This document shows, piece after piece, positions 1 to 53,913 of a DNA stretch of 53,913 bases. Positions within the stretch are counted from its first letter, which is position 1, and each line of letters opens with the position of its first letter. The position numbers were made by a program, and so were the translations under genes. The stretch comes from Clostridia bacterium (lineage in GTDB: Bacteria; Bacillota; Clostridia; Lachnospirales; Lachnospiraceae). The DNA lies in contig CAJTDE010000031.1 of NCBI GenBank assembly GCA_910574835.1, forward strand, positions 1-53,913, written 5' to 3'. The notes under the pieces were generated by a model that was given only the letters and a program-made list of their open reading frames with translations, made no database searches and was not told where the DNA came from.

Positions 1-423
1 GGATAAAATTGACAAATAGTCCATTATTAGGCTGTGATCAAGGATTGATGATGCCATAATCCACAGGCCAAAAGCACTTGGCAGTTATATTGAAAAGTTA
101 TCCACTTTTCGTGATAAAGTAATGGTAAAACAGAAATTTTATTTTCTCTGTTTTGACCAAAAATCAATATGCACTAAACGGGGTGCTGAATAGTTACATT
201 ATTTTTTTATATTTCAGCGGTGTCTGGAGAACGAAAAAGCAGGAAGCCAAACCTTTTACTATGTGAAGTATTGCTTGCGGGAGGCGAGTGGTGCAATGGG
301 GAGCTGTGCATAAGACATACAAGAACAAAACAGGACAGAGAACTTAACGAAAGTAAAATGGAATATACGATAGCTTTTCAGAAGCGGTATTTAGAAAAAA
401 TGTGTAAGTTATAAAAGCGAAAC
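1..423. other. Non-coding stretch upstream of the oxidoreductase operon
   Basis: This AT-rich stretch holds no gene that I can support. A 64-codon open frame at 220-414 has no recognisable domain and no good ribosome site. It probably contains the end of an upstream intergenic region. Several TTGA-type hexamers are present but none pairs convincingly with a -10 box. Confidence 0.5.
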
Positions 424-429
424 TATAAT
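401..429 (+). promoter_or_regulatory. Possible promoter of the oxidoreductase operon
   Basis: A perfect TATAAT lies at 424-429, with a weak -35 (TGTGTA) 17 bases upstream. It is about 45 bases before the structured leader at 473-584 and would start transcription into it. The -10 match is seen directly; the -35 is poor, so the call is tentative. Confidence 0.35.
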
Positions 430-472
430 GTCCGGCTAAGAAATGTCAAGTGTTTAGAAAAATAATTTCTGC

Positions 473-584
473 CGACAGGTAAAGCCGCAAAGACGCACGA
501 GAGGAACTTTTATGAGTGCTCTTTCGAATAAAGGTTTCTCTCATTACAGGTGCGTCGAAGCGACTTTACCCTTTAGTGCTGTCG
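473..584 (+). ncRNA. Nested-stem leader RNA before the oxidoreductase operon
   Basis: The 112-base segment folds on paper into one long stem in stacked sections: CGACAG with CTGTCG, GGTAAAGCCGC with GCGACTTTACC, GACGCAC with GTGCGTC, GAGAGGAAC with GTTTCTCTC, and AACTTTTAT with ATAAAGGTT. Breaks between the sections are small and mostly A-rich. A second AGCGACTTT at about 588-597 could compete for the same 5' arm, which would suit a switch close to the ribosome site at 601. It lies between a TATAAT and the first gene, so it is probably a 5' leader. I do not recognise it as a known riboswitch class. Confidence 0.5.
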
Positions 585-615
585 TGCAGCGACTTTCAAT
601 AGGAGGTAACATGCT

Positions 616-942
616 ATGAGAATGGAAGAGCATCCGGTATTGGGCAGTTTTGAGAAAGGAGAGGAGGTGACTTTTACCTTGGACGGAAAGGAAATGCAGG
701 GGTATGAGGGAGAGCCTATTGCGGCAGCCCTTCGGGCGGCAGGCGTAATGGTACATCGCCATACACGTAAGAGAGATGAGCCAAGGGGGATTTTCTGTGC
801 GATTGGAAGATGTACGGACTGTGTGATGATTGTAGACGGCAAACCAAATGTGCGTACTTGTATCACGCCGCTGAAGGCAGGAATGCAGGTTCAGACCCAG
901 TATGGAATAAGTGCAAAGGAGTCAGAAGATGAAACGATATGA
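616..942 (+). CDS. (2Fe-2S)-binding subunit, HcnA / opine-oxidase type
   Basis: This 108-residue protein carries one plant-type ferredoxin motif: Cys61, Cys66, Cys69 and Cys82 (C-x4-C-x2-C-x12-C), which binds a 2Fe-2S cluster. This is the small electron-transfer subunit found in hydrogen cyanide synthase HcnA, opine oxidases, sarcosine oxidase alpha N-termini and proline dehydrogenase complexes. An AGGAGG at 601-606 is nine bases from the ATG at 616; a closer ATG at 611 stops after two codons. It overlaps the next gene by 14 bases, so the two are translated together. It probably passes electrons between the flavin subunits encoded downstream in the cytoplasm. The substrate of the complex cannot be read from sequence. 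Confidence 0.85.
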   Translation: MRMEEHPVLGSFEKGEEVTFTLDGKEMQGYEGEPIAAALRAAGVMVHRHTRKRDEPRGIFCAIGRCTDCVMIVDGKPNVRTCITPLKAGMQVQTQYGISAKESEDETI

Positions 943-2518
943 TTTGATTGTAATCGGAGCCGGACCAGCCGGGTTGTCCGCTGCCATTCAGGCGGCAAAA
1001 TACGGAACCGAGGTAGCTGTCTTTGATGAGAATGACAGGCCGGGAGGACAGTTATTTAAACAAATACATAAATTCTTTGGTTCCAAAGAGCATCGCGCGA
1101 AAATCCGGGGCTTTCAGATAGGAAAGGAATTGCTTGCGGAGGCGCAGGAATGTAAGGTTCATGTACATTTGAACGCTACAGTTACAGGCTTGTATGAAAA
1201 TAAAGAGATTCTTGTTCGGGAGGGCGATGTAACAGGGCATTACAAAGGAGATGCGGTGATTGCAGCCACCGGCGCCCGGGAGAATATGATTCCCTTTGAG
1301 GGATGGACCTTACCAGGTGTTCTTGGCGCAGGCGCGGCACAGACTATGATGAATCTGCATGGCGTGCGCCCGGGCAGTAAAGTTCTGATGGTGGGAACAG
1401 GCAATGTGGGGCTGGTGGTGTCCTATCAGCTTATGCAGGCGGGCGTGAAGGTAGAGGCCATTGTGGACGCGGCTCCCCGTGTGGGAGGCTATGGTGTACA
1501 TGCCTCTAAGATTGCACGGGCCGGCGTCCCGTTTTATTTGTCCCATACAGTTGTTAAGGCGGTAGGAACCGATCATGTGGAAAAAGCAGTGATTGCCCGG
1601 GTAGACAATCATTTTCAGCCAATTCCCGGAACGGAAAAAGAGCTGGAGGCAGATACCATCTGTATAGCGGTAGGTCTTTCCCCTATGTCGCAGATTCTGG
1701 CTATGGCAGGATGCGATATGATGGAAAAGGGCGGTACGGTTCCGGTGGTAAATGAATACCTAGAAACAAGCCTGGAAAATATTTTTGCCGCAGGTGATGT
1801 GGCGGGAATTGAGGAAGCCAGCTCTGCGATGATCACGGGGCGCATAGCAGGTACAGCGGCGGCTTTTAAGCTGGGATATTTGGAGGAAAGCGCCTGCAAA
1901 GAAGGGATAGAGCGGCTCAAAGAGTCCTTGCAGCAGCTTCACGAAGGAATGTTTAGCCCGCAGAATCGGGGAAAATGTGATATCAAGGCCACAGATGAGG
2001 GAATTGATATTTCCCGGAGCTTGCTAAGACAGGGATATATTGAGGAGAAAGAGCTTATCCGCTTCCCGGGTGTGCCCGGCAAGAGGATAAAGGGGCTGCA
2101 TCCCGTCATTGAGTGTACCCAGAATATCCCCTGCAATCCCTGTCAGGATGCCTGCAAGTTTGGATGTATAAAGGTGGGAGGCAAGATTACACGTCTGCCG
2201 GAGGTAGACATGGAAGCAATTTGCGCTGGCTGCGGAAAGTGTGTTGTATCCTGTTCGGGCCAGGCTATTTTCCTGATAGACGAGGATTATGAAGAAGCTT
2301 ACGGCACGGTAACTATGGCGTATGAGTTTTTGCCGTATCCGGTACCGGGAATGAAGGGGACTGCATACGGCAGAGACGGAAAAGCTGTGTGTGAAGCGGA
2401 GGTAGTGAGCTGCCGCGTGAATCAGAGTATGGATCATACGGCGCTTTTGACGATTAAGGTGCCTGTGGATATGGTAATGAAGGCAAGGTTTTTCCGGGCA
2501 GAGGAGGAGACAAAATGA
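929..2518 (+). CDS. FAD/NAD(P)-binding oxidoreductase subunit with extra iron-sulfur domain, HcnB type
   Basis: The protein begins with a dinucleotide-binding motif GAGPAG (about residue 10) and has a second one, GTGNVG, near residue 155, the two-Rossmann layout of the pyridine-nucleotide-disulfide oxidoreductase fold. The C-terminal third adds cysteine clusters near residues 396-415 (C-x6-C-x2-C-x3-C-x3-C) and 431-442 (CAGCGKC with a further Cys), consistent with ferredoxin-like 4Fe-4S sites. I chose the ATG at 929 because AAGGAG precedes it and the flavin motif then sits at the usual distance; an ATG at 911 has no such site. By context it is the large subunit of an amino-acid or opine dehydrogenase, working with the 2Fe-2S and BFD-like subunits. 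Electron acceptor and substrate are unknown. Confidence 0.85.
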   Translation: MKRYDLIVIGAGPAGLSAAIQAAKYGTEVAVFDENDRPGGQLFKQIHKFFGSKEHRAKIRGFQIGKELLAEAQECKVHVHLNATVTGLYENKEILVREGDVTGHYKGDAVIAATGARENMIPFEGWTLPGVLGAGAAQTMMNLHGVRPGSKVLMVGTGNVGLVVSYQLMQAGVKVEAIVDAAPRVGGYGVHASKIARAGVPFYLSHTVVKAVGTDHVEKAVIARVDNHFQPIPGTEKELEADTICIAVGLSPMSQILAMAGCDMMEKGGTVPVVNEYLETSLENIFAAGDVAGIEEASSAMITGRIAGTAAAFKLGYLEESACKEGIERLKESLQQLHEGMFSPQNRGKCDIKATDEGIDISRSLLRQGYIEEKELIRFPGVPGKRIKGLHPVIECTQNIPCNPCQDACKFGCIKVGGKITRLPEVDMEAICAGCGKCVVSCSGQAIFLIDEDYEEAYGTVTMAYEFLPYPVPGMKGTAYGRDGKAVCEAEVVSCRVNQSMDHTALLTIKVPVDMVMKARFFRAEEETK

Positions 2519-2844
2519 GTAAGGTTCAGGACAGGAGTATGGATCTGGGGGCATTTGTTCCGGGGCCGGGTGATGATTTGATTGTATGCCGGTGCGAAGA
2601 GATCACGAAAGGAGAAATACGCAGGGCCATTCATGAAGGGATGTTTACCATGACTGAGATACGCCGGTATCTGCGTGCGGGAATGGGCTTATGCCAGGGA
2701 AATACCTGCAGCAGAATCGTAAAAGGAATTTTGGCGGCCGAACTGAAATGCAAGCTGGGAGAACTGGACGACTGCACAGCCAGAGGTCCGGCCCGTCCCA
2801 TTGAAATCGAGGTATTTGGCAGGGAGGTGGAAAGAGATGAGTAA
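2515..2844 (+). CDS. BFD-like (2Fe-2S) protein
   Basis: This 109-residue protein has the bacterioferritin-associated-ferredoxin pattern: Cys25-x-Cys27, then Cys60 and Cys65 (C-x4-C), binding a 2Fe-2S cluster. Free-standing BFD-like domains are regular partners of HcnB and opine-oxidase subunits, where they link the two flavoproteins. Its ATG overlaps the preceding stop by four bases, a sign of translational coupling. It therefore belongs to the same membrane-independent dehydrogenase complex rather than to iron storage; no bacterioferritin gene is nearby. Confidence 0.85.
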   Translation: MSKVQDRSMDLGAFVPGPGDDLIVCRCEEITKGEIRRAIHEGMFTMTEIRRYLRAGMGLCQGNTCSRIVKGILAAELKCKLGELDDCTARGPARPIEIEVFGREVERDE

Positions 2845-3970
2845 TACGGCAGATGTAATTATCATTGGCTCCGGGATTGTGGGAAGCTCTACGGCTTACT
2901 ATCTGGCTCAGAAGGGACTGAAGGTGCTGGTGCTGGAGCGGGATAATATCGGAGACGGAGCCTCCAGCCGAAATGGAGCGGGTGTTCGTCTGTCCAGCCG
3001 TGTATTTCCGGAAAGCGCTTTGGCTGAGGAGGCGATTAAGCATATCTGGCCCACGCTGGGGGAGGAATTGGATGCGGATCTGGAATATACGACGCCGGGA
3101 AGTCTCTGCCTGGCTCAGTCAGAGGCACAGATGAAATCTTTACAGGGTTCCTTAAAGAAGTCCCAAGCCTATGGGGTAGAGGTGCATTTGATAGACGGAG
3201 ATGAGGCGCGCAGGCTCTGTCCCTGCCTGTCAGATAAGGTGAATCAGGCCCTTTGGTGTCCGGAGGATGGGTATGCCAATCCTATGGTTACGACTTTGGC
3301 ATACTATCGAAAAAATCGTCAGATGGGTGTTCGGTATATTACGGGCGAGGATGTGAGATGCATAAAAAAATGGCGTGGAAGAGCTAGACAGGTAATTACG
3401 GCTGAGGGCAATGTATATGAAGCGGATAAGATTGTAGTGGCGGCAGGATTTAATTCCAAACGGATTGCCGAGACAGTTGGCATATGGCTTCCGTTTTTAA
3501 AGCGTGTGGATGAGTGCATTATCACAGAGGCAGTAGCGCCCTTAACAAAGTTCCGCCTTTCCACTGCGGATGGAAATTTTTATGGGAATCAGACAAAGCA
3601 CGGCTCTTTCATTTTCGGAGGAAATACAAACTTGGAGCGTTACGAAAGCACTTACGATCAGAGGCCGCGCAATACCAATAAGCAGTCCCCGGACAAATGC
3701 AGGGCAGTATCCAAGTATATTCCTGCACTGCGGGATGTGAAGGTGATTCGGCAATGGGCCGGGTGGCTGGATTCTACGGTAGATCGCCTTCCGATTATTC
3801 AGGAGATTCCGGAGGTGCAGGGGATGGTTCTATCCTGCGGATACAGCGGACACGGCTTTGCAATCGGACCGGCAGCAGGGAAGGTGACAAGCCAGGTGGT
3901 GCTGGGTGAGGAGCCTGTCGTGGATATTTCATCTTTGTGTTATAATCGTTTTAAGCCCAGCGGGTGCTAG
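2837..3970 (+). CDS. FAD-dependent oxidoreductase of the D-amino-acid-oxidase (DAO) family, HcnC type
   Basis: The 377-residue protein opens with a flavin-binding GSGIVGSS motif (about residues 11-18) and ends with the conserved DAO-family stretch CGYSGHGFAIGPAAGK near residue 338. It is the catalytic amine- or imino-acid-oxidising subunit in HcnABC, proline dehydrogenase and opine oxidase complexes. The ATG at 2837 follows GGAGG and overlaps the BFD gene by eight bases, so four subunits are co-translated. Substrate could be a cyclic imino acid, glycine derivative or opine; the sequence does not decide. The gene is followed by a 110-base gap without a clear terminator. Confidence 0.85.
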   Translation: MSNTADVIIIGSGIVGSSTAYYLAQKGLKVLVLERDNIGDGASSRNGAGVRLSSRVFPESALAEEAIKHIWPTLGEELDADLEYTTPGSLCLAQSEAQMKSLQGSLKKSQAYGVEVHLIDGDEARRLCPCLSDKVNQALWCPEDGYANPMVTTLAYYRKNRQMGVRYITGEDVRCIKKWRGRARQVITAEGNVYEADKIVVAAGFNSKRIAETVGIWLPFLKRVDECIITEAVAPLTKFRLSTADGNFYGNQTKHGSFIFGGNTNLERYESTYDQRPRNTNKQSPDKCRAVSKYIPALRDVKVIRQWAGWLDSTVDRLPIIQEIPEVQGMVLSCGYSGHGFAIGPAAGKVTSQVVLGEEPVVDISSLCYNRFKPSGC

Positions 3971-4081
3971 TGCAGCATTTGTCTTTATTGCTACGGGGAT
4001 TTGACTTATGCAATGCGGTGCAGGGCGCTTTGACTATAAACATGTATTACTGCAAAAAGCGAAAGCGGGGGATGGGATAAG

Positions 4082-4732
4082 ATGGAGATCAAAGGGATCA
4101 TTTTTGATATGGACGGCTTGATGTTTGATACGGAGCGGATTGCTTTGAATGTCTGGAATCAGGTGTGGGAAAGTGAAGGGATCGATCCGGACTGTCCGGA
4201 GCTGGGCGATATGCATGGGATAACGGTGCGGGAGGCAGCCGTGAGATATGAAAAGGCATTTCACGGCACAGTGGATTACTATGAGCTGCGGAAGAAAAAG
4301 CAGGCGCTTATGGAGGAATATATTCATACTTACGGACTTCCTGTGAAAAAGGGTCTTTATGAACTCCTGGCTTATTTAAAGGAACGAAAATACAAGATTG
4401 CCATTGCCACTTCTACGATGGAAAAGGAGGCTGTGCTATACCTTAAGATGGCGCAGGTAACGGAGTATTTTGATGGAAGAGTATTTGGCGACATGGTAGA
4501 GCATGGAAAGCCGGATGCGGAAATTTTTTGCAGAGCGGCAGAGCAATTGAGACTAAAGCCGGAGGAGTGCATGGTTTTGGAGGACAGCAGGAATGGCCTG
4601 CGCGGAGCCTTGGCCGGAGGCTTCCATGCAGTGATGATCCCGGATCAGCAGAAGCCGCAACCGAAGCTTTCAAAGCAATTGACAGCCGTATGTGATTCCT
4701 TGCTGGATGTGCCTTACCTGTTGGAAAAATAG
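4082..4732 (+). CDS. HAD-superfamily phosphatase / beta-phosphoglucomutase-like hydrolase
   Basis: HAD motifs are all visible in the 216 residues: DMDGLMFDTE at 9-18 with nucleophile Asp9 and acid Asp11, a motif-II Ser/Thr in IATSTMEKE near 106, Lys in GKPDAEIF near 142, and acidic motif EDSRNG near 167. An alpha-helical cap of the subfamily-I type follows motif I, as in beta-phosphoglucomutase and small sugar-phosphate phosphatases. The substrate cannot be assigned. It lies in the same direction as the dehydrogenase operon after a 110-base gap and could be transcribed with it. Confidence 0.9.
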   Translation: MEIKGIIFDMDGLMFDTERIALNVWNQVWESEGIDPDCPELGDMHGITVREAAVRYEKAFHGTVDYYELRKKKQALMEEYIHTYGLPVKKGLYELLAYLKERKYKIAIATSTMEKEAVLYLKMAQVTEYFDGRVFGDMVEHGKPDAEIFCRAAEQLRLKPEECMVLEDSRNGLRGALAGGFHAVMIPDQQKPQPKLSKQLTAVCDSLLDVPYLLEK

Positions 4733-4822
4733 AATAGAAGCTAAAGCGCTTTTCGGAGCCGTCCCATATAGAATTTCGGGGAGGCTCCTTTTAAATGCGG
4801 AGTTTCACAATAGAAAAAGCCG

Positions 4823-4850
4823 TTGACATTTATAAGAAAGTTGCTAGAAT
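4823..4850 (+). promoter_or_regulatory. Sigma-A promoter of the MATE gene
   Basis: A consensus TTGACA (4823-4828) is followed after 16 bases by TAGAAT (4845-4850). It lies about 50 bases before the MATE start codon and after an inverted-repeat region that probably ends the HAD gene transcript. Confidence 0.7.
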
Positions 4851-4900
4851 AAAGGGATAAAGTGCGAGACAAGGCTAGATACCAATGAGGAGAGAAAAAT

Positions 4901-6223
4901 ATGTTTACAAAGCAGGATTTGAAGAGACTGATTCTGCCGTTGATTATAGAGCAGATTCTTCTTGCAACTGTGGGAATAGCAGATACGGTGATGATTTCCA
5001 GGGTAGGCGAGGCGGCTGTATCAGGTGTTTCATTGGTGGACAACATCAATGTACTGCTGATTAATATATTTACGGCTTTGGCGACTGGCGGAGCTGTGGT
5101 TGCGGGTCACAGTCTGGGAGAAGGCTCGAAGGAACGGGCATCCGAGGCGGCCGAGCAGCTTATTATTTTTACGGCGTTTCTTTCCGTAGGGATTATGATT
5201 GTACTGCTTGTTGGCTGTCCGTGGATCTTGCGGGGAGTTTTTGGAAAAATTGAAGCAGATGTTATGGCAAATGCAAGGATTTATCTGCTGATTACAGCTT
5301 TTTCTATCCCCTTTATAGCATTGTACAATGCGGGGGCGGCTGTCTTTCGCGCTATGAGCGATTCCAGGACTTCTATGCTTGTGTCTTTGATTATGAACGG
5401 GGTAAATATTGCGGGAAATGCACTTCTGATTTATGGCTGCGGCATGGGCGTGGAAGGTGCGGCGATTCCCACATTGGTTTCCCGGATTCTTGCGGCTGTG
5501 ATTATTCTTATTTTGATTCGAAATCAGGCGTTGGATATCCATTTGCGAAAAGGGCAGAGGCTGGGGGTTCAAAGAAAAGTAATTCGGAAAATATGTTTTA
5601 TCGGTATTCCCAATGGACTGGAGAACAGTCTGTTTCAGCTTGGAAAGATTCTGGTTTTGAGTTTGGTTACTAGCTTTGGAACAAAGGCTTTGGCGGCAAA
5701 TGCAGTGGCAGGAACCATTGCGTTGTTCCAGATTATCCCCGGAATGGCTATTGGTTATGCCATTGTCACGGTGGTATCTCAATGTGTGGGGGCTAAGCGG
5801 TATGATGAGGCCAAATATTATACAAAGTTGCTTTTAAAGTATATGTATGCAGGCATGTGGCTTGTGAACATCATTGTTATTTTTGGCTGTCCCTTTATTG
5901 TGCAGGCTTATCATTTGACGCCGGAAACAGGAGCACTGACGGAAAAGCTTTTGATTTACCATGCTTTTTGCTGTATGACTATTTGGGAATTGTCCTTTGG
6001 GCTTCCCAATACGCTGAGGGCGGCAGGAGATGTGAAGGTTACGCTTGTGGTCAGTATGCTGTCTATGTGGATTTTCCGTGTGGGATTTAGCTTTCTGTTG
6101 GGAAAGAATCTTGGCTGGGGTGTTTTTGGAGTCTGGGTTGCCATGACCATTGACTGGCTGTTTCGGGCAATTCTGTTTTTTATTCGATATCACAGAGGAA
6201 AGTGGCAGGAAATTCGGTTTTAG
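4901..6223 (+). CDS. MATE-family multidrug/organic cation efflux protein
   Basis: The 440-residue protein has about twelve hydrophobic segments in two similar halves, the usual MATE length and layout. Typical features are the N-terminal LILPLIIEQILL segment, the GVSLVDN stretch of the first helices and the central NAAGAAVFRAMSDS-like loop (here YNAGAAVFRAMSDS). MATE transporters export cationic drugs or metabolites across the cytoplasmic membrane using a sodium or proton gradient. Its promoter is at 4823-4850, and the ribosome site AGGAGAG precedes ATG 4901. guaA follows 57 bases downstream and may be read through from it. The exported substrate is unknown. Confidence 0.92.
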   Translation: MFTKQDLKRLILPLIIEQILLATVGIADTVMISRVGEAAVSGVSLVDNINVLLINIFTALATGGAVVAGHSLGEGSKERASEAAEQLIIFTAFLSVGIMIVLLVGCPWILRGVFGKIEADVMANARIYLLITAFSIPFIALYNAGAAVFRAMSDSRTSMLVSLIMNGVNIAGNALLIYGCGMGVEGAAIPTLVSRILAAVIILILIRNQALDIHLRKGQRLGVQRKVIRKICFIGIPNGLENSLFQLGKILVLSLVTSFGTKALAANAVAGTIALFQIIPGMAIGYAIVTVVSQCVGAKRYDEAKYYTKLLLKYMYAGMWLVNIIVIFGCPFIVQAYHLTPETGALTEKLLIYHAFCCMTIWELSFGLPNTLRAAGDVKVTLVVSMLSMWIFRVGFSFLLGKNLGWGVFGVWVAMTIDWLFRAILFFIRYHRGKWQEIRF

Positions 6224-6280
6224 AGAGTGGATTTATCAGGAATGGCTGTAAAATATGAGAGAATACAGGAGGAAGCGGCA

Positions 6281-7822
6281 TTGAATAGAGAGATGATTGT
6301 TGTATTGGATTTTGGCGGGCAGTACAATCAGCTGATTGCCCGGAGAGTCAGAGAGTGCGGTGTGTACTGTGAGGTGCATCCTTATACAATAGCATTAGAT
6401 AAGCTTCAGGAAATGAATCCGAAGGGGATTATCTTCACCGGGGGACCTAACAGTGTCTATGAGGAGACCTCGCCGCATTATCCCAAGGAGATATTTGAAA
6501 TCGGGATTCCGATTCTGGGGATCTGCTATGGGTCTCAGATGATGGCGTATATGCTGGGGGGTGTGGTAAAGACGGCGCCGGTCAGTGAGTACGGCCATAC
6601 AAAGACTTGGGTGGACAAGACATCCGTGTTATTTCGGGATGTGGAGGAAACTACGGCTGTGTGGATGAGCCATACGGATTATATTGAGACGCCGCCGGAG
6701 GGCTTTCGGATTACGGCGCACACGCCGGTGTGTCCGGTGGCGGCTATGGAGTGTTGGGAGAGAAAGCTTTATGCGACGCAGTTTCATCCTGAGGTGATGC
6801 ATACCAGGGATGGGCAGAAGATGCTTCGGGCTTTTGTATACGAGGTGTGCGGCTGCTCCGGGGACTGGCAGATGGGGTCCTTTGTGGAAGAGACGATCCG
6901 GCAGATTCGAAAGAAGGTTGGAAGCGGAAAGGTGCTTTGTGCGCTGTCCGGCGGTGTGGATTCTTCGGTGGCGGCAGTTATGCTTTCTAAAGCAATCGGG
7001 AAGCAGCTGACCTGTGTGTTTGTGGATCACGGCCTCCTTCGGAAAAATGAGGGGGATGAGGTTGAGGCTGTCTTTGGGCCGGAGGGACCCTATGAGCTGA
7101 ACTTTATCCGGGTGAATGTGCAGCAGAGATATTATGAGAAGCTTCGGGGCGTGACGGAGCCGGAGGCAAAGCGGAAGATTATCGGTGAGGAGTTTATCCG
7201 TGTCTTTGAGGAGGAGGCGCGGAAGATTGGGGCTGTGGATTTTCTGGTGCAGGGGACGATTTATCCGGATGTGATTGAGTCCGGGCTTGGGAAGTCGGCG
7301 GTGATTAAGTCTCATCATAATGTGGGCGGTCTGCCGGGGGTTGTGGATTTTAAGGAGATTATTGAGCCGCTGCGGATGCTGTTTAAGGATGAGGTGCGCA
7401 AAGCGGGGCTGGAGCTTGGGATTCCGGAGTATCTTGTGTACCGTCAGCCGTTTCCGGGGCCAGGGCTTGGAGTAAGGATTGTGGGGGAGGTTACGGAGGA
7501 GAAGGTCCGGATTGTGCAGGAGGCGGATGCTATTTATCGGGAAGAGATTGCTAAGGCCGGGTTGGAGCATGGGCTTGGGCAGTATTTTGCAGGGCTTACG
7601 AATATGAGGTCTGTGGGGGTTATGGGGGATTTTCGTACCTATGACTATGCGGTGGCGCTGCGGGCGGTGAATACGAGCGACTTTATGACGGCGGAGTGCG
7701 CGGAGATTCCTTATGAGGTTTTGTTTCGGGTGACGAGCAGGATTATTAATGAGGTGAAGGGTGTGAATCGGGTTATGTATGATTTGACTTCGAAGCCGCC
7801 TGGGACTATAGAGTTCGAGTGA
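6281..7822 (+). CDS. guaA: GMP synthase (glutamine-hydrolysing)
   Basis: GuaA converts XMP to GMP with glutamine and ATP. The N-terminal class-I amidotransferase domain shows the nucleophile in GICYGSQMM and the His-x-Glu of FHPEV. The ATP-pyrophosphatase domain carries the P-loop SGGVDSS, and the C-terminal dimerisation domain ends in KPPGTIEFE, as in the family. The open frame extends to an ATG at 6227, but the protein family begins directly before [18 protein letters not shown] at 6268-6273 is eight bases from the TTG at 6281, so I take the TTG as start (513 residues). The last codons contain the attachment core used by island 2, and all accessory DNA begins just after the stop. Confidence 0.97.
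7811..7822 (+). other. attL core in the last codons of guaA
   Basis: The sequence GAGTTCGAGTGA, encoding Glu-Phe-Glu-stop, recurs as GAGTTCGAGTAG at 52356 and GAGTTCGAATAG at 53411. The 3' end of guaA is a known target of tyrosine-recombinase islands, and a tyrosine integrase is encoded at 45666. I infer that this is the chromosomal attachment core. Confidence 0.7.
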
Positions 7823-7828
7823 TGAAAT

Positions 7829-8130
7829 TATCCAGAGGCACACCTGATTATCCTGTGAGGGCAATCTGGGGCAGCCCCAAAAAGAGAATAGAGTAAGTTC
7901 AAATGACCTTGTAGAGAGGAAATGATCCTTTCTATGAGGTCATTTTAAGTTAGAGGGATGGAGAGAGAAAGCCTTGAAAATAAAGGGATTTAAAGGTATC
8001 AGGTGCTGGTACGGTTTGATTCAGAGGGGCATGTTTCCCGTGTATTTTGCTTCTGAATGGTTTTTGGGGAAAATGGGTAGAGGATATGCGAGATTGCCTT
8101 TTGAGGATAATCGGGGTTGCCCCTGAACAG
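7829..8130 (+). repeat. 302-bp direct repeat, left copy
   Basis: Compared by eye line by line, this segment is identical to 44209-44510, offset 36,380 bases. Flanks differ on both sides: guaA end versus the promoter-containing sequence at 44156 on the left, and the GGGGA-repeat array versus island 2 on the right. It contains the guaA terminator hairpin and one TTTTTGGGGA motif that belongs to the array continuing to 8300. Complete identity implies a recent event. Confidence 0.9.
7901..7945 (+). terminator. Hairpin terminator downstream of guaA
   Basis: Two 20-base arms (7901-7920 and 7926-7945) pair along their full length with a few G-U pairs around a five-base loop. The outer AAATGACCT pairs with AGGTCATTT. 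Only a short T-run follows, so termination is likely but not textbook. The copy at 44281-44325 is identical. Confidence 0.6.
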
Positions 8131-8300
8131 GGAGAATTTCCCCAAAACCATTTTTGGGAGCTGATTTTTGGGGATTTGGTTTTGGGAGTGCCCGTAAAAT
8201 GGGGATTCCTGTTTCCCAAAAATGAAAGGCCTGTTTTGCCGTTTTTGGGGATTTTCGTTTTTGGGAACAGGGTGTCTGTTTTTGGGGATTTCCCAAAAAG
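8061..8300. repeat. Array of TTTTTGGGGA motifs before tnsA (candidate TnsB sites)
   Basis: About nine copies of TTTTTGGG(G/A) occur in both orientations: near 8061, 8138 (inverted), 8151, 8165, 8179, 8213 (inverted), 8241, 8257 and 8280 (followed by its own inverse). Tn7-family transposon ends carry several TnsB-binding repeats, with the denser set at the end next to the tns genes and the target gene, which is where this array lies. The mixed orientation is unusual for TnsB sites, so an operator array controlling the tns operon is an alternative. The motif spacing is irregular. Confidence 0.5.
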
Positions 8301-8359
8301 TGGTACAAAAGCTGTATAGCCTGAATACCTGTGATTCCTGACATTGGAGGTGTCTCATA

Positions 8360-8716
8360 GTGAGAAAGAAGAATTTTAAGGGAAGATGTGAAAAGAGGAA
8401 GCTACTTAAATGTGAGGATGTATGCAGGACATTTGATGCCATCCAATTTGCCTATGCTGACCTGTTAAATGGTTCAGAGGACATTAAAAGCTTTCGGGTG
8501 AATGTCCTGCTGGATGGCATGGATGGCGGTTATACCTCTGATTTTGTCTGTGTTAAGGCAGACAATGATTTGATGGTCAGGGAGTGTGTGGAAAGGAAGC
8601 ATCTGACAAAGCCGCTGACAGTGAAGTTATTACAGGCTTCAAAGGATTTCTGGTTAAGACGTGGGGTTAATGACTGGGGGATTGTGGTTGAGAAAGAGGG
8701 GGCTTTCAATGGATAA
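8360..8716 (+). CDS. Very short TnsA-like endonuclease subunit
   Basis: This 118-residue protein ends like TnsA: SDF (Asp61), REC (Glu75), a KP motif near 84 and the WGIV strand at 106-109 after a Phe-Trp helix. TnsA cuts the 5' ends of the transposon in Tn7 and is usually well over 200 residues with a C-terminal DNA-binding domain, which is absent here. The family's E-x-K motif reads Glu-Cys-Val, so the catalytic lysine appears replaced unless Lys80 serves; the first glutamate is also unclear (Asp26?). The GTG start at 8360 has GGAGG nine bases upstream. It overlaps tnsB by eight bases, supporting co-translation. The family call rests on these motifs plus position. Confidence 0.65.
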   Translation: MRKKNFKGRCEKRKLLKCEDVCRTFDAIQFAYADLLNGSEDIKSFRVNVLLDGMDGGYTSDFVCVKADNDLMVRECVERKHLTKPLTVKLLQASKDFWLRRGVNDWGIVVEKEGAFNG

Positions 8717-10613
8717 GAACAGATTGAAGAAAAATATGCTCTTTAAAAGGAAAAATGGAGAGGTTCAGCTTAAGGAGCAGGGAGATGCAGAAATAAAGGG
8801 AAACAGTATCGGAGATATAGAGCAGATTTTCAGGGTGCTTGCGATAGCGGATGAAGAAATCCTTGTGATTGACTGTATTAAGAAGACAATGCCTGTATGG
8901 ATGGAGATTGAGAAGCTAAATGATTTCATAGAGGAAAAGGAAATCAAACAGTCAGGGGAAGCAGATTTTGACATTCTGGAAGATTACAGCCCTGATGTGA
9001 GGAAGACCATCTATCAGAGATATAACATCATTTCTGCAATACTGCCTTTCGTGGATAATGAATCCATGCGGAGCGAATTGATAGCGAGGATGGCAGAGGA
9101 ACATGGCATCAGTAAGCAGTCGGTAAGGAAATATCTCTGTGAGTATCTTTCGTCACAGGATATCAGAAGCCTTGCCCCACAAGAGAGGAATACAGACAGG
9201 GCATTGACACAGGATGAAAAGAACATGCGGAAAGCTTTGAACAAGTATTATTACACTACGAAAAAGCGAACCTTGAAGAATGTTTATACCATGATGTTAA
9301 GAGATTCCTATTGTGATGAAGAGGGCAAGCTGCTAAATGTGTATCCATCTTTCTATCAGTTTAGATATTTCTTCCGCAAATACAATACAAAGCAGACAGA
9401 ATATATCAGCAGGAATGGATTGTCTTATTATCAAAGGAATCAGAGACCGCTGACAGGGGATGGGGTACAGGCATTTGCTCCCAATGTGGGAGTGGGGATG
9501 CTAGATGCAACAACGCTTGACATTTATCTCATAAATGAATCAGGGGGCATTGTAGGCAGACCTATCCTGACTGCATGTGTGGATGCCTATAGCGGCCTGT
9601 GCTGTGGGTACGCCCTTTCATGGGAGGGCGGTGTATACAGCCTTAGAAATCTGATGCTGAATATCATATCCGATAAGGTGGAACACTGCAGATCTTTTGG
9701 TATTGAAATCAGTCGGGAAGATTGGAATTGTGACAGGTTATCAGGCAAGCTTGTTACCGATATGGGAAGTGAATATAAGAGCAGTAATTTTGAGCAGATA
9801 ACAGATTTAGGAATACAGATTATCAATCTGCCATCCTATCGCCCTGAATTGAAGTCCAAAGTGGAGAAATTCTTTGACTGCATACAGGCTTATTATAAAA
9901 ACCAGTTGAAAGGAAAAGGGGTTGTGGAACCTGATTTTCAGGAAAGAGGGGTACATGATTACAGGAAAGATGCCTGTCTGACCATGGCAGAGTTTGAGAA
10001 GATAATCATTCATTGCATCCTGTTCTATAACTGCAACAGGGTTTTAGAGAACTTCCCCTATACAGAGGAAATGCTTTCACAGGGAATTAAACCTTATGCA
10101 AATGAGATATGGAATTATGGCTGTGGGCAGGATGGATGTAATCTGATAACAGTTGATAAGGAGCAGTTGATTTTGACTTTGCTTCCGAGAACAGAGGGGA
10201 GATTCACAAGGTTTGGGCTGTCAGTGAATGGGATGCATTACCATAACAAGCTGTTCAGGGAGCAATACCTGAATGGGAAAGAATGTATTGTCGCTTATAA
10301 CCCTGATAATGTGTGTCAGATATGGCTGATTGAGAATGGTGTGTATATTCCTTTTGATTTGATTGAAAGCAGATTCAGGGAGAAAGATTTAACAGGAGTG
10401 CAGGCCATGAAGCAGCGACAGAGGGAGTTAATCAGGCAGGAGACAGAGAACAGGACACAGGCAGAAATAGACCTTGCAGGACATATCAGTGCGGTTGCAG
10501 GGGCATCAGGAGGGCAGAAAAAGCCATCCATTAAGAATATTAGGACAAACAGGGAAAAGGAGCAGAAAAGGCTTCATAAGGACTTTGGAAAGGAAGTGGC
10601 GGTAAATGCTTAA
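8709..10613 (+). CDS. tnsB: TnsB-like DDE transposase
   Basis: The protein has about 634 residues. The retroviral-integrase catalytic core shows all three acidic residues: Asp in MLDATTL (about 265), Asp in VTDMGSEY (about 350) and Glu in KSKVEKFFD (about 385), followed by a Mu-transposase-type C-terminal beta domain. TnsB/TniA enzymes bind transposon ends, cut the 3' ends and join them to target DNA. The N-terminus shows a helix-turn-helix-like segment (SKQSVRKYLCEYL). I chose the ATG at 8709 because it overlaps the end of tnsA and follows GAGGGGG; the frame is open further upstream. The very basic last 60 residues may contact TnsC. Operon order A-B-C-TniQ matches Tn7. Confidence 0.9.
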   Translation: MDKNRLKKNMLFKRKNGEVQLKEQGDAEIKGNSIGDIEQIFRVLAIADEEILVIDCIKKTMPVWMEIEKLNDFIEEKEIKQSGEADFDILEDYSPDVRKTIYQRYNIISAILPFVDNESMRSELIARMAEEHGISKQSVRKYLCEYLSSQDIRSLAPQERNTDRALTQDEKNMRKALNKYYYTTKKRTLKNVYTMMLRDSYCDEEGKLLNVYPSFYQFRYFFRKYNTKQTEYISRNGLSYYQRNQRPLTGDGVQAFAPNVGVGMLDATTLDIYLINESGGIVGRPILTACVDAYSGLCCGYALSWEGGVYSLRNLMLNIISDKVEHCRSFGIEISREDWNCDRLSGKLVTDMGSEYKSSNFEQITDLGIQIINLPSYRPELKSKVEKFFDCIQAYYKNQLKGKGVVEPDFQERGVHDYRKDACLTMAEFEKIIIHCILFYNCNRVLENFPYTEEMLSQGIKPYANEIWNYGCGQDGCNLITVDKEQLILTLLPRTEGRFTRFGLSVNGMHYHNKLFREQYLNGKECIVAYNPDNVCQIWLIENGVYIPFDLIESRFREKDLTGVQAMKQRQRELIRQETENRTQAEIDLAGHISAVAGASGGQKKPSIKNIRTNREKEQKRLHKDFGKEVAVNA

Positions 10614-11997
10614 GGAGAAATGGAATATTGTGGAGAAACTGCCTCCCATGCTGTCGGGGGAGGAACTGAAAAGGAGACTGGAGATAAAGCCATTTTATGA
10701 TGGGGAGATTCGTTCCAAAACTAAATCGGAGAGATTGGTGGCTTTGAATGAAATCTACAACATTTATCTGCCCTCTGTGATGTCGGAGGAAATCTATTCA
10801 AAGATATATCTTGCCATGCTGCGGAGCTTGCAGAAGAAAGAGGGAAAACTGGCCATACAGCAGAGGAATGAGAATGGCAAAAGGATAAGAGATATAGATG
10901 GTTCTGATTATGGCTATCAAGGTATCATAGGGGGTTCAGATAGCTTTACGATAATCGGCAGTTCGGGAATCGGGAAATCAAGTGCGATAAGCAGAGCTAT
11001 CAATATTGCGACAGAAAACAGGGTGCTTGAGATGGAAGAGCCATTCTGTAAGATTATCCCTGCAGTTGTGGTTCAATGTCCTTTTGACTGTTCAGTAAAG
11101 AGTTTATTGCTACAGATTTTACGGCAGATTGATATGGAGCTGGATACTCACTATTATGATATGGCGGTGAGGGCAAGGGCTACCACAGATATGCTGATTG
11201 GCAGTGTCAGTCAGATAGCTTTGAATCATATAGGACTGCTTGTGGTGGATGAAATCCAGAATATTGTAAACCACAGGCAGGGGAAAAGTCTTGTGGGGAT
11301 GTTGACACAGCTTATCAATAACAGCGGTATCTCTATCTGCATGGTTGGAACACCAGAAGCGGAAGTATTCTTTGAGAGTGTTGATTACCTGGCAAGGAGA
11401 GCATTAGGGCTTCGGTATGGAAACTGTGAATATAATGCCTATTTCAGGGAGTTTTGCGAAAGCTTGTTTCAGTATCAGTATATAAAGCAGGAGACTGTTA
11501 TATCGGATAGTATCATCCAATGGTTGTATGAACATTCGGCAGGAGTGCTTGCGGTTGTGGTGAGCCTGATCCATGATGCACAGGAGATCAGCATTTTAAA
11601 TGACAGGGAGATATTGGATATTGTTTCCCTGAATGAAGCATATGAGCAGAGGATGAACATGCTGCACAGCCATATCAGACCATCTGTGGTAATAAAAAAG
11701 GATGCCGTTAAAAGGAAAAAGGGGAATAGTACATTAGAGGCAGTCGGCAATTCTGGTCAGGAAGAAAGGCAGGAGACTGGTATACTGCCACAGGAAGCAG
11801 ATTCTAATAGAGATGGCAGAGCCACAGGCAGTATTGACAAGGCAGAGGATAATGTAGAGCCAGTTACCTATTCAGTGGATAAAGGTGATAGTTCTGAATG
11901 GAGCTTCATGGAACTTGCAGAGCTGGCGAAAAAGAATCGTTGTGATATGTTATCGCTGTTAAAAGGGAAAATCAGCATCACAGAGATTGCGGTCTGA
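10606..11997 (+). CDS. tnsC: TnsC-like AAA+ target-selection ATPase
   Basis: The 463-residue protein carries Walker A SSGIGKSS near residues 119-126 and Walker B LLVVDEIQN near 210, with a following sensor segment ending in MVGTPEAE, the pattern of TnsC/TniB ATPases. These proteins bridge the target selector TniQ/TnsD and the transposase TnsB and assemble on target DNA. The C-terminal hundred residues are polar and low in complexity, possibly the TnsB- or TniQ-contact tail. The ATG overlaps tnsB by eight bases. Nothing in the sequence suggests loss of function. Confidence 0.9.
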   Translation: MLKEKWNIVEKLPPMLSGEELKRRLEIKPFYDGEIRSKTKSERLVALNEIYNIYLPSVMSEEIYSKIYLAMLRSLQKKEGKLAIQQRNENGKRIRDIDGSDYGYQGIIGGSDSFTIIGSSGIGKSSAISRAINIATENRVLEMEEPFCKIIPAVVVQCPFDCSVKSLLLQILRQIDMELDTHYYDMAVRARATTDMLIGSVSQIALNHIGLLVVDEIQNIVNHRQGKSLVGMLTQLINNSGISICMVGTPEAEVFFESVDYLARRALGLRYGNCEYNAYFREFCESLFQYQYIKQETVISDSIIQWLYEHSAGVLAVVVSLIHDAQEISILNDREILDIVSLNEAYEQRMNMLHSHIRPSVVIKKDAVKRKKGNSTLEAVGNSGQEERQETGILPQEADSNRDGRATGSIDKAEDNVEPVTYSVDKGDSSEWSFMELAELAKKNRCDMLSLLKGKISITEIAV

Positions 11998-12010
11998 AAG
12001 GGGTGGCATC

Positions 12011-13468
12011 ATGGAGATTGGATATTTTCCACAGATTTATCCAGATGAACTTATTTATAGTGTTTTGGCGAGGTTTTATGTGCATAGCGGTTATCCAGCA
12101 TATACATTTTGCGCCGAGGATATTTTTCTAAATAAAAGGGTAAGACCAGATATGGAGTTCCTGAATGTAATGAAACCAGAAAGACTAGAATCCCTATGTA
12201 AGAAAATGTCTATGGCTGAACTGATTGAAAAACATACCATGTTTCCTTATTATGCGAGATTCCTGCCCCATGTGAGAAGAAACAGGGCATTTGAAGCACT
12301 GTGCAGTATGGGAGGAGATTACAACAATCTGCTTGCAATTCCAAAACAGAAGAATGGAGAACACAGGTATTTGAGATATTGCCCTTTATGTGTGAAAGAA
12401 GATAGAACCTTTTATGGAGAATCCTACTGGCACAGAAGCCATCAATTAACAGGGGTGGGGATATGTCCTGTGCATGGCTGTAAATTATCGAATAGTTCTG
12501 TAATGCTCAGCGGAAAAGCAAGTCCTAATCTGGTTACGGCAGAACAGGAAATAAAAGAGATGGATATTATCTTTGGGAATGAAATTGAGAAGCAACTTGC
12601 AGGATATGTGAGGGTAGTTTTCCAGTCAGCTATGGATATGAAGAATCCTATTGCTGTCGGTCAGTTCCTACATTCTGAAATGTCAGGCACAGAATATCTG
12701 TCAGTCAGGGGAGAGCAGAGGAATATTCAAAAGTTTTATGATGATTTTATGGTATTTTATAAGGAGTTGCCTGAACAGGGATTGACGGAACTGTGGCAGA
12801 TACAAAAAGTATTTAACAATTACAGGCTTAATTGCTTTGAGGTGTGCCAGATCGCAATGTTCCTGAATGTGCCGATAGCAAAATTATGCAGTATGGAACT
12901 GCCTGACAGAACACAGGAACAGCTATTTGATGATAAGGTAAAAGAGCTTCATAAACAGGGATTGAGATATCCCGAAATAGCAAAAAGATTAAATGCATCT
13001 TATAATGTGGTGAAGTCTGTCGGTGGTGGGAGATATGGCAAATACAGCTATGAAAAAGAAACACATCAGAAATGCGGGGCAAAGCCTAAAAACTGGAAAC
13101 AGATAGACAGGGAATCACTGCCATTGGTAAAAGGTGCAGTCAGAAAGCTATGGGGTAGTGGAGGTGAAAGACCGCACAAGGTAACAGAATTTGCAGTCAG
13201 CAAATTATTAGGTTATCCTGATAAGCGATTAGAACTGATGCCTTTATGCAAGGCGGAGATATTAAAGCATCAGGAATCACAGGAACAGTATTGGGCTAGG
13301 GAAATAGTATGGGCTGTACAGAAAATCCAGAAAGAGGGGAAAACCCCCAACTGGAAGCAGGTCAGGACACTCACAAATATGAGGAAAGACAATGTACTGG
13401 CGTGTCTGCCATATCTGAAAGAGATAGCAGAACCAGAACTATATGAAATGGTGCTGGGTATCTTATAA
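12011..13468 (+). CDS. tniQ: TniQ/TnsD-family target selector
   Basis: The 485-residue protein starts with the TniQ hallmark YPDELIYSVLARFYVHSG and has the zinc-binding set CPLC (about 122) plus His and CPVHGC (about 155) in the context WHRSHQLTGVGICPVHG. TnsD of Tn7 (508 residues) is a TniQ protein that reads the 3' end of glmS; the similar length and the guaA-adjacent position suggest that this one may recognise the end of guaA. The C-terminal half has helix-turn-helix-like segments (YPEIAKRLNASYNVVKS). ATG 12011 follows AAGGGGTGG. It is the only TniQ in the window. Confidence 0.88.
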   Translation: MEIGYFPQIYPDELIYSVLARFYVHSGYPAYTFCAEDIFLNKRVRPDMEFLNVMKPERLESLCKKMSMAELIEKHTMFPYYARFLPHVRRNRAFEALCSMGGDYNNLLAIPKQKNGEHRYLRYCPLCVKEDRTFYGESYWHRSHQLTGVGICPVHGCKLSNSSVMLSGKASPNLVTAEQEIKEMDIIFGNEIEKQLAGYVRVVFQSAMDMKNPIAVGQFLHSEMSGTEYLSVRGEQRNIQKFYDDFMVFYKELPEQGLTELWQIQKVFNNYRLNCFEVCQIAMFLNVPIAKLCSMELPDRTQEQLFDDKVKELHKQGLRYPEIAKRLNASYNVVKSVGGGRYGKYSYEKETHQKCGAKPKNWKQIDRESLPLVKGAVRKLWGSGGERPHKVTEFAVSKLLGYPDKRLELMPLCKAEILKHQESQEQYWAREIVWAVQKIQKEGKTPNWKQVRTLTNMRKDNVLACLPYLKEIAEPELYEMVLGIL

Positions 13469-13474
13469 AAAATA

Positions 13475-13617
13475 TGCCTTTTAAAAAAGAAAAAGTATGG
13501 TTGGTGCATTATAGGATGGGAGCTACCAGTTGAAAGAAAATGTATATGTCTGTTTTCTTTTGCCGAGTAAATCACTTTCCATCTATATGCTGCCTATCTT
13601 TTTCTTTTTAAGAGGCA
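13475..13617 (+). repeat. Interspersed hairpin element, copy A
   Basis: The ends are inverted repeats of about 25 bases: TGCCTTTTAAAAAAGAAAAAG at the left matches the reverse complement of the right end (CTTTTTCTTTTTAAGAGGCA) with few changes. A second inner hairpin is formed by GAAAGAAAA and TTTTCTTTT. It lies directly after the tniQ stop. Copies B (27816), C (34724) and D (42250) share the layout, and A and D share about 170 further bases downstream. Confidence 0.75.
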
Positions 13618-13768
13618 GATATTTTTTCATAAAATCGGAATTAACTTCTATAAAGAACAGAATTAGAACATAAAAAGTATGTATTTATATATAGGGAAAA
13701 ATGAGGCCTTTTTTACAGGTAAAATGCCCTGAAATGCTGATGTTTACAGGCTTTTTCACATGTCGAGT

Positions 13769-13789
13769 GCTAGACAGGCTTTGTCTGGC
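13769..13789. repeat. Conserved dyad of repeat unit A
   Basis: GCTAGACA and TGTCTGGC form a near-perfect dyad around a short centre. It recurs at 34562-34582 and 42540-42560 at a fixed distance from the hairpin element, with a compensated base change between the latter two. Confidence 0.65.
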
Positions 13790-13927
13790 AGAATTGGGAT
13801 GGAAACAGGCTGTTTACATATCCCATTGGGAAAATATTATATTGGGTGGAAGCGGTCTGACAGCTTTCTTTCTCTTCTTCTAAATGATATAATAGCAGAA
13901 GTTCAAACTACTTGGAGGGTGATAGAT

Positions 13928-14821
13928 TTGGAATACAGGATAAAATACATATTTAAGGGTACAGGGGATAAGGGGCATGAGATAGCAGACTGCCATGGAA
14001 CCTATATGCTTTATGATAATATGCAGAGAGAGGAGATGTCCAGTCCTCCTGAATACTTGCAGGAAGGATTTGAATTTCCAGAACTGCCAGAAATAGAGAG
14101 CCTGAAATTTCATAATAAGGACAACAGCAAAATGAGAGGCATGGCAAAAAATGATAAGGAACATACACATTTGCCAGTAACAGATAACACAGGCACAGAT
14201 GATGGTGTGGATAATTACCCTCTTACGGAGGCAGTCTGGATTGAAACAGAAATGCCACAGGCAGAGTATAATCTGGAAGAGGATGAATTTCCCCTTGTGG
14301 GAACAGAGCTTGCCAATTTCCTTAACTTTGATATTGACTGCTTTATGAACGGGGGCTACCGATTGCTATGGGAAGCAGGAGAAGAGGGCAGGGGAAGCCA
14401 TATTGTCGGCTGGAAGAAAACAGAGGGGTTTGATTTAAGTAAGCCGTGGGTAAGGCCAATGGTTAATTCTTTTACGGTAATAGACAATGATGACAGTGAT
14501 GATGGGCTGCATGACAGCATCCCATTCTTCATCAGGATGTTTGGGTGCAGGTTCATCAATAAAGAGAAATGGGAGTATGATCTGGAAGAAGTGCAGAAGA
14601 TTAAAGACCTGCAGGAGCGGTTAAAAGTATTCTGCGGTAAAGTTTTTTTCCCAAAGGATAAAAATGATAAAAGGAGCAATTTTGTAAGGTATTGTCAGGA
14701 AATAAAGGAAATCAGCAAAAAAGAACTGCAGAGTATGATACCGAAGGGCTGGAGCACTTCGTCGTCACTGGAACAGGCATTATCGAAAGAATGTTATGCC
14801 ATGATAAAGTACAGTTTACAA
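13928..14821 (+). pseudogene. 5' part of a gene split by the Tn4451-like element
   Basis: The likely start is TTG 13928, eight bases after GGAGGG; an ATG at 13760 lies inside the repeated dyad. These 298 codons encode an acidic protein without a family I recognise. The frame then runs 20 codons into the transposon and stops at 14881. If 14822-22260 is removed, codon CAA (14819-14821) joins AAT (22261) and the frame continues 178 codons, giving a 476-residue protein with a four-cysteine zinc-finger-like segment. The gene occupies the position of tnsE in Tn7, directly after the target selector, but shows no similarity to TnsE that I can see. Confidence 0.75.
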
Positions 14822-14864
14822 GGGACTACACAAGGTAACGGTCTGACGGGCGCTGATATGCCCG

Positions 14865-16376
14865 TCAGATTTTCCATGTGATGTTTAAGCTGTCGCTTGT
14901 GGCGGCAATGGTGGTAATCATCAAATCCACCACCCGCCGCTTGTCGTCAAAGGATACGTTCTTCCAAGTGTCGAGGTAGCCGGAAATCTGGCTGACCTGT
15001 TCCGGGCTGATGGCTTCCACGGTCAACTCCGCCATCTTCGCCAGAAGTTCCTGCTTGCGTCCGTCCAGTTCGGCTATCTTCACATTCACATAGGAGAGCA
15101 GCACATTATTTGCGCCTGTCAGACTGTCCAGCAACTTTTCAATCTCGCTATCCACATGGGCAAGTTCCACTTGCAGGGCGGTGATTTTTGGATTGGCCTT
15201 TGCCGCTTTCTTCCTGCCCGTCAGTGTCTTGTAGCTGTCCAGCTTTTTCACCATCTGCCGATACACCACCGCTTCCAGTTCCGCCGTGATGATTTTCCCA
15301 CAGCCGGGACAGCTTTTGTTGTCCAGCCGTTTCGTACAGCGGAGGTACTGTCTGCCGGAGGGATTGAAGATACTCATAAGGGCGTACCCGCAGTTCCCGC
15401 ACTTGATTTTCCCCGCCAGCCATGTATGGGTGGCTTTCCGGGCGGACTGGATTTTCATGTTGTTCATCAGCTTCTTGCGGCAGGTCAGCCATATATCCGA
15501 GGGGACAATCCCCTCATGGGGCGCAAGCACCAGCATTTGGTCTTTCAGGCTTTGGGCCTTGCCCGGCTTCACATCCCGGCCTTGATAGAGATAACACCCG
15601 TTCATGCCCGTGAAGTCGGCGGCGTCATTGACAAGCACCGTCCCCTGGCTCTTGAAAAACTCGTACACATCCAAGTCCGCCTGCACATAGACGGGGTTGC
15701 GTAACATCTGCGCCAGCGTGGGGCGTATCAGTTCCCGGCCATTAAATAAAATGCCCTGTTCCGCAAAGTGCCGGGTAATGTCCCCATAGGAAGTTGTCGG
15801 CTCGGCGTACATTTCAAACATCAGCCGGATATTTGCCGCTTCCTCCGGCTTCACTACCAGCCGCTTTGTATTGATACCGTCCATCTTGATAGGCTCCGTA
15901 TGGAAGCCATAGGGGGCTTTCCCGCCCATCTTGAAGCCCCGCTGACTGCGGGAATAGTAAGCGTCCGTCACCCGCTTCTGTATCGTTTCCCGTTCCAACT
16001 GTGCGAACACGATACAAATATTCAGCATGGCCCGGCCCATCGGGGTTGAAGTATCAAACTTTTCCGTGGAAGAAACAAACTCCACATTGTACTGCTGGAA
16101 CAGCTCCATCATGGTTGCGAAATCCAGAATGGAACGGCTGATACGGTCAAGTTTGTAGACAATGACTTTTGCTATCAGGCCCTTTTTAATATCCCGCACC
16201 AACTCTTGAAATTTCGGGCGGTCTGTGTTTTTGCCGCTGTATCCTTTATCTGTGTATTCCCTGCAACTACCGCCTTTCAATTCGTATTTGCAAAACTCAA
16301 TCTGGCTTTCAATGGAAATGCTGTCCTTTTTGTCTACCGATTGTCTTGCATAGATTGCGTCTATCCGATTATTCAT
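14865..16376 (-). CDS. Large serine recombinase, TnpX/TndX type
   Basis: The 503-residue protein has the serine-recombinase N-terminal domain with the nucleophile serine in IYARQSVDK (Ser14) and the RISRS and GRAMLNI motifs, then a recombinase domain and a zinc ribbon (CGNCGYAL with a later Cys pair CPGCG), then a coiled-coil C-terminus. Such enzymes excise and insert Tn4451-like elements through a circular intermediate. It reads toward the left end and stops 43 bases from the terminal repeat. ATG 16376 follows AAGGAG. It is shorter than TnpX (707 residues) but complete in all domains seen. Confidence 0.93.
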   Translation of the reverse strand: MNNRIDAIYARQSVDKKDSISIESQIEFCKYELKGGSCREYTDKGYSGKNTDRPKFQELVRDIKKGLIAKVIVYKLDRISRSILDFATMMELFQQYNVEFVSSTEKFDTSTPMGRAMLNICIVFAQLERETIQKRVTDAYYSRSQRGFKMGGKAPYGFHTEPIKMDGINTKRLVVKPEEAANIRLMFEMYAEPTTSYGDITRHFAEQGILFNGRELIRPTLAQMLRNPVYVQADLDVYEFFKSQGTVLVNDAADFTGMNGCYLYQGRDVKPGKAQSLKDQMLVLAPHEGIVPSDIWLTCRKKLMNNMKIQSARKATHTWLAGKIKCGNCGYALMSIFNPSGRQYLRCTKRLDNKSCPGCGKIITAELEAVVYRQMVKKLDSYKTLTGRKKAAKANPKITALQVELAHVDSEIEKLLDSLTGANNVLLSYVNVKIAELDGRKQELLAKMAELTVEAISPEQVSQISGYLDTWKNVSFDDKRRVVDLMITTIAATSDSLNITWKI

Positions 16377-16470
16377 ATTGTCGCTCCTTTTCTTAAAAAA
16401 GAAACGGAGCTGCTGACAGTCTTATTATACCGCCAACAGCCCCGTAAATCAATGATGTGGCTGGAAAAAC

Positions 16471-16683
16471 TTACGCCCCGGCTTCCTCTTTCTGCCGCTT
16501 GTCGGCGTACTTGCGGAACACCTCATAAAGCTGCTGTTCCAGTTCCCGGCGTTTGGCCGCTTCCTGCTCCGGTGTAAATACCGGGGAGAGATTTTCCAGC
16601 GTGATTTCCTTTCCTTGAAAAGTCACGATTTCTGTTTCCTTTTTGTATCTGATATTCGTTATAAAATCACCTTTCCTTTCCAT
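16471..16683 (-). CDS. Small conserved mobile-element protein
   Basis: This 70-residue polar protein has an N-terminal beta-rich part (TEIVTFQGKEITLENL) and a charged helical C-terminus. It starts inside the end of the relaxase gene with a 17-base overlap, which suggests translational coupling. Small proteins of this type regularly sit between relaxase and recombinase in Tn4451-like elements of gut Firmicutes; I infer an accessory role and do not assign a function. Confidence 0.6.
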   Translation of the reverse strand: MERKGDFITNIRYKKETEIVTFQGKEITLENLSPVFTPEQEAAKRRELEQQLYEVFRKYADKRQKEEAGA

Positions 16684-17608
16684 AGTTCGGTTGCCGCTTC
16701 AACTCTGCCAGCACTTCCGGCGGGATACGGTCAACCAGCCGTTGAATGTTGTGTAACTCGCTTTCCAGCTTTGCCCGTTCCATAACGCCTTTCATCTTGT
16801 CCTTTTCGCTGGCCTTTGCCCTTGCCTCCAGTTTTTCATTTTCTGCCAAGAGGTCATTTATCGTGACCTTGTATTTCTTCAACTGCCCGGAGAAGTTCTC
16901 CATCTGCGGAAACCACTTTTTGAGCATAGAGAGGGCTTCCTCTTTCTTCTTTCCGGCGTTAATTGGATTGATACCGTCCAGCGTGGCTTCAATCGCCCTC
17001 GCCTGTTTGGAGAGGGAAACCGCCTGTTTGAAAAGCCGGGTGGGGATATGCTTTCTTCCCGTTTTGCTTGCGCTCTCCCCACGCTCCAAGCTGGGGTACT
17101 TCTCCAACATATAGGCGTGAAAATCGTCCTGCCACTTTGTCAGATTGGCCCGGTTGCCTATGATTTCTTTGGCGCACAGGCGGTTGTCTTTCGTCAGCGG
17201 AACAAAGGTCAAATGCAGGTGGGGCGTTTTCTCGTCCATGTGTACTATCGCCGACACGATATTTTCCCGGCCTACCCGGTCAATGAGGAAGTCCGCCGCT
17301 CTTTTGAAAAACGCCTGTATTTCCTCCGGGGATTTCTTCTTGAAAAACTCCGGGCTGGCGGTTATCAGCGTATCGACAAAGCGTGTACTGTCTTTCCTCG
17401 TTCTGCACCCAGACTGTTCAATGCGGCTCTGAATGAAATGGTAGTAGCGCCCCTCCGGCTTGACGATATGGAAATTGTACTTGCTCCGGCTGGTGTCAAT
17501 GTCCGGGTTGCTGGCGTACTGCTCCTTTTTCCGTTCGTGGTGGGCTTCCAGCGGTCTTGCCGGGTGTCCCTTGTGCTTCTCAAAACGCAAAATTGCGTGT
17601 TGTGCCAT
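16667..17608 (-). CDS. MobV/Pre-family relaxase
   Basis: The 313-residue protein has the MobV signature HMDEKTPHLHLTF (metal-binding H-x-D-E-x2-P-H-x-H) near residue 118 and the N-terminal motif of Pre/Mob proteins with the conserved early asparagine/histidine-rich segment (NFHIVKPEG). Such relaxases nick an oriT so that the excised element can be mobilised by a resident conjugation system; TnpZ of Tn4451 is a MobV protein. The start at 17608 (MAQHAIL) follows AAAGGAG; the frame is open upstream to 17653. A coiled-coil C-terminus follows the catalytic half. A candidate oriT is at 21714-21794. Confidence 0.9.
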   Translation of the reverse strand: MAQHAILRFEKHKGHPARPLEAHHERKKEQYASNPDIDTSRSKYNFHIVKPEGRYYHFIQSRIEQSGCRTRKDSTRFVDTLITASPEFFKKKSPEEIQAFFKRAADFLIDRVGRENIVSAIVHMDEKTPHLHLTFVPLTKDNRLCAKEIIGNRANLTKWQDDFHAYMLEKYPSLERGESASKTGRKHIPTRLFKQAVSLSKQARAIEATLDGINPINAGKKKEEALSMLKKWFPQMENFSGQLKKYKVTINDLLAENEKLEARAKASEKDKMKGVMERAKLESELHNIQRLVDRIPPEVLAELKRQPNYGKER

Positions 17609-17781
17609 TGAACTCCTTTCCCCATTCCATTCCTTTCCGGCGGGTTTCCCCACCGAAAATATCTCTGATAGGATTGGAATGGAATAGATATAAATAAATG
17701 GTTTTAATCTCTGTATTTCTATATACCGTCCGGTTTCCGTACTCCAAGAGGATTGATTTTCGTACTTGTAGGGTACGGTTT

Positions 17782-18176
17782 TCAGCCCTCCGGCGTACCG
17801 CAGCCGGACTTCTTGAAGTCGGTGTTTGGAACCGCTTCATAGGATTTTGGGTAAATGCGGTTGGGTTTTCCACAGCCCTGTTTCTGTATTTCCACCAGCC
17901 CCGCATACTGCAACTCCCGCAGGGTATTCACCGCCTTCTGCCGCCCACAGTGGAGCAGGGCGACCACCTCGCAGATGGGGTAATACAGGTAAATCCGCCC
18001 ATATTCGTCCGCCCACCCGTTTTTCCGGGATAACTCCGCCCGCCGCAGGATAAAGGCGTACAGCACCTTCGCTTCGTTGGACAGGGGCTTGAATGATGGG
18101 GCTTCAAAAGGAAATTGGGGAGCCGGGTGAAGCTGATGACTTTCTCCGGCTGGTGAATGTAAATCGTGTTTGTCAT
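17782..18176 (-). pseudogene. RepA N-terminal-domain gene with a frameshift
   Basis: Reading from ATG 18176 gives MTNTIYIHQPEKVISFTRLP, the usual start of replication-initiator RepA_N proteins, and then leaves the family. From about 18100 the adjacent frame continues it (FEAPSFKPLSNEAKVLYAF, then LLHCGRQKAVNTLRELQ) to the stop at 17782. One T missing in the short T-run near 18098-18102 explains the switch. The intact protein would be a short winged-helix initiator domain of about 130 residues, common in these mobilisable elements. It is either a real one-base deletion or a sequencing error. Confidence 0.75.
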
Positions 18177-18287
18177 AGCGTGTTTTGTGGACGGTTAGAA
18201 GCCCGTTTTCCGGGGTGGGCGATAAAACATACCGCCCGCCCCGGTTTTGGGCTTGCGGAGCCTTGCAAATCAAGGCTTTTCTCCGCC

Positions 18288-18701
18288 TTAACTGTCCACA
18301 GCAGACCTCCTTTTCCGTTCACTTTCTGTTTTCTGCCGCCTGTGTACTCTGGCGGCGCAGTTCGGGCAGTATTTGCCCCGGTTGGATTTTGGCACATAGG
18401 GCTTTCCGCAGACCGAGCAGCGTTTCAAAGCACAGTCACGGTAAATCTCCGCTTCCAGCGTCCTATCCAGCGGCAAGACCGCCCAGCGGAACCACTTGCA
18501 GCAGACGGAGAATGTAATCATCTGCGGACAGGTGCAGGTGTCGCCATCGTCCAGCGCAAAGCAGTTTCCACCACCACAGTTGCAGCACTCCCGGCGGATC
18601 AGGCTGCTGGCCCGCTTCCTCTGCGCCGGGGTCATGCGGTAGGGGAAGCTGTCCGGCCTGTGTTCCAGCGGTGGCAAATGTTGATAGGGTCTTTCTTTCA
18701 T
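18288..18701 (-). CDS. Cysteine-rich VLP-domain protein
   Basis: This 137-residue protein contains cysteine pairs in CCNCGGGNC, CTCP, CC, CSVCGKPY and CPNCAARVHRRQK, and the WAVLPLDRTLE stretch with the VLP tripeptide after which the family is named. The C-terminal C-x2-C...C-x2-C set looks like a zinc ribbon followed by a basic tail, suggesting DNA or RNA binding. Genes of this family sit beside replication and mobilisation genes in clostridial mobilisable elements. Function is not established. Confidence 0.75.
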   Translation of the reverse strand: MKERPYQHLPPLEHRPDSFPYRMTPAQRKRASSLIRRECCNCGGGNCFALDDGDTCTCPQMITFSVCCKWFRWAVLPLDRTLEAEIYRDCALKRCSVCGKPYVPKSNRGKYCPNCAARVHRRQKTESERKRRSAVDS

Positions 18702-18976
18702 GCACTCCCTCCGTTGTTCTTCTTGCTGCCGTTTTCCCCGAAAAGGCTTCCTGCCCCATTCCTGCGGCGTGTTCCGGCGTTGGTACGCTCACCCTCTCTG
18801 GTCACGGTGTCCAGAAGCGGGGTCACAGCACACTTCCCCAGCCGGGGTATTCCTTTTCAGACGGTCATTTAGTTTTCAAGAGGCTTGTCCATCGATGAAC
18901 TATCTCAAGTGTATACTTTTTTGATTGCCTGTGCCGTATATCCAAGAGGTAGGAAATCAGCCCGGAAAACTCGCTA

Positions 18977-19005
18977 TTTCCACGCTCTCGGAATTGTGGT
19001 ATAAT
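18977..19005 (+). promoter_or_regulatory. Promoter of the MBL-hydrolase gene
   Basis: TTTCCA (18977-18982) and a perfect TATAAT (19000-19005) are 17 bases apart, 66 bases before the start codon at 19072. The rest of the 18702-19071 gap, between two divergent gene groups, shows no other feature I can support. Confidence 0.6.
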
Positions 19006-19071
19006 GAGAAAATACAGAACAGTAAATTGAAAGTTGACGCCGATGAAAATAAATGAAAAGAGAGAACATCT

Positions 19072-19791
19072 ATGCTCAATGCAGGAAGCAGGATAGTAAA
19101 TAATTGGATATATCCTATTGACAACGGCTATGTACTGATTGATACAGGGTATGAAAGAGGATTTGCACATTTCAAAAAGCAACTGGCAAAGATGCAAATA
19201 GCCCCTCAACAGATACGATATATTTTTCTGACACACGCTCACGATGACCATGCAGGCTATTTGAATGAAATACTCTCGGAATGCTCTGACATTCAAATCG
19301 TTATGAGTGACAAGGCGTTAGAAAGATTATATAAAGGGCAAAACTCTTTTCATGGCGGTTGCACAACCAAGATTGCCTTGCTCTTTTGTTTCTTAATGAA
19401 ATTTGTTGGCAAGGGCAAGCATTTGTTTCCTCCAATAACGCAAGAATATTCATGTAGATGTATTCAAGTGACCGAACAAAACCGTAAGCAAGTGGAACTT
19501 TTATTGCAAGGAAAAATCATTGATACTCCCGGTCACACCGCCGATTCCATATCTCTTTTAACTAATGACGGTTCTCTATTCTGCGGCGACGCTGCTATGA
19601 ACGGATTGCCAAGTTTACACAGAATAACTATTTGGGCGGAGGATAAAACGGATTTCCTAAAATCTTGGGAAACAATCATCGCACTTAGACCAAATCTAAT
19701 ATATCCGGGACATGGCAAGCCGTTTGGATATGACGACCTTAAAATAAATCTAAAGCGGGCAAAAAATATGGAATTATTACCGATTCACTAA
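19072..19791 (+). CDS. Metallo-beta-lactamase-fold hydrolase
   Basis: The 239-residue protein has the zinc signature THAHDDHAGY near residue 57 (H-x-H-x-D-H), a later His in DTPGHTADS near 152, Asp in CGDAA near 173 and His in PGHGKP near 216, all the metal ligands of the MBL fold. The family includes glyoxalase II, lactonases and other hydrolases; the substrate cannot be deduced. It is cargo of the Tn4451-like element with its own promoter and probably heads an operon with the XRE regulator 36 bases downstream. Confidence 0.88.
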   Translation: MLNAGSRIVNNWIYPIDNGYVLIDTGYERGFAHFKKQLAKMQIAPQQIRYIFLTHAHDDHAGYLNEILSECSDIQIVMSDKALERLYKGQNSFHGGCTTKIALLFCFLMKFVGKGKHLFPPITQEYSCRCIQVTEQNRKQVELLLQGKIIDTPGHTADSISLLTNDGSLFCGDAAMNGLPSLHRITIWAEDKTDFLKSWETIIALRPNLIYPGHGKPFGYDDLKINLKRAKNMELLPIH

Positions 19792-19827
19792 CTTCCGATT
19801 TATCGAACAGACAAGGAGGGCGAGAAA

Positions 19828-20628
19828 ATGTCTTTATCCATTCAAGAACGCTTGAAAGACCTGCGTGTGCAGCGTGGCTTGACGCTGGAACAGCTTGCAG
19901 AGCAGACGAACCTCTCCAAGTCTGCGTTGGGCAGTTATGAAGCGGACGATTTTAAGGACATCAGCCACTATGCTCTTATCAAGCTGGCGAAGTTTTACGG
20001 CGTGACCACCGACTATCTGCTGGGGCTGTCTGAAATGAAGCGTCACCCAAACGCTGATCTTGCAGACCTGCGTTTGAGTGACGGAATGATTGACCTGCTG
20101 AAAAGCGGGCAGGTGGACAATGCTCTGCTGTGCGAATTGGCGGCGCACCCGGATTTTATCAAGCTGATGGCCGACCTTGAAATCTATGTGAACGGAACGG
20201 CGGTGAAGCAGGTACAGAGCGCAAACGCCATTGTGGACGCTATGAGCGCAATGATTATGAAACAGCACAATCCCGGCTTGACCGACCCGCAGTTAAGACA
20301 GCTTATCGCTGCCCATATTGATGATGACAGCTTTTGCCGTTACATAATCCAGCAGGACATAGACGAGATAGCCGCCGGCCTGCGGGAAGCCCACAGGGAG
20401 GATTTTTTCAGCGTCCCGGAGGATAACCCGCTGAAAGGATTATTGGAAGCCGCTACCGAAATTACCAACCCAGACAGTGACCCGGAGCAAGCGTCTTTGG
20501 CGTTTATCTGCAAACGGCTGCGGCTGAACTTTAAGAAGCTGTCCGGGGAAGAAAAGAAGTGGCTGAAAAAGATTGCACAGAAGTCGGACTTGCTGAAAAA
20601 ACCAACCCCACAGCGGGGACGGAAGTAA
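19828..20628 (+). CDS. XRE-family transcriptional regulator with a long C-terminal domain
   Basis: Residues 1-65 form a Cro/CI-type helix-turn-helix (LKDLRVQRGLTLEQLAEQTN, then SALGSYE and a second LAKFYGVTTDYLLG). The remaining 200 residues are helical and unlike a peptidase. ATG 19828 follows AAGGAGGG. It is transcribed with the hydrolase and likely controls the cargo genes or the transposon. Such XRE proteins with 'TTDYLLGLSE' are frequent in this class of elements. Confidence 0.85.
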   Translation: MSLSIQERLKDLRVQRGLTLEQLAEQTNLSKSALGSYEADDFKDISHYALIKLAKFYGVTTDYLLGLSEMKRHPNADLADLRLSDGMIDLLKSGQVDNALLCELAAHPDFIKLMADLEIYVNGTAVKQVQSANAIVDAMSAMIMKQHNPGLTDPQLRQLIAAHIDDDSFCRYIIQQDIDEIAAGLREAHREDFFSVPEDNPLKGLLEAATEITNPDSDPEQASLAFICKRLRLNFKKLSGEEKKWLKKIAQKSDLLKKPTPQRGRK

Positions 20629-20663
20629 GAAAATAAAAAATCGCATTTTGTAGGAGGTATATT

Positions 20664-21212
20664 ATGTCATTGGAAAAAGTTTATGATTATTTCCATAATT
20701 ATGATAAGCAGACTTATCAGGTTGTAGCTTGTATGGGAAATGAGCCATCGGAGCAGGATATAAAGGATTTTGAAAATCAGTATGGGATAAATCTTCCTGC
20801 TGATTTTAGAGAGTTCACTATGTCCCCATTAGGTGGGCTTTATATGGAGGTTCGAGAAGAAATATGGCCACAAGCGAAACAATATGACATAGGCCCATTT
20901 TGGTCGTTCTGTCGAGGAATTATAGTCTATGGAATTGCCAATGGAATACCCGATTTTTTGGATATTCGTGAAAAAACGAAAGAACTACACGATGAAGGTT
21001 TTACTGATTTTATCCCATTCTTGTCCATTATAGGGAATGGTGATGAAATATTTTGTTTTGACAAGAATAATAACATAGTCCTTCTTGACTACTACACAAC
21101 AGGAGAAGCTACACCGATTGAGGGGACTTTTTCAGATTGCTTGATGAACCAAATTGCGGAGTTAGAAGAACGGAAAAACAAGAAAATCCGGGGAGAGGAT
21201 AAAATCAACTAA
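20664..21212 (+). CDS. SMI1/KNR4 (SUKH)-family protein, possible immunity protein
   Basis: The 182-residue protein shows the SUKH-domain pattern: an N-terminal helix ending in DIKDFENQYGINLPADFREF, the GGLYME turn, and the later FIPFLSIIGNGDEIFCFD strand pair. SUKH proteins are mostly immunity proteins against polymorphic nuclease toxins. No toxin gene adjoins it, so it may be an orphan immunity gene carried as cargo. It starts 35 bases after the regulator with AGGAGG upstream. Confidence 0.7.
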   Translation: MSLEKVYDYFHNYDKQTYQVVACMGNEPSEQDIKDFENQYGINLPADFREFTMSPLGGLYMEVREEIWPQAKQYDIGPFWSFCRGIIVYGIANGIPDFLDIREKTKELHDEGFTDFIPFLSIIGNGDEIFCFDKNNNIVLLDYYTTGEATPIEGTFSDCLMNQIAELEERKNKKIRGEDKIN

Positions 21213-21239
21213 TTCTGATTTGCGAGGAGAATTGTGACT

Positions 21240-21683
21240 ATGATAGAGTTGAATACATTCAAAAAAATATTGGAAGAAAATGAAGAACGCTTGCCATTAC
21301 TAACGCTTGATGAATTTTTCGATGGAAACACAGAGGAGGATTCCATTGCTCCGAACCAATGGGAATTTGGCCGTCCAACGCTTTCTGAAATACGAAATAT
21401 GCTACAAAAGATTGAGTTAATGCCTGACATAGCATGGGTGCGTGTTGCTCTCCACGATGATACAGAAATCGTAGAAAACAATGGGAAAGAAGAATTAGTT
21501 CTTGCAGGAGATACAATCGTGATTTGCACAACCATTTTGCCTGCGGAATTAGAAAAATTAGTAAATTGCGAATGGCTATGCTCTGATGGAGTAATTACAA
21601 TAGAGGCATTTGAATTAAATACTTATTCGTGCGTACCACCAATTCCAGATAACTTCGATTGTTTGGAAATCGTGTGGGACTAA
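21240..21683 (+). CDS. Hypothetical protein, possible second immunity protein
   Basis: This 147-residue acidic protein is not one I recognise. It begins with a helical segment (FKKILEENEERLPLLTLDEFFDG) and continues with alternating beta strands rich in acidic and hydrophobic residues, ending in LEIVWD. ATG 21240 is nine bases from GAGGAGA; a GTG at 21234 is too close. Its place directly after an SUKH gene, its size and acidity resemble arrays of immunity genes, but that is inference only. Confidence 0.5.
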   Translation: MIELNTFKKILEENEERLPLLTLDEFFDGNTEEDSIAPNQWEFGRPTLSEIRNMLQKIELMPDIAWVRVALHDDTEIVENNGKEELVLAGDTIVICTTILPAELEKLVNCEWLCSDGVITIEAFELNTYSCVPPIPDNFDCLEIVWD

Positions 21684-21713
21684 TCTAAAACTTTCAGTTT
21701 ATCGGGGGAGATA

Positions 21714-21794
21714 GCAAAGGCAGCCGAGCCAGTCAACGGTCAAGATGAACGGCGCACAAATGCGCCGCCGTTGACAGCCCCGCCTGCCTTTGCT
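21714..21794. other. Nested palindrome, candidate oriT
   Basis: Arms nest inward: GCAAAGGCAG with CTGCCTTTGC, GTCAACGG with CCGTTGAC, and GGCGCA with TGCGCC. The element encodes a MobV relaxase, and MobV transfer origins are marked by inverted repeats near the nick. I cannot identify a nick sequence. Confidence 0.4.
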
Positions 21795-22169
21795 GATGGG
21801 CAATCAAGGCGGGAAAGCCCTAAAATGGCTTCCCGCCCATTTCAATTTTGAGAAAAGAACGACCACTAAAATAAATGAGTGTGGCCACACATATAGTCAC
21901 GGTGTCTAAAGGTTTGGGACATTTTGTCCCATAGGCTGAGGACGGTGGACGAGGGCTTTCATATACGCCCTGTCTGCTGCTGAAACCAGCCCTTTGTTTC
22001 CGGCTTCCCAGCCCCAAACAAAGCCCTGTTTTCCTGCCGCTTCAAATGCCCTTGCCCTCCCCGGCGGCAACGGCATTTTCACGGCAACGCCGACAGAGCG
22101 TATAACACACTACACTTTGCTTCGCAAAGTCGTGTGCCAAATGGGGCGTTGCCCCCTTTGGATACCCCC

Positions 22170-22221
22170 ACAACAAACAGGCGCTATGCCCCTTGCCGGG
22201 AGCATAGCGCCTGTTTGTTGT
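22170..22221. repeat. 20-bp perfect inverted repeat near the transposon end
   Basis: Arms 22170-22189 and 22202-22221 pair perfectly over 20 bases around a 12-base loop; the arm core is AACAGGCGCTATGC. No T-run follows on the plus strand. It may be a bidirectional insulator or terminator, or a recombinase accessory site 40 bases from the element end. Confidence 0.6.
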
Positions 22222-22260
22222 CAGCAGCCCGTTTCACGGTCTGCGTGTAGTTCCTTGTAA

Positions 22261-22797
22261 AATGACCTAAAGGGTAATGTAAACCTCTTTATCTGTGAGG
22301 GCTGCGGTATGTATACTGTCTCTGACCATAAGCGGAGCAGGCTGTGCAACAGGCGGTACTATGATGGGAGCATGTATGACGAGGAAAGCAATGTTATCAA
22401 GGTGTACAGGTATGTATGTAAAGATGAAAAATACCAGAGAGATGCTTATGGTAAAGAGAAGTCAGACATCATTGAAAACATTATCCAGCATGAGAGGAAA
22501 AGGCTATACCATCATTTGACTGATAATATAAAATTGAAAGACTACGATATATGGGATGCCTTACGTGGGGATTTTCGGAATATCACAGAAAAATATAAAG
22601 AAGAATATCAAAATAAAATTGGCAGTGCGGAATCGGAAGAATTGATGATACAGGCTGCTGATGAATATTTAAAGCGGATAGAGGAAGACATGGACCTTGC
22701 CATATCAGAGAGGCTGGGAATCTTAAGAAAGGATTACAGGTTTGGGAAAAGGAAGTATAAAAAGGTCACATCATTAGAGGGGAACATATATAAATAA
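22261..22797 (+). pseudogene. 3' part of the split gene, with zinc-finger-like cysteines
   Basis: The frame opens right at the transposon end and runs 178 codons. Its first residues (LFICEGCGMYT, then LCNRRYYDG and YVCKDEK) supply four cysteines that could bind zinc; the rest is charged and helical. An internal ATG at 22309 has a poor ribosome site, so independent translation is unlikely. Joined to 13928-14821 it gives an unbroken 476-residue protein. Function unknown. Confidence 0.75.
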
Positions 22798-22840
22798 CAT
22801 AAAAATAAGGACTTCCAGACAATGGGGGTTCTTTTTTTGT
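22798..22840 (+). terminator. Probable terminator of the split gene
   Basis: AAGGACTTCC pairs with GGGGGTTCTT using G-U pairs, followed by a run of seven T. It lies just after the stop at 22797. Confidence 0.45.
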
Positions 22841-22845
22841 GTGCG

Positions 22846-22873
22846 AAAATGCAATTTAGCAGTGCTCGGAGCA
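22846..22873 (+). repeat. TGCAATTTA...GCTCGG box, copy 1
   Basis: AAAATGCAATTTA is followed by a tiny hairpin, TGCT-CGG-AGCA. Copies at 22932-22960 and 42900-42930 keep the box and the hairpin while the stem sequence changes. The three boxes occur only upstream of the two related RNA leaders. Confidence 0.6.
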
Positions 22874-22931
22874 GGCGGAAAAACCATGATAGACTACCCC
22901 TAGAGTCAGGGAAATAAGGAAATGAAGACTT

Positions 22932-22960
22932 AAAAATGCAATTTATTAGTGCTCGGCACA
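22932..22960 (+). repeat. TGCAATTTA...GCTCGG box, copy 2
   Basis: AAAAATGCAATTTA is followed by GTGC-TCG-GCAC. The stem differs from copies 1 and 3 but still pairs, which suggests that structure is kept. Between copies 1 and 2 lies CCCCTAGAGT, which also occurs at 42667 before the other leader. Confidence 0.6.
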
Positions 22961-22995
22961 AAAGAAAAAAATGACTGATAATAAAGAAAATAGTT

Positions 22996-23172
22996 CACAG
23001 CAGGAAAGACCTGCCTGCCACTTCCCAGGCAGTAAGATAGTGGGGAGGCTGGTATATAACCAGACAAGGCACAGGGACCAGATTCCCTGCTGTTACTTCA
23101 ACGATAGCCGACGGTGGAGGCAGGGCTGTTATAAAAAGCCCCGACAAGGTGTGAGGGAACACACATCATTTC
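22996..23172 (+). ncRNA. Two-domain structured RNA leader, copy 1
   Basis: Order of elements: hairpin CTGCC...GGCAG, GTAAGA-TAGTGGGGAGGC, hairpin CTGGT-ATATA-ACCAG, GACAAGG, hairpin CAGGGA...TCCCTG, CTGTTACTTCA, GGTGGAGGC, hairpin GGGCT...AGCCC, GACAAGGTG. The pattern GGAGGC-stem-GACAAG therefore occurs twice. The second copy at 42980-43137 keeps all unpaired blocks while stems change in a paired way. It ends 28 bases before the gene at 23201 and may be its leader or a separate RNA. I do not recognise a known class. Confidence 0.7.
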
Positions 23173-23200
23173 AGAAATAAAAGAAAGAGAGGATAATGAT

Positions 23201-24139
23201 ATGAATAGACAAAAAGAACTTGCCGTAAAGGTGATGGAGCTTGTAAATGAATTTACACACTGGAATTTCCAGATGATGCAGGAAGGAAGTATTTATCTGG
23301 TCGGCACAACATTGTGCAGCCAGAAAGGACAGGAAATGAATGTCTGCTACAAAATAGAAGATGAAAAAGTACAACTGAATGTATTTGTTTCAGATGTTGA
23401 GTACGATGACGATTTTGTTCATAAAAAGGTTAAGGAGTTGGCACAAAAGTTTGCTGTCGGCGTGGCAGGGGTAAATGGGTGGATGCTTACCTTGGAAAAT
23501 GTAATGCCCTTGCAGTTTTTTGAAAGCAACATGCATGTAATCGTTATGGAAAGAATGACTGATATGTTAGAAGCCATGACAGAGATTGTTAATTATGATG
23601 GGGAGGAAAAAGAAATGGTGGAGTGTTACACGGTTGGGGATGTTTATCAGGAAGCGGTCAATCATCAGGAGGGGATTTTATTTGATATAGATGATTGTGG
23701 TATAAACCTGCATGTATACATGAGAAAACCAACTACACATGAGATTGAACAGTTTGCATCTGGAAATCCATTTGAAATGAAACTGGCACAATTAAGGAAT
23801 GTTATTTTTCCAATGTTCAAATTTGGCGATATGAGCTGGATGGATGCACCATATAATGTACACCTTAGCAGGAACCTGAACAGGCTGGAGATGCCTGCGG
23901 ATGGTCAGGGACTGGCTATGACAGTCCATTTGTACGACACACAGACAGGCAGATTGCTCCATAACAGGCTGCTGTCATTGTCTACGGAAATCAGCAGGAA
24001 GCTTGTTAAAATGGCTATGGAGCAGAAAGAGAAACCCTTTGACAGGCAGGATTATCTGGGGAATGTCAGGAGCATATATGCGGCATATCCGACAAAGAAG
24101 TTATTGGGAATGGCATTGTGCTCTTATAGAGTAAGATAA
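23201..24139 (+). CDS. Unrecognised protein downstream of the structured leader
   Basis: This 312-residue protein has no domain that I recognise. It is mixed alpha/beta and acidic, without signal peptide or membrane segment. The N-terminal half alternates strands and helices (EFTHWNFQMMQEGSIYLVG...), the C-terminal half has LRNVIFPMFKFGDMSWMDAPY and VHLYDTQTG. ATG 23201 follows GAGAGGA. The gene lies between the structured RNA and the helicase gene, in the same direction, and is separated from the helicase by a hairpin without a T-run, so they may be one transcript. The pairing of leader and gene is not repeated at 43221, where the gene is unrelated. Confidence 0.7.
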   Translation: MNRQKELAVKVMELVNEFTHWNFQMMQEGSIYLVGTTLCSQKGQEMNVCYKIEDEKVQLNVFVSDVEYDDDFVHKKVKELAQKFAVGVAGVNGWMLTLENVMPLQFFESNMHVIVMERMTDMLEAMTEIVNYDGEEKEMVECYTVGDVYQEAVNHQEGILFDIDDCGINLHVYMRKPTTHEIEQFASGNPFEMKLAQLRNVIFPMFKFGDMSWMDAPYNVHLSRNLNRLEMPADGQGLAMTVHLYDTQTGRLLHNRLLSLSTEISRKLVKMAMEQKEKPFDRQDYLGNVRSIYAAYPTKKLLGMALCSYRVR

Positions 24140-24151
24140 GCAATAGATTGG

Positions 24152-24185
24152 CGGGGCTTCAGTTAAGGGCTGAAGCCTCCCCCAC
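24152..24185 (+). promoter_or_regulatory. GC-rich hairpin before the helicase gene
   Basis: GGCTTCAG and CTGAAGCC pair perfectly around TTAAGGG, extended by GGGG and CCCC on the outside. No T-run follows; the helicase ribosome site AAGGAGG comes next. It may shield or attenuate the messenger. Confidence 0.45.
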
Positions 24186-24205
24186 AGGGGAAAAAGGAGG
24201 ATATT

Positions 24206-26545
24206 ATGGGAATGAGGGCAGACTTAATCAGGGAGATGTCTCCCCAGATCAGGAAGCTGTTCTATAATGACAGCCATTACTGCAGGGATGTGGAGACAAG
24301 AAAATATGACAGGTACATTGCGGATAACCCTAATAATGTCAAAGCATTAGAGGATGCAATGACAAATAAGGGCATCACACTTGTGGTTGCCCCCACAGGT
24401 TCAGGGAAAAGCAGGACACTGGCAGATGTGGCGAAAAAAGTAGTAAAGCAGGATAAGGACTGCAAGGTATTCATAGCACTTCCGACGGTGAACACAGTAC
24501 AGCAGACAGGGAATATCCCTGATGTCAGGGCCATGGTCGGCGGCGACATGTTCTATACCAGCAAAAAGATTACGGCGACCACTTATGAAAAACTGGACAA
24601 GGTACAGGACTATATCAGGAAGCAGAAGGCCCTTGGGGTTAAGGAAAGGTATGTGCTCATCCTTGACGAGTGCCATTTTCTGGTGACACAGCATAAGTTC
24701 AGGGAATATGCCATGAAAGGGATCATATCGGGCATTGAACAGAATTTTTATGACAGTGCGATACTGCTGACAGCCACACCAGCCCCCATGCCCCTTTTTC
24801 GGTGCGATAAGTGCATTGAGTTTGAGAGCGACAGCTATCGGCCTGTGATGGACAGGATTGAGATTGAGTTCGTGGATGATGTGGTTGAATATATAAAGGG
24901 AATAGATTTGGATCAATGCTTCCCATTTGTCAGGCTCAATAGCACAACACTCATTGGAGATTTGGTAAAAAATTACCTGCCATCCTATGGGGTACTCACA
25001 AGCGGGGAAAAGGACAGTGACCTGTATAATTCCATTGTAGACAGGGAGACAATCCAAAGCTCTCCGCTTAAGGGGATTCTTACTACCAGTGTTTCAGAGG
25101 TTGGAATCAATGTGACTTCCTATCCATCGAATTTGCAGATGATAGCGGCCTTTCCTGACTGGAACATGAGTGTTGACAGTATCGAGCAGTTCTTCAACAG
25201 GGCGAGGAGGACTGCCACATCCCACATTGAGTGTGCAAAGGTCATACTGCCGAAGTCAAAGGCAAATGAAGCATACCTTTTAGATGGGGAGGGAAATAAG
25301 ATATGCGAGTTCCATAATGTTGTGCTGGAGAATGGCATGGCGGTCATAAAAGATACCGCACAGATGGATGGTATCCCATGCGGAAAATATAAGGTGAAGT
25401 TGGATTTATACGGTGGAAAAGTGATAAGAAATTTATATATCAGATCCACGGAGAACAGCGGAGAGGCTACTTACGGCATGGATTCACAGCCTGTATTTTT
25501 TAACGGGGCAGGGTTCAGTCCTTTGATTGGTATTTTGAAATCAAATTACAGGGCTGCCAAAGAAGCAGCGGCCACCCTCCAGAGATATGCGGATGCCTTT
25601 GCAAAGGTAAGGGATGAAAACCAGAGGACAGGAAACTTGACCGATGATGAAATGGAGGGCTTGGAGCTGGATGACAATGAACTGATGGAGATTATGGCAC
25701 TTGCAGGCATTGAAGCCCAGAAAAGGCTGAAAGACTGCCTGAAATATGAGGATGGGGAAATCAGGGTAGATTACAGGCTCCTGTATATGGTGAGCTATGA
25801 CCAGTACCAGAGGCAGTACCTTTACCATGCAGACAGGCTGAAAGAGGAACTGGAAGCCAGAATGAAGGTCAGGGTTGATTTTGTGGAGACGGCGACAGGG
25901 AAAGAAAAAAGAGATTATGACAGGAATAACCTGTGGGAGGGGCTTGAATATGTGAGGCAGGAAGTGGTCTGTGAGGAAGCTTATTATGATGCAATCGTAA
26001 AGTGGGAAGAAAACAAATATACATTACCCACATCCCATCACAGCGGTAATATTGCAAGAATCAGGAGGACAGGGTATCTGGCAGAGATGATGAAAAGCCT
26101 TGAAAAACTGCATATGTCAAAGGAGAATATACTCTGTCTGATGATCAGCTCCAAATCGAAAGCAAAAGTAACAAAGTTCAAAAATGCTTATAACATGATT
26201 ATCTCCAACAGGATGCTTGAAAAATTTGACGGGATGGATGCAACGGCTATTCCCCTGTATCACAAAGGGATAAAAGATACCTTACAGGTAGCCATATATT
26301 GTTACTTAAAGCAGAAAGGGTGCGGATGCTACACCATCACAGATGCACTGGCAGGGGAGATAATAAGATTCTACAAAAAAACTTATCCGAAAGAATCCCT
26401 GTCTCTTAATGAAAAAGGAGCAGTGACTAGGGTTAAAAAAATGCTGAAAAACATGTACAAGTCCAAAGGGGCTGATGCAATCCGCAGCCAACTGAAAACC
26501 GAAGAAAAAGATATTTTTACGATTGAGAAATCAGATTTCAGATAA
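24206..26545 (+). CDS. Superfamily-2 DECH-box helicase
   Basis: The 779-residue protein has the helicase core in its first 350 residues: motif I APTGSGKS (about 62-69), motif II LDECHF (about 153), motif III TATPAP (about 188), motif V TTSVSEVGIN (about 293) and motif VI QFFNRARR (about 330). The remaining 430 residues are mostly helical and unfamiliar. The composition resembles replication-origin or phage DEAD/DEAH helicases more than RecG or UvrB. A CHC2-Toprim primase is encoded 41 bases downstream, so a helicase-primase pair for replication of the element is the simplest reading. Confidence 0.85.
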   Translation: MGMRADLIREMSPQIRKLFYNDSHYCRDVETRKYDRYIADNPNNVKALEDAMTNKGITLVVAPTGSGKSRTLADVAKKVVKQDKDCKVFIALPTVNTVQQTGNIPDVRAMVGGDMFYTSKKITATTYEKLDKVQDYIRKQKALGVKERYVLILDECHFLVTQHKFREYAMKGIISGIEQNFYDSAILLTATPAPMPLFRCDKCIEFESDSYRPVMDRIEIEFVDDVVEYIKGIDLDQCFPFVRLNSTTLIGDLVKNYLPSYGVLTSGEKDSDLYNSIVDRETIQSSPLKGILTTSVSEVGINVTSYPSNLQMIAAFPDWNMSVDSIEQFFNRARRTATSHIECAKVILPKSKANEAYLLDGEGNKICEFHNVVLENGMAVIKDTAQMDGIPCGKYKVKLDLYGGKVIRNLYIRSTENSGEATYGMDSQPVFFNGAGFSPLIGILKSNYRAAKEAAATLQRYADAFAKVRDENQRTGNLTDDEMEGLELDDNELMEIMALAGIEAQKRLKDCLKYEDGEIRVDYRLLYMVSYDQYQRQYLYHADRLKEELEARMKVRVDFVETATGKEKRDYDRNNLWEGLEYVRQEVVCEEAYYDAIVKWEENKYTLPTSHHSGNIARIRRTGYLAEMMKSLEKLHMSKENILCLMISSKSKAKVTKFKNAYNMIISNRMLEKFDGMDATAIPLYHKGIKDTLQVAIYCYLKQKGCGCYTITDALAGEIIRFYKKTYPKESLSLNEKGAVTRVKKMLKNMYKSKGADAIRSQLKTEEKDIFTIEKSDFR

Positions 26546-26586
26546 AAGAAAGGCAGAAAATTTGTTTAAAGGGAGGAAACTTATAT

Positions 26587-27786
26587 ATGATTGACAGAGA
26601 GACAATAAAGGCTGTGAAAGCAGTGGATATGAATATTATTTTTGATGAATTTAATTGGGAGAAAGACAGGTATGGCAGAGTCAGATGCCCACACCCTAAC
26701 CATAATGACAGCACACCGAGCTGTACATTTTCAGAATCAAGGAATACCTGTAAGTGCTTTGGATGCGGAGAGACTTTTGATACCATTGATCTATACCAGT
26801 GCTTGTGTGAAAAAGTCAATGGAAGAGTAGTGCCATTCTATAAAGCAGTAGAAGAAATCCTAAAGCTGGAGGATATAGCAAAGGGGAGCGGTGGTAATGT
26901 GGCGATAAATAACAGCAGTAGTCAGGCTTGTGGTTATCAGTTTGGCGGTAATAAGAGCAGTCAATCAAATGTGCAAGTTACTAATGGTAACAATATCACC
27001 CCTTATGAAATGATAGTAGGTAACAGCAAGCTACTTACAGGATATGAATTAAATTATCTCCATGACAGAGGGATAATGCTTTATGATTCCTATGTTTATG
27101 ATAAAAAAATCTATACAGCACAGAACATTGACAAAGCATTGCAGACAGAGACAGACCAGAATGAAATCAATCGGTTGAATGAGATAAAGGCTAGAGGCAC
27201 ATTTTATAAGGGGATTGCTCCCATCCTGAAAGCAAACAGAATCCAGATTAAGCATAATTATTGGGAGGGAGTGAACAGCATCATTTACCTTGTTGATTAT
27301 GAGGCTGATGATGAAGATGATTTGTGCCTTGACAAGTTTTATATGAATACAGAAAGACACATGGCGGTACAGAAAAGCCTTGACGGAAGCCATACAAAAA
27401 GGGCACTGGGAGCTTCTGATTTTAACTTCATCACACAGGAGCTGGGGTATAATAAGAACAACGATATTTATATCTGTGAGGGGATAGAAGATGCTTTATC
27501 CTGTGTTATGAATGGGATAAAAAGCATATCGCTCAACAGCATTGCAAACTTAAAATCCCTGATTCATTATCTATCAGAGGAACATGCTCTGCACTGTAAT
27601 GAGAGGTTTGTTATATGCTTTGACCATGATGGAGCTGGAAGAAAAGCGACAGAGGAATTAAAGGGATTCTTTGAAGCATACAACCAGAATCCGCCGAAGA
27701 ACCAGAAGTATGATTATGCGGCATTAGATTATCCACAAGAGTTCCATGATATAAATGATTACTGGAAATCAAGGGTGTTTGGATAG
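26587..27786 (+). CDS. DnaG-like primase with CHC2 zinc finger and Toprim domain
   Basis: The 399-residue protein starts with a CHC2 zinc ribbon: Cys-Pro-His with later His and the CKCFGCG pair at about residues 32-57, in the DnaG context TPSCTF...FDTIDL. A Toprim domain follows, with the glutamate in ICEGIEDALS (about 298) and the acidic pair in CFDHDGAG (about 345). Such proteins lay primers for replication of plasmids and phages. The linker between zinc ribbon and Toprim is asparagine/serine-rich. It is shorter than DnaG and lacks a helicase-binding C-terminus. Confidence 0.88.
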   Translation: MIDRETIKAVKAVDMNIIFDEFNWEKDRYGRVRCPHPNHNDSTPSCTFSESRNTCKCFGCGETFDTIDLYQCLCEKVNGRVVPFYKAVEEILKLEDIAKGSGGNVAINNSSSQACGYQFGGNKSSQSNVQVTNGNNITPYEMIVGNSKLLTGYELNYLHDRGIMLYDSYVYDKKIYTAQNIDKALQTETDQNEINRLNEIKARGTFYKGIAPILKANRIQIKHNYWEGVNSIIYLVDYEADDEDDLCLDKFYMNTERHMAVQKSLDGSHTKRALGASDFNFITQELGYNKNNDIYICEGIEDALSCVMNGIKSISLNSIANLKSLIHYLSEEHALHCNERFVICFDHDGAGRKATEELKGFFEAYNQNPPKNQKYDYAALDYPQEFHDINDYWKSRVFG

Positions 27787-27815
27787 AAAACAACACTTTT
27801 TAATTGGAAAAAATA

Positions 27816-27951
27816 TGCCTCTTAAAAAGAAAAAGATAGGTAGCATATAGATGGAAAGTGATTCACTCGGTAAAAAAGACTTCATAGACTTTTTTCAACG
27901 AATGTTTTTCTCTATTGATACTGTAAACCCACTTTTTCTTTTTTAGGGGCA
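27816..27951 (-). repeat. Interspersed hairpin element, copy B
   Basis: TGCCTCTTAAAAAGAAAAAG at the left pairs with CTTTTTCTTTTTTAGGGGCA at the right. The first 70 bases match the reverse complement of copy A closely, so B is inverted relative to A. The inner stem AAAAAAG/CTTTTTT is kept. It lies 29 bases after the primase stop, and no dyad accompanies it. Confidence 0.75.
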
Positions 27952-28145
27952 TATTTTCTTTTTATTATATTTTTTTTCTTTCTGTCTATAATCTAAGGTC
28001 AATAAAAATAAGGGTGGAAGTCCTTAAAACAGGTTAAGACAGTAAAAAGACAGGTTGCAGTTTTACAGGTTTACATTGACAGGTTGCTAAAGGTGATGGC
28101 ATGAGCCAGATATTTTATGTGCAAAGCACAGGAAGGAGAAATTTT
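27952..28145 (+). other. Leader with short repeats before the DUF5688 gene
   Basis: TGTC-TATAAT at 27985-27994 resembles the promoter-like TGTC-TATAAT at 34912-34921, both just outside a hairpin element. Downstream, ACAGGTT occurs four times within 45 bases, twice as GACAGGTTGC (about 28050-28087). No known RNA is recognised. Together with the end of the primase-side gap this covers 27787-28145. Confidence 0.45.
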
Positions 28146-29117
28146 ATGCAGGGAAAAGATTCTAAAGAAAGGGATTGTATGTCATTTGATGGATTCTGTA
28201 TATCTGTCAGGATCGACATACAAAGGAGGCTTGGCGACAGCTTCCTTGTTTATTTGAACGATGTCACCAAAAACAATGATACAAAGCTGAAAGCCTTAGT
28301 CATTACGGAGCAGGATACAAACCTGCACCCCAACATTTACATGGAGGGATTCTATGACAGGTACAGGGATGGGGATTCCCTTGTTGAAATTGAAGAAGCC
28401 ATACTGCTGGTCTATCAGAAAAGCAGAATGGGGAAAAGGTTTGATGCTTCCCTTTTCACAAACTGGAAGAAAGTGAAAGAGAGGATCATATTCAGGCTTG
28501 TCAATTTCGACAGGAACAGGGAGCTTCTGAGTGATATTCCCCACAGGAAATTCCTTGACCTTGCCATTGTGTATGAATGTTTTCTGGGGGTGAATGATGG
28601 GGGCGGTGCATCCATACTTATCCATAACAGCCATCTGGATTTATGGAAAGTAACAGAGGATGAACTGCATACCACAGCTTTCAGGAACACCCCTGAACTG
28701 ATGGGGTGCAGCTTCCTGAATATGAAAGAAGTGCTCCAGAAGCTTATGGACAGTGAAGGGGAAAAGGAACTGCTGGAAGGCCTGTGGGGAGTGGAAGAAG
28801 CAGATGACAACAGATTCCCCATGTATGTGCTGACCAACAGATACAAGATCCATGGGAGTGGATGTATCCTTTACAAAAACCTCCTGAAAAAGATTTCGGA
28901 GGAATGGGGCTGTGACATCTGCATCATCCCTAGCAGTGTGCATGAAACTATACTGATGCCGATGGATAAAGTGGAAAGCTATGGGGGAATGTCACAGATG
29001 ATCTGTGAGGCCAACAGAACGGCGGTCATGCCCGATGAAATCCTTTCAGACCATCCATACCTGTTTGTCAGGGAGACAGGGAAAATCACAATGCAGGAGG
29101 GGATGGACTATGAATAA
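28146..29117 (+). CDS. DUF5688-family protein
   Basis: The 323-residue protein has the DUF5688 pattern: a K-A-L-V-I segment followed by NLHPNIYMEGFYDRYRDGDSL and an EIEEAILLVY helix, then mixed alpha/beta to the C-terminal MYVLTNRYKIHGSGCILY. The family is common in Lachnospiraceae mobile DNA and has no established function. ATG 28146 is chosen because GGAAGGAG precedes it with the same spacing as the DUF262 gene downstream; an upstream ATG at 28101 lacks a site. The stop overlaps the SSB start by eight bases. Confidence 0.75.
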   Translation: MQGKDSKERDCMSFDGFCISVRIDIQRRLGDSFLVYLNDVTKNNDTKLKALVITEQDTNLHPNIYMEGFYDRYRDGDSLVEIEEAILLVYQKSRMGKRFDASLFTNWKKVKERIIFRLVNFDRNRELLSDIPHRKFLDLAIVYECFLGVNDGGGASILIHNSHLDLWKVTEDELHTTAFRNTPELMGCSFLNMKEVLQKLMDSEGEKELLEGLWGVEEADDNRFPMYVLTNRYKIHGSGCILYKNLLKKISEEWGCDICIIPSSVHETILMPMDKVESYGGMSQMICEANRTAVMPDEILSDHPYLFVRETGKITMQEGMDYE

Positions 29118-29517
29118 GGTAATCTTAAAAGGCAGATTAACAAGGGATCCCGATGTGCGGTATACAACCAGCAGCGAGCCTGTCTGCATAGCAAGGTTTA
29201 CACTTGCCGTTGAGGACAGGGAGAGGGCAAAAGGAGAAGATGGCAATTATCCAGCGAATTTCATCCCCTGCATATGCATGGGGAAGCTGGGGGAGATTGC
29301 GGAAGCAAACCTCTGTAAAGGCAAGGAGATTCTTCTCTGCGGAAAGATGCAGAGTGGAAGCTACGAAAACAAAGAGGGGAAGAAAGTCTATACCCTTGAA
29401 TGTTTCGTAAAGGAGATCGAATACTGTGGCAGAAAGGAAGATTCCCCTATGCCCTATGATGGTCAGGGATTTATGAACATCCCCGATGATTTGGATGAGG
29501 AACTGCCTTTCAGATAG
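29110..29517 (+). CDS. ssb: Single-stranded DNA-binding protein
   Basis: This 135-residue protein is an SSB: it begins MNKVILKGRLTRDPDVRYT, keeps the OB-fold core ending in GKKVYTLECFVKEIEYCG and finishes with an acidic tip DDLDEELPFR, like the DDxxPF tip that recruits replication proteins. One extra arginine follows the usual final phenylalanine. It coats single-stranded DNA during replication or transfer. The start at 29110 overlaps DUF5688, showing co-translation. It is distinct from the chromosomal SSB by length, as usual for plasmid copies. Confidence 0.93.
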   Translation: MNKVILKGRLTRDPDVRYTTSSEPVCIARFTLAVEDRERAKGEDGNYPANFIPCICMGKLGEIAEANLCKGKEILLCGKMQSGSYENKEGKKVYTLECFVKEIEYCGRKEDSPMPYDGQGFMNIPDDLDEELPFR

Positions 29518-29622
29518 GCAGTGCATTACAACTATATAGGATATTTACAGGAATGGGAGCGGTGCTGTGATACTGTCACAGGCATTGGTTCCATATTTTT
29601 ATTTTCGGAAGGAGAAATTTTT

Positions 29623-31017
29623 ATGAACAGGACAAAATTATCATGGACAGTCGCAAACATAGAGAAGATGCACAAGGACAAGAAGGTGCTTTCCTTTGAC
29701 CACCCGATACAGCGAAAATCGGAGATTTGGACAAATGCACAGAAATCGCTTCTTATCCATTCCATGCTTGCCAACTACCCTGTGCCCAACATTTATGTGC
29801 TTCGGGAGGACAGCGAGCAGGTGGATGAAAAGAAGAAGCCCATCTTTAATTATTATGTTATGGACGGCAAGCAGAGGCTCACAAGCACACTGTCTTATAT
29901 CTGGGGAGATTTTCCCTTGGATGATAATATTCCTAACATTATTGTTGAGGACACAGAGTATCCGATTGCTGGGAAGTATTTCTGTGATTTGGAAGAGCCT
30001 GTGCAGTATGAAATCAAAAGATACAAGTTTGAAATCATTGCATTTGAGGACTGCGGCAATCGGGAGATAGAGGAAATCTTCTTCCGACTGAACAACAGCA
30101 CGGCACTCACAAAATCACAGATTGCGAAGGCTAAGATTGGTGTGGAGCTGGCAGGGATTGTCAGCGAGATTCTGGAATCCAGATTCTTTTCGGTGAGCTG
30201 CAGCTTTACAGGGGCACAGTTAAAAGCAAGCGATGACCAGAGATGCCTGTTACAGGCTATGATGCTCCTTGACACCAACTATGTGAGTGGTTTTGAACTG
30301 AAAGATTTTTCGGAAAATTCCATTTTGGAATATTCGGAAAGCATAAGGGAGAGCTACAGTGATAAGCAGATTGTCACACTCAGGTCTGCAATCGAATACC
30401 TGACGGATGCCTTTCCTGAAAAGAACAAACAGCTTAAGAAGATTAACATCCCCATGCTGATTTACCTTGCTGATGTGGCAATGGATGCAGGGATAGTAAA
30501 GCCTATGTATCTGCGGCAGTGGTGGGAGTTCTTCACAGAGGAAGATTCCCTGTTTGAGGACTACAAGCTGTTCTGCTCAACAGGCTCCACGAAATTGGAA
30601 AAGGTCAACGGGAGACTGGCGGTTATGGTTAAGAGCTTCTGCCTCTACCATGAGATTGAGATTCCAGAAGAACTGAAAGACATGGTGGCGGAAGTGGAGG
30701 AAAAGATTGCCCTTATAAAAGAAGAAAGGGAAAAGGAATCTTCATTGGAAGCTGATCCTGTGCTGGAAGAAAAGGAGGGCGGCGATGCCCCTGATGCGGA
30801 AAATACAGAGCAGGAGGAAGAACAGCCATTATTGGAACAGGAAGAATCTGATCCAGAGGAACAGGGAGAAATATCTGTTGTTCAGAAGTGTGCAGATGCT
30901 CCCATAGCACAGGAGGATACCCCTGAAATTCAGGAAGAAGATGCAGGGCATTGTAAAGATGGCCCTGAACCTCCCGAAACAGGGGAAGGTGGTCTTCCTG
31001 TGGATGCAGAGGAATGA
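29623..31017 (+). CDS. DUF262 (ParB/GmrS-like) protein with acidic tail
   Basis: The N-terminal 200 residues match DUF262: HPIQRKSEIWTNAQKSLLIHSML and the nucleotide-binding signature MDGKQRLTS near residue 88, then EIFFRLNNSTALT. DUF262 is the nucleotide-driven half of GmrSD type-IV restriction enzymes and of other ParB-like nucleases. No DUF1524 HNH nuclease motif is visible in the rest, and the last 90 residues are almost entirely Glu, Asp and Pro, probably disordered. It could be a DNA-damage or anti-phage regulator of the island, or a partition-related protein. ATG 29623 follows GGAAGGAG. Confidence 0.8.
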   Translation: MNRTKLSWTVANIEKMHKDKKVLSFDHPIQRKSEIWTNAQKSLLIHSMLANYPVPNIYVLREDSEQVDEKKKPIFNYYVMDGKQRLTSTLSYIWGDFPLDDNIPNIIVEDTEYPIAGKYFCDLEEPVQYEIKRYKFEIIAFEDCGNREIEEIFFRLNNSTALTKSQIAKAKIGVELAGIVSEILESRFFSVSCSFTGAQLKASDDQRCLLQAMMLLDTNYVSGFELKDFSENSILEYSESIRESYSDKQIVTLRSAIEYLTDAFPEKNKQLKKINIPMLIYLADVAMDAGIVKPMYLRQWWEFFTEEDSLFEDYKLFCSTGSTKLEKVNGRLAVMVKSFCLYHEIEIPEELKDMVAEVEEKIALIKEEREKESSLEADPVLEEKEGGDAPDAENTEQEEEQPLLEQEESDPEEQGEISVVQKCADAPIAQEDTPEIQEEDAGHCKDGPEPPETGEGGLPVDAEE

Positions 31018-31074
31018 TACAGCCTGCATAAAAATTTCATATAGAGGCGTGGCGGTTATATGAGCCACAGGACA

Positions 31075-31098
31075 GGGGCAGGCAGGAATGTCTGCCCC
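31075..31098 (+). terminator. Hairpin between the DUF262 gene and the next gene
   Basis: GGGGCAG and CTGCCCC pair perfectly around a ten-base loop and are followed by TTTAT. This is a weak intrinsic terminator or attenuator 30 bases before the start at 31127. Confidence 0.5.
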
Positions 31099-31126
31099 TT
31101 TATCAAAGGAAAGGATGGTAGTTCAT

Positions 31127-31690
31127 ATGAAGACATTGGCTGACTATGTGGAGATAATCGAAAACAACATGGAGTGTGTAATCCTGAAAGTGAAGCCTGA
31201 CAGCAGGATGGCCCTTATCGCTCTGGGATGCTTCAATGGCAATGAAGAGATGATCAGGCTCACAAAAGGGGAGACACAGACCTGCACCCTGTTCTACAAA
31301 GATGGGGGTATCTCTTCATGGAGCTGGGGGAGCAGGGGGCATACCCTTGTATCTGACAGCACCTCTAAATGCGGAGAGATGGTCCAGCACTGTCTGGAGG
31401 AGGATTTCGACATCTGCATGGCTGGAAGCAGGAAGGACATCGAGATGACACTCCATATCAGAAAGATTGGAGACAGCACAGGCATGGTGATGGTCTATAA
31501 ACTGATGTGGTTCAGAGAGGATAACATCTGCATCCACAAGAATGGCCGATACCTTATGCACATGGACAGTCTGGAGAAAGCGAAGGACTATGTATACAAC
31601 AGGATTGAATTTGTGGATGAGGAGCAGTCTGTCGCTGGGACTGGGTGTCAGGTGCTTGAGATCACAGGATTCAGGATACAGAAAGGGTAA
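31127..31690 (+). CDS. Unrecognised 187-residue protein
   Basis: I do not recognise the family. The protein is mixed alpha/beta without membrane segments, contains a serine/tryptophan/glycine patch (ISSWSWGSRGH) and five cysteines that do not form a metal pattern. ATG 31127 follows AAAGGATGG, as in the J-domain gene downstream. It lies in the same transcript as radC (11 bases away), so a role in DNA upkeep of the island is possible but unproven. Confidence 0.65.
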   Translation: MKTLADYVEIIENNMECVILKVKPDSRMALIALGCFNGNEEMIRLTKGETQTCTLFYKDGGISSWSWGSRGHTLVSDSTSKCGEMVQHCLEEDFDICMAGSRKDIEMTLHIRKIGDSTGMVMVYKLMWFREDNICIHKNGRYLMHMDSLEKAKDYVYNRIEFVDEEQSVAGTGCQVLEITGFRIQKG

Positions 31691-31701
31691 GGGATTGTAA
31701 T

Positions 31702-32166
31702 ATGCAGATCAACTTCTATGAAGCCAGACTGTCCGAAGATGACAGGACAATGCTGGTAAAGGAAAAAGGGGTGGATTATGAGGAGGGGAAACTGAACAGC
31801 CCAAAAGGCATTGCAATGATGATGCGGAAGCTCCTGAACATGGGGCAGATGGCGGAGGAGCACTGTTACATGATCGCCATGAACAGCTCCTGCAAGGTCC
31901 TTGGGATATTCCTTATCTCCAAAGGGACAGTGAATGTCAGCCTTATCTCACCGAGGGAGGTCTATATCAGGGCATTGCTTTCAGGGGCGGTGCAGATCGT
32001 CCTCTGCCATAACCACCCGTCAGGATGTGCCGTGCCGAGTGAATCAGATATGGAGGCAACAAAAAAGGTTAAGGAAGCTGGGAAACTGATGGGCATAGCC
32101 CTTGCGGACCATATCATCATTGGGGGCGATTCCTATTTGAGCTTTAAAGAAGCAGAGATATTGTGA
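31702..32166 (+). CDS. radC: RadC-like JAB/MPN-domain protein
   Basis: The 154-residue protein consists of the JAB1/MPN metalloprotease-like RadC domain: the HNHPSG motif near residue 100 followed by PSESD, with the glutamate-containing strand earlier. RadC domains are found in many plasmids and mobile islands; a DNA-repair role is traditional but poorly proven. It lacks the N-terminal helix-hairpin-helix of chromosomal RadC, as plasmid versions do. It is followed by the J-domain gene 14 bases later. Confidence 0.88.
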   Translation: MQINFYEARLSEDDRTMLVKEKGVDYEEGKLNSPKGIAMMMRKLLNMGQMAEEHCYMIAMNSSCKVLGIFLISKGTVNVSLISPREVYIRALLSGAVQIVLCHNHPSGCAVPSESDMEATKKVKEAGKLMGIALADHIIIGGDSYLSFKEAEIL

Positions 32167-32180
32167 AAGGATGGTGCTTT

Positions 32181-32693
32181 ATGAAATGGTTCAAAGATGT
32201 TAAATCGTTGGAGGAACTGCGGAAGCTGTACAGGAGGCTTGTTGTGGAGCATCATCCTGATAACGGCGGTTCAGAGGATATCATCAAAGAAGTCAATGCA
32301 GAGTATGACATTTTGTTCAAGAGACTGAAAAGTGATTTTGAGCATAAGGACACATACAAAGATGCAACCGACAAGCAGAAGCAGGCCTATGACTGGCAGA
32401 AAGACAAGTTGATCAGGGAAAAGGTCATGCAGCTTGCAAGGTTTGAAGGGATCAAGGTGGAGATTATTGGTGTCTGGATATGGGTGTCCAACTGCTATGC
32501 CTACCGAAAGGAACTGAAAGAGTTAGGGTTCCACTGGGCAAGGCAGAAGCAGATGTGGTATCTGCATTTTGACGATTTCCATAAGTTCAGCTCAAAACCT
32601 GCTTCCATGAGCTATATCAGGGAAAAATATGGCTGTGTGGAAGTCAGGTTTAAAAAAGACACAGAGGAAAAGAAGAAACTTGCAAAAGTATAA
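32181..32693 (+). CDS. J-domain (DnaJ-like) protein
   Basis: Residues 1-60 form a J-domain with the HPD motif in VVEHHPDNGGSEDIIKEVN, which stimulates the ATPase of DnaK-type chaperones. The remaining hundred residues have a KELKELGFHWARQKQMWYLHF segment typical of plasmid-borne J-domain proteins. Phage and plasmid J-proteins remodel replication complexes. ATG 32181 follows AAAGGATGG; a frame extension upstream overlaps radC. The combination with SSB, primase and helicase supports a replication role. Confidence 0.83.
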   Translation: MKWFKDVKSLEELRKLYRRLVVEHHPDNGGSEDIIKEVNAEYDILFKRLKSDFEHKDTYKDATDKQKQAYDWQKDKLIREKVMQLARFEGIKVEIIGVWIWVSNCYAYRKELKELGFHWARQKQMWYLHFDDFHKFSSKPASMSYIREKYGCVEVRFKKDTEEKKKLAKV

Positions 32694-32713
32694 AGGAAAA
32701 GAGGTAGATGTTT

Positions 32714-33142
32714 ATGATGGATTTAAAGACTGCCAGCCCACAGGAGATTGCGAAATATTTCTCCCGTGAAGTGAACAACATGTTTTTTAAGCCTGATAAG
32801 ATCGCAGGGGAACAGAGGGATTCCAGACAGATGGAGGATTTGGACATCTGCTGGATAAAGGTAATATCTGACAGCAGATACAGGACAGATTTGAGGAATG
32901 AAGCATCCGCAAAAACAGGCAGACAGCTTGCGGAGATTCCCTTTGTCCAGAAGAAGATGGAATCTGTCAGCAATGAGAAGATGGAAAAGGTGGCAAAGGA
33001 GATGGCGATGGACCACAGGACTTTGCAGCAGACTTTTTCAGGGCTTGTGTTCTACCATTTTCTACAGTCCTGTGATAAGGAAGAATCTGAAGAGCTTATT
33101 GCGGTTATGGGTGAATCCTTTTACAGGTTGCCCCTGATCTGA
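32714..33142 (+). CDS. Unrecognised small helical protein
   Basis: The roughly 142-residue protein is charged and helical without a domain I recognise. It has no cysteine pattern or membrane segment. Two in-frame ATGs (32708 and 32714) are possible; the later has the better distance from the GAGG ribosome site. It is the next member of the 28146-34502 gene row. Confidence 0.6.
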   Translation: MMDLKTASPQEIAKYFSREVNNMFFKPDKIAGEQRDSRQMEDLDICWIKVISDSRYRTDLRNEASAKTGRQLAEIPFVQKKMESVSNEKMEKVAKEMAMDHRTLQQTFSGLVFYHFLQSCDKEESEELIAVMGESFYRLPLI

Positions 33143-33159
33143 AAGGAGAATGATGTTTT

Positions 33160-33429
33160 ATGGGAATTGATTTAAACGAAATCAGGAAGCATGTGGAGCT
33201 ATATTTTAAAGAGCATCTTCCTAAATATACAGTATTGGAGATTAGGCAGAAATCTTATCATCCAGCGGACAATTATCTTTGGATGGTATCGGCAAAGAAA
33301 GAGGATGGCACTTATGCGGTGTGGACTGCATGGAATGAATCAAGCCAGAGCCTTAACTTTGGGCATTATAACCTGAAATCCATAGAGGACTGTGAAAAGG
33401 TGTTTGAAGAATTTTATTTTAAAGGATAG
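33160..33429 (+). CDS. Unrecognised 89-residue protein
   Basis: A small acidic protein, probably one compact alpha/beta domain (YTVLEIRQKSYHPADNYLWMVSAKKEDGTY...). The family is not recognised. AAAGGAG precedes ATG 33160. It lies 17 bases after the preceding gene and probably shares its transcript. Confidence 0.6.
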   Translation: MGIDLNEIRKHVELYFKEHLPKYTVLEIRQKSYHPADNYLWMVSAKKEDGTYAVWTAWNESSQSLNFGHYNLKSIEDCEKVFEEFYFKG

Positions 33430-33542
33430 GAACAGGGGAACTCTGGCTTTCGGGCTGGGGTTCCTTAATATCCCCTGTCAGACCTTGAAATCAACGGGGT
33501 TTGATAGTATACTAAAAGAAGCAGAGGGAAGGAATCGTAAGG

Positions 33543-34502
33543 ATGGCAAAGAAAACACAGGACTTAAAACCAGATACAGTGCTAAAGAATTACTGGAGTG
33601 GTAATGAGCAGTTTGCCGACCTCTTCAATGCAGTGCTGTTTGAGGGAAAACAGGCCATCAGGCCAGAGGAGCTGGAGGATGTGGATACGGAGGAATCCTC
33701 TGTATTGGAGCATAAGGACTATGCGGAGAGCATCAGGGCATCCAGAGACAATATAAAGGTAAGCAAGAGATCCACCGCATTTGGAGTGGAGCTTGTGATG
33801 CTGGGAATGGAATCACAGGAGCATATCCACTATGCAATGCCTATGCGAATTATGGGATATGACTACGGCACTTATAAAAAGCAGTATGACAGCAATGCTA
33901 AGAAGTATCAGACAGCAAAGGGGCTGGAAGAAGATGAATACCTGTCGGGGATGAAAAAGACAGACAGGTTTATCCCAGTCATTACGATGGTTGTCTACTA
34001 TGGTGAGAAGCCATGGGATGGGGCAGTATCGCTCCATGGGATGTTAAATATTCCCGAAGAAATGAAAGCATTTGTGAATGACTATAAGATTCTGCTTGTG
34101 GAGGCGAGGGAGAACAGCCTGACACTCCATAATATGAAGAATGTGGCTTTTTTCAATCTGATGAAAGTGATTCTTGATAAAAGCCTGTCAAGGGATGAAG
34201 CAAGGAAAAAAGTCATAGACTATGCAAGGGAACACAAGGTAGATAAGTCTGTGATTATGACAGTGGCAGGAGCAACCAACTGTAAGATTGATTATAATGC
34301 GTTATCTGAGAAAGGAGATTTTGATATGTGTACTTTGTTTGATGAAATTGCAAAAGAAAATGAAGCAAAGGGCATTGTTGAGACAGGATTTGATTTTGGG
34401 CTTTCTGAAAATGATATATTGAAAAGGTTGCAGGAGAAACTGAACCTGTCATTGCAGATGGCACAGGAATATATCAAAATGTTTGGAAAGCAGACAGTGT
34501 AA
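33543..34502 (+). CDS. Rpn-family (PD-(D/E)XK) nuclease / transposase-like protein
   Basis: The 319-residue protein has the features of recombination-promoting nucleases (Rpn): HYAMPMRIMGYDYGTYKKQ and FIPVITMVVYYGEKPWDGAVSLHGML in the middle, preceded by a core with acidic residues. Rpn proteins cut DNA and promote recombination; they are annotated as transposase-like nucleases and often vary at the C-terminus. The catalytic residues are not clear by eye here. A strong terminator follows at 34527. It closes the third gene module before hairpin element C. Confidence 0.78.
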   Translation: MAKKTQDLKPDTVLKNYWSGNEQFADLFNAVLFEGKQAIRPEELEDVDTEESSVLEHKDYAESIRASRDNIKVSKRSTAFGVELVMLGMESQEHIHYAMPMRIMGYDYGTYKKQYDSNAKKYQTAKGLEEDEYLSGMKKTDRFIPVITMVVYYGEKPWDGAVSLHGMLNIPEEMKAFVNDYKILLVEARENSLTLHNMKNVAFFNLMKVILDKSLSRDEARKKVIDYAREHKVDKSVIMTVAGATNCKIDYNALSEKGDFDMCTLFDEIAKENEAKGIVETGFDFGLSENDILKRLQEKLNLSLQMAQEYIKMFGKQTV

Positions 34503-34526
34503 GAAACTGACTGTAAAGGCATTATG

Positions 34527-34552
34527 AATCCCCCTTAAGATGGGGGATTTTG
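34527..34552 (+). terminator. Intrinsic terminator of the Rpn gene
   Basis: AATCCCCC and GGGGGATT pair perfectly around TTAAGAT and run into TTTTG. The hairpin lies 25 bases after the stop codon at 34502. Confidence 0.8.
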
Positions 34553-34561
34553 TCATTTGGA

Positions 34562-34582
34562 GCTAGACAAGCCTTGTCTAGC
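34562..34582. repeat. Conserved dyad of repeat unit C (inverted)
   Basis: GCTAGACAA and TTGTCTAGC pair perfectly around GCC. Relative to units A and D the order dyad-hairpin is reversed, so unit C is inverted. Confidence 0.7.
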
Positions 34583-34723
34583 ATAGGAATGTCAGTTTTT
34601 CCAGTAAAATCAATACTTTCAGGGGTTTTGGAGCGGAGAAGAAGTCTATTTTTTCCTTATATATAATATATACTTTAGCTGTTGTTAGAATATATGGTTT
34701 AAGTATTTTCTGATAAAAAAATC

Positions 34724-34859
34724 TGCCTCATAAAAGAAAAAGGTAGGTATGGGATGTATTGGAATGGAACTGCATGTTAAAGAAAAATAAGATTGTCTTT
34801 TTTTGACAGGTAGTAGCCATTACAGAACCTGAATCCCTTATTTTTCTTTTTAATAGGCA
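34724..34859 (-). repeat. Interspersed hairpin element, copy C
   Basis: TGCCTCATAAAAGAAAAAGG pairs with the right end CTTATTTTTCTTTTTAATAGGCA allowing small bulges; an inner stem joins GTTAAAGAAAA and TCTTTTTTTGAC. The whole unit including the dyad runs opposite to copies A and D. Confidence 0.7.
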
Positions 34860-34915
34860 GATGTTTTTGTTTTAGAAAAATTCTGATTTTAGTTATAATT
34901 TATATGGCAGGTGTC

Positions 34916-35107
34916 TATAATATATAGCCCCACAAAGGGGAGGCCCTTATCGGGCCTGCAACCTGTAAATGCAAAAAAAATTGAAGGATGGCGGTACATA
35001 AACAGTCATTTTTTCAAAGGGTTCACGGCATGTTGCCCTAATGGGAGCAGGTTAGCTGAATAAACAAGATAAGCCTTATGTTTATGTGAACACAGGCTTA
35101 TTTTTTT
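34916..35107 (+). ncRNA. Candidate small RNA with -10 box and intrinsic terminator
   Basis: TATAAT (34916-34921, weak -35 TTATAA) is followed by two short hairpins, CCCC-ACAAA-GGGG and AGGCCC-TTATC-GGGCCT, a 100-base middle part, and a terminator in which ATAAGCCT (35069-35076) pairs with AGGCTTAT (35094-35101) before seven T. No protein frame with a ribosome site fits inside. GCAACCTG near 34958 could pair with CAGGTTAGC near 35048. It may be a regulatory or replication-control RNA; no known family is recognised. Confidence 0.5.
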
Positions 35108-35199
35108 GACGTTTTTAATATAGATTAGGATTTTTGGAACAGAAATCACTAAGCATATAGGTTATATGTAATGGGTGCAATATGTATACTATATTTTCC

Positions 35200-35262
35200 T
35201 TGCATTGATAATGAGAGTACGTTATACTTGAATGGTATAGGGGCAACATGTTGAACATATTA
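35200..35262 (+). promoter_or_regulatory. Promoter and operator-like box of the membrane-protein gene
   Basis: TTGCAT (35200-35205) and TATACT (35223-35228) are 17 bases apart. TATAGGGGCAACATGTTGAA with ACAT following (35236-35260) lies just downstream and recurs in altered form at 36486 and 36551. The nearby XRE gene is a plausible regulator. Confidence 0.6.
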
Positions 35263-35356
35263 TAATTTGATTTTAAGTGAAACTTTTTGGAGAAAACAGT
35301 GCTCCCTTATATAACAGGGTAAAAACCTGAAAATATTACAGCTAAAGGAGATGCCT

Positions 35357-35413
35357 ATGAGAAGAATGATGAACACACTATCGGTTGGCACACGGAGGAA
35401 AGGGGTTGAATGA
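35357..35413 (+). CDS. 18-codon leader peptide upstream of the membrane-protein gene
   Basis: ATG 35357 has AAAGGAG six bases upstream and encodes 18 residues, MRRMMNTLSVGTRRKGVE. The stop ends one base before the next ATG at 35415, so translation of the second gene could be coupled to it. It is a small basic peptide without a known function. The ribosome site and tight spacing support it; no conservation can be checked here. Confidence 0.4.
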   Translation: MRRMMNTLSVGTRRKGVE

Positions 35414-35414
35414 T

Positions 35415-36017
35415 ATGGGAGAAGTAAAAACAAAACACAGGAAGCTGACAATAATAGATATCCTTTATGATGACACCTTATGGATAGTTTTCTATATCTT
35501 TAATACCCTGTATGCATTTGGAAGGGTGATGGTCAGGTATAATTACAGTTCCGTTGCGGACAGCAATCCAATATCGGTGGCCCTGCACGGCGGGTTTTAC
35601 CTTATATGTGCTATGGTAGTCGGCGGACAATGTATGGGAGCCAGATTTGCAAGATGCAGTGTGATGGAAATGCTTTATTTTGGTTTGAGAATAATAGTCC
35701 TCTGCCCGCAGTTTTCGGAGACCTTTTCTTACCTGCTGGCAGCACGGGTTATCTGTATTCTGGTTGGGGCATTTATGGGGGTTATAGTGTTTAAGAAACA
35801 ATACAGGGAAATGGATAAAAAGTATCACTTCCGTTGGAAAGTCATTTTACCCGTGGCGGTGTTAAGTATTGTTCTGTTTGTCATAGTTTACCATGAATAT
35901 GTGATGCAGATGATAGGGGGAGCGTTTATAATCGCAATAATAGCAGTATTTTGCAACTTAGGGGGCGTGAATGTAATCCCGATTGAGGATATAGATTCTA
36001 TAATCTTGAAAAAATAA
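35415..36017 (+). CDS. Integral membrane protein, unknown family
   Basis: The roughly 200-residue protein has about five to six hydrophobic segments (LWIVFYIFNTLYAF, FYLICAMVVGG, LLAARVICILVGAFMGVIVF, VILPVAVLSIVLFVIVY, GGAFIIAIIAVFCN). There is no signal peptide or transporter motif that I recognise. The likely start is ATG 35415, preceded by GGAGGAAAGGGG. It is expressed from the promoter at 35200 and is followed by a bidirectional terminator shared with the convergent XRE gene. Immunity or anti-phage membrane proteins can look like this, but nothing specific supports that. Confidence 0.7.
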   Translation: MGEVKTKHRKLTIIDILYDDTLWIVFYIFNTLYAFGRVMVRYNYSSVADSNPISVALHGGFYLICAMVVGGQCMGARFARCSVMEMLYFGLRIIVLCPQFSETFSYLLAARVICILVGAFMGVIVFKKQYREMDKKYHFRWKVILPVAVLSIVLFVIVYHEYVMQMIGGAFIIAIIAVFCNLGGVNVIPIEDIDSIILKK

Positions 36018-36091
36018 CAGGGAGAAGAATTTATACAGAATTTTATAATATGGTAAGAAAAGAACTGAGGAAAATCTACATAGAGAAAAAC

Positions 36092-36130
36092 AAGCCTTAT
36101 GTTCCCTGTAAGAGGGGAACATGGGCTTAT
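36092..36130. terminator. Bidirectional terminator between the membrane-protein and XRE genes
   Basis: AAGCC-TATGTTCCC pairs with GGGGAACATGGGCTT, followed by ATTTTTTT on the plus strand. It resembles the terminator at 35069-35101, which starts with the same AAGCCTTATGTT. Confidence 0.7.
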
Positions 36131-36399
36131 TTTTTTCGCTTCTTTCTATGGAAATTGATGATTTCCTCTTTCCGCTCATTGATTGCGGTGATTTCTTCCT
36201 CTGTTGCAGTGAACAGCAGAATATCCTCTACCCTGCAGTCCAGTATCAGGCACAACTCATTGAGGGTGTTGGAGCTTATCGGCTCTCCATGCCCCATTCT
36301 TCTTAATGTATTTGATGAAATCCCCCAGTAATATGTGAGCTTGTATTTTGATATTCCTCTTTCTTTCATGGTAGACCATAGCGGTTCATACGAAATCAT
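36127..36399 (-). CDS. Small XRE/Cro-type transcriptional regulator
   Basis: This 90-residue protein is a single Cro/CI helix-turn-helix domain: WSTMKERGISKYKLTYYWGISSNTLRRM, then NTLNELCLILDCRVEDIL, followed by a lysine/arginine-rich tail. It has the short form used by many mobile elements for local control. It is divergent from the lipoprotein gene at 36674, and the intergenic space carries the AGGGGCTACATATTGAATA-like boxes that may be its operators. Confidence 0.88.
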   Translation of the reverse strand: MISYEPLWSTMKERGISKYKLTYYWGISSNTLRRMGHGEPISSNTLNELCLILDCRVEDILLFTATEEEITAINERKEEIINFHRKKRKK

Positions 36400-36483
36400 G
36401 TATATCCCCCCTTTCCTGTCAGGGTTTCCAGTATCTTATATGTTCATTCTAGTATCAATGTAAAATATTGAACATTCATTACA

Positions 36484-36575
36484 TTTAATAGGGGCTACAT
36501 ATTGAATATAGACCTTGCACAACGGTGGCAGGTACGTTATAATACAGTAGGGATAGGGGTAATATGTAATCCATA
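36484..36575 (+). promoter_or_regulatory. Promoter with two operator-like boxes before the lipoprotein genes
   Basis: TTGCAC (36515-36520) and TATAAT (36538-36543) are 17 bases apart. AATAGGGGCTACATATTGAA (36488 onward) lies upstream and GATAGGGGTAATATGTAAT (36552 onward) downstream. The pair brackets the promoter, which suits repression by the adjacent XRE protein. Confidence 0.6.
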
Positions 36576-36673
36576 AATAAGCGGATTTCCGATTACTTAT
36601 GGACAGGGATATATCCCCAGATAAAATACAAAAGGGCAGGATGGCAGAAATCCTGAATATGAGGAGGAAGAAA

Positions 36674-37450
36674 ATGAAAAAGAGAATTGTGATTGCTTTA
36701 GTAACAGGATTGATGATGGTATCCTTTACAGGGTGCGGAACAAAGGCAGAGTCAACAGATCAGGAGGCTTCTGAAAGCAGTAGTGCTGAAACAGAGGCAG
36801 ATGATGAAATCGCAAGCGAAGAGGTTGCTGGAGAAGACACCGAAGACGAAGAAGAACTTGGGGATACTAATTATAATGGTATCATTCTGTTTTCAGAAAA
36901 AGAATCTAAAGACTTTGATGCATTAGATGAAATTGAATATAAAGCATTTAATGGTTACATAGAAGCAGAATCATATGTTCCTATTTTGGATGGAGATGGT
37001 TATTGGATTGGTAGCATTGAACCTGGAACAACTGTTTCTATTACAGAAATGAGTACAGATTTATGGGCAAGGTTTGAGAATCCGATTGAAGGTACAGATT
37101 ATGATTATCTGTATGTAAGAAATGAAATGGTTGATTCAGAAGATTTCCATTATGATGCGGTAAAGATGAAACAGGGAATTGAAAACTATATTAACACTTA
37201 TGGTATTCAAGATGCAGAATATACATTTTTGGATGAAAAAGTTTCTGATATGGAACTCTTTGAATGTAGAATGGATTCAGTATATGATGATCAAACGATG
37301 TATGAATATTGGGTTGCAGAACAGATTACAAGAAATGACGAAGTGAATCCATTGCTTTATGGAACACTTTATATTGAGTGCGAAGATGATACAGATGGTT
37401 GGATTATCTGCAGAATTTATTATAAAGACCTTATCGAATCAGAGTATTAA
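36674..37450 (+). CDS. Lipoprotein with acidic linker and SH3-like segment
   Basis: The 258-residue protein begins with a lipoprotein signal, KKRIVIALVTGLMMVSFTGC, with the lipid-anchored cysteine in the lipobox FTGC at about residue 20. A glutamate/serine-rich linker follows, then a beta-rich part with ILDGDGYWIGSIEPGTTV that resembles a bacterial SH3 fold. It is therefore exported and anchored on the outer face of the membrane. ATG 36674 follows AGGAGGAAG. A related lipoprotein lies 21 bases downstream. The role may be surface binding or sensing; the promoter region suggests control by the XRE protein. Confidence 0.8.
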   Translation: MKKRIVIALVTGLMMVSFTGCGTKAESTDQEASESSSAETEADDEIASEEVAGEDTEDEEELGDTNYNGIILFSEKESKDFDALDEIEYKAFNGYIEAESYVPILDGDGYWIGSIEPGTTVSITEMSTDLWARFENPIEGTDYDYLYVRNEMVDSEDFHYDAVKMKQGIENYINTYGIQDAEYTFLDEKVSDMELFECRMDSVYDDQTMYEYWVAEQITRNDEVNPLLYGTLYIECEDDTDGWIICRIYYKDLIESEY

Positions 37451-37471
37451 AAATTAACGGGAGATAGTGTT

Positions 37472-38413
37472 ATGAAGAGGGAAAGAATCTATGCAATCTT
37501 TATGGTTGCAATTATGGCACTTGCTAGCGGATGTGGGAACATAGAAGATACAGACAAGACAGAGACTGCTGTGATAGAGGGCAGTGCCAGCGAAACAGTG
37601 GAAACTGAAAATTCTGATGTCATAGATAAAAAAACTGTTGAACCTGAAAGTTCTTCCACAGAAGCTAAAGACATTGACAGCATGATTGTCGAGAAAGATG
37701 ATTCAGAGCTTGATATGAAGGCTTACCATTACAGTATGGAAGACAGAACATTTTGTGATGATGGAGAGGATGTTTTCGGCGCTGTATTCTTTGATGAAAG
37801 TAATCTGACAAATTATGTTACAACAGGAAAAGTGCCAATTTATGCACAGAATGGTGTAAGGATTGGCTATGCGAATGAAGATGTTGATATTATTGTAATG
37901 GGAACTTATGGTGATTGGTGTCGCTTTTATTTAGATAAAGATATCAGATATGCGAGAATTTCTGATATTGAAGCAGATGCAATTACCATGGATGAAAGGG
38001 ATGCGATAAAAGAAGAGGAAGCAAAGAAACAGGAATCTACTGTGAAAACAGAGAAACCAAATGAAGCAACTCCTGTTGAACCACCTGTGGTGGATAATAC
38101 TGATACTTCTGTTGTATCTGAATCTGTGGAACAACCTACTACAAGTGATAAGTATACTCCTGAAGAGGCAATGGCAGTTTATCGTTCTCTGATGGAAGCA
38201 GGTGGTATTACTTGGAATCCTGCTCTTAAGGATGGAGGTAGTTGGGGTACAGGATTTATGTATCTTGATAAAGGTTATCCTGAGTGGGCTGCAAGTTCTT
38301 CACTTGAATCTTTTGCAATTGGAAATCATGGAGGTGCATCATGGACTGAGTTTTATTTTGAAGTAACAGGTTCAGATGAAGAATGTGTCTACTATACAAT
38401 GTGGGCAGAATAA
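37472..38413 (+). CDS. Second lipoprotein with SH3-like segment
   Basis: The 313-residue protein starts MKRERIYAIFMVAIMALASGC with lipobox LASGC. After a Thr/Glu/Ser-rich linker comes VPIYAQNGVRIGYANEDVDI with GDWCRFYL, an SH3-like strand pattern shared with the lipoprotein before it. A C-terminal segment (PEEAMAVYRSLMEAGGITWNP...) adds a further domain with tryptophans and conserved-looking GGASWTEFYFEV. The two probably act as a pair at the cell surface. A bidirectional terminator follows. Confidence 0.8.
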   Translation: MKRERIYAIFMVAIMALASGCGNIEDTDKTETAVIEGSASETVETENSDVIDKKTVEPESSSTEAKDIDSMIVEKDDSELDMKAYHYSMEDRTFCDDGEDVFGAVFFDESNLTNYVTTGKVPIYAQNGVRIGYANEDVDIIVMGTYGDWCRFYLDKDIRYARISDIEADAITMDERDAIKEEEAKKQESTVKTEKPNEATPVEPPVVDNTDTSVVSESVEQPTTSDKYTPEEAMAVYRSLMEAGGITWNPALKDGGSWGTGFMYLDKGYPEWAASSSLESFAIGNHGGASWTEFYFEVTGSDEECVYYTMWAE

Positions 38414-38453
38414 ATTTAAAAGGGCTTAGAGAAATCCAGGCTCTTAAACAGAC

Positions 38454-38496
38454 AAAAAAGATTATCTATTCGATTAAGAAGCAGATAATCTTTTTT
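38454..38496. terminator. Bidirectional terminator between lipoprotein and RuvC genes
   Basis: AAAAAAGATTATCT and AGATAATCTTTTTT pair perfectly over 14 bases, with A-run and T-run on either side, so it can end transcription in both directions. It overlaps the last bases of the convergent RuvC-like gene. Confidence 0.8.
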
Positions 38497-39220
38497 ATTG
38501 TTCCCATGGAGCTTTAGGCATTGTCCTGAAATTCCATTCCATGTGTGCATATTTTGATGGGATAGGGATTTCATAATATACACAGCTTTCTTTCATTCCC
38601 TGAATAAAGGAATAGAAGCAACAGGCAAAAGCATCTGCCCTGTGGGAGTTGTTAAGAAGCTGAATGTCACCTGTCAGGTTGTAGGCTGCCTGACACATTT
38701 CCTGTTTATCTGCTTTCCCGTTTCCAGTGAGACAGTATTTTATAGAAGTGGCAGGTATTGGCTTGTAGAAATGGTTCAAAGCATAAGCGGTTGTGGTAAG
38801 CAGGGTAGTTGTTTCCTGTGCATCTATCACACCTTTCAGGGTATCGGTATCCCGAATTGTGTTTAGGGAAAGTCTCTCAAAGGTCATGGACAATACCTGT
38901 CTGTGGGCGAATAATTCATAGTATTTCTGGCATAAGAAAATCTGTTTGTCTTTCTGCAATGCAAGCATATCCAGATCATCTAAAAAGTAATAGGAATCCC
39001 CAAATTCAAAATCAGTGATGGCTTTATGTGCATCCCTTATGATGTTTATATATGCAAAGGCAGTATTACTGACACCAGAATCTATGCCGACCATTATCTG
39101 CGGTAAATCAAGGGAAACACTGTCCATGGTTGGGAAATAACATTTGAAAGGGAATTGGTCAGGAATCCCTTTCTCCCTTGGAATGTGCTTTTTGTATAGG
39201 TAGGTATTCTGCTCTGCCAT
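38495..39220 (-). CDS. RuvC-like Holliday-junction resolvase
   Basis: The 241-residue protein matches RuvC along its length: the first aspartate in VGIDSGVSNTAFAYI, the glutamate in MTFERLSLN, the K-x5-TGNGKADKQ block, and the C-terminal HRADAF, equivalent to the His-x2-Asp of Thermus RuvC. RuvC cuts Holliday junctions as a dimer. The start MAEQNTYLY (39220) follows GAGGAAATA and lies four bases after the upstream stop; the frame is open further upstream in overlap. It ends a four-gene operon with three winged-helix-like proteins. On a Tn7-like island it could resolve recombination intermediates or cointegrates; that is inference. Confidence 0.83.
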   Translation of the reverse strand: MAEQNTYLYKKHIPREKGIPDQFPFKCYFPTMDSVSLDLPQIMVGIDSGVSNTAFAYINIIRDAHKAITDFEFGDSYYFLDDLDMLALQKDKQIFLCQKYYELFAHRQVLSMTFERLSLNTIRDTDTLKGVIDAQETTTLLTTTAYALNHFYKPIPATSIKYCLTGNGKADKQEMCQAAYNLTGDIQLLNNSHRADAFACCFYSFIQGMKESCVYYEIPIPSKYAHMEWNFRTMPKAPWEQ

Positions 39221-39224
39221 ATTG

Positions 39225-39971
39225 TTATTTCCTCTTCTTTTGGCTGAATGGAATTGTAACCAGACTTCTCCTGACCTGTATCTTAACATCCCTGTTAAAA
39301 AGTGAAGTGATATTATTCTGAAATTCTTCATAATCTTTATATGCTTTCTTATAGCTTTTCTTTTTCCCAGGGAGTAAGACAATCTGAAAATTTGCATAAT
39401 TTCTTCCAGCAAAAATGTTCCTGATTAAGATTCTGCAGTCGGGGGAATCGAAAAATTTAGTAAACCATCTATTGGCAGGATAATCATTCAACTCCGCATA
39501 GAAAGCATTATTGAGTTCAAAGGAAAAATGGTTGTTTAACTGCTCCATATAGGCAAGGGCTGTGTCTGTTCTGCGGAGCAGGGCAGGATATTTCATTTCA
39601 ATATACTTGAAGAAATTATGGGGTGTAAGGGGTTCTTTCGCATACACATTGAAGAAAAGGTCATGTTTTGCTTCTTCGCCTAACGTTAGCAGAAATTTGA
39701 TAATGCCCTCGTCCGCTGCGGTGACAGTTCCATTCCAGTCGGCAGCAAATTCTGGTGTGGTGATGAAATAGTCTTTTTGTTGTAGTTTTCCCTGTTCAAT
39801 CAGGTCAAGCAGGGCAAATTCAACTTCCTTTACTGTATTACATTCAAAAAGTTCTGTGACCATTTTGATAAGCTGGTTCTTTCTGATCGGCCTGTTTAAG
39901 CAGGTGCAAGTGGATAGGAGAGCTTTTTGCAGATCGGCAAGTTCCAATATCCTGTTGTCAGTCTTTTTCAT
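39225..39971 (-). CDS. Unrecognised protein with winged-helix-like N-terminus (paralogue of 40081-41169)
   Basis: The 248-residue protein begins with a helical segment (LNRPIRKNQLIKMVTELF...VEFALLDLIEQGKLQQKDYFITT) that reads like a winged helix. The protein encoded upstream has the same pattern (LRKQIRKLF...IEFDIAELILTGFLLQK), and both end in a strand-helix-strand region, so they may be paralogues. The C-terminus is basic. AAAGGAG precedes ATG 39971. It lies directly before the RuvC gene. DNA binding is plausible; no family was recognised. Confidence 0.65.
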   Translation of the reverse strand: MKKTDNRILELADLQKALLSTCTCLNRPIRKNQLIKMVTELFECNTVKEVEFALLDLIEQGKLQQKDYFITTPEFAADWNGTVTAADEGIIKFLLTLGEEAKHDLFFNVYAKEPLTPHNFFKYIEMKYPALLRRTDTALAYMEQLNNHFSFELNNAFYAELNDYPANRWFTKFFDSPDCRILIRNIFAGRNYANFQIVLLPGKKKSYKKAYKDYEEFQNNITSLFNRDVKIQVRRSLVTIPFSQKKRK

Positions 39972-40080
39972 AATAATTTTTAACTCCTTTCGCTTTGTTT
40001 ATGGCATATTATGTTATTTTGTGTCATATCATTTTAATGCGTGTTATAAGATTTTAAATTGTGTCATGCTGTCTGCTTCT

Positions 40081-41169
40081 TTACAGATGGACATTGTATT
40101 TGGAATAGATTTCTTCACCGATATAGTTCACGGTGATGCTGTTCCAGTTTGACGGAAGAATCCCTATATCTTTCATAATCTTTTGTTTCCTGTTTTCTAC
40201 CGCCCATTCTTGGCGGTAGAAGTCATATGCTGTTGTATTTTCAAAATCCCGAAGTTCTGTTGCTCTATCACCGTCCCATGTGTAAACAGTGACAGAGAGA
40301 TACAGATTGTAATTGTTTAAATATCTCTGGAACATGAGCAATATATAAGAAGCCTGCTGGTACAGTTTTTTAATATAGATGCTGTCATTGCTGTCAAAGA
40401 AGCAGACATTTATAAGATTGTGCTTAACATGTTCTATGTAGAAGCCATGAGAAGCGAGGTTCTTTAAACTGTAGAACAGCTTGCACTTATCAATGTCGCT
40501 GTTGTAGCTGTCCATTTCCTTATCCCTGCGGTTTTTCGTTATACAGGGGACTGGTTCAATATCTTTTCTTAATTGCTTTGATTCAAAAGCCTGTTTCTCT
40601 TCTGTGGCAATCGTTAAATCCCTAAAAAAATCATCTGTAAGGTTATGGTCATTTTCAGCAAGGACATTCCAGAGGTTATTGTAGAAATCCACCATATCAA
40701 CCTGATTATTTGAGAGCAGAAGATTGCTGCCGCTCCAATTCAGATAGGTGATGATGTTGTCCATGCTGATGTCAAAATCCTGTTTCCGCATATCGGGGAT
40801 AACTTTCTCAATCAAATAATCAACCCTGAAAATCTGCTCAAAAATCTTTTGTTCGCTCCAGTTTATTGCTGGTACATCCCTGCTGGTTACATTAAGAAAC
40901 TGGCTTTTTGGATATTTGGAAAGATAGAGCATCTGTGTCCTTGTATCCTTGTTGATGGTCTTTTGCAACAGGAATCCAGTAAGGATCAATTCGGCAATAT
41001 CAAACTCAATATCTTTCTCTGATCTGTCTGAAAGTATGTGAAATAACTTCCTTATCTGCTTGCGGAGCATGTAGCCGTTGCAACAGAAGATCATATAGAT
41101 TAAATCCTTATATTTGATGAACAGGCTTTCTTTCTGTTCTGGTGTCAGCTTGTGTGTTGTGTGTCTCAT
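40081..41169 (-). CDS. Unrecognised protein with winged-helix-like N-terminus
   Basis: This 362-residue protein shares the N-terminal winged-helix-like pattern with the 248-residue protein downstream. The middle is helical and polar; the C-terminal third alternates strands and helices (LYLSVTVYTWDGDRATELRDF). No nuclease or ATPase signature is visible. AAAGGAG precedes ATG 41169. The gap to the next gene (39972-40080) is AT-rich and repeats TGTGTCAT twice, perhaps a regulatory site. It belongs to the operon 41824-38495. Confidence 0.65.
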   Translation of the reverse strand: MRHTTHKLTPEQKESLFIKYKDLIYMIFCCNGYMLRKQIRKLFHILSDRSEKDIEFDIAELILTGFLLQKTINKDTRTQMLYLSKYPKSQFLNVTSRDVPAINWSEQKIFEQIFRVDYLIEKVIPDMRKQDFDISMDNIITYLNWSGSNLLLSNNQVDMVDFYNNLWNVLAENDHNLTDDFFRDLTIATEEKQAFESKQLRKDIEPVPCITKNRRDKEMDSYNSDIDKCKLFYSLKNLASHGFYIEHVKHNLINVCFFDSNDSIYIKKLYQQASYILLMFQRYLNNYNLYLSVTVYTWDGDRATELRDFENTTAYDFYRQEWAVENRKQKIMKDIGILPSNWNSITVNYIGEEIYSKYNVHL

Positions 41170-41209
41170 ATAAAAAATCTCCTTTCAAAAAATGTGCGTA
41201 TGTGTTGTG

Positions 41210-41824
41210 TTAAGTAGGAACAAAAGTGACTTTTAGGGAGAGCAGTTCACAGGTCATGGCTTTGCTTTCGATTTCTTCATTTCCATAATTATCTGTAACA
41301 ACCTCGATTGCTTCATAGGTTCCCTGCTCTGTCTGATAAATGATATCTGGCATGGATAACTGGTTGTTTTTCAGTGCATCCACAAGTTCCTGATAATGGT
41401 CATGCTCCTGTTTGTCCAGATACTCCTGCAATCTGCTTTCTATGAATGGCTGCAATTCCCTTTCGCTGATAATAGAATCCAATTCCCTTTTTGAGAGATT
41501 GTCGGCCAGATATTCAGAGACTTTGCTGTTGTGGATAGAGGCATTTCCATTACTGATAAATTGTTTGATGTTACATTCCTGTCGGCAGAAGGCTTTGCCC
41601 TTTTTATCTGTCAACTCATAAAAGGTTTTGATGCTGTTCCCATGCTTATCTGGTACACTGACCTCTTTGATAAGTCCTGCCTGCTTATAGGATTTGATTC
41701 TGTTGTCGGTAATCTCTAATTTATGGAGAGTATCTTTACTCATGGCACCTGATTTCGCAAGCAAGGAAAAAGCCCTTTTGTCCTTTGGGTAGACATGTGA
41801 CAGTCCACCTTTTTTCTTTGCCAT
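41210..41824 (-). CDS. Winged-helix protein with a possible degenerate PD-(D/E)XK domain
   Basis: The 204-residue protein has an N-terminal helix-turn-helix or winged-helix part (LAKSGAMSKDTLHKLEITDNRIKSYKQAGLI...YELTDKKGKAF), a coiled linker and a C-terminal strand pattern MPDIIYQTEQGTYEAIEVVTDN. The proline-aspartate and the following E-x-V resemble the core of PD-(D/E)XK nucleases and of replication-relaxation proteins, but the lysine is missing. AAAAGGAG precedes ATG 41824. It opens the operon that ends with RuvC. It could be a DNA-binding regulator or relaxation protein. Confidence 0.6.
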   Translation of the reverse strand: MAKKKGGLSHVYPKDKRAFSLLAKSGAMSKDTLHKLEITDNRIKSYKQAGLIKEVSVPDKHGNSIKTFYELTDKKGKAFCRQECNIKQFISNGNASIHNSKVSEYLADNLSKRELDSIISERELQPFIESRLQEYLDKQEHDHYQELVDALKNNQLSMPDIIYQTEQGTYEAIEVVTDNYGNEEIESKAMTCELLSLKVTFVPT

Positions 41825-41864
41825 GTATCTTCAACTCCTTTTAAAAAATCTATGTAAACACTGC

Positions 41865-42110
41865 TTCAAGGGGCAGTGGATGCCCCGCTGTCCGAAGGAC
41901 AGCTAATATAAAAAATTAGGATTGTACATAACACTTGTAAAGTCTGTTGCTGGGGGCGAGCGTACCCAGCCCCATGGGAGGTTGCCAGCGGCAAATGCGA
42001 AGCATTTCCTCCCTGTTTATGGGGCGCAGGCGGAGCTTTGGGGCACGAAGTGCCACATTGCGGAGGCGAGCCCCCAGCTCTTCCTTGTTTTGCTTTGCTA
42101 TGTTATGGGG
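41865..42110. other. Field of GC-rich hairpins, candidate origin or oriT
   Basis: Consecutive small stems include GGGGCA/TGCCCC (41870-41886), GCTGTCC-GAA-GGACAGC (41887-41903), GCTGGG/CCCAGC near 41950, AATGC-GAA-GCATT near 41995 and GGCAC-GAA-GTGCC near 42043. The GC content contrasts with the AT-rich flanks. A similar set, including GCTGTCC/GGACAGC, lies in the oriT-like region of island 2 at 48405. An origin of replication or transfer is plausible. Confidence 0.45.
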
Positions 42111-42249
42111 TAAGAGTAAACACGTTTGTTGACAAGGCACTGACTTTTTCTGTACTTTATACATTATTGTAGATGATGGATGTATCTGCTATTACGAAAA
42201 TATGCACTATCTCTAAAATAGGTAGTAATACCAGAACAGAAGAAAAGAA

Positions 42250-42388
42250 TGCCACTTAAAAAGAAAAAGGTTGGTAGGTGTATCATTGGAAGAGAACTAT
42301 CAGTCAAAAGAAAAGGCATGTCTGTTTTCTTTGACAGATACCAGTCAATACAGAATCTAATACTTACCATTTTTCTTTTTACGAGGCA
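42250..42388 (+). repeat. Interspersed hairpin element, copy D
   Basis: TGCCACTTAAAAAGAAAAAGG pairs with the right end CATTTTTCTTTTTACGAGGCA; an inner stem joins GTCAAAAGAAAA and TTTTCTTTGAC almost perfectly. The 170 bases that follow match those after copy A. Confidence 0.75.
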
Positions 42389-42539
42389 GAATCTTTTTCA
42401 TACAAAGCATCAGCTTCTATGAAGATAACAGAATTAGGACATAAAAAGTATGTATTATATATAAGGGAAAAATGGGGCATCTTTTATGGGTAAAATGCTC
42501 TGAAACACTGATGTTTACTGGCTTCAGGGCATGTTGGGA

Positions 42540-42560
42540 GCTAGACAGGCTCTGTCTAGC
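42540..42560. repeat. Conserved dyad of repeat unit D
   Basis: GCTAGACAG and CTGTCTAGC pair perfectly around GCT. Compared with copy C the ninth pair is G-C instead of A-T, a compensated change. Confidence 0.7.
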
Positions 42561-42626
42561 AAAACAGGGGAATTAGGACAGTAAGAAAAAGGGAAAATGA
42601 TTCTGCAAAATTTTTTGAAAAATATG

Positions 42627-42655
42627 TTGACAGCTTTTTAAAAGTTTGTTATAGT
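42627..42655 (+). promoter_or_regulatory. Promoter of the structured leader and the 43221 gene
   Basis: TTGACA (42627-42632) and TATAGT (42650-42655) are 17 bases apart, the best promoter in island 1. The next gene starts 566 bases downstream, so the transcript would have a long leader containing both RNA structures. Confidence 0.75.
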
Positions 42656-42711
42656 AATCTCATGTTCCCCTAGAGTGGCGAACAAAAATTTAATATCAAC
42701 CAGATTAAGAT

Positions 42712-42842
42712 AGTGGTTAGGACATTATTGTTTCGGTTGGTAGGATACTTTAAAAATTACAGTGGAGAGTAAAGGGAAGTTTATGCCTTGAAATCTACAG
42801 ACAGTATCTACTAGCAGAAACTTTTTTAGTGTCCTAACCACT
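42712..42842 (+). ncRNA. Leader RNA domain closed by a 13-bp helix
   Basis: AGTGGTTAGGACA (42712-42724) and TGTCCTAACCACT (42830-42842) are perfect complements and enclose 105 bases; TTTTT follows at once. The enclosed part contains shorter possible stems but no frame with a ribosome site. It lies 57 bases downstream of the promoter at 42627. It may be a stable RNA with a terminator-like end, or an attenuator. No counterpart precedes copy 1 of the two-domain RNA. Confidence 0.55.
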
Positions 42843-42899
42843 TTTTGGTTTCTAAATTAGATATGCTGAACCTTGACAACTAAATAAAGGAGCTTGAAT

Positions 42900-42930
42900 A
42901 AAAAATGCAAATTAGTATTGCTCGGAGCAA
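42900..42930 (+). repeat. TGCAATTTA...GCTCGG box, copy 3
   Basis: AAAAATGCAAATTAG is followed by TTGCT-CGG-AGCAA. The stem is longer than in copies 1 and 2 and remains paired despite changes. It lies 50 bases before copy 2 of the two-domain RNA. Confidence 0.6.
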
Positions 42931-42979
42931 AAAGAAAATCCATGCGATAATAGATTCAACGAAAGGGAGATAAGGCTTT

Positions 42980-43137
42980 AACAGGGAATACCTGCCACTT
43001 CTCAGGCAGTAAGAATAGTGGGGAGGCTGGCATACAGCCAGACAAGGTATCAAGTGCCAAAAGGCTTGCTGTTACTCCATCAGCAGTTATCTGGATGGAG
43101 GCAGGGCTGTCTATAACAGTTCTGACAAGATGCAGGG
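42980..43137 (+). ncRNA. Two-domain structured RNA leader, copy 2
   Basis: Elements match copy 1 in order: CTGCC...GGCAG, GTAAGAATAGTGGGGAGGC, hairpin CTGGC-ATACA-GCCAG, GACAAGG, hairpin CAAG-T-GCC...GGCTTG, CTGTTACTCCA, GGATGGAGGC, hairpin CAGGGCTGT...ACAGTTCTG, GACAAGATG. Stem changes relative to copy 1 are compensated (for example T-A to C-G in the second hairpin). It ends about 80 bases before the start of the 43221 gene and is transcribed from 42627. Confidence 0.7.
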
Positions 43138-43220
43138 GAAAGAAACGTTACATCATTATAAAGAAATAATTATTGTCACAGATTAACTAAAAATTTGAGC
43201 GAAAGAAAAGGAGACTGATT

Positions 43221-44150
43221 ATGTGTAAGATAATTGAATTTAATGGACATAGAGGAAACGTGAATACAAAAAGAATTGAGCAGATACGGAGAGAGGCTGA
43301 AAAATGTGAACCAAGGCATACAGGGGGATTATCAACAGAGGCATTAATAAAGGAATATGTTCAGAATGGAAAGAGTATACAAAAGCTGGTTCGTTATATG
43401 ATTGAACAATATGGATATATGTTTACTGACAGCAAAAACAATATTATTGAAGAGGTAAAGAGAGATGTAAGATATTGTGACATATATCCAGAAATAAAAA
43501 ATAAAAGGTTTAGAGCACCTCTTGCAGTAAAAATTAGGGGGAGATGGCATATGGTGGAAATTTTTACTACTTATGCAAGTGTCAAAGCATTTAGGAACAA
43601 GATGGATACGATTGGTAATTACAATGTGAGTGGATTTTCAATATATCTGACAAAGTTTGAGACAAGGGAAATGACAGATTTATTATGGAATAAGGAGAGT
43701 GAATATTTTTGGCCTGCGATTGTTGAAAAGGCACATGATATTTTCTTTTATGAAGGAATCCATGACACATACACATTTGATAAAGATATAGAAGTTAGGG
43801 TGAAAGATGAGCCTGGATTTATGTTTTGCCAATACAAAATGTTGGAGTTATCCTTTCCTGATTATGTTATTTTGGAAGGCGTAGATAACAGGACAAACAA
43901 TAAGCACTTGCTGATGCTGTGTATAGGAAATGAGTTGGGAAAATATTCAAACTATTTTGAGGAGAAATATAGAGATGCAGATGTTCCTTTGTTTTATACA
44001 AGATGGAGAAATAGAGCTGGAGCAATAGATTGGAAAACAGAATTAAATAGTGGTTTCAGGGCTCACACTCTATATAGAAGTATTGAAGGACTTAGGGAAG
44101 AATATAGGGAAGTATACAAGGAAAAATATAAGGAAGAAAGCAACTTTTAA
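43221..44150 (+). CDS. Unrecognised 309-residue protein at the right end of island 1
   Basis: I do not recognise the family. The protein is basic and mixed alpha/beta, without membrane segments; segments such as YVQNGKSIQKLVRYMIEQYGYMF and FPDYVILEGVDNRTNNKHLL have no motif I can name. The C-terminus is a lysine/glutamate-rich helix. AAAGGAG precedes ATG 43221. It is expressed behind the long structured leader and lies at the same relative place as the 23201 gene behind copy 1, but the two proteins are unrelated. Strong leader conservation with different genes suggests that the RNA has its own role. Confidence 0.65.
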   Translation: MCKIIEFNGHRGNVNTKRIEQIRREAEKCEPRHTGGLSTEALIKEYVQNGKSIQKLVRYMIEQYGYMFTDSKNNIIEEVKRDVRYCDIYPEIKNKRFRAPLAVKIRGRWHMVEIFTTYASVKAFRNKMDTIGNYNVSGFSIYLTKFETREMTDLLWNKESEYFWPAIVEKAHDIFFYEGIHDTYTFDKDIEVRVKDEPGFMFCQYKMLELSFPDYVILEGVDNRTNNKHLLMLCIGNELGKYSNYFEEKYRDADVPLFYTRWRNRAGAIDWKTELNSGFRAHTLYRSIEGLREEYREVYKEKYKEESNF

Positions 44151-44155
44151 GAGCC

Positions 44156-44184
44156 TTGCCAATAGGGGTAGGATACGTTATAAT
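44156..44184 (+). promoter_or_regulatory. Promoter reading out of island 1 into the right direct repeat
   Basis: TTGCCA (44156-44161) and TATAAT (44179-44184) are 17 bases apart. CCTTGC at the -35 and ACGTTATA at the -10 are shared with the promoters at 35200 and 36515. It points into the 302-bp repeat, where no gene follows. Confidence 0.6.
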
Positions 44185-44208
44185 ACCCTTACAAGGTCAA
44201 TTTCTCCA

Positions 44209-44510
44209 TATCCAGAGGCACACCTGATTATCCTGTGAGGGCAATCTGGGGCAGCCCCAAAAAGAGAATAGAGTAAGTTCAAATGACCTTGTAGAGAGGA
44301 AATGATCCTTTCTATGAGGTCATTTTAAGTTAGAGGGATGGAGAGAGAAAGCCTTGAAAATAAAGGGATTTAAAGGTATCAGGTGCTGGTACGGTTTGAT
44401 TCAGAGGGGCATGTTTCCCGTGTATTTTGCTTCTGAATGGTTTTTGGGGAAAATGGGTAGAGGATATGCGAGATTGCCTTTTGAGGATAATCGGGGTTGC
44501 CCCTGAACAG
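44209..44510 (+). repeat. 302-bp direct repeat, right copy
   Basis: Identical by eye to 7829-8130, including the guaA terminator hairpin and one TTTTTGGGGA motif. It is followed by island 2 sequence rather than by the motif array. Together with 44151-44208 and 44511-44684 this gap contains no gene that I can support. Confidence 0.9.
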
Positions 44511-44545
44511 AAATGGGCTTTAGAAAGCTAGTGTTTATGCGGTTT

Positions 44546-44586
44546 CCAAACAAATTTGTTTAGGCGTTGGCAACGATTTGGCAACA
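44546..44586. other. Left arm motifs of island 2
   Basis: A dyad CCAAACAAA-TTTGTTTAGG (44546-44564) is followed by TTGGCAAC and TTTGGCAACA. The right arms at 52235 and 53290 contain TGGCAACATTTTGGCAACA. These are probable integrase arm sites. Confidence 0.5.
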
Positions 44587-44684
44587 TTTTTCACATCACG
44601 CACTAAATAATTACATCAATGGCAGAAGAAAACCTTGCTGATTTTCAGATATGAAAACTGAATATCGGCAAGGTCTTTTTATGC

Positions 44685-45245
44685 TTATTTCTGTTTTTTC
44701 TTTTTCGCTGTTTTCTTTTCTTCTTTCTCGATTTTCTGAAATTCCTCCATAAGCATATCACTGACCGCCTGTGAGGGGACTTTCGCCCAATGCTTTGAGG
44801 TGTCCAGTTCCGGGTACTTGTACCGCCACTGGTCGTATTCTTCTCTGCTTATTTCGCCCTGTTTCAACTTGGCGGCTTGCTCCTGCCATGCGTGGAACAT
44901 ATCAAACATGGACGTATAAGTGGAATAGTCGGACTTGTCAAGGCGCAGGCAGATTTCCCCGTCAATCTCCCCGATTTTCAGCCCGTACATATCTTCCAAC
45001 GCAAAGAGCGTGTGCATAAGCCCTATATAGGTATCAATATCCGGCACGGTAAGGGCGTGGGTGCTTACATCAAAGATACCCGCCATTTCTTTTACAAGGT
45101 CGTGCTTTGGTGTCCTCGCTTCGGTTTCATACTGTGCCATACGGACATCAGATGTCTTTCCGAGAAAGCCGAGGATTTCGCCTAACTGTTTCTGCGTCAT
45201 GCCCTTTCGGTTGCGGAAAAAGCGGATACGTTTGCCGATTGCCAT
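44685..45245 (-). CDS. XRE-family repressor of island 2
   Basis: The 186-residue protein starts MAIGKRIRFFRNRKGMTQKQLGEILGF, a Cro/CI helix-turn-helix, followed by an acidic helical domain and a lysine-rich tail. AGGAGG-like CGGAGG precedes ATG 45245. It is divergent from the excisionase-integrase operon, and the space between them contains three dyads of the form CTTAAACAAA-N-GTTAAG that overlap both promoters. It most likely silences excision, as repressors of integrative elements do. Confidence 0.85.
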   Translation of the reverse strand: MAIGKRIRFFRNRKGMTQKQLGEILGFLGKTSDVRMAQYETEARTPKHDLVKEMAGIFDVSTHALTVPDIDTYIGLMHTLFALEDMYGLKIGEIDGEICLRLDKSDYSTYTSMFDMFHAWQEQAAKLKQGEISREEYDQWRYKYPELDTSKHWAKVPSQAVSDMLMEEFQKIEKEEKKTAKKKKQK

Positions 45246-45292
45246 AATAAAACCTCCGTAGTAGTGAAAGTGGTACAGCGTTGCATGACTGT

Positions 45293-45447
45293 ACTTAAAC
45301 AAATCTGTTGAAGTCAGTATAACATGGTGCAATAGAAATAGCAAGAATAACTTAAATAAAAAAAGTTAAGATTTTCTCGAAAGCCACTTGACTTAACGGA
45401 ATTTATTTAGTATTATATCAACAAGGCTTAAACAAAAACAGTTAAAC
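45293..45447. promoter_or_regulatory. Divergent promoters with three repressor-like dyads
   Basis: Rightward: TTGACT (45388-45393), 17 bases, TATTAT (45411-45416). Leftward: TTGCTA (reverse of 45339-45344), 17 bases, TATACT (reverse of 45316-45321). Dyads of the type ACTTAAACAAA...GTTAAG lie at 45293-45313, 45350-45370 and 45427-45447. The same dyad occurs inside the right attachment arms at 52317 and 53372. Confidence 0.7.
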
Positions 45448-45469
45448 ATTGAAAGGAGAGGGTATCTGA

Positions 45470-45649
45470 ATGACAGAAAAATCATTTATGACAGTGGAGG
45501 AAGTGGCAGCGGAACTGCGTGTGTCGAAGTCAAAAGCCTATCAGATTGTAAGGGAACTGAACGCAGAAATGCAGAAACAGGGCTATCTGACGGTGGCAGG
45601 ACGTGTGAACGCTACATTTTTTCATAAAAAAGTATGTTACAGCGAATAG
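45470..45649 (+). CDS. xis: Small helix-turn-helix protein, probable excisionase
   Basis: This 59-residue frame is a single winged helix-turn-helix: MTVEEVAAELRVSKSKAYQI followed by VRELNAEMQKQGYLTVAGRVNATFF. Small proteins of this form directly before a tyrosine integrase act as excisionases by bending attachment-site DNA. AAAGGAG precedes ATG 45470. The integrase starts 16 bases downstream, and both are read from the promoter at 45388. Confidence 0.85.
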   Translation: MTEKSFMTVEEVAAELRVSKSKAYQIVRELNAEMQKQGYLTVAGRVNATFFHKKVCYSE

Positions 45650-45665
45650 GAAGGAGATGGTTTAG

Positions 45666-46802
45666 ATGGCTGTATACAAGGACAACGCTACGGGGACGTG
45701 GCGGGTTATCTACCGCTTTACCAACTGGAAAGGGGAGAGGAAACAGACACAAAAGAGAGGTTTTGCAACCAAAAGGGAAGCGCAGGCGTGGGAACATGAA
45801 GCCATGTTAAAACAGGGCGCAAAACTGGATATGACATTCGGCAGTTTCTTTGAAGTGTATGAAGCCGACAAGAAACAGCGTGTCAAGGAAAGCACTTGGG
45901 AGTCCAAAAGTCATGTGATACGGACAAAGATTTTACCGTACTTTGAAAACCGCAAAATCGCAGAGATTGAAGCAAAAGATGTGATAGCGTGGCAGAATGA
46001 GTTAATGGCATATCGGGACGAGAAAGGAAAGCCCTATTCAGCGGATTATTTGAGGACAATCCATGCACAACTTACGGCGATATTCAACCATGCAGTAAAC
46101 TTTTACAACCTGCCCTACAACCCGGCAAGGCGGGCGGGGACGATTGGGAGCGAAGCAGTCAAGGAAATGGACTTTTGGACGAAAGAGGAATATCTGAAAT
46201 TTTCCGAAGCCATGATGGATAAGCCCCGTTCGTATTATGCGTTTGAAATGCTTTACTGGTGCGGTATGCGTTCCGGCGAACTCCTTGCCTTAACGCCTGC
46301 TGATATTGATTTTGAGAAGCAGACAGTCACAATCAGCAAGACTTTCCATCGTTCCAAAGGGCGGGATATTATCACAAGCCCTAAGACGAAAAAGAGCAAC
46401 CGCACAATTAAAATGCCGCCGTTTCTCTGTGAGGAAATGCAGGAGTACATCAAAATGCTTTATGACATCAAGCCGGACGAGCGTTTATTTACGGTCACAA
46501 AATCCTATCTCAATCACGAAATGGAGCGAGGGGCGAAGCAGGCGGGCGTTAAGAAAATCCGTGTCCACGATATTCGCCATAGTGCGGTTTCGCTCTTAAT
46601 CAACATGGGATTTTCGGTACTGGCGATTGGGGAGCGCATGGGTCATGAAGCGGAGAAAATCACTTACCGATACGCCCACTTATTCCCTACGGTGCAGACG
46701 GAAATGGCGGAGAAATTGGAAATGGAGAGAATGACAAAGGAGGAAAATCCTCTGCTCCTGCAAGGGCAGTCGCATTTTCCTGCGGAAAACAGGGAGGATT
46801 AG
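45666..46802 (+). CDS. int: Tyrosine recombinase (integrase)
   Basis: The 378-residue protein has an N-terminal three-strand arm-binding domain, a SAM-like core-binding domain (about 60-165) and the catalytic domain with Arg in CGMRSGELLAL, His-x2-Arg in HDIRHSAVSLL, the GHxx of GERMGHEAEK and Tyr in YRYAHLFP. This is the Tn916/phage-integrase type. The matching attachment cores in guaA and at 52356 and the arm motifs near the element ends suggest that it targets the end of guaA. GAAGGAG precedes ATG 45666. Confidence 0.95.
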   Translation: MAVYKDNATGTWRVIYRFTNWKGERKQTQKRGFATKREAQAWEHEAMLKQGAKLDMTFGSFFEVYEADKKQRVKESTWESKSHVIRTKILPYFENRKIAEIEAKDVIAWQNELMAYRDEKGKPYSADYLRTIHAQLTAIFNHAVNFYNLPYNPARRAGTIGSEAVKEMDFWTKEEYLKFSEAMMDKPRSYYAFEMLYWCGMRSGELLALTPADIDFEKQTVTISKTFHRSKGRDIITSPKTKKSNRTIKMPPFLCEEMQEYIKMLYDIKPDERLFTVTKSYLNHEMERGAKQAGVKKIRVHDIRHSAVSLLINMGFSVLAIGERMGHEAEKITYRYAHLFPTVQTEMAEKLEMERMTKEENPLLLQGQSHFPAENRED

Positions 46803-46806
46803 GAAC

Positions 46807-47130
46807 ATGGAAAAATCACTGGATTACAAAGGAAGATGGCGCAATCATACGGTGGCGTTCCGGGTATCGGACGAAGAAGCAAAGCTGTTGAATGATTTGG
46901 TGGCGTTGTCGGGGCTGACAAAGCAGGACTACATCACAAGACGGCTCTTGTGCCGGGACGTTGTGGTGCAGGGCAATCCGAGGGTGTATAAAGCACTGAA
47001 AAATCAGATGGCGGCAATCTATGAGGAATTGAAACGTATGGAAAGCATAAGCCCGGATAATGACGAACTGCTCTACACGTTACAGGTAATCGCAATCACA
47101 TTAGACGGTCTGAAAGGGGAAGATGAATGA
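46807..47130 (+). CDS. MobC-like relaxosome accessory protein
   Basis: The 107-residue protein has a ribbon-helix-helix-type segment HTVAFRVSDEEAKLLNDLV followed by LSGLTKQDYITRRLL, the pattern of MobC/MbeC proteins that help the relaxase open oriT. It starts four bases after the integrase stop and overlaps the ATPase gene by four bases, so it is part of the same operon. The role fits the MobV relaxase encoded downstream. Confidence 0.75.
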   Translation: MEKSLDYKGRWRNHTVAFRVSDEEAKLLNDLVALSGLTKQDYITRRLLCRDVVVQGNPRVYKALKNQMAAIYEELKRMESISPDNDELLYTLQVIAITLDGLKGEDE

Positions 47131-48260
47131 CAAATAAAATAAAAACGACTGCTCCCGTATCATCTGTTGGCGCAGATGGGAAACAGCCGATTATGAAAAA
47201 TCACACTGAAATTATAGCAAATGAAACAGCACAAATCAATCTGCAAGCCACAAATTGCCCGGAGAAATCCGGGCAGGGCAACGGGCTTCAAACCGTTTCC
47301 ATGACAGAACTGTATGATACGGTGTACCCGCCGAGAACGCCTGTTGTGGACGGTTTTCTATATGGCGGCACTTACCTCTTTGTGGGTGCGCCGAAAGTTG
47401 GGAAATCGTTCTTTATGGGGCAGCTTGCCTACCATGTGGCAATGGGGCTTCCACTGTGGAATTATCCAGTAAGAAAAGGAACGGTTTTGTATCTTGCACT
47501 GGAAGATGATTATGCAAGGCTTCAGCGGCGGCTGTCCGTCATGTTTGGCGTGGAGTGTGCGGATAATTTATTTTTTGCAACGCAGGCAAAGACATTGAAT
47601 GAGGGACTGGACGGAGAATTAGAGGAATTTATCAAAGAGCATAAGGACGCAAGGCTGATTATCATTGACACGCTCCAAAAGGTGCGTGAGGTCGGCGGGG
47701 ACAGGTACAGCTATTCCAGTGACTATGAGATTGTGACAAAGCTGAAATCATTCAGCGATAAATACGGTGTCTGCCTGTTGGTGGTTCATCATACCCGCAA
47801 ATTGGAGTCCGAGGACAGCTTCGATATGATTTCCGGCACAAACGGGCTTCTTGGTGCGGCAGACGGGGCGTTTATCATGCACAAGAAAAGGCGCACGGAC
47901 AACACGGCAGTCATGGATATTGTGGGGCGTGACCAGCCCGATCAAGAACTGACGATAGAGTTTGACCGGGAACAGTGTATTTGGAAATTTCAGAAAGCGG
48001 AAACGGAATTGTGGAAACAGCCGCCGAACCCATTACTGGAAGCAATCAACGAATTTCTGACAGGGGAAATGCAGGAATGGGAGGGGACGGCAACGGAACT
48101 TCTGAAACAGTTGCCGGATATGCAGTTGTCGGCAAATGTGCTTTCCCGGAGATTAAATGTAGTGAACAGCCAGTTGCTTAATGACTATGGTATTTTTTAC
48201 GACAATAAGCGGGGGCATGAGAGAAAAATTATTCTGAAACGGCTAGAGCAAAAAGAGTAA
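47127..48260 (+). CDS. RepA-like AAA ATPase (hexameric helicase type)
   Basis: The 377-residue protein has a P-loop VGAPKVGKSFF near residue 87, Walker B LIIIDTLQKVRE near 176 and the VVHHTRK motif near 213, as in RSF1010 RepA and RecA-like plasmid helicases. A winged-helix-like C-terminus follows. It may unwind DNA at an origin so that the excised circle can replicate. It lies between mobC and the oriT-like region. Confidence 0.88.
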   Translation: MTNKIKTTAPVSSVGADGKQPIMKNHTEIIANETAQINLQATNCPEKSGQGNGLQTVSMTELYDTVYPPRTPVVDGFLYGGTYLFVGAPKVGKSFFMGQLAYHVAMGLPLWNYPVRKGTVLYLALEDDYARLQRRLSVMFGVECADNLFFATQAKTLNEGLDGELEEFIKEHKDARLIIIDTLQKVREVGGDRYSYSSDYEIVTKLKSFSDKYGVCLLVVHHTRKLESEDSFDMISGTNGLLGAADGAFIMHKKRRTDNTAVMDIVGRDQPDQELTIEFDREQCIWKFQKAETELWKQPPNPLLEAINEFLTGEMQEWEGTATELLKQLPDMQLSANVLSRRLNVVNSQLLNDYGIFYDNKRGHERKIILKRLEQKE

Positions 48261-48553
48261 GGTGCGACGATATGCGTCGGTTGCGACGGTATTTTTGATA
48301 GCGGGGCGGTATAGAAAATATCGACGCTATCGACGCAAACCGACGCATGGGGGAGCAGTAAAGCGGCGAAAAGCCGCACCGTCCGTAAGGACGGTATGCT
48401 GTCCAACGGACAGCTTGCCCCCGGCAGGGCGCAAAGGCACTTTTGATAGAGCGCAGCCTGTCGAAAGTGCTTTTGCGTTACTTTCGCAGAAAGTAACAAA
48501 GGCTATGCGCCGTATCTGGCGCTCATTACCCGATAGGGAGAAAGGGAAATTTA
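48261..48553 (+). other. Hairpin-rich oriT-like region
   Basis: Stems include GCGGC-GAAA-GCCGC, CCGTCC-GTAA-GGACGG, GCTGTCC-AAC-GGACAGC, a long arm pair with GGCACTTTTGATAG against CTGTCGAAAGTGC, and TTACTTTCGCAGAAAGTAA (48478-48496). Direct and inverted CGACG repeats precede them. The position, just before a MobV relaxase and after MobC, suits an origin of transfer. A 123-codon frame across it has no ribosome site and is rejected. Confidence 0.6.
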
Positions 48554-49924
48554 TTGAAGCGGACAATCAGCGTTATGACAGGGAAAGGCTCTGTCAACCA
48601 CAACAGCAGAAAATTCCATGCAAAGAACACTGACCCGGAGAGGAGCTGTCTGAATGTGGAATACTGCAACGAAAATATCAAAGACGTATACCACGAATTA
48701 TTTGATGAAGCACTTGTCCGGTACAATGAGAAGCAGACAAGAAATGACCGCATAATTGATGATTATTATGAAAAAATCTGTTCCGGCAAACAAGAGAAGC
48801 CATTCCATGAGATTATTTTGCAGATAGGCAACAAGGACGATATGGGGGCAAAGTCCGAGGACGGACAGCTTGCGGCAAAAATACTTAATGAATATATGCG
48901 GGACTTCCAACAGCGCAATCCCACACTAAGGGTATTTTCGGCGCATCTCCACATGGACGAAGCCACTCCACATCTGCATATAGATTTTATACCTTATACG
49001 ACTGGAAGCAAGAGAGGGCTTGAAACAAGGGTGTCATTAAAAAAGGCACTGGCAGAACTCGGCTTCAAAGGCGGCACAAGGAGCGAAACGGAACGTAACC
49101 AGTGGGTGGCGGCAGAGAAAGAACGGCTTGCGGAGATTATGTTGCAGCATGGCATTGAGTGGGAGAAAAAGGGAACACATGAGAAACATTTATCTGTTTT
49201 GGATTTTGAGAAGCAGGAACGACAGAAAGAGGTTGCGGAACTGGAACAGACAATCTCCGGCAGTAAAGAGGAATTATCCGATATTCTTCATCAGCAGATA
49301 GCGGCGGGACAGGAAACGGAGCAGATACGGAAAGAGGGCGAAGCGATCCGACAGGAAGTGTCGGAACTTTCCGTAACAAATCTTCTTTTGAGAGAGCAGA
49401 CGGAAGAATTAACAGAGGATAAAGAAAAGCTGTTATCCGAAAATGAAAAATTGGAAAAACAGCAGAAAAAATTACAGCAGGACATCAACAAAATGGTACA
49501 GTCAAAGGAAGTTATGGAGAGGAATATTCACGCTTATGATGAAGATATTAAATGGCAGTTGGCAGAGCCGGGGGCATTGATGAGCGCAAAGGCATACCGG
49601 GATAAAAAGGCTTTACCGCTTGTGGAGAAATTGAAAGAAGTCGTTAAAAATCTGACTATCAAGTGCGTACAGCTTACGGAGCAGGGAAAGAAGCTGACCG
49701 CCAAAGTGGACGGACAGAAGAAACAGATTAGCCGCTTGACGGATAAGGTCATGGAGCAGAGCGACACCATAGACCGATTGCAGGAAAAAGCGTCTGATTT
49801 GGGGCGTTTGGAGCGTCATTTCGGCAGGGAACAGGTACAGTCGATAGTAGAACGGTCAAAAGCATTAGAGCAGGCAGAAAGGGCAAATAAACGCCCGAAA
49901 CGTGCCTTTGAAATGAGCCGATAG
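48554..49924 (+). CDS. MobV-type relaxase with long coiled coil
   Basis: The 456-residue protein carries HLHMDEATPHLHIDFIP near residue 135, the H-x-D-E-x2-P-H-x-H metal site of MobV relaxases. A coiled coil of about 230 residues rich in Glu, Gln and Lys follows. The start is a TTG at 48554 with GAAAGGG upstream; no ATG fits the family N-terminus MKRTISVMTGKGSVNHN. It nicks oriT and pilots the strand into the recipient with help from another element's conjugation system. Confidence 0.92.
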   Translation: MKRTISVMTGKGSVNHNSRKFHAKNTDPERSCLNVEYCNENIKDVYHELFDEALVRYNEKQTRNDRIIDDYYEKICSGKQEKPFHEIILQIGNKDDMGAKSEDGQLAAKILNEYMRDFQQRNPTLRVFSAHLHMDEATPHLHIDFIPYTTGSKRGLETRVSLKKALAELGFKGGTRSETERNQWVAAEKERLAEIMLQHGIEWEKKGTHEKHLSVLDFEKQERQKEVAELEQTISGSKEELSDILHQQIAAGQETEQIRKEGEAIRQEVSELSVTNLLLREQTEELTEDKEKLLSENEKLEKQQKKLQQDINKMVQSKEVMERNIHAYDEDIKWQLAEPGALMSAKAYRDKKALPLVEKLKEVVKNLTIKCVQLTEQGKKLTAKVDGQKKQISRLTDKVMEQSDTIDRLQEKASDLGRLERHFGREQVQSIVERSKALEQAERANKRPKRAFEMSR

Positions 49925-49939
49925 GAAAGAGAGGATTGA

Positions 49940-50260
49940 TTGGATATGACGGATATGGAAAAGAAAGTTATGATACGACTGTGTGCTAAAATTGTGGCGG
50001 AAACAGACCTTTACGAAACGAACAAGGAAGTACAAAATCTGATAGATTGGGTGTGCCTGTCAGAGCAGATAAAAGAAAACAATAATACAATTCGCAATCT
50101 GACCGGGGAATATAAAAAGATAGAGCCGGATTGCCGGGAGGGAGTGCGGGCGCAGTTGGAGCGCATGAAAGAACTCTGCAAAGAGCGCAATAGTCTGTAT
50201 GAGAAACAGAACGATTTGAAAGGGCAGAAACAGAAGATAGAGAGAGCATTGGAGCGATAA
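49940..50260 (+). CDS. Small coiled-coil protein after the relaxase
   Basis: The 106-residue protein is helical and charged, with heptad-like KKIEPDCREGVRAQLERMKELCKERNSLYEKQ. The family is not recognised. GAGAGGA precedes ATG 49940, 15 bases after the relaxase stop, so it belongs to the mobilisation operon. A role in transfer is inferred from position only. Confidence 0.6.
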   Translation: MDMTDMEKKVMIRLCAKIVAETDLYETNKEVQNLIDWVCLSEQIKENNNTIRNLTGEYKKIEPDCREGVRAQLERMKELCKERNSLYEKQNDLKGQKQKIERALER

Positions 50261-50364
50261 AAAATGTGGGGCGTGGCGGTTGCTATGCTCCACATTTTTA
50301 TGGCAAATGGAGAATGAACGTGGTATAATCTAACTTATCAATTTGAGCTATGGAGGTGATTTTA

Positions 50365-50826
50365 ATGGATTTTATTAGAACAGACGGCAGGAATAAAGAT
50401 TTTATAGAAAACTGCCGGCTTCTTGATATTGATTTGGACAGGCGTGTGGGAAAAAAGATAAAGAGAGATAAATACAAGAAATATAACCAGCTAGATGAAA
50501 TAAAAGAAGCAATCGTTGTTTATGAAAATGATAAGGTGGTTGGTGGTGGTGCTATAAGAAAGTATGATGAAGAAAATATAGAACTAAAGAGAGTGTTTGT
50601 GCATACTGAATATCAAGGACGGGGGATAGGGAGTAAACTTGTTGCCTTGTTGATAGAGTGGGCTATGGAATTGGGATATAAAAGGATGATTCTTGAAACA
50701 GGAGAGTTATTAGCTGAATCTTGTGCTGTATATAAAAAATTGGGATTTGATATTATTCCCAATTATGCTCCATATGTGAATATGCCAGAATCATTGTGTA
50801 TGGCAAAGGATTTGAGAGGCAGATAA
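50365..50826 (+). CDS. GNAT-family N-acetyltransferase 1
   Basis: The 153-residue protein shows GNAT motif A in [25 protein letters not shown] (acetyl-CoA pyrophosphate loop Q-x2-G-x-G) and motif B in AVYKKLGF. Acetyl-CoA-dependent transfer to an amine is the family reaction; the substrate is unknown. The ATG at 50365 is chosen because GGAGGTG lies seven bases before it. It is the first of three acetyltransferases that form the cargo of island 2. Confidence 0.88.
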
Positions 50827-50943
50827 ATTCCTATATTGCGAGAAAGATAGAATAAATTTTTTAGTAATGATTTTAACATGATGGTATTATGTAATATAGG
50901 TGGTTAGAGAAAAATTTGTATTTAGATATTTTGGGAGGAAAGT

Positions 50944-51423
50944 ATGGAATATGTAACGGCGACTTCTGACATGGCGAGTGCGATTTATAATGTTTTACAT
51001 ACAACGATTAAAGCGGTATATGCAAAGTATTATCCCAAAGAGGTAGTGGATTTCTTTTGCCAACATCATAGTAAAGAACATATTTTAGATGGTATAGCAT
51101 CTGGAAATATGGGCGTATTATTTGAGAATGGTGCGATTGTTGGAACGGGCTGCTTTGATAATAATCATATTACGGGATTATATGTGCTGCCTACTTATCA
51201 GAAGCAAGGCTTCGGATCGTATATTATGGATTGTTTGGAAATGGAAATTTCAAAAAAATTTGATGTTGCTGTTTTAGACGCTTCACTTCCAGCAGTGTTT
51301 TTATATGAGCATAGAGGTTATAAAACTGTAGGGCATGGAATTTATGAGTTAGAAAATGATGTGAAGCTGGTCTATGAAGTTATGGAAAAAAACTTAAAAA
51401 TTAGTTGGTGTCAACGTACATAA
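50944..51423 (+). CDS. GNAT-family N-acetyltransferase 2
   Basis: This 159-residue protein contains motif A in GLYVLPTYQKQGFGSYIMDCLE and motif B in FLYEHRGY, typical of GNAT enzymes with the Q-x2-G-x-G acetyl-CoA loop. GGAGG precedes ATG 50944. It is unlike the first acetyltransferase in its N-terminal half, so tandem duplication is not obvious. The substrate is unknown. Confidence 0.87.
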   Translation: MEYVTATSDMASAIYNVLHTTIKAVYAKYYPKEVVDFFCQHHSKEHILDGIASGNMGVLFENGAIVGTGCFDNNHITGLYVLPTYQKQGFGSYIMDCLEMEISKKFDVAVLDASLPAVFLYEHRGYKTVGHGIYELENDVKLVYEVMEKNLKISWCQRT

Positions 51424-51436
51424 AAGGCGGTATAAA

Positions 51437-51949
51437 ATGAAATGCAATATAAGAAAATGGAAATTGTCAGATGCAAAAGATTTAGCAGTGGCTCTTTCCA
51501 ATAGAAAGATACAAGATAATCTTCGGGACGGATTACCATATCCTTATACAGAACAAGATGGAGCAGACTATATTTCTTCTATGCTCTCTGCAAATTAAAA
51601 TGATACTTTTGCATTTGCAATTACAGTAGATAACAAAGTGGTTGGAAGTATCGGAGTTTTCCGGCAGGAAAACATACATAGGCAGACTGCTGAATTAGGA
51701 TATTATGTTGCGGAAGAATATTGGGGCAGGGGTATTATGACCGAAGCAGTAAAGCAGATTTGTGAATATGTTTTTTGCAAAAGCGATATTCTCCGTATTT
51801 ATGCAGAACCGTTTGCGTATAATGCTGCTTCTTGCCGGGTGCTTGAAAAAGCAGGATTTCAGTACGAAGGTACATTGAGAAGTAATGCTGTGAAGAATGG
51901 GAAAGTCATTGACATGAAGATGTATTCTTTACTGAAAACAGAAATGTGA
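51437..51949 (+). pseudogene. GNAT acetyltransferase 3, broken by one stop codon
   Basis: From ATG 51437 (AAGGCGG upstream) the frame encodes 53 residues of the RimJ/RimL type (NIRKWKLSDAKDLAVALSNRK) to TAA at 51596-51598, then continues in the same frame to 51949 with GVFRQENIHRQ, motif A GYYVAEEYWGRGIMTEAV and the C-terminal RVLEKAGF. A single AAA to TAA change explains the stop, since Lys-Asn-Asp would fit. The downstream part could restart at ATG 51638, but it would lack the first strands. Real mutation or sequencing error cannot be told apart here. Confidence 0.8.
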
Positions 51950-52010
51950 TTTTCAATGCGATATTTCGTAGAGGTATATAGGGAAATATATTCTCTTATT
52001 AATGATATGA

Positions 52011-52030
52011 ACATGGTGCTAGCACCATGT
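52011..52030. repeat. Perfect 20-bp palindrome
   Basis: ACATGGTGCT followed by AGCACCATGT is a perfect palindrome without a loop. It lies 60 bases after the broken acetyltransferase. An operator or a target for a dimeric DNA-binding protein is likely; it lacks a T-run. Confidence 0.6.
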
Positions 52031-52234
52031 AATAAAGGCAGTTAAGGAGAAAATAGGAGTGGGTGAACGATTTGTTACGCTTTAGCCATTTTGAAAACCT
52101 TATTTTGCAAGGTCTTTAGGACGTAAATAAATGCAGAACGATATTTTATACCTTTACCCTCAAAAATAGGTTTTTACTGCGTAACATTTGAAAAATGGCT
52201 TGCTAATCTGTGGGGTTTTGCTATAATAAATGCG

Positions 52235-52367
52235 TGGCAACATTTTGGCAACAGAAAATCAGCAAGCCATAATAAATGATGTAATTGAAGTAAAAAAGGG
52301 CGTGTATTTGCACAAAACTTAAACAAATACAGTTAAGAGTAACAAAGAACACGCCGAGTTCGAGTAG
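52235..52367 (+). repeat. 133-bp attachment arm, copy 1 (attR of island 2)
   Basis: The copy starts TGGCAACATTTTGGCAACAG, includes the ACTTAAACAAA...GTTAAG dyad (52317-52337) and ends in GAGTTCGAGTAG. It matches 53290-53422 in length and differs at roughly ten bases. It is the right arm plus core of a guaA-directed element. Confidence 0.85.
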
Positions 52368-52488
52368 TACGAGTGCATATAATTTATTATATATGGCAGG
52401 TAGTTTATGAAATTGCCTGCTGTACTTTATATTTTTGCAAGTATTTTTATTTGGTTGCCATAAGATAAAATTTAAGAAGGTAAAAATT

Positions 52489-53289
52489 ATGTTTGAAAAA
52501 AAGAAAAGTTCTGAGGATGAGTTACAAGAAAAAGAAAATGATTTGATGGATATTTTAAGTAAAATGCTTGAACTGGAGAAAGAGAAACATAGAGTCAGTC
52601 CGATTAAGATAACAGTATGTGTTGTTGGCGGTATTGGAACAGTTATGTTTATTGGTTTGCTATGCTACAGGTTAGTAAAGACAGATTTTTCTTTTGATAG
52701 TATATTATCTACATTATTGGCATTCTTTTCTATTTTTATTTCAATATTTTTTTATTTTAAAGCAGATGAAACGAGTACAAATTTTTATAAATCCTCATAC
52801 GATATTATGAAAGATGTATCGGTTACATTAGGAAAGATTGAGGAACGATTTGGTGAAAAGCTTAATAGTTTAAATGATAAAGTATCTCACTTAGATAATA
52901 TAAGTTCAGAAAAGTCTGAAGAGATTAAAGAACAAAAAGATGACAAGGACAAAATTATTAATGAGCTAATGGATAAAGCTCATTTAGACGAGGAAGAAAA
53001 GAAAAAGTACAGACAACAGTTAGAAGATAGCGAGCGTCAAATTGAGATTTTAAAAAGGCAACAATTTATAGCTCGGAGAGAAGCTGACCGTTTACGCTTG
53101 AATATGGAATCGGGAGAGTTACACGATAGATGGGAACCAAATAATAAAGTGTTAATGGCACTTTTAAATGGGGACAAAAGTAATTTTCCAATGGCAACGA
53201 TAAGGAGATTAATAAGATTAGGGTATTTAGATGACGATGGAAATGTAAATGAAGATAAAATAATTAATACATTAGCAATGAGAAGATAA
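52489..53289 (+). CDS. Membrane-anchored coiled-coil protein, only gene of the mini-island
   Basis: The 266-residue protein has an N-terminal charged part, two hydrophobic segments (ITVCVVGGIGTVMFIGLLCY and ILSTLLAFFSIFISIFFYF, about residues 48-105), then a coiled coil of about 100 residues (from KIEERFGEKLNSL to LKRQQFIARREADRL) and a small C-terminal domain. The ATG at 52489 is chosen over 52435 because AAGAAGGT precedes it. The stop codon abuts the right attachment arm exactly. No family is recognised; a cell-surface or defence effector is possible but not shown. Confidence 0.72.
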   Translation: MFEKKKSSEDELQEKENDLMDILSKMLELEKEKHRVSPIKITVCVVGGIGTVMFIGLLCYRLVKTDFSFDSILSTLLAFFSIFISIFFYFKADETSTNFYKSSYDIMKDVSVTLGKIEERFGEKLNSLNDKVSHLDNISSEKSEEIKEQKDDKDKIINELMDKAHLDEEEKKKYRQQLEDSERQIEILKRQQFIARREADRLRLNMESGELHDRWEPNNKVLMALLNGDKSNFPMATIRRLIRLGYLDDDGNVNEDKIINTLAMRR

Positions 53290-53422
53290 TGGCAACATTT
53301 TGGCAACAGAAAATCAGCAAGCCATAATAAATGATGTAATTGATGTAAAAATGGGCGTGTATTTGCATAGAACTTAAACAAATATAGTTAAGAACAACAA
53401 AGAACACGCCGAGTTCGAATAG
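53290..53422 (+). repeat. 133-bp attachment arm, copy 2
   Basis: It aligns with 52235-52367 without gaps and ends in GAGTTCGAATAG, one base different in the core. It contains the ACTTAAACAAA...GTTAAG dyad at 53372-53392. Confidence 0.85.
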
Positions 53423-53430
53423 TCGGAGCT

Positions 53431-53472
53431 AAGCCGCAAAGCCCGTAAACACTAGGGTTTGGCGGCTTTTTC
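53431..53472. terminator. Terminator between the mini-island and the partial integrase
   Basis: AAGCCGC (53431-53437) pairs with GCGGCTT (53462-53468), followed by TTTTC; an inner AAACxxTAGGGTTT dyad extends it. It can serve either strand. Confidence 0.55.
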
Positions 53473-53502
53473 TCTTTCTCATTGCATTACGATTGCATTT
53501 TT

Positions 53503-53883
53503 CTATTCAACCTCTCTGTGATAGATTGCGGTGTGCTGATTGCTTGTGTAATCTGCAATGCTGTGTGAAGCGGGTGTGTATGTCAGCACGCCCGTTAATT
53601 TATTGGCAACTTCAAGATTGCTGTTAGGGTACAAATGCCCGTATGTTCCTAAAGTGGTCTGTATCTTCTCATGCCCTAGACGCTCTTTAATCAAAAGCGG
53701 GTTTTCTCCCATGCTGATTAAGAGGGAAGCGCGGGAATGTCGTAACGCATGGATTTTGATACGGTGTACGCCTGCAAGCCCGGCAAGTTTCTCTAAGGTG
53801 AATATTATCCTCCTTGGGAGCCACCAGTTTCCCGCTTCAGAGCCACCCGGAAATTTCTTCCTTGAGAGCCACCTCAGACACAA
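53503..53883 (-). pseudogene. C-terminal part of a tyrosine recombinase
   Basis: The readable part has HALRHSRASLLISMGENP (His-x2-Arg), KERLGHEKIQTT and the tyrosine in GTYGHLYP, so it holds the catalytic end of an integrase distinct from the one at 45666. Upstream of about residue 35 the sequence does not look like an integrase: MCLRWLSRKKFPGGSEAGNWWLPRR is encoded by three short direct repeats that seem to be inserted. The gene may continue beyond the window edge in another frame, or it may be truncated. Confidence 0.65.
53818..53876 (-). repeat. Three short direct repeats inside the integrase remnant
   Basis: On the minus strand GGTGGCTCTCAAGG, GGTGGCTCTGAAG and GGTGGCTCCCAAGG follow each other at 22- to 26-base spacing (GAGCCACC at 53818, 53840 and 53866 on the plus strand). 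They interrupt the expected integrase sequence. Confidence 0.6.
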
Positions 53884-53913
53884 GATATAGTAATACTGCC
53901 CCTGTCGCTTGAA

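Follow-up and report, generated by a model that had tools for sequence, protein, structure and literature searches.

A folded RNA repeated in a Clostridia transposon, a candidate leader of exchangeable cargo genes

Two copies of a folded RNA

The window, the whole stretch of 53,913 nucleotides of Clostridia bacterium DNA that was analysed, contains two related elements of ~170 nt, at ~22990-23167 (copy A) and ~42974-43154 (copy B). By sequence comparison these appear to be a previously undescribed folded RNA, of no Rfam class, in a mobile element. On balance the elements are probably a modular, cis-acting, gene-independent 5'-leader cassette of transposon cargo. The RNA stays while the gene behind one of the copies differs, which suggests a reusable control leader. 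The broader proposal is tentative and inclines to the doubtful: a new class of mobile-element leader with tandem pseudoknot-hairpin modules and a promoter type of its own, serving as a universal control cassette with genes exchanged behind the leader in a dedicated slot near the transposon end.

The two copies are 76% identical (blastn, E 1.4e-19), and they lie where a sequence-only reading of the window had placed them, with the shared blocks that it had listed. Its boundaries were about right but need slight shifts: the conserved unit begins further upstream, with a promoter-like box at 22933 (A) or 42902 (B), and the terminal hairpin runs to 23167 (A) or 43154 (B). Its claim that a GGAGGC-stem-GACAAG unit occurs twice per copy was borne out: GGAGGC-N9..25-GACAAG is found five times in the window, four of them inside copies A and B, where shuffles expect 0.13.

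Nine copies, representing seven distinct sequences (four of them A), were found in six genomes, which belong to Clostridia/Lachnospiraceae where named. Three of these six draft genomes carry two copies and the remaining three carry one. The A copies read were five (window, G013, G004 = L028, L026 and L029), and the B copies were those of the window, L030, L027 and L025 (= G013). The contig scan required three exact blocks; block conservation in the loci it returned is therefore by construction, and more diverged copies would escape it. No family in Rfam 15 reached its gathering score in the window, and relaxed scans gave E 1.3 or worse, which agrees with the earlier statement that the RNA belongs to no known class. 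Copy A, the only query used there, had no blastn match in plasmid and phage collections. L009 and L059, the two matches from four pattern scans of viral contigs, were not matched by the R1 search. Three R1 matches of 20-23 bits (L022-L024), in 3 of 397 family genomes besides the window's, lacked most conserved blocks on alignment and were dropped as chance. The R2 search, with stricter filters that lose weak matches, returned the window's own genome alone from 245 class and 392 order genomes. Among the matches listed from open-licence papers, no title was on this RNA.

The fold and its support

In the model each copy consists of two tandem modules, each an H-type pseudoknot, a hairpin and then GACAAG.

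22990-23187, + strand: leader A, from the transcription start predicted from GATAAT to the ribosome-binding-site region; structured part ends at 23167
23015-23069, + strand: module 1 of A (model), with S1 23015-23019/23028-23032, S2 pseudoknot 23021-23026/23042-23047, H1 23049-23053/23059-23063, then ACAAGG
23072-23089, + strand: linker hairpin of A (model), CAGGGA/TCCCTG
23090-23148, + strand: module 2 of A, with S1 23090-23094/23103-23107, S2 pseudoknot 23096-23102/23113-23119, H2 23122-23129/23135-23142, GACAAG 23143-23148
23148-23167, + strand: terminal hairpin of A (model), GGTGTG 23148-23153 / CACATC 23162-23167
42958-43154, + strand: leader B, start predicted from GATAAT; structured part ~42974-43154, terminal hairpin 43129-43134/43149-43154
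42992-43047, + strand: module 1 of B, with S1 42992-42996/43005-43009, S2 pseudoknot 42998-43003/43020-43025, H1 43027-43031/43037-43041, then ACAAGG
43051-43068, + strand: linker hairpin of B (model), CAAGTG/GGCTTG, 5/6 pairs standard
43069-43129, + strand: module 2 of B, with S1 43069-43073/43082-43086, S2 pseudoknot 43075-43081/43094-43100, H2 43103-43110/43116-43123, GACAAG 43124-43129

The model has 48 pairs in eight helices, and 324 of 336 base-pair cells (96.4%) are paired over the seven distinct copies, the very sequences, few and closely related, from which it was derived. Sliding the partner by 1-3 columns leaves only 37-53% paired. Seven of the 48 pairs changed on both sides (shuffle mean 3.3; reached in 3 of 500 shuffles), and the covariation score was 0.230 vs 0.166, a value reached in none of 500. 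Further pair types, the weak one of the five shuffle measures, were reached in 83 of 500. Only one-sided changes were seen in module 1 S2 and in both module 2 pseudoknot helices. The compensated stem changes quoted in the sequence-only reading, which had tied its case for structure to further homologues and covarying pairs, are real. The four varying hairpins it described exist as stems, among the larger number of helices in the model.

Unguided RNAalifold recovers six of the eight helices (module 1 S2, H1, the linker, module 2 S1, H2 and the terminal hairpin). It differs in pairing the 5' strand of module 1 S1 with a region of module 2, and it adds a 5' hairpin that the eight-helix model lacks. 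On the + strand 41 of the 336 cells are G-U, and the complementary strand would pair 283 cells (84%), a figure obtained by reading the + strand helices on the complement and not from the template's own fold. The better pairing of the + strand favours an RNA with the orientation of the genes.

A promoter-like unit and the path to the gene

22846-22895, + strand: distal unit of A, putatively promoter-like; box AAAATGCAATTTAGCAGTGCTCGG 22846-22869, TAGACT 22890-22895, same 20-nt spacing
22933-22982, + strand: proximal unit of A, putatively promoter-like; box 22933-22956, 20 nt, GATAAT 22977-22982
42902-42951, + strand: unit of B, putatively promoter-like; box 42902-42925, 20 nt, GATAAT 42946-42951

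In all nine copies the RNA is preceded by a 24-nt box and then GATAAT, with exactly 20 nt from the one to the other; in L027 one base of the box differs. The box contains TGCTCGG near -35 and is not a sigma-70 -35 hexamer. Among 16 genus genomes it occurs free of mismatches only at these elements, at eight places, and the two other matches have three mismatches each. Matches to the consensus promoter are at chance level in the region (43 found, 42.3 expected); the A unit scores 9/12 and the B unit is absent from the matches. The box at fixed spacing, a same-strand gene reached with no terminator match, the transposon carrier and the change of gene at B were all missing from the sequence-only reading.

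In each of the seven distinct copies the RNA is followed by a same-strand gene, and none has a terminator-like match in the interval between the two. The linker hairpin of all four distinct A copies gives a weak match to the terminator consensus, with the tail CTGTTACTTC. From the GGAGGC of module 1 to the start of the gene the distance is 157 nt in all A copies and 187-199 nt in all B copies. The ribosome-binding site is predicted to be on average 80-97% unpaired in six of six leaders, and the stretch from there to the start codon just 56-82%.

Two other readings of the leader were rejected. A riboswitch that sequesters the ribosome-binding site does not agree with a site predicted mostly unpaired in 6/6 leaders. 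Nor does the RNA appear to be coding: a frame spanning it is common to the copies for only about the first 11 residues (VGRLVYNQTR-like), after which frame and length differ, and a Shine-Dalgarno match at usable spacing was found in one frame of six leaders, that of L027 only.

Exchange of the gene behind the proposed leader

23201-24139, + strand: 312-aa gene directly behind A in all five A copies read
24206-26545 and 26587-27786: helicase and primase-like genes, which follow the 312-aa gene in the window
43221-44150, + strand: 309-aa gene behind copy B, also in L030

The gene behind copy B varies: 309 aa in the window and L030, 181 aa in L027 and 346 aa in L025. Between the window's copy B and that of L027, identity is 87-93% from -30 to +30 around the start codon and 27% beyond, and similarity returns beside the stop codon with the element-end sequence. 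By this comparison the two genomes retain the leader and about ten codons in common, and from there to the element end one gene has been exchanged for another. Conservation of leader plus codons is strong in this pair only; between the B copies of G013 and the window identity is 53-73% around the start and 33% past codon 5. Part of the conserved stretch could be a plain recombination junction. In addition, the 181-aa and 309-aa proteins may share more than their start, as a weak BLASTP match over the first ~70 residues (E 0.056) hints. The element terminates together with the B gene in the window and L027, and in G013 ~6 kb of extra sequence separates the gene from the element end.

The genes behind A and the window's B are unrelated (best BLASTP E 5.2), as had been claimed, which makes a gene-specific riboswitch unlikely. 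A riboswitch for one gene family was likewise rejected: no mutual similarity was found among the genes behind A, the window's B and L025, and L027 matches the window's B only at the E value given above. A tie of the RNA to the 312-aa gene was also dropped, since relatives of that protein in three other genera (G196, G245, G401) lack the leader in the stretches fetched. R1 on the loci of 312-aa relatives (L056-L058) gave one 16-base match at E 1.7, and two upstream regions read by eye held no leader. A leader that is kept while its gene changes would be expected to work on the transcript itself, not on behalf of a single product.

The carrying transposon

6227-7822: GMP synthase gene guaA, adjoining the transposition genes
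8661-13468, + strand: transposition genes, TnsB-like 8661-10613, TnsC/TniB-like 10606-11997 and TniQ/TnsD-like 11987-13468
44209-44510, + strand: 302-bp repeat just behind the copy B gene, identical to 7829-8130

The carrier is a Tn7/Tn5053-type transposon adjoining guaA, and the RNA and TnsB co-occur in the same 3 of 16 genus genomes. Its cargo includes SSB, RadC, helicase and primase-like genes. Mob_Pre is the only relaxase gene recognised, and G013 and G004 lack the stretch that holds it. Besides the window's own genome, 13 of 397 in the family have a TnsB relative at E <= 1e-60. The RNA was rejected as a core part of the transposon family, R1 giving none in stretches from 11 of these 13 genomes (best E 0.48). 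The stretches compared, 17 loci of 5-20 kb, some ended by contig ends and with G367 and G378 left out, contained neither GGAGGC-N6..35-GACAAG nor the box in those 11 genomes; shorter motifs matched sporadically.

Proposed function and alternatives

The kept leader and replaced gene, the promoter-like unit in front and the lack of a terminator match indicate a cis-acting leader. A dedicated promoter, formed by the box, the spacer and GATAAT, would start transcription shortly upstream of the structured RNA. The ~170 nt would fold into two like modules with the linker hairpin between them and the terminal hairpin closing the structure, and the transcript would continue into the ribosome-binding site of whichever gene follows. 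Leader A would serve the 312-aa gene and then the helicase and primase-like genes; leader B would serve the exchangeable gene near the element end. The leader most likely acts once transcription is under way, by offering its two like modules to a binding partner, protein or ribosomal, that governs mRNA stability or translation. The copies, the conserved fold, the fixed spacing of the box, the missing terminator match ahead of the gene and the gene replacement between two genomes are observed; promoter activity, a common transcript of RNA and gene, the partner and the direction of control are what we infer.

A plain mRNA stabiliser, with protection coming from the two untranslated GGAGG motifs or from the 5' structure and no signal sensed, is unlikely but has some weight. 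GGAGG occurs once per module in 14 of 14 modules of the seven distinct copies, and 13 have no start codon within the next 11 nt, the exception being L027 module 2 (ATG 11 nt behind). In STAB-SD leaders untranslated GGAGG motifs in the 5' leader protect the mRNA; here, in contrast, GGAGG lies inside two conserved pseudoknots. In the model its GGAG makes up the 3' side of the pseudoknot helix and would be masked once that helix forms, and it is not evident why a stabiliser would require two conserved pseudoknot modules or GACAAG.

It is improbable that the RNA acts in trans, as an antitoxin, guide, scaffold or decoy that the same promoter produces and that is then freed from the transcript. Such a role would accord with the independence of the RNA from the downstream gene, and the two like modules per copy resemble the repeat architecture of type III antitoxins. 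The RNAs of those systems (ToxI, CptI, TenpI) are tandem units with H-type pseudoknots. Type III antitoxins are treated in PMC4627078 and in PMC8860590, the latter describing them as multiple RNA repeats. The present units differ in an extra hairpin and GACAAG, no toxin gene was recognised downstream, and there is no Rfam match. The terminator that in type III systems lies between RNA and gene was found in none of the seven distinct copies, the weak match in the linker of the four A copies being inside the RNA. No ToxN match came from a Pfam scan of 46 distinct proteins, of which 44 are encoded in the window (which has 123 ORFs of at least 80 aa) and the rest by the genes behind L025 and L027; the set takes in the genes directly after A and the window's B. 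The window's B and L027 also share leader, ribosome-binding site and about ten codons as one conserved block. The earlier suggestion that the RNA acts on its own was not upheld, as the copies lie between a promoter-like unit and a same-strand gene.

Processive antitermination, with the RNA binding the elongating polymerase right after the promoter, in the manner of put RNA of phage HK022 or conAn2 of pLS20, and carrying it past cargo terminators, is similarly improbable. The RNA is structured and promoter-proximal, and the + strand ORF run behind A (23201-38413) holds + strand terminator-like sites, for example at 28223, 34526 and 36096; on both strands, 22250-39000 holds 20 such sites vs 10.8 expected. 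PMC8955417 places conAn2 as an RNA at the beginning of conjugation operons in Gram-positive bacteria, and describes conAn (pLS20) and put (HK022) as structured RNA near the promoter of a mobile-element operon. The likeness to conAn and put, by description only, is a promoter-near structured RNA in a mobile element; in the window, by contrast, a single gene at the end of the element follows copy B. Just one weak + strand terminator-like site (25061) was found within the three genes next to A, and 41800-45700 has only one terminator-like site, 44376, which falls within the terminal repeat, the B gene ending the element in the window and L027. That element-end argument fails in G013, with its ~6 kb more after B.

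A single-stranded DNA structure (an Frpo/ssi-type promoter, a priming site or an origin during transfer or replication) is very improbable: structured repeats precede establishment genes of conjugative elements in the Frpo/ssi cases (PMC8708921), and the SSB, RadC, helicase and primase-like cargo would suit it, but pairing here is kept on the coding strand, whose 41 G-U cells become A-C mismatches on the template strand that such a promoter needs, a promoter-like unit stands at fixed spacing before each copy, and Mob_Pre is missing with its stretch from two genomes. The same strand asymmetry disfavours the replication-control role proposed earlier.

Relation to EGeRS1

The closest arrangement to a cis-acting leader of this kind is described in PMC8708921 for EGeRS1 of pLS20-family plasmids (Bacillus), a repeated structured sequence with copies directly upstream of the ribosome-binding site, before variable operons. 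In pLS20 the copies are 420-751 bp long, EGeRS1-B holds no constitutive promoter, and the mechanism is called unknown by the authors. The EGeRS1 class also implies transient expression of establishment genes after transfer. Five EGeRS1 repeats were seen again in NC_015148, and in its 41000-56000 region R1 gave no match with E up to 10, the best blastn match being E 0.13 over 16 bases. The likeness is one of layout, with no relation in sequence: both systems have several copies per element just upstream of a ribosome-binding site and variable genes (here three at locus B). The element described here differs in its ~170-nt structured part, its two pseudoknot modules and the promoter-like unit in front.

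If the leader cassette is real, the transposon would control captured genes through a reusable RNA leader and not through each gene's promoter, a newly captured gene coming at once under the element's shared control. Box and RNA together would mark the variable cargo site of such elements, and the EGeRS1 puzzle of bacilli would gain a counterpart from Clostridia that has a promoter-like unit.

Occurrence of the RNA

The sequence-only reading had proposed two related structured RNA elements in the window, and both were found where it had placed them.

Features around the two RNA copies in the window
22807-22833, terminator-like hairpin after the upstream gene and before copy A
about 22990-23167, copy A of the RNA
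23201-24139 (+), gene for a 312-aa protein behind copy A
about 42712-42846, inverted repeat followed by T's before copy B, seen by eye
about 42974-43154, copy B of the RNA
43221-44150 (+), gene for a 309-aa protein behind copy B

Copy B is the sole non-self match of copy A in a blastn search of the window's genome (76% identity, E 1.4e-19). A recurring GGAGGC/GACAAG unit had also been predicted, and the pattern GGAGGC-N9..25-GACAAG indeed occurs five times in the window, against 0.13 expected; four of the occurrences lie in copies A and B. Consistent with the earlier assignment to no known class, zero Rfam families match the window.

Of 98 genomes searched by pattern, 3 have the RNA: that of the window and two others of the genus, G013 and G004. 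The same three were the positives when 16 genus genomes were searched with R1, a search model of the RNA. A scan of genome contigs required three exact blocks, which bounds the divergence of the copies it can recover, and gave six loci. Two are the G013 and G004 contigs already known, by place and identical RNA; the remaining four lie in three genomes with two, one and one copy. The total is nine copies in six genomes, of which seven are distinct because over the RNA locus L026 equals copy A and locus L030 equals copy B. Named records carrying the RNA are assigned to Clostridia or Lachnospiraceae, and in wider genome samples it was found only in the window's own genome. Three weak family-wide matches were discarded as chance.

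Fold of the RNA

In an eight-helix model of the seven distinct copies, 324 of 336 cells are paired (41 of them as G-U on the plus strand) and both-sided changes occur at 7 of 48 pairs. Of five measures compared with 500 shuffles, four were equalled in no more than 3 shuffles, and one (further pair types) in 83. A sliding control favours the model, partly because it was derived from these same sequences.

Each copy has two like modules, and 12 of the 14 modules are distinct. Helix S1 consists of CTGYY and a partner that ends in AG, and encloses a loop CTYC.. that is modeled to pair forward with GGGGAG or GRTGGAG as helix S2, forming an H-type pseudoknot. Downstream of the pseudoknot follow GC, a hairpin and GACAAG, replaced by GACGAG in one module of locus L027. 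The modules are connected by a linker hairpin, and the RNA closes with a terminal hairpin. Six of the eight helices are recovered by RNAalifold, a program that draws no pseudoknots: S2 in module 1, S1 in module 2, the hairpin of each module, and the linker and terminal hairpins. Unlike the eight-helix model, it pairs the 5' strand of module 1 S1 with the module-2 region. It also adds a 5' hairpin in which no pair is broken in more than 2 of 7 rows.

Genes behind the RNA

In all copies a same-strand gene starts behind the module-1 GGAGGC; the distance is 157 nt for A copies and 187-199 nt for B copies. The 312-aa gene follows all five A copies read. The B copies are followed by genes for a 309-aa (window and L030), a 346-aa (G013) or a 181-aa protein (L027). 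None of these four proteins has a Pfam family above cutoff. The downstream genes in the window are unrelated, as had been claimed: the 309-aa protein has no similarity to the 312-aa protein. Nor is it similar to the 346-aa protein; with the 181-aa protein it shares weak similarity over the first ~70 residues (E 0.056). The 181-aa protein (L027 1863-2408, minus strand) is very acidic, with 56 D/E versus 13 K/R. Judged by sequence it looks like a DNA mimic; it has no ArdA match in Pfam.

Window copy B and L027 are 87-93% identical from -30 to +30 about the start codon and 27% identical beyond. Window copy B and G013 show a lower identity around the start, 53-73%. Homology with L027 returns beside the stop codon together with the element-end sequence (L027 985-1349, window 44144-44509). 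On these alignments, the gene is swapped between the window and L027 and the leader is retained. G013 has ~6 kb more between the B gene and the element end.

Upstream signals

Upstream of the RNA lies a 24-nt box, AAAATGCAANTTANNANTGCTCGG, of which B has one and A has two; the L027 box differs by one base. Without mismatch it occurs at 8 places in the 16 genus genomes, every one at these elements, and two more matches have three mismatches each. In 9 of 9 copies, 20 nt separate TCGG from GATAAT; the distal A box is followed by TAGACT at this distance. Because the region has about as many sigma-70 consensus matches as chance would give, it is the conservation and the spacing that support the promoter reading. 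It is reasonable to infer that the box drives transcription from a start close to the RNA's 5' edge.

The interval 42627-42846, upstream of copy B, also contains a strong match to a sigma-70-like promoter (TTGACA-17-TATAGT). About 55 nt further on, AGTGGTTAGGACA/TGTCCTAACCACT and T's frame a stretch of ~130 nt, seen by eye. The region is a candidate for a small RNA distinct from copy B.

Reading of the leader

As the best reading we propose that the RNA is an expression cassette that acts in cis and independently of the gene behind it, because the leader is constant while the genes vary, it has its own promoter-like unit upstream, and the ribosome-binding site is predicted to be mostly open. 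Confidence in this reading is slightly lowered because the sharp gene exchange is seen between two genomes only and because the proteins behind the L027 and window B copies may share weak similarity. No terminator-like site lies between RNA and gene in the seven distinct copies, and the linker hairpin inside the RNA is a weak terminator-consensus match in the four distinct A copies. An antitermination role for the leader is possible but fits window copy B poorly. Trans-acting, mRNA-stabilising and single-stranded-DNA roles were weighed as rivals to the cassette.

For the cassette, the nearest described layout is that of EGeRS1, the repeated structured leaders of pLS20-family plasmids of Bacillus (PMC8708921). 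Five EGeRS1 repeats were seen again in NC_015148. The layouts are alike, but no sequence relation was found between the RNA and these repeats, and the RNA is therefore not a member of EGeRS1.

The carrier element

The RNA is carried by an element with TnsB-, TniB/TnsC- and TniQ-like genes adjoining guaA, which we take to be of Tn7/Tn5053 type. Identical 302-bp direct repeats lie just after guaA (7829-8130) and behind the B gene at the far end of the element (44209-44510). G013 carries the pair of repeats as well as RNA copies A and B; G004, in the 80 kb examined, has one repeat and copy A only. TnsB and the RNA co-occur in the identical 3 of 16 genus genomes. The RNA looks like cargo of this lineage, separate from the transposition machinery, because TnsB relatives in other genera had no RNA in the stretches examined from 11 of 13 genomes.

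Among the cargo are genes for a helicase, a primase-like protein, an SSB, RadC and a large-polyvalent-protein domain. The helicase and primase-like genes (24206-27786) score against the PADLOC models for an RT-associated helicase (2.3e-4) and a DnaG-like protein (4.9e-18); no reverse transcriptase turned up in the window proteins that were scanned against Pfam. The stretch 14809-22268 carries serine recombinase, Mob_Pre relaxase, metallo-beta-lactamase-fold, HTH and SUKH genes. It is a nested insertion, which the element lacks in G013, G004 and L026. Between TniQ and the cargo, 13760-14881 encodes a 373-aa protein with no Pfam or NCBIfam match; in G013 and G004 the alignment of its DNA extends to 14809.

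An AT-rich stretch is repeated in both orientations between genes (13467-13790, 27807-27875, 34732-34868 and 42243-42561). These repeats hold a ~20-bp inverted repeat, TGCC..AAAAAGAAAAAG / CTTTTTCTTTTT..GGCA, seen by eye, and may be terminators that work in both directions or small repeat elements. Outside the element, a 134-bp direct repeat occurs at 52235-52368 and 53290-53423 with 94% identity.
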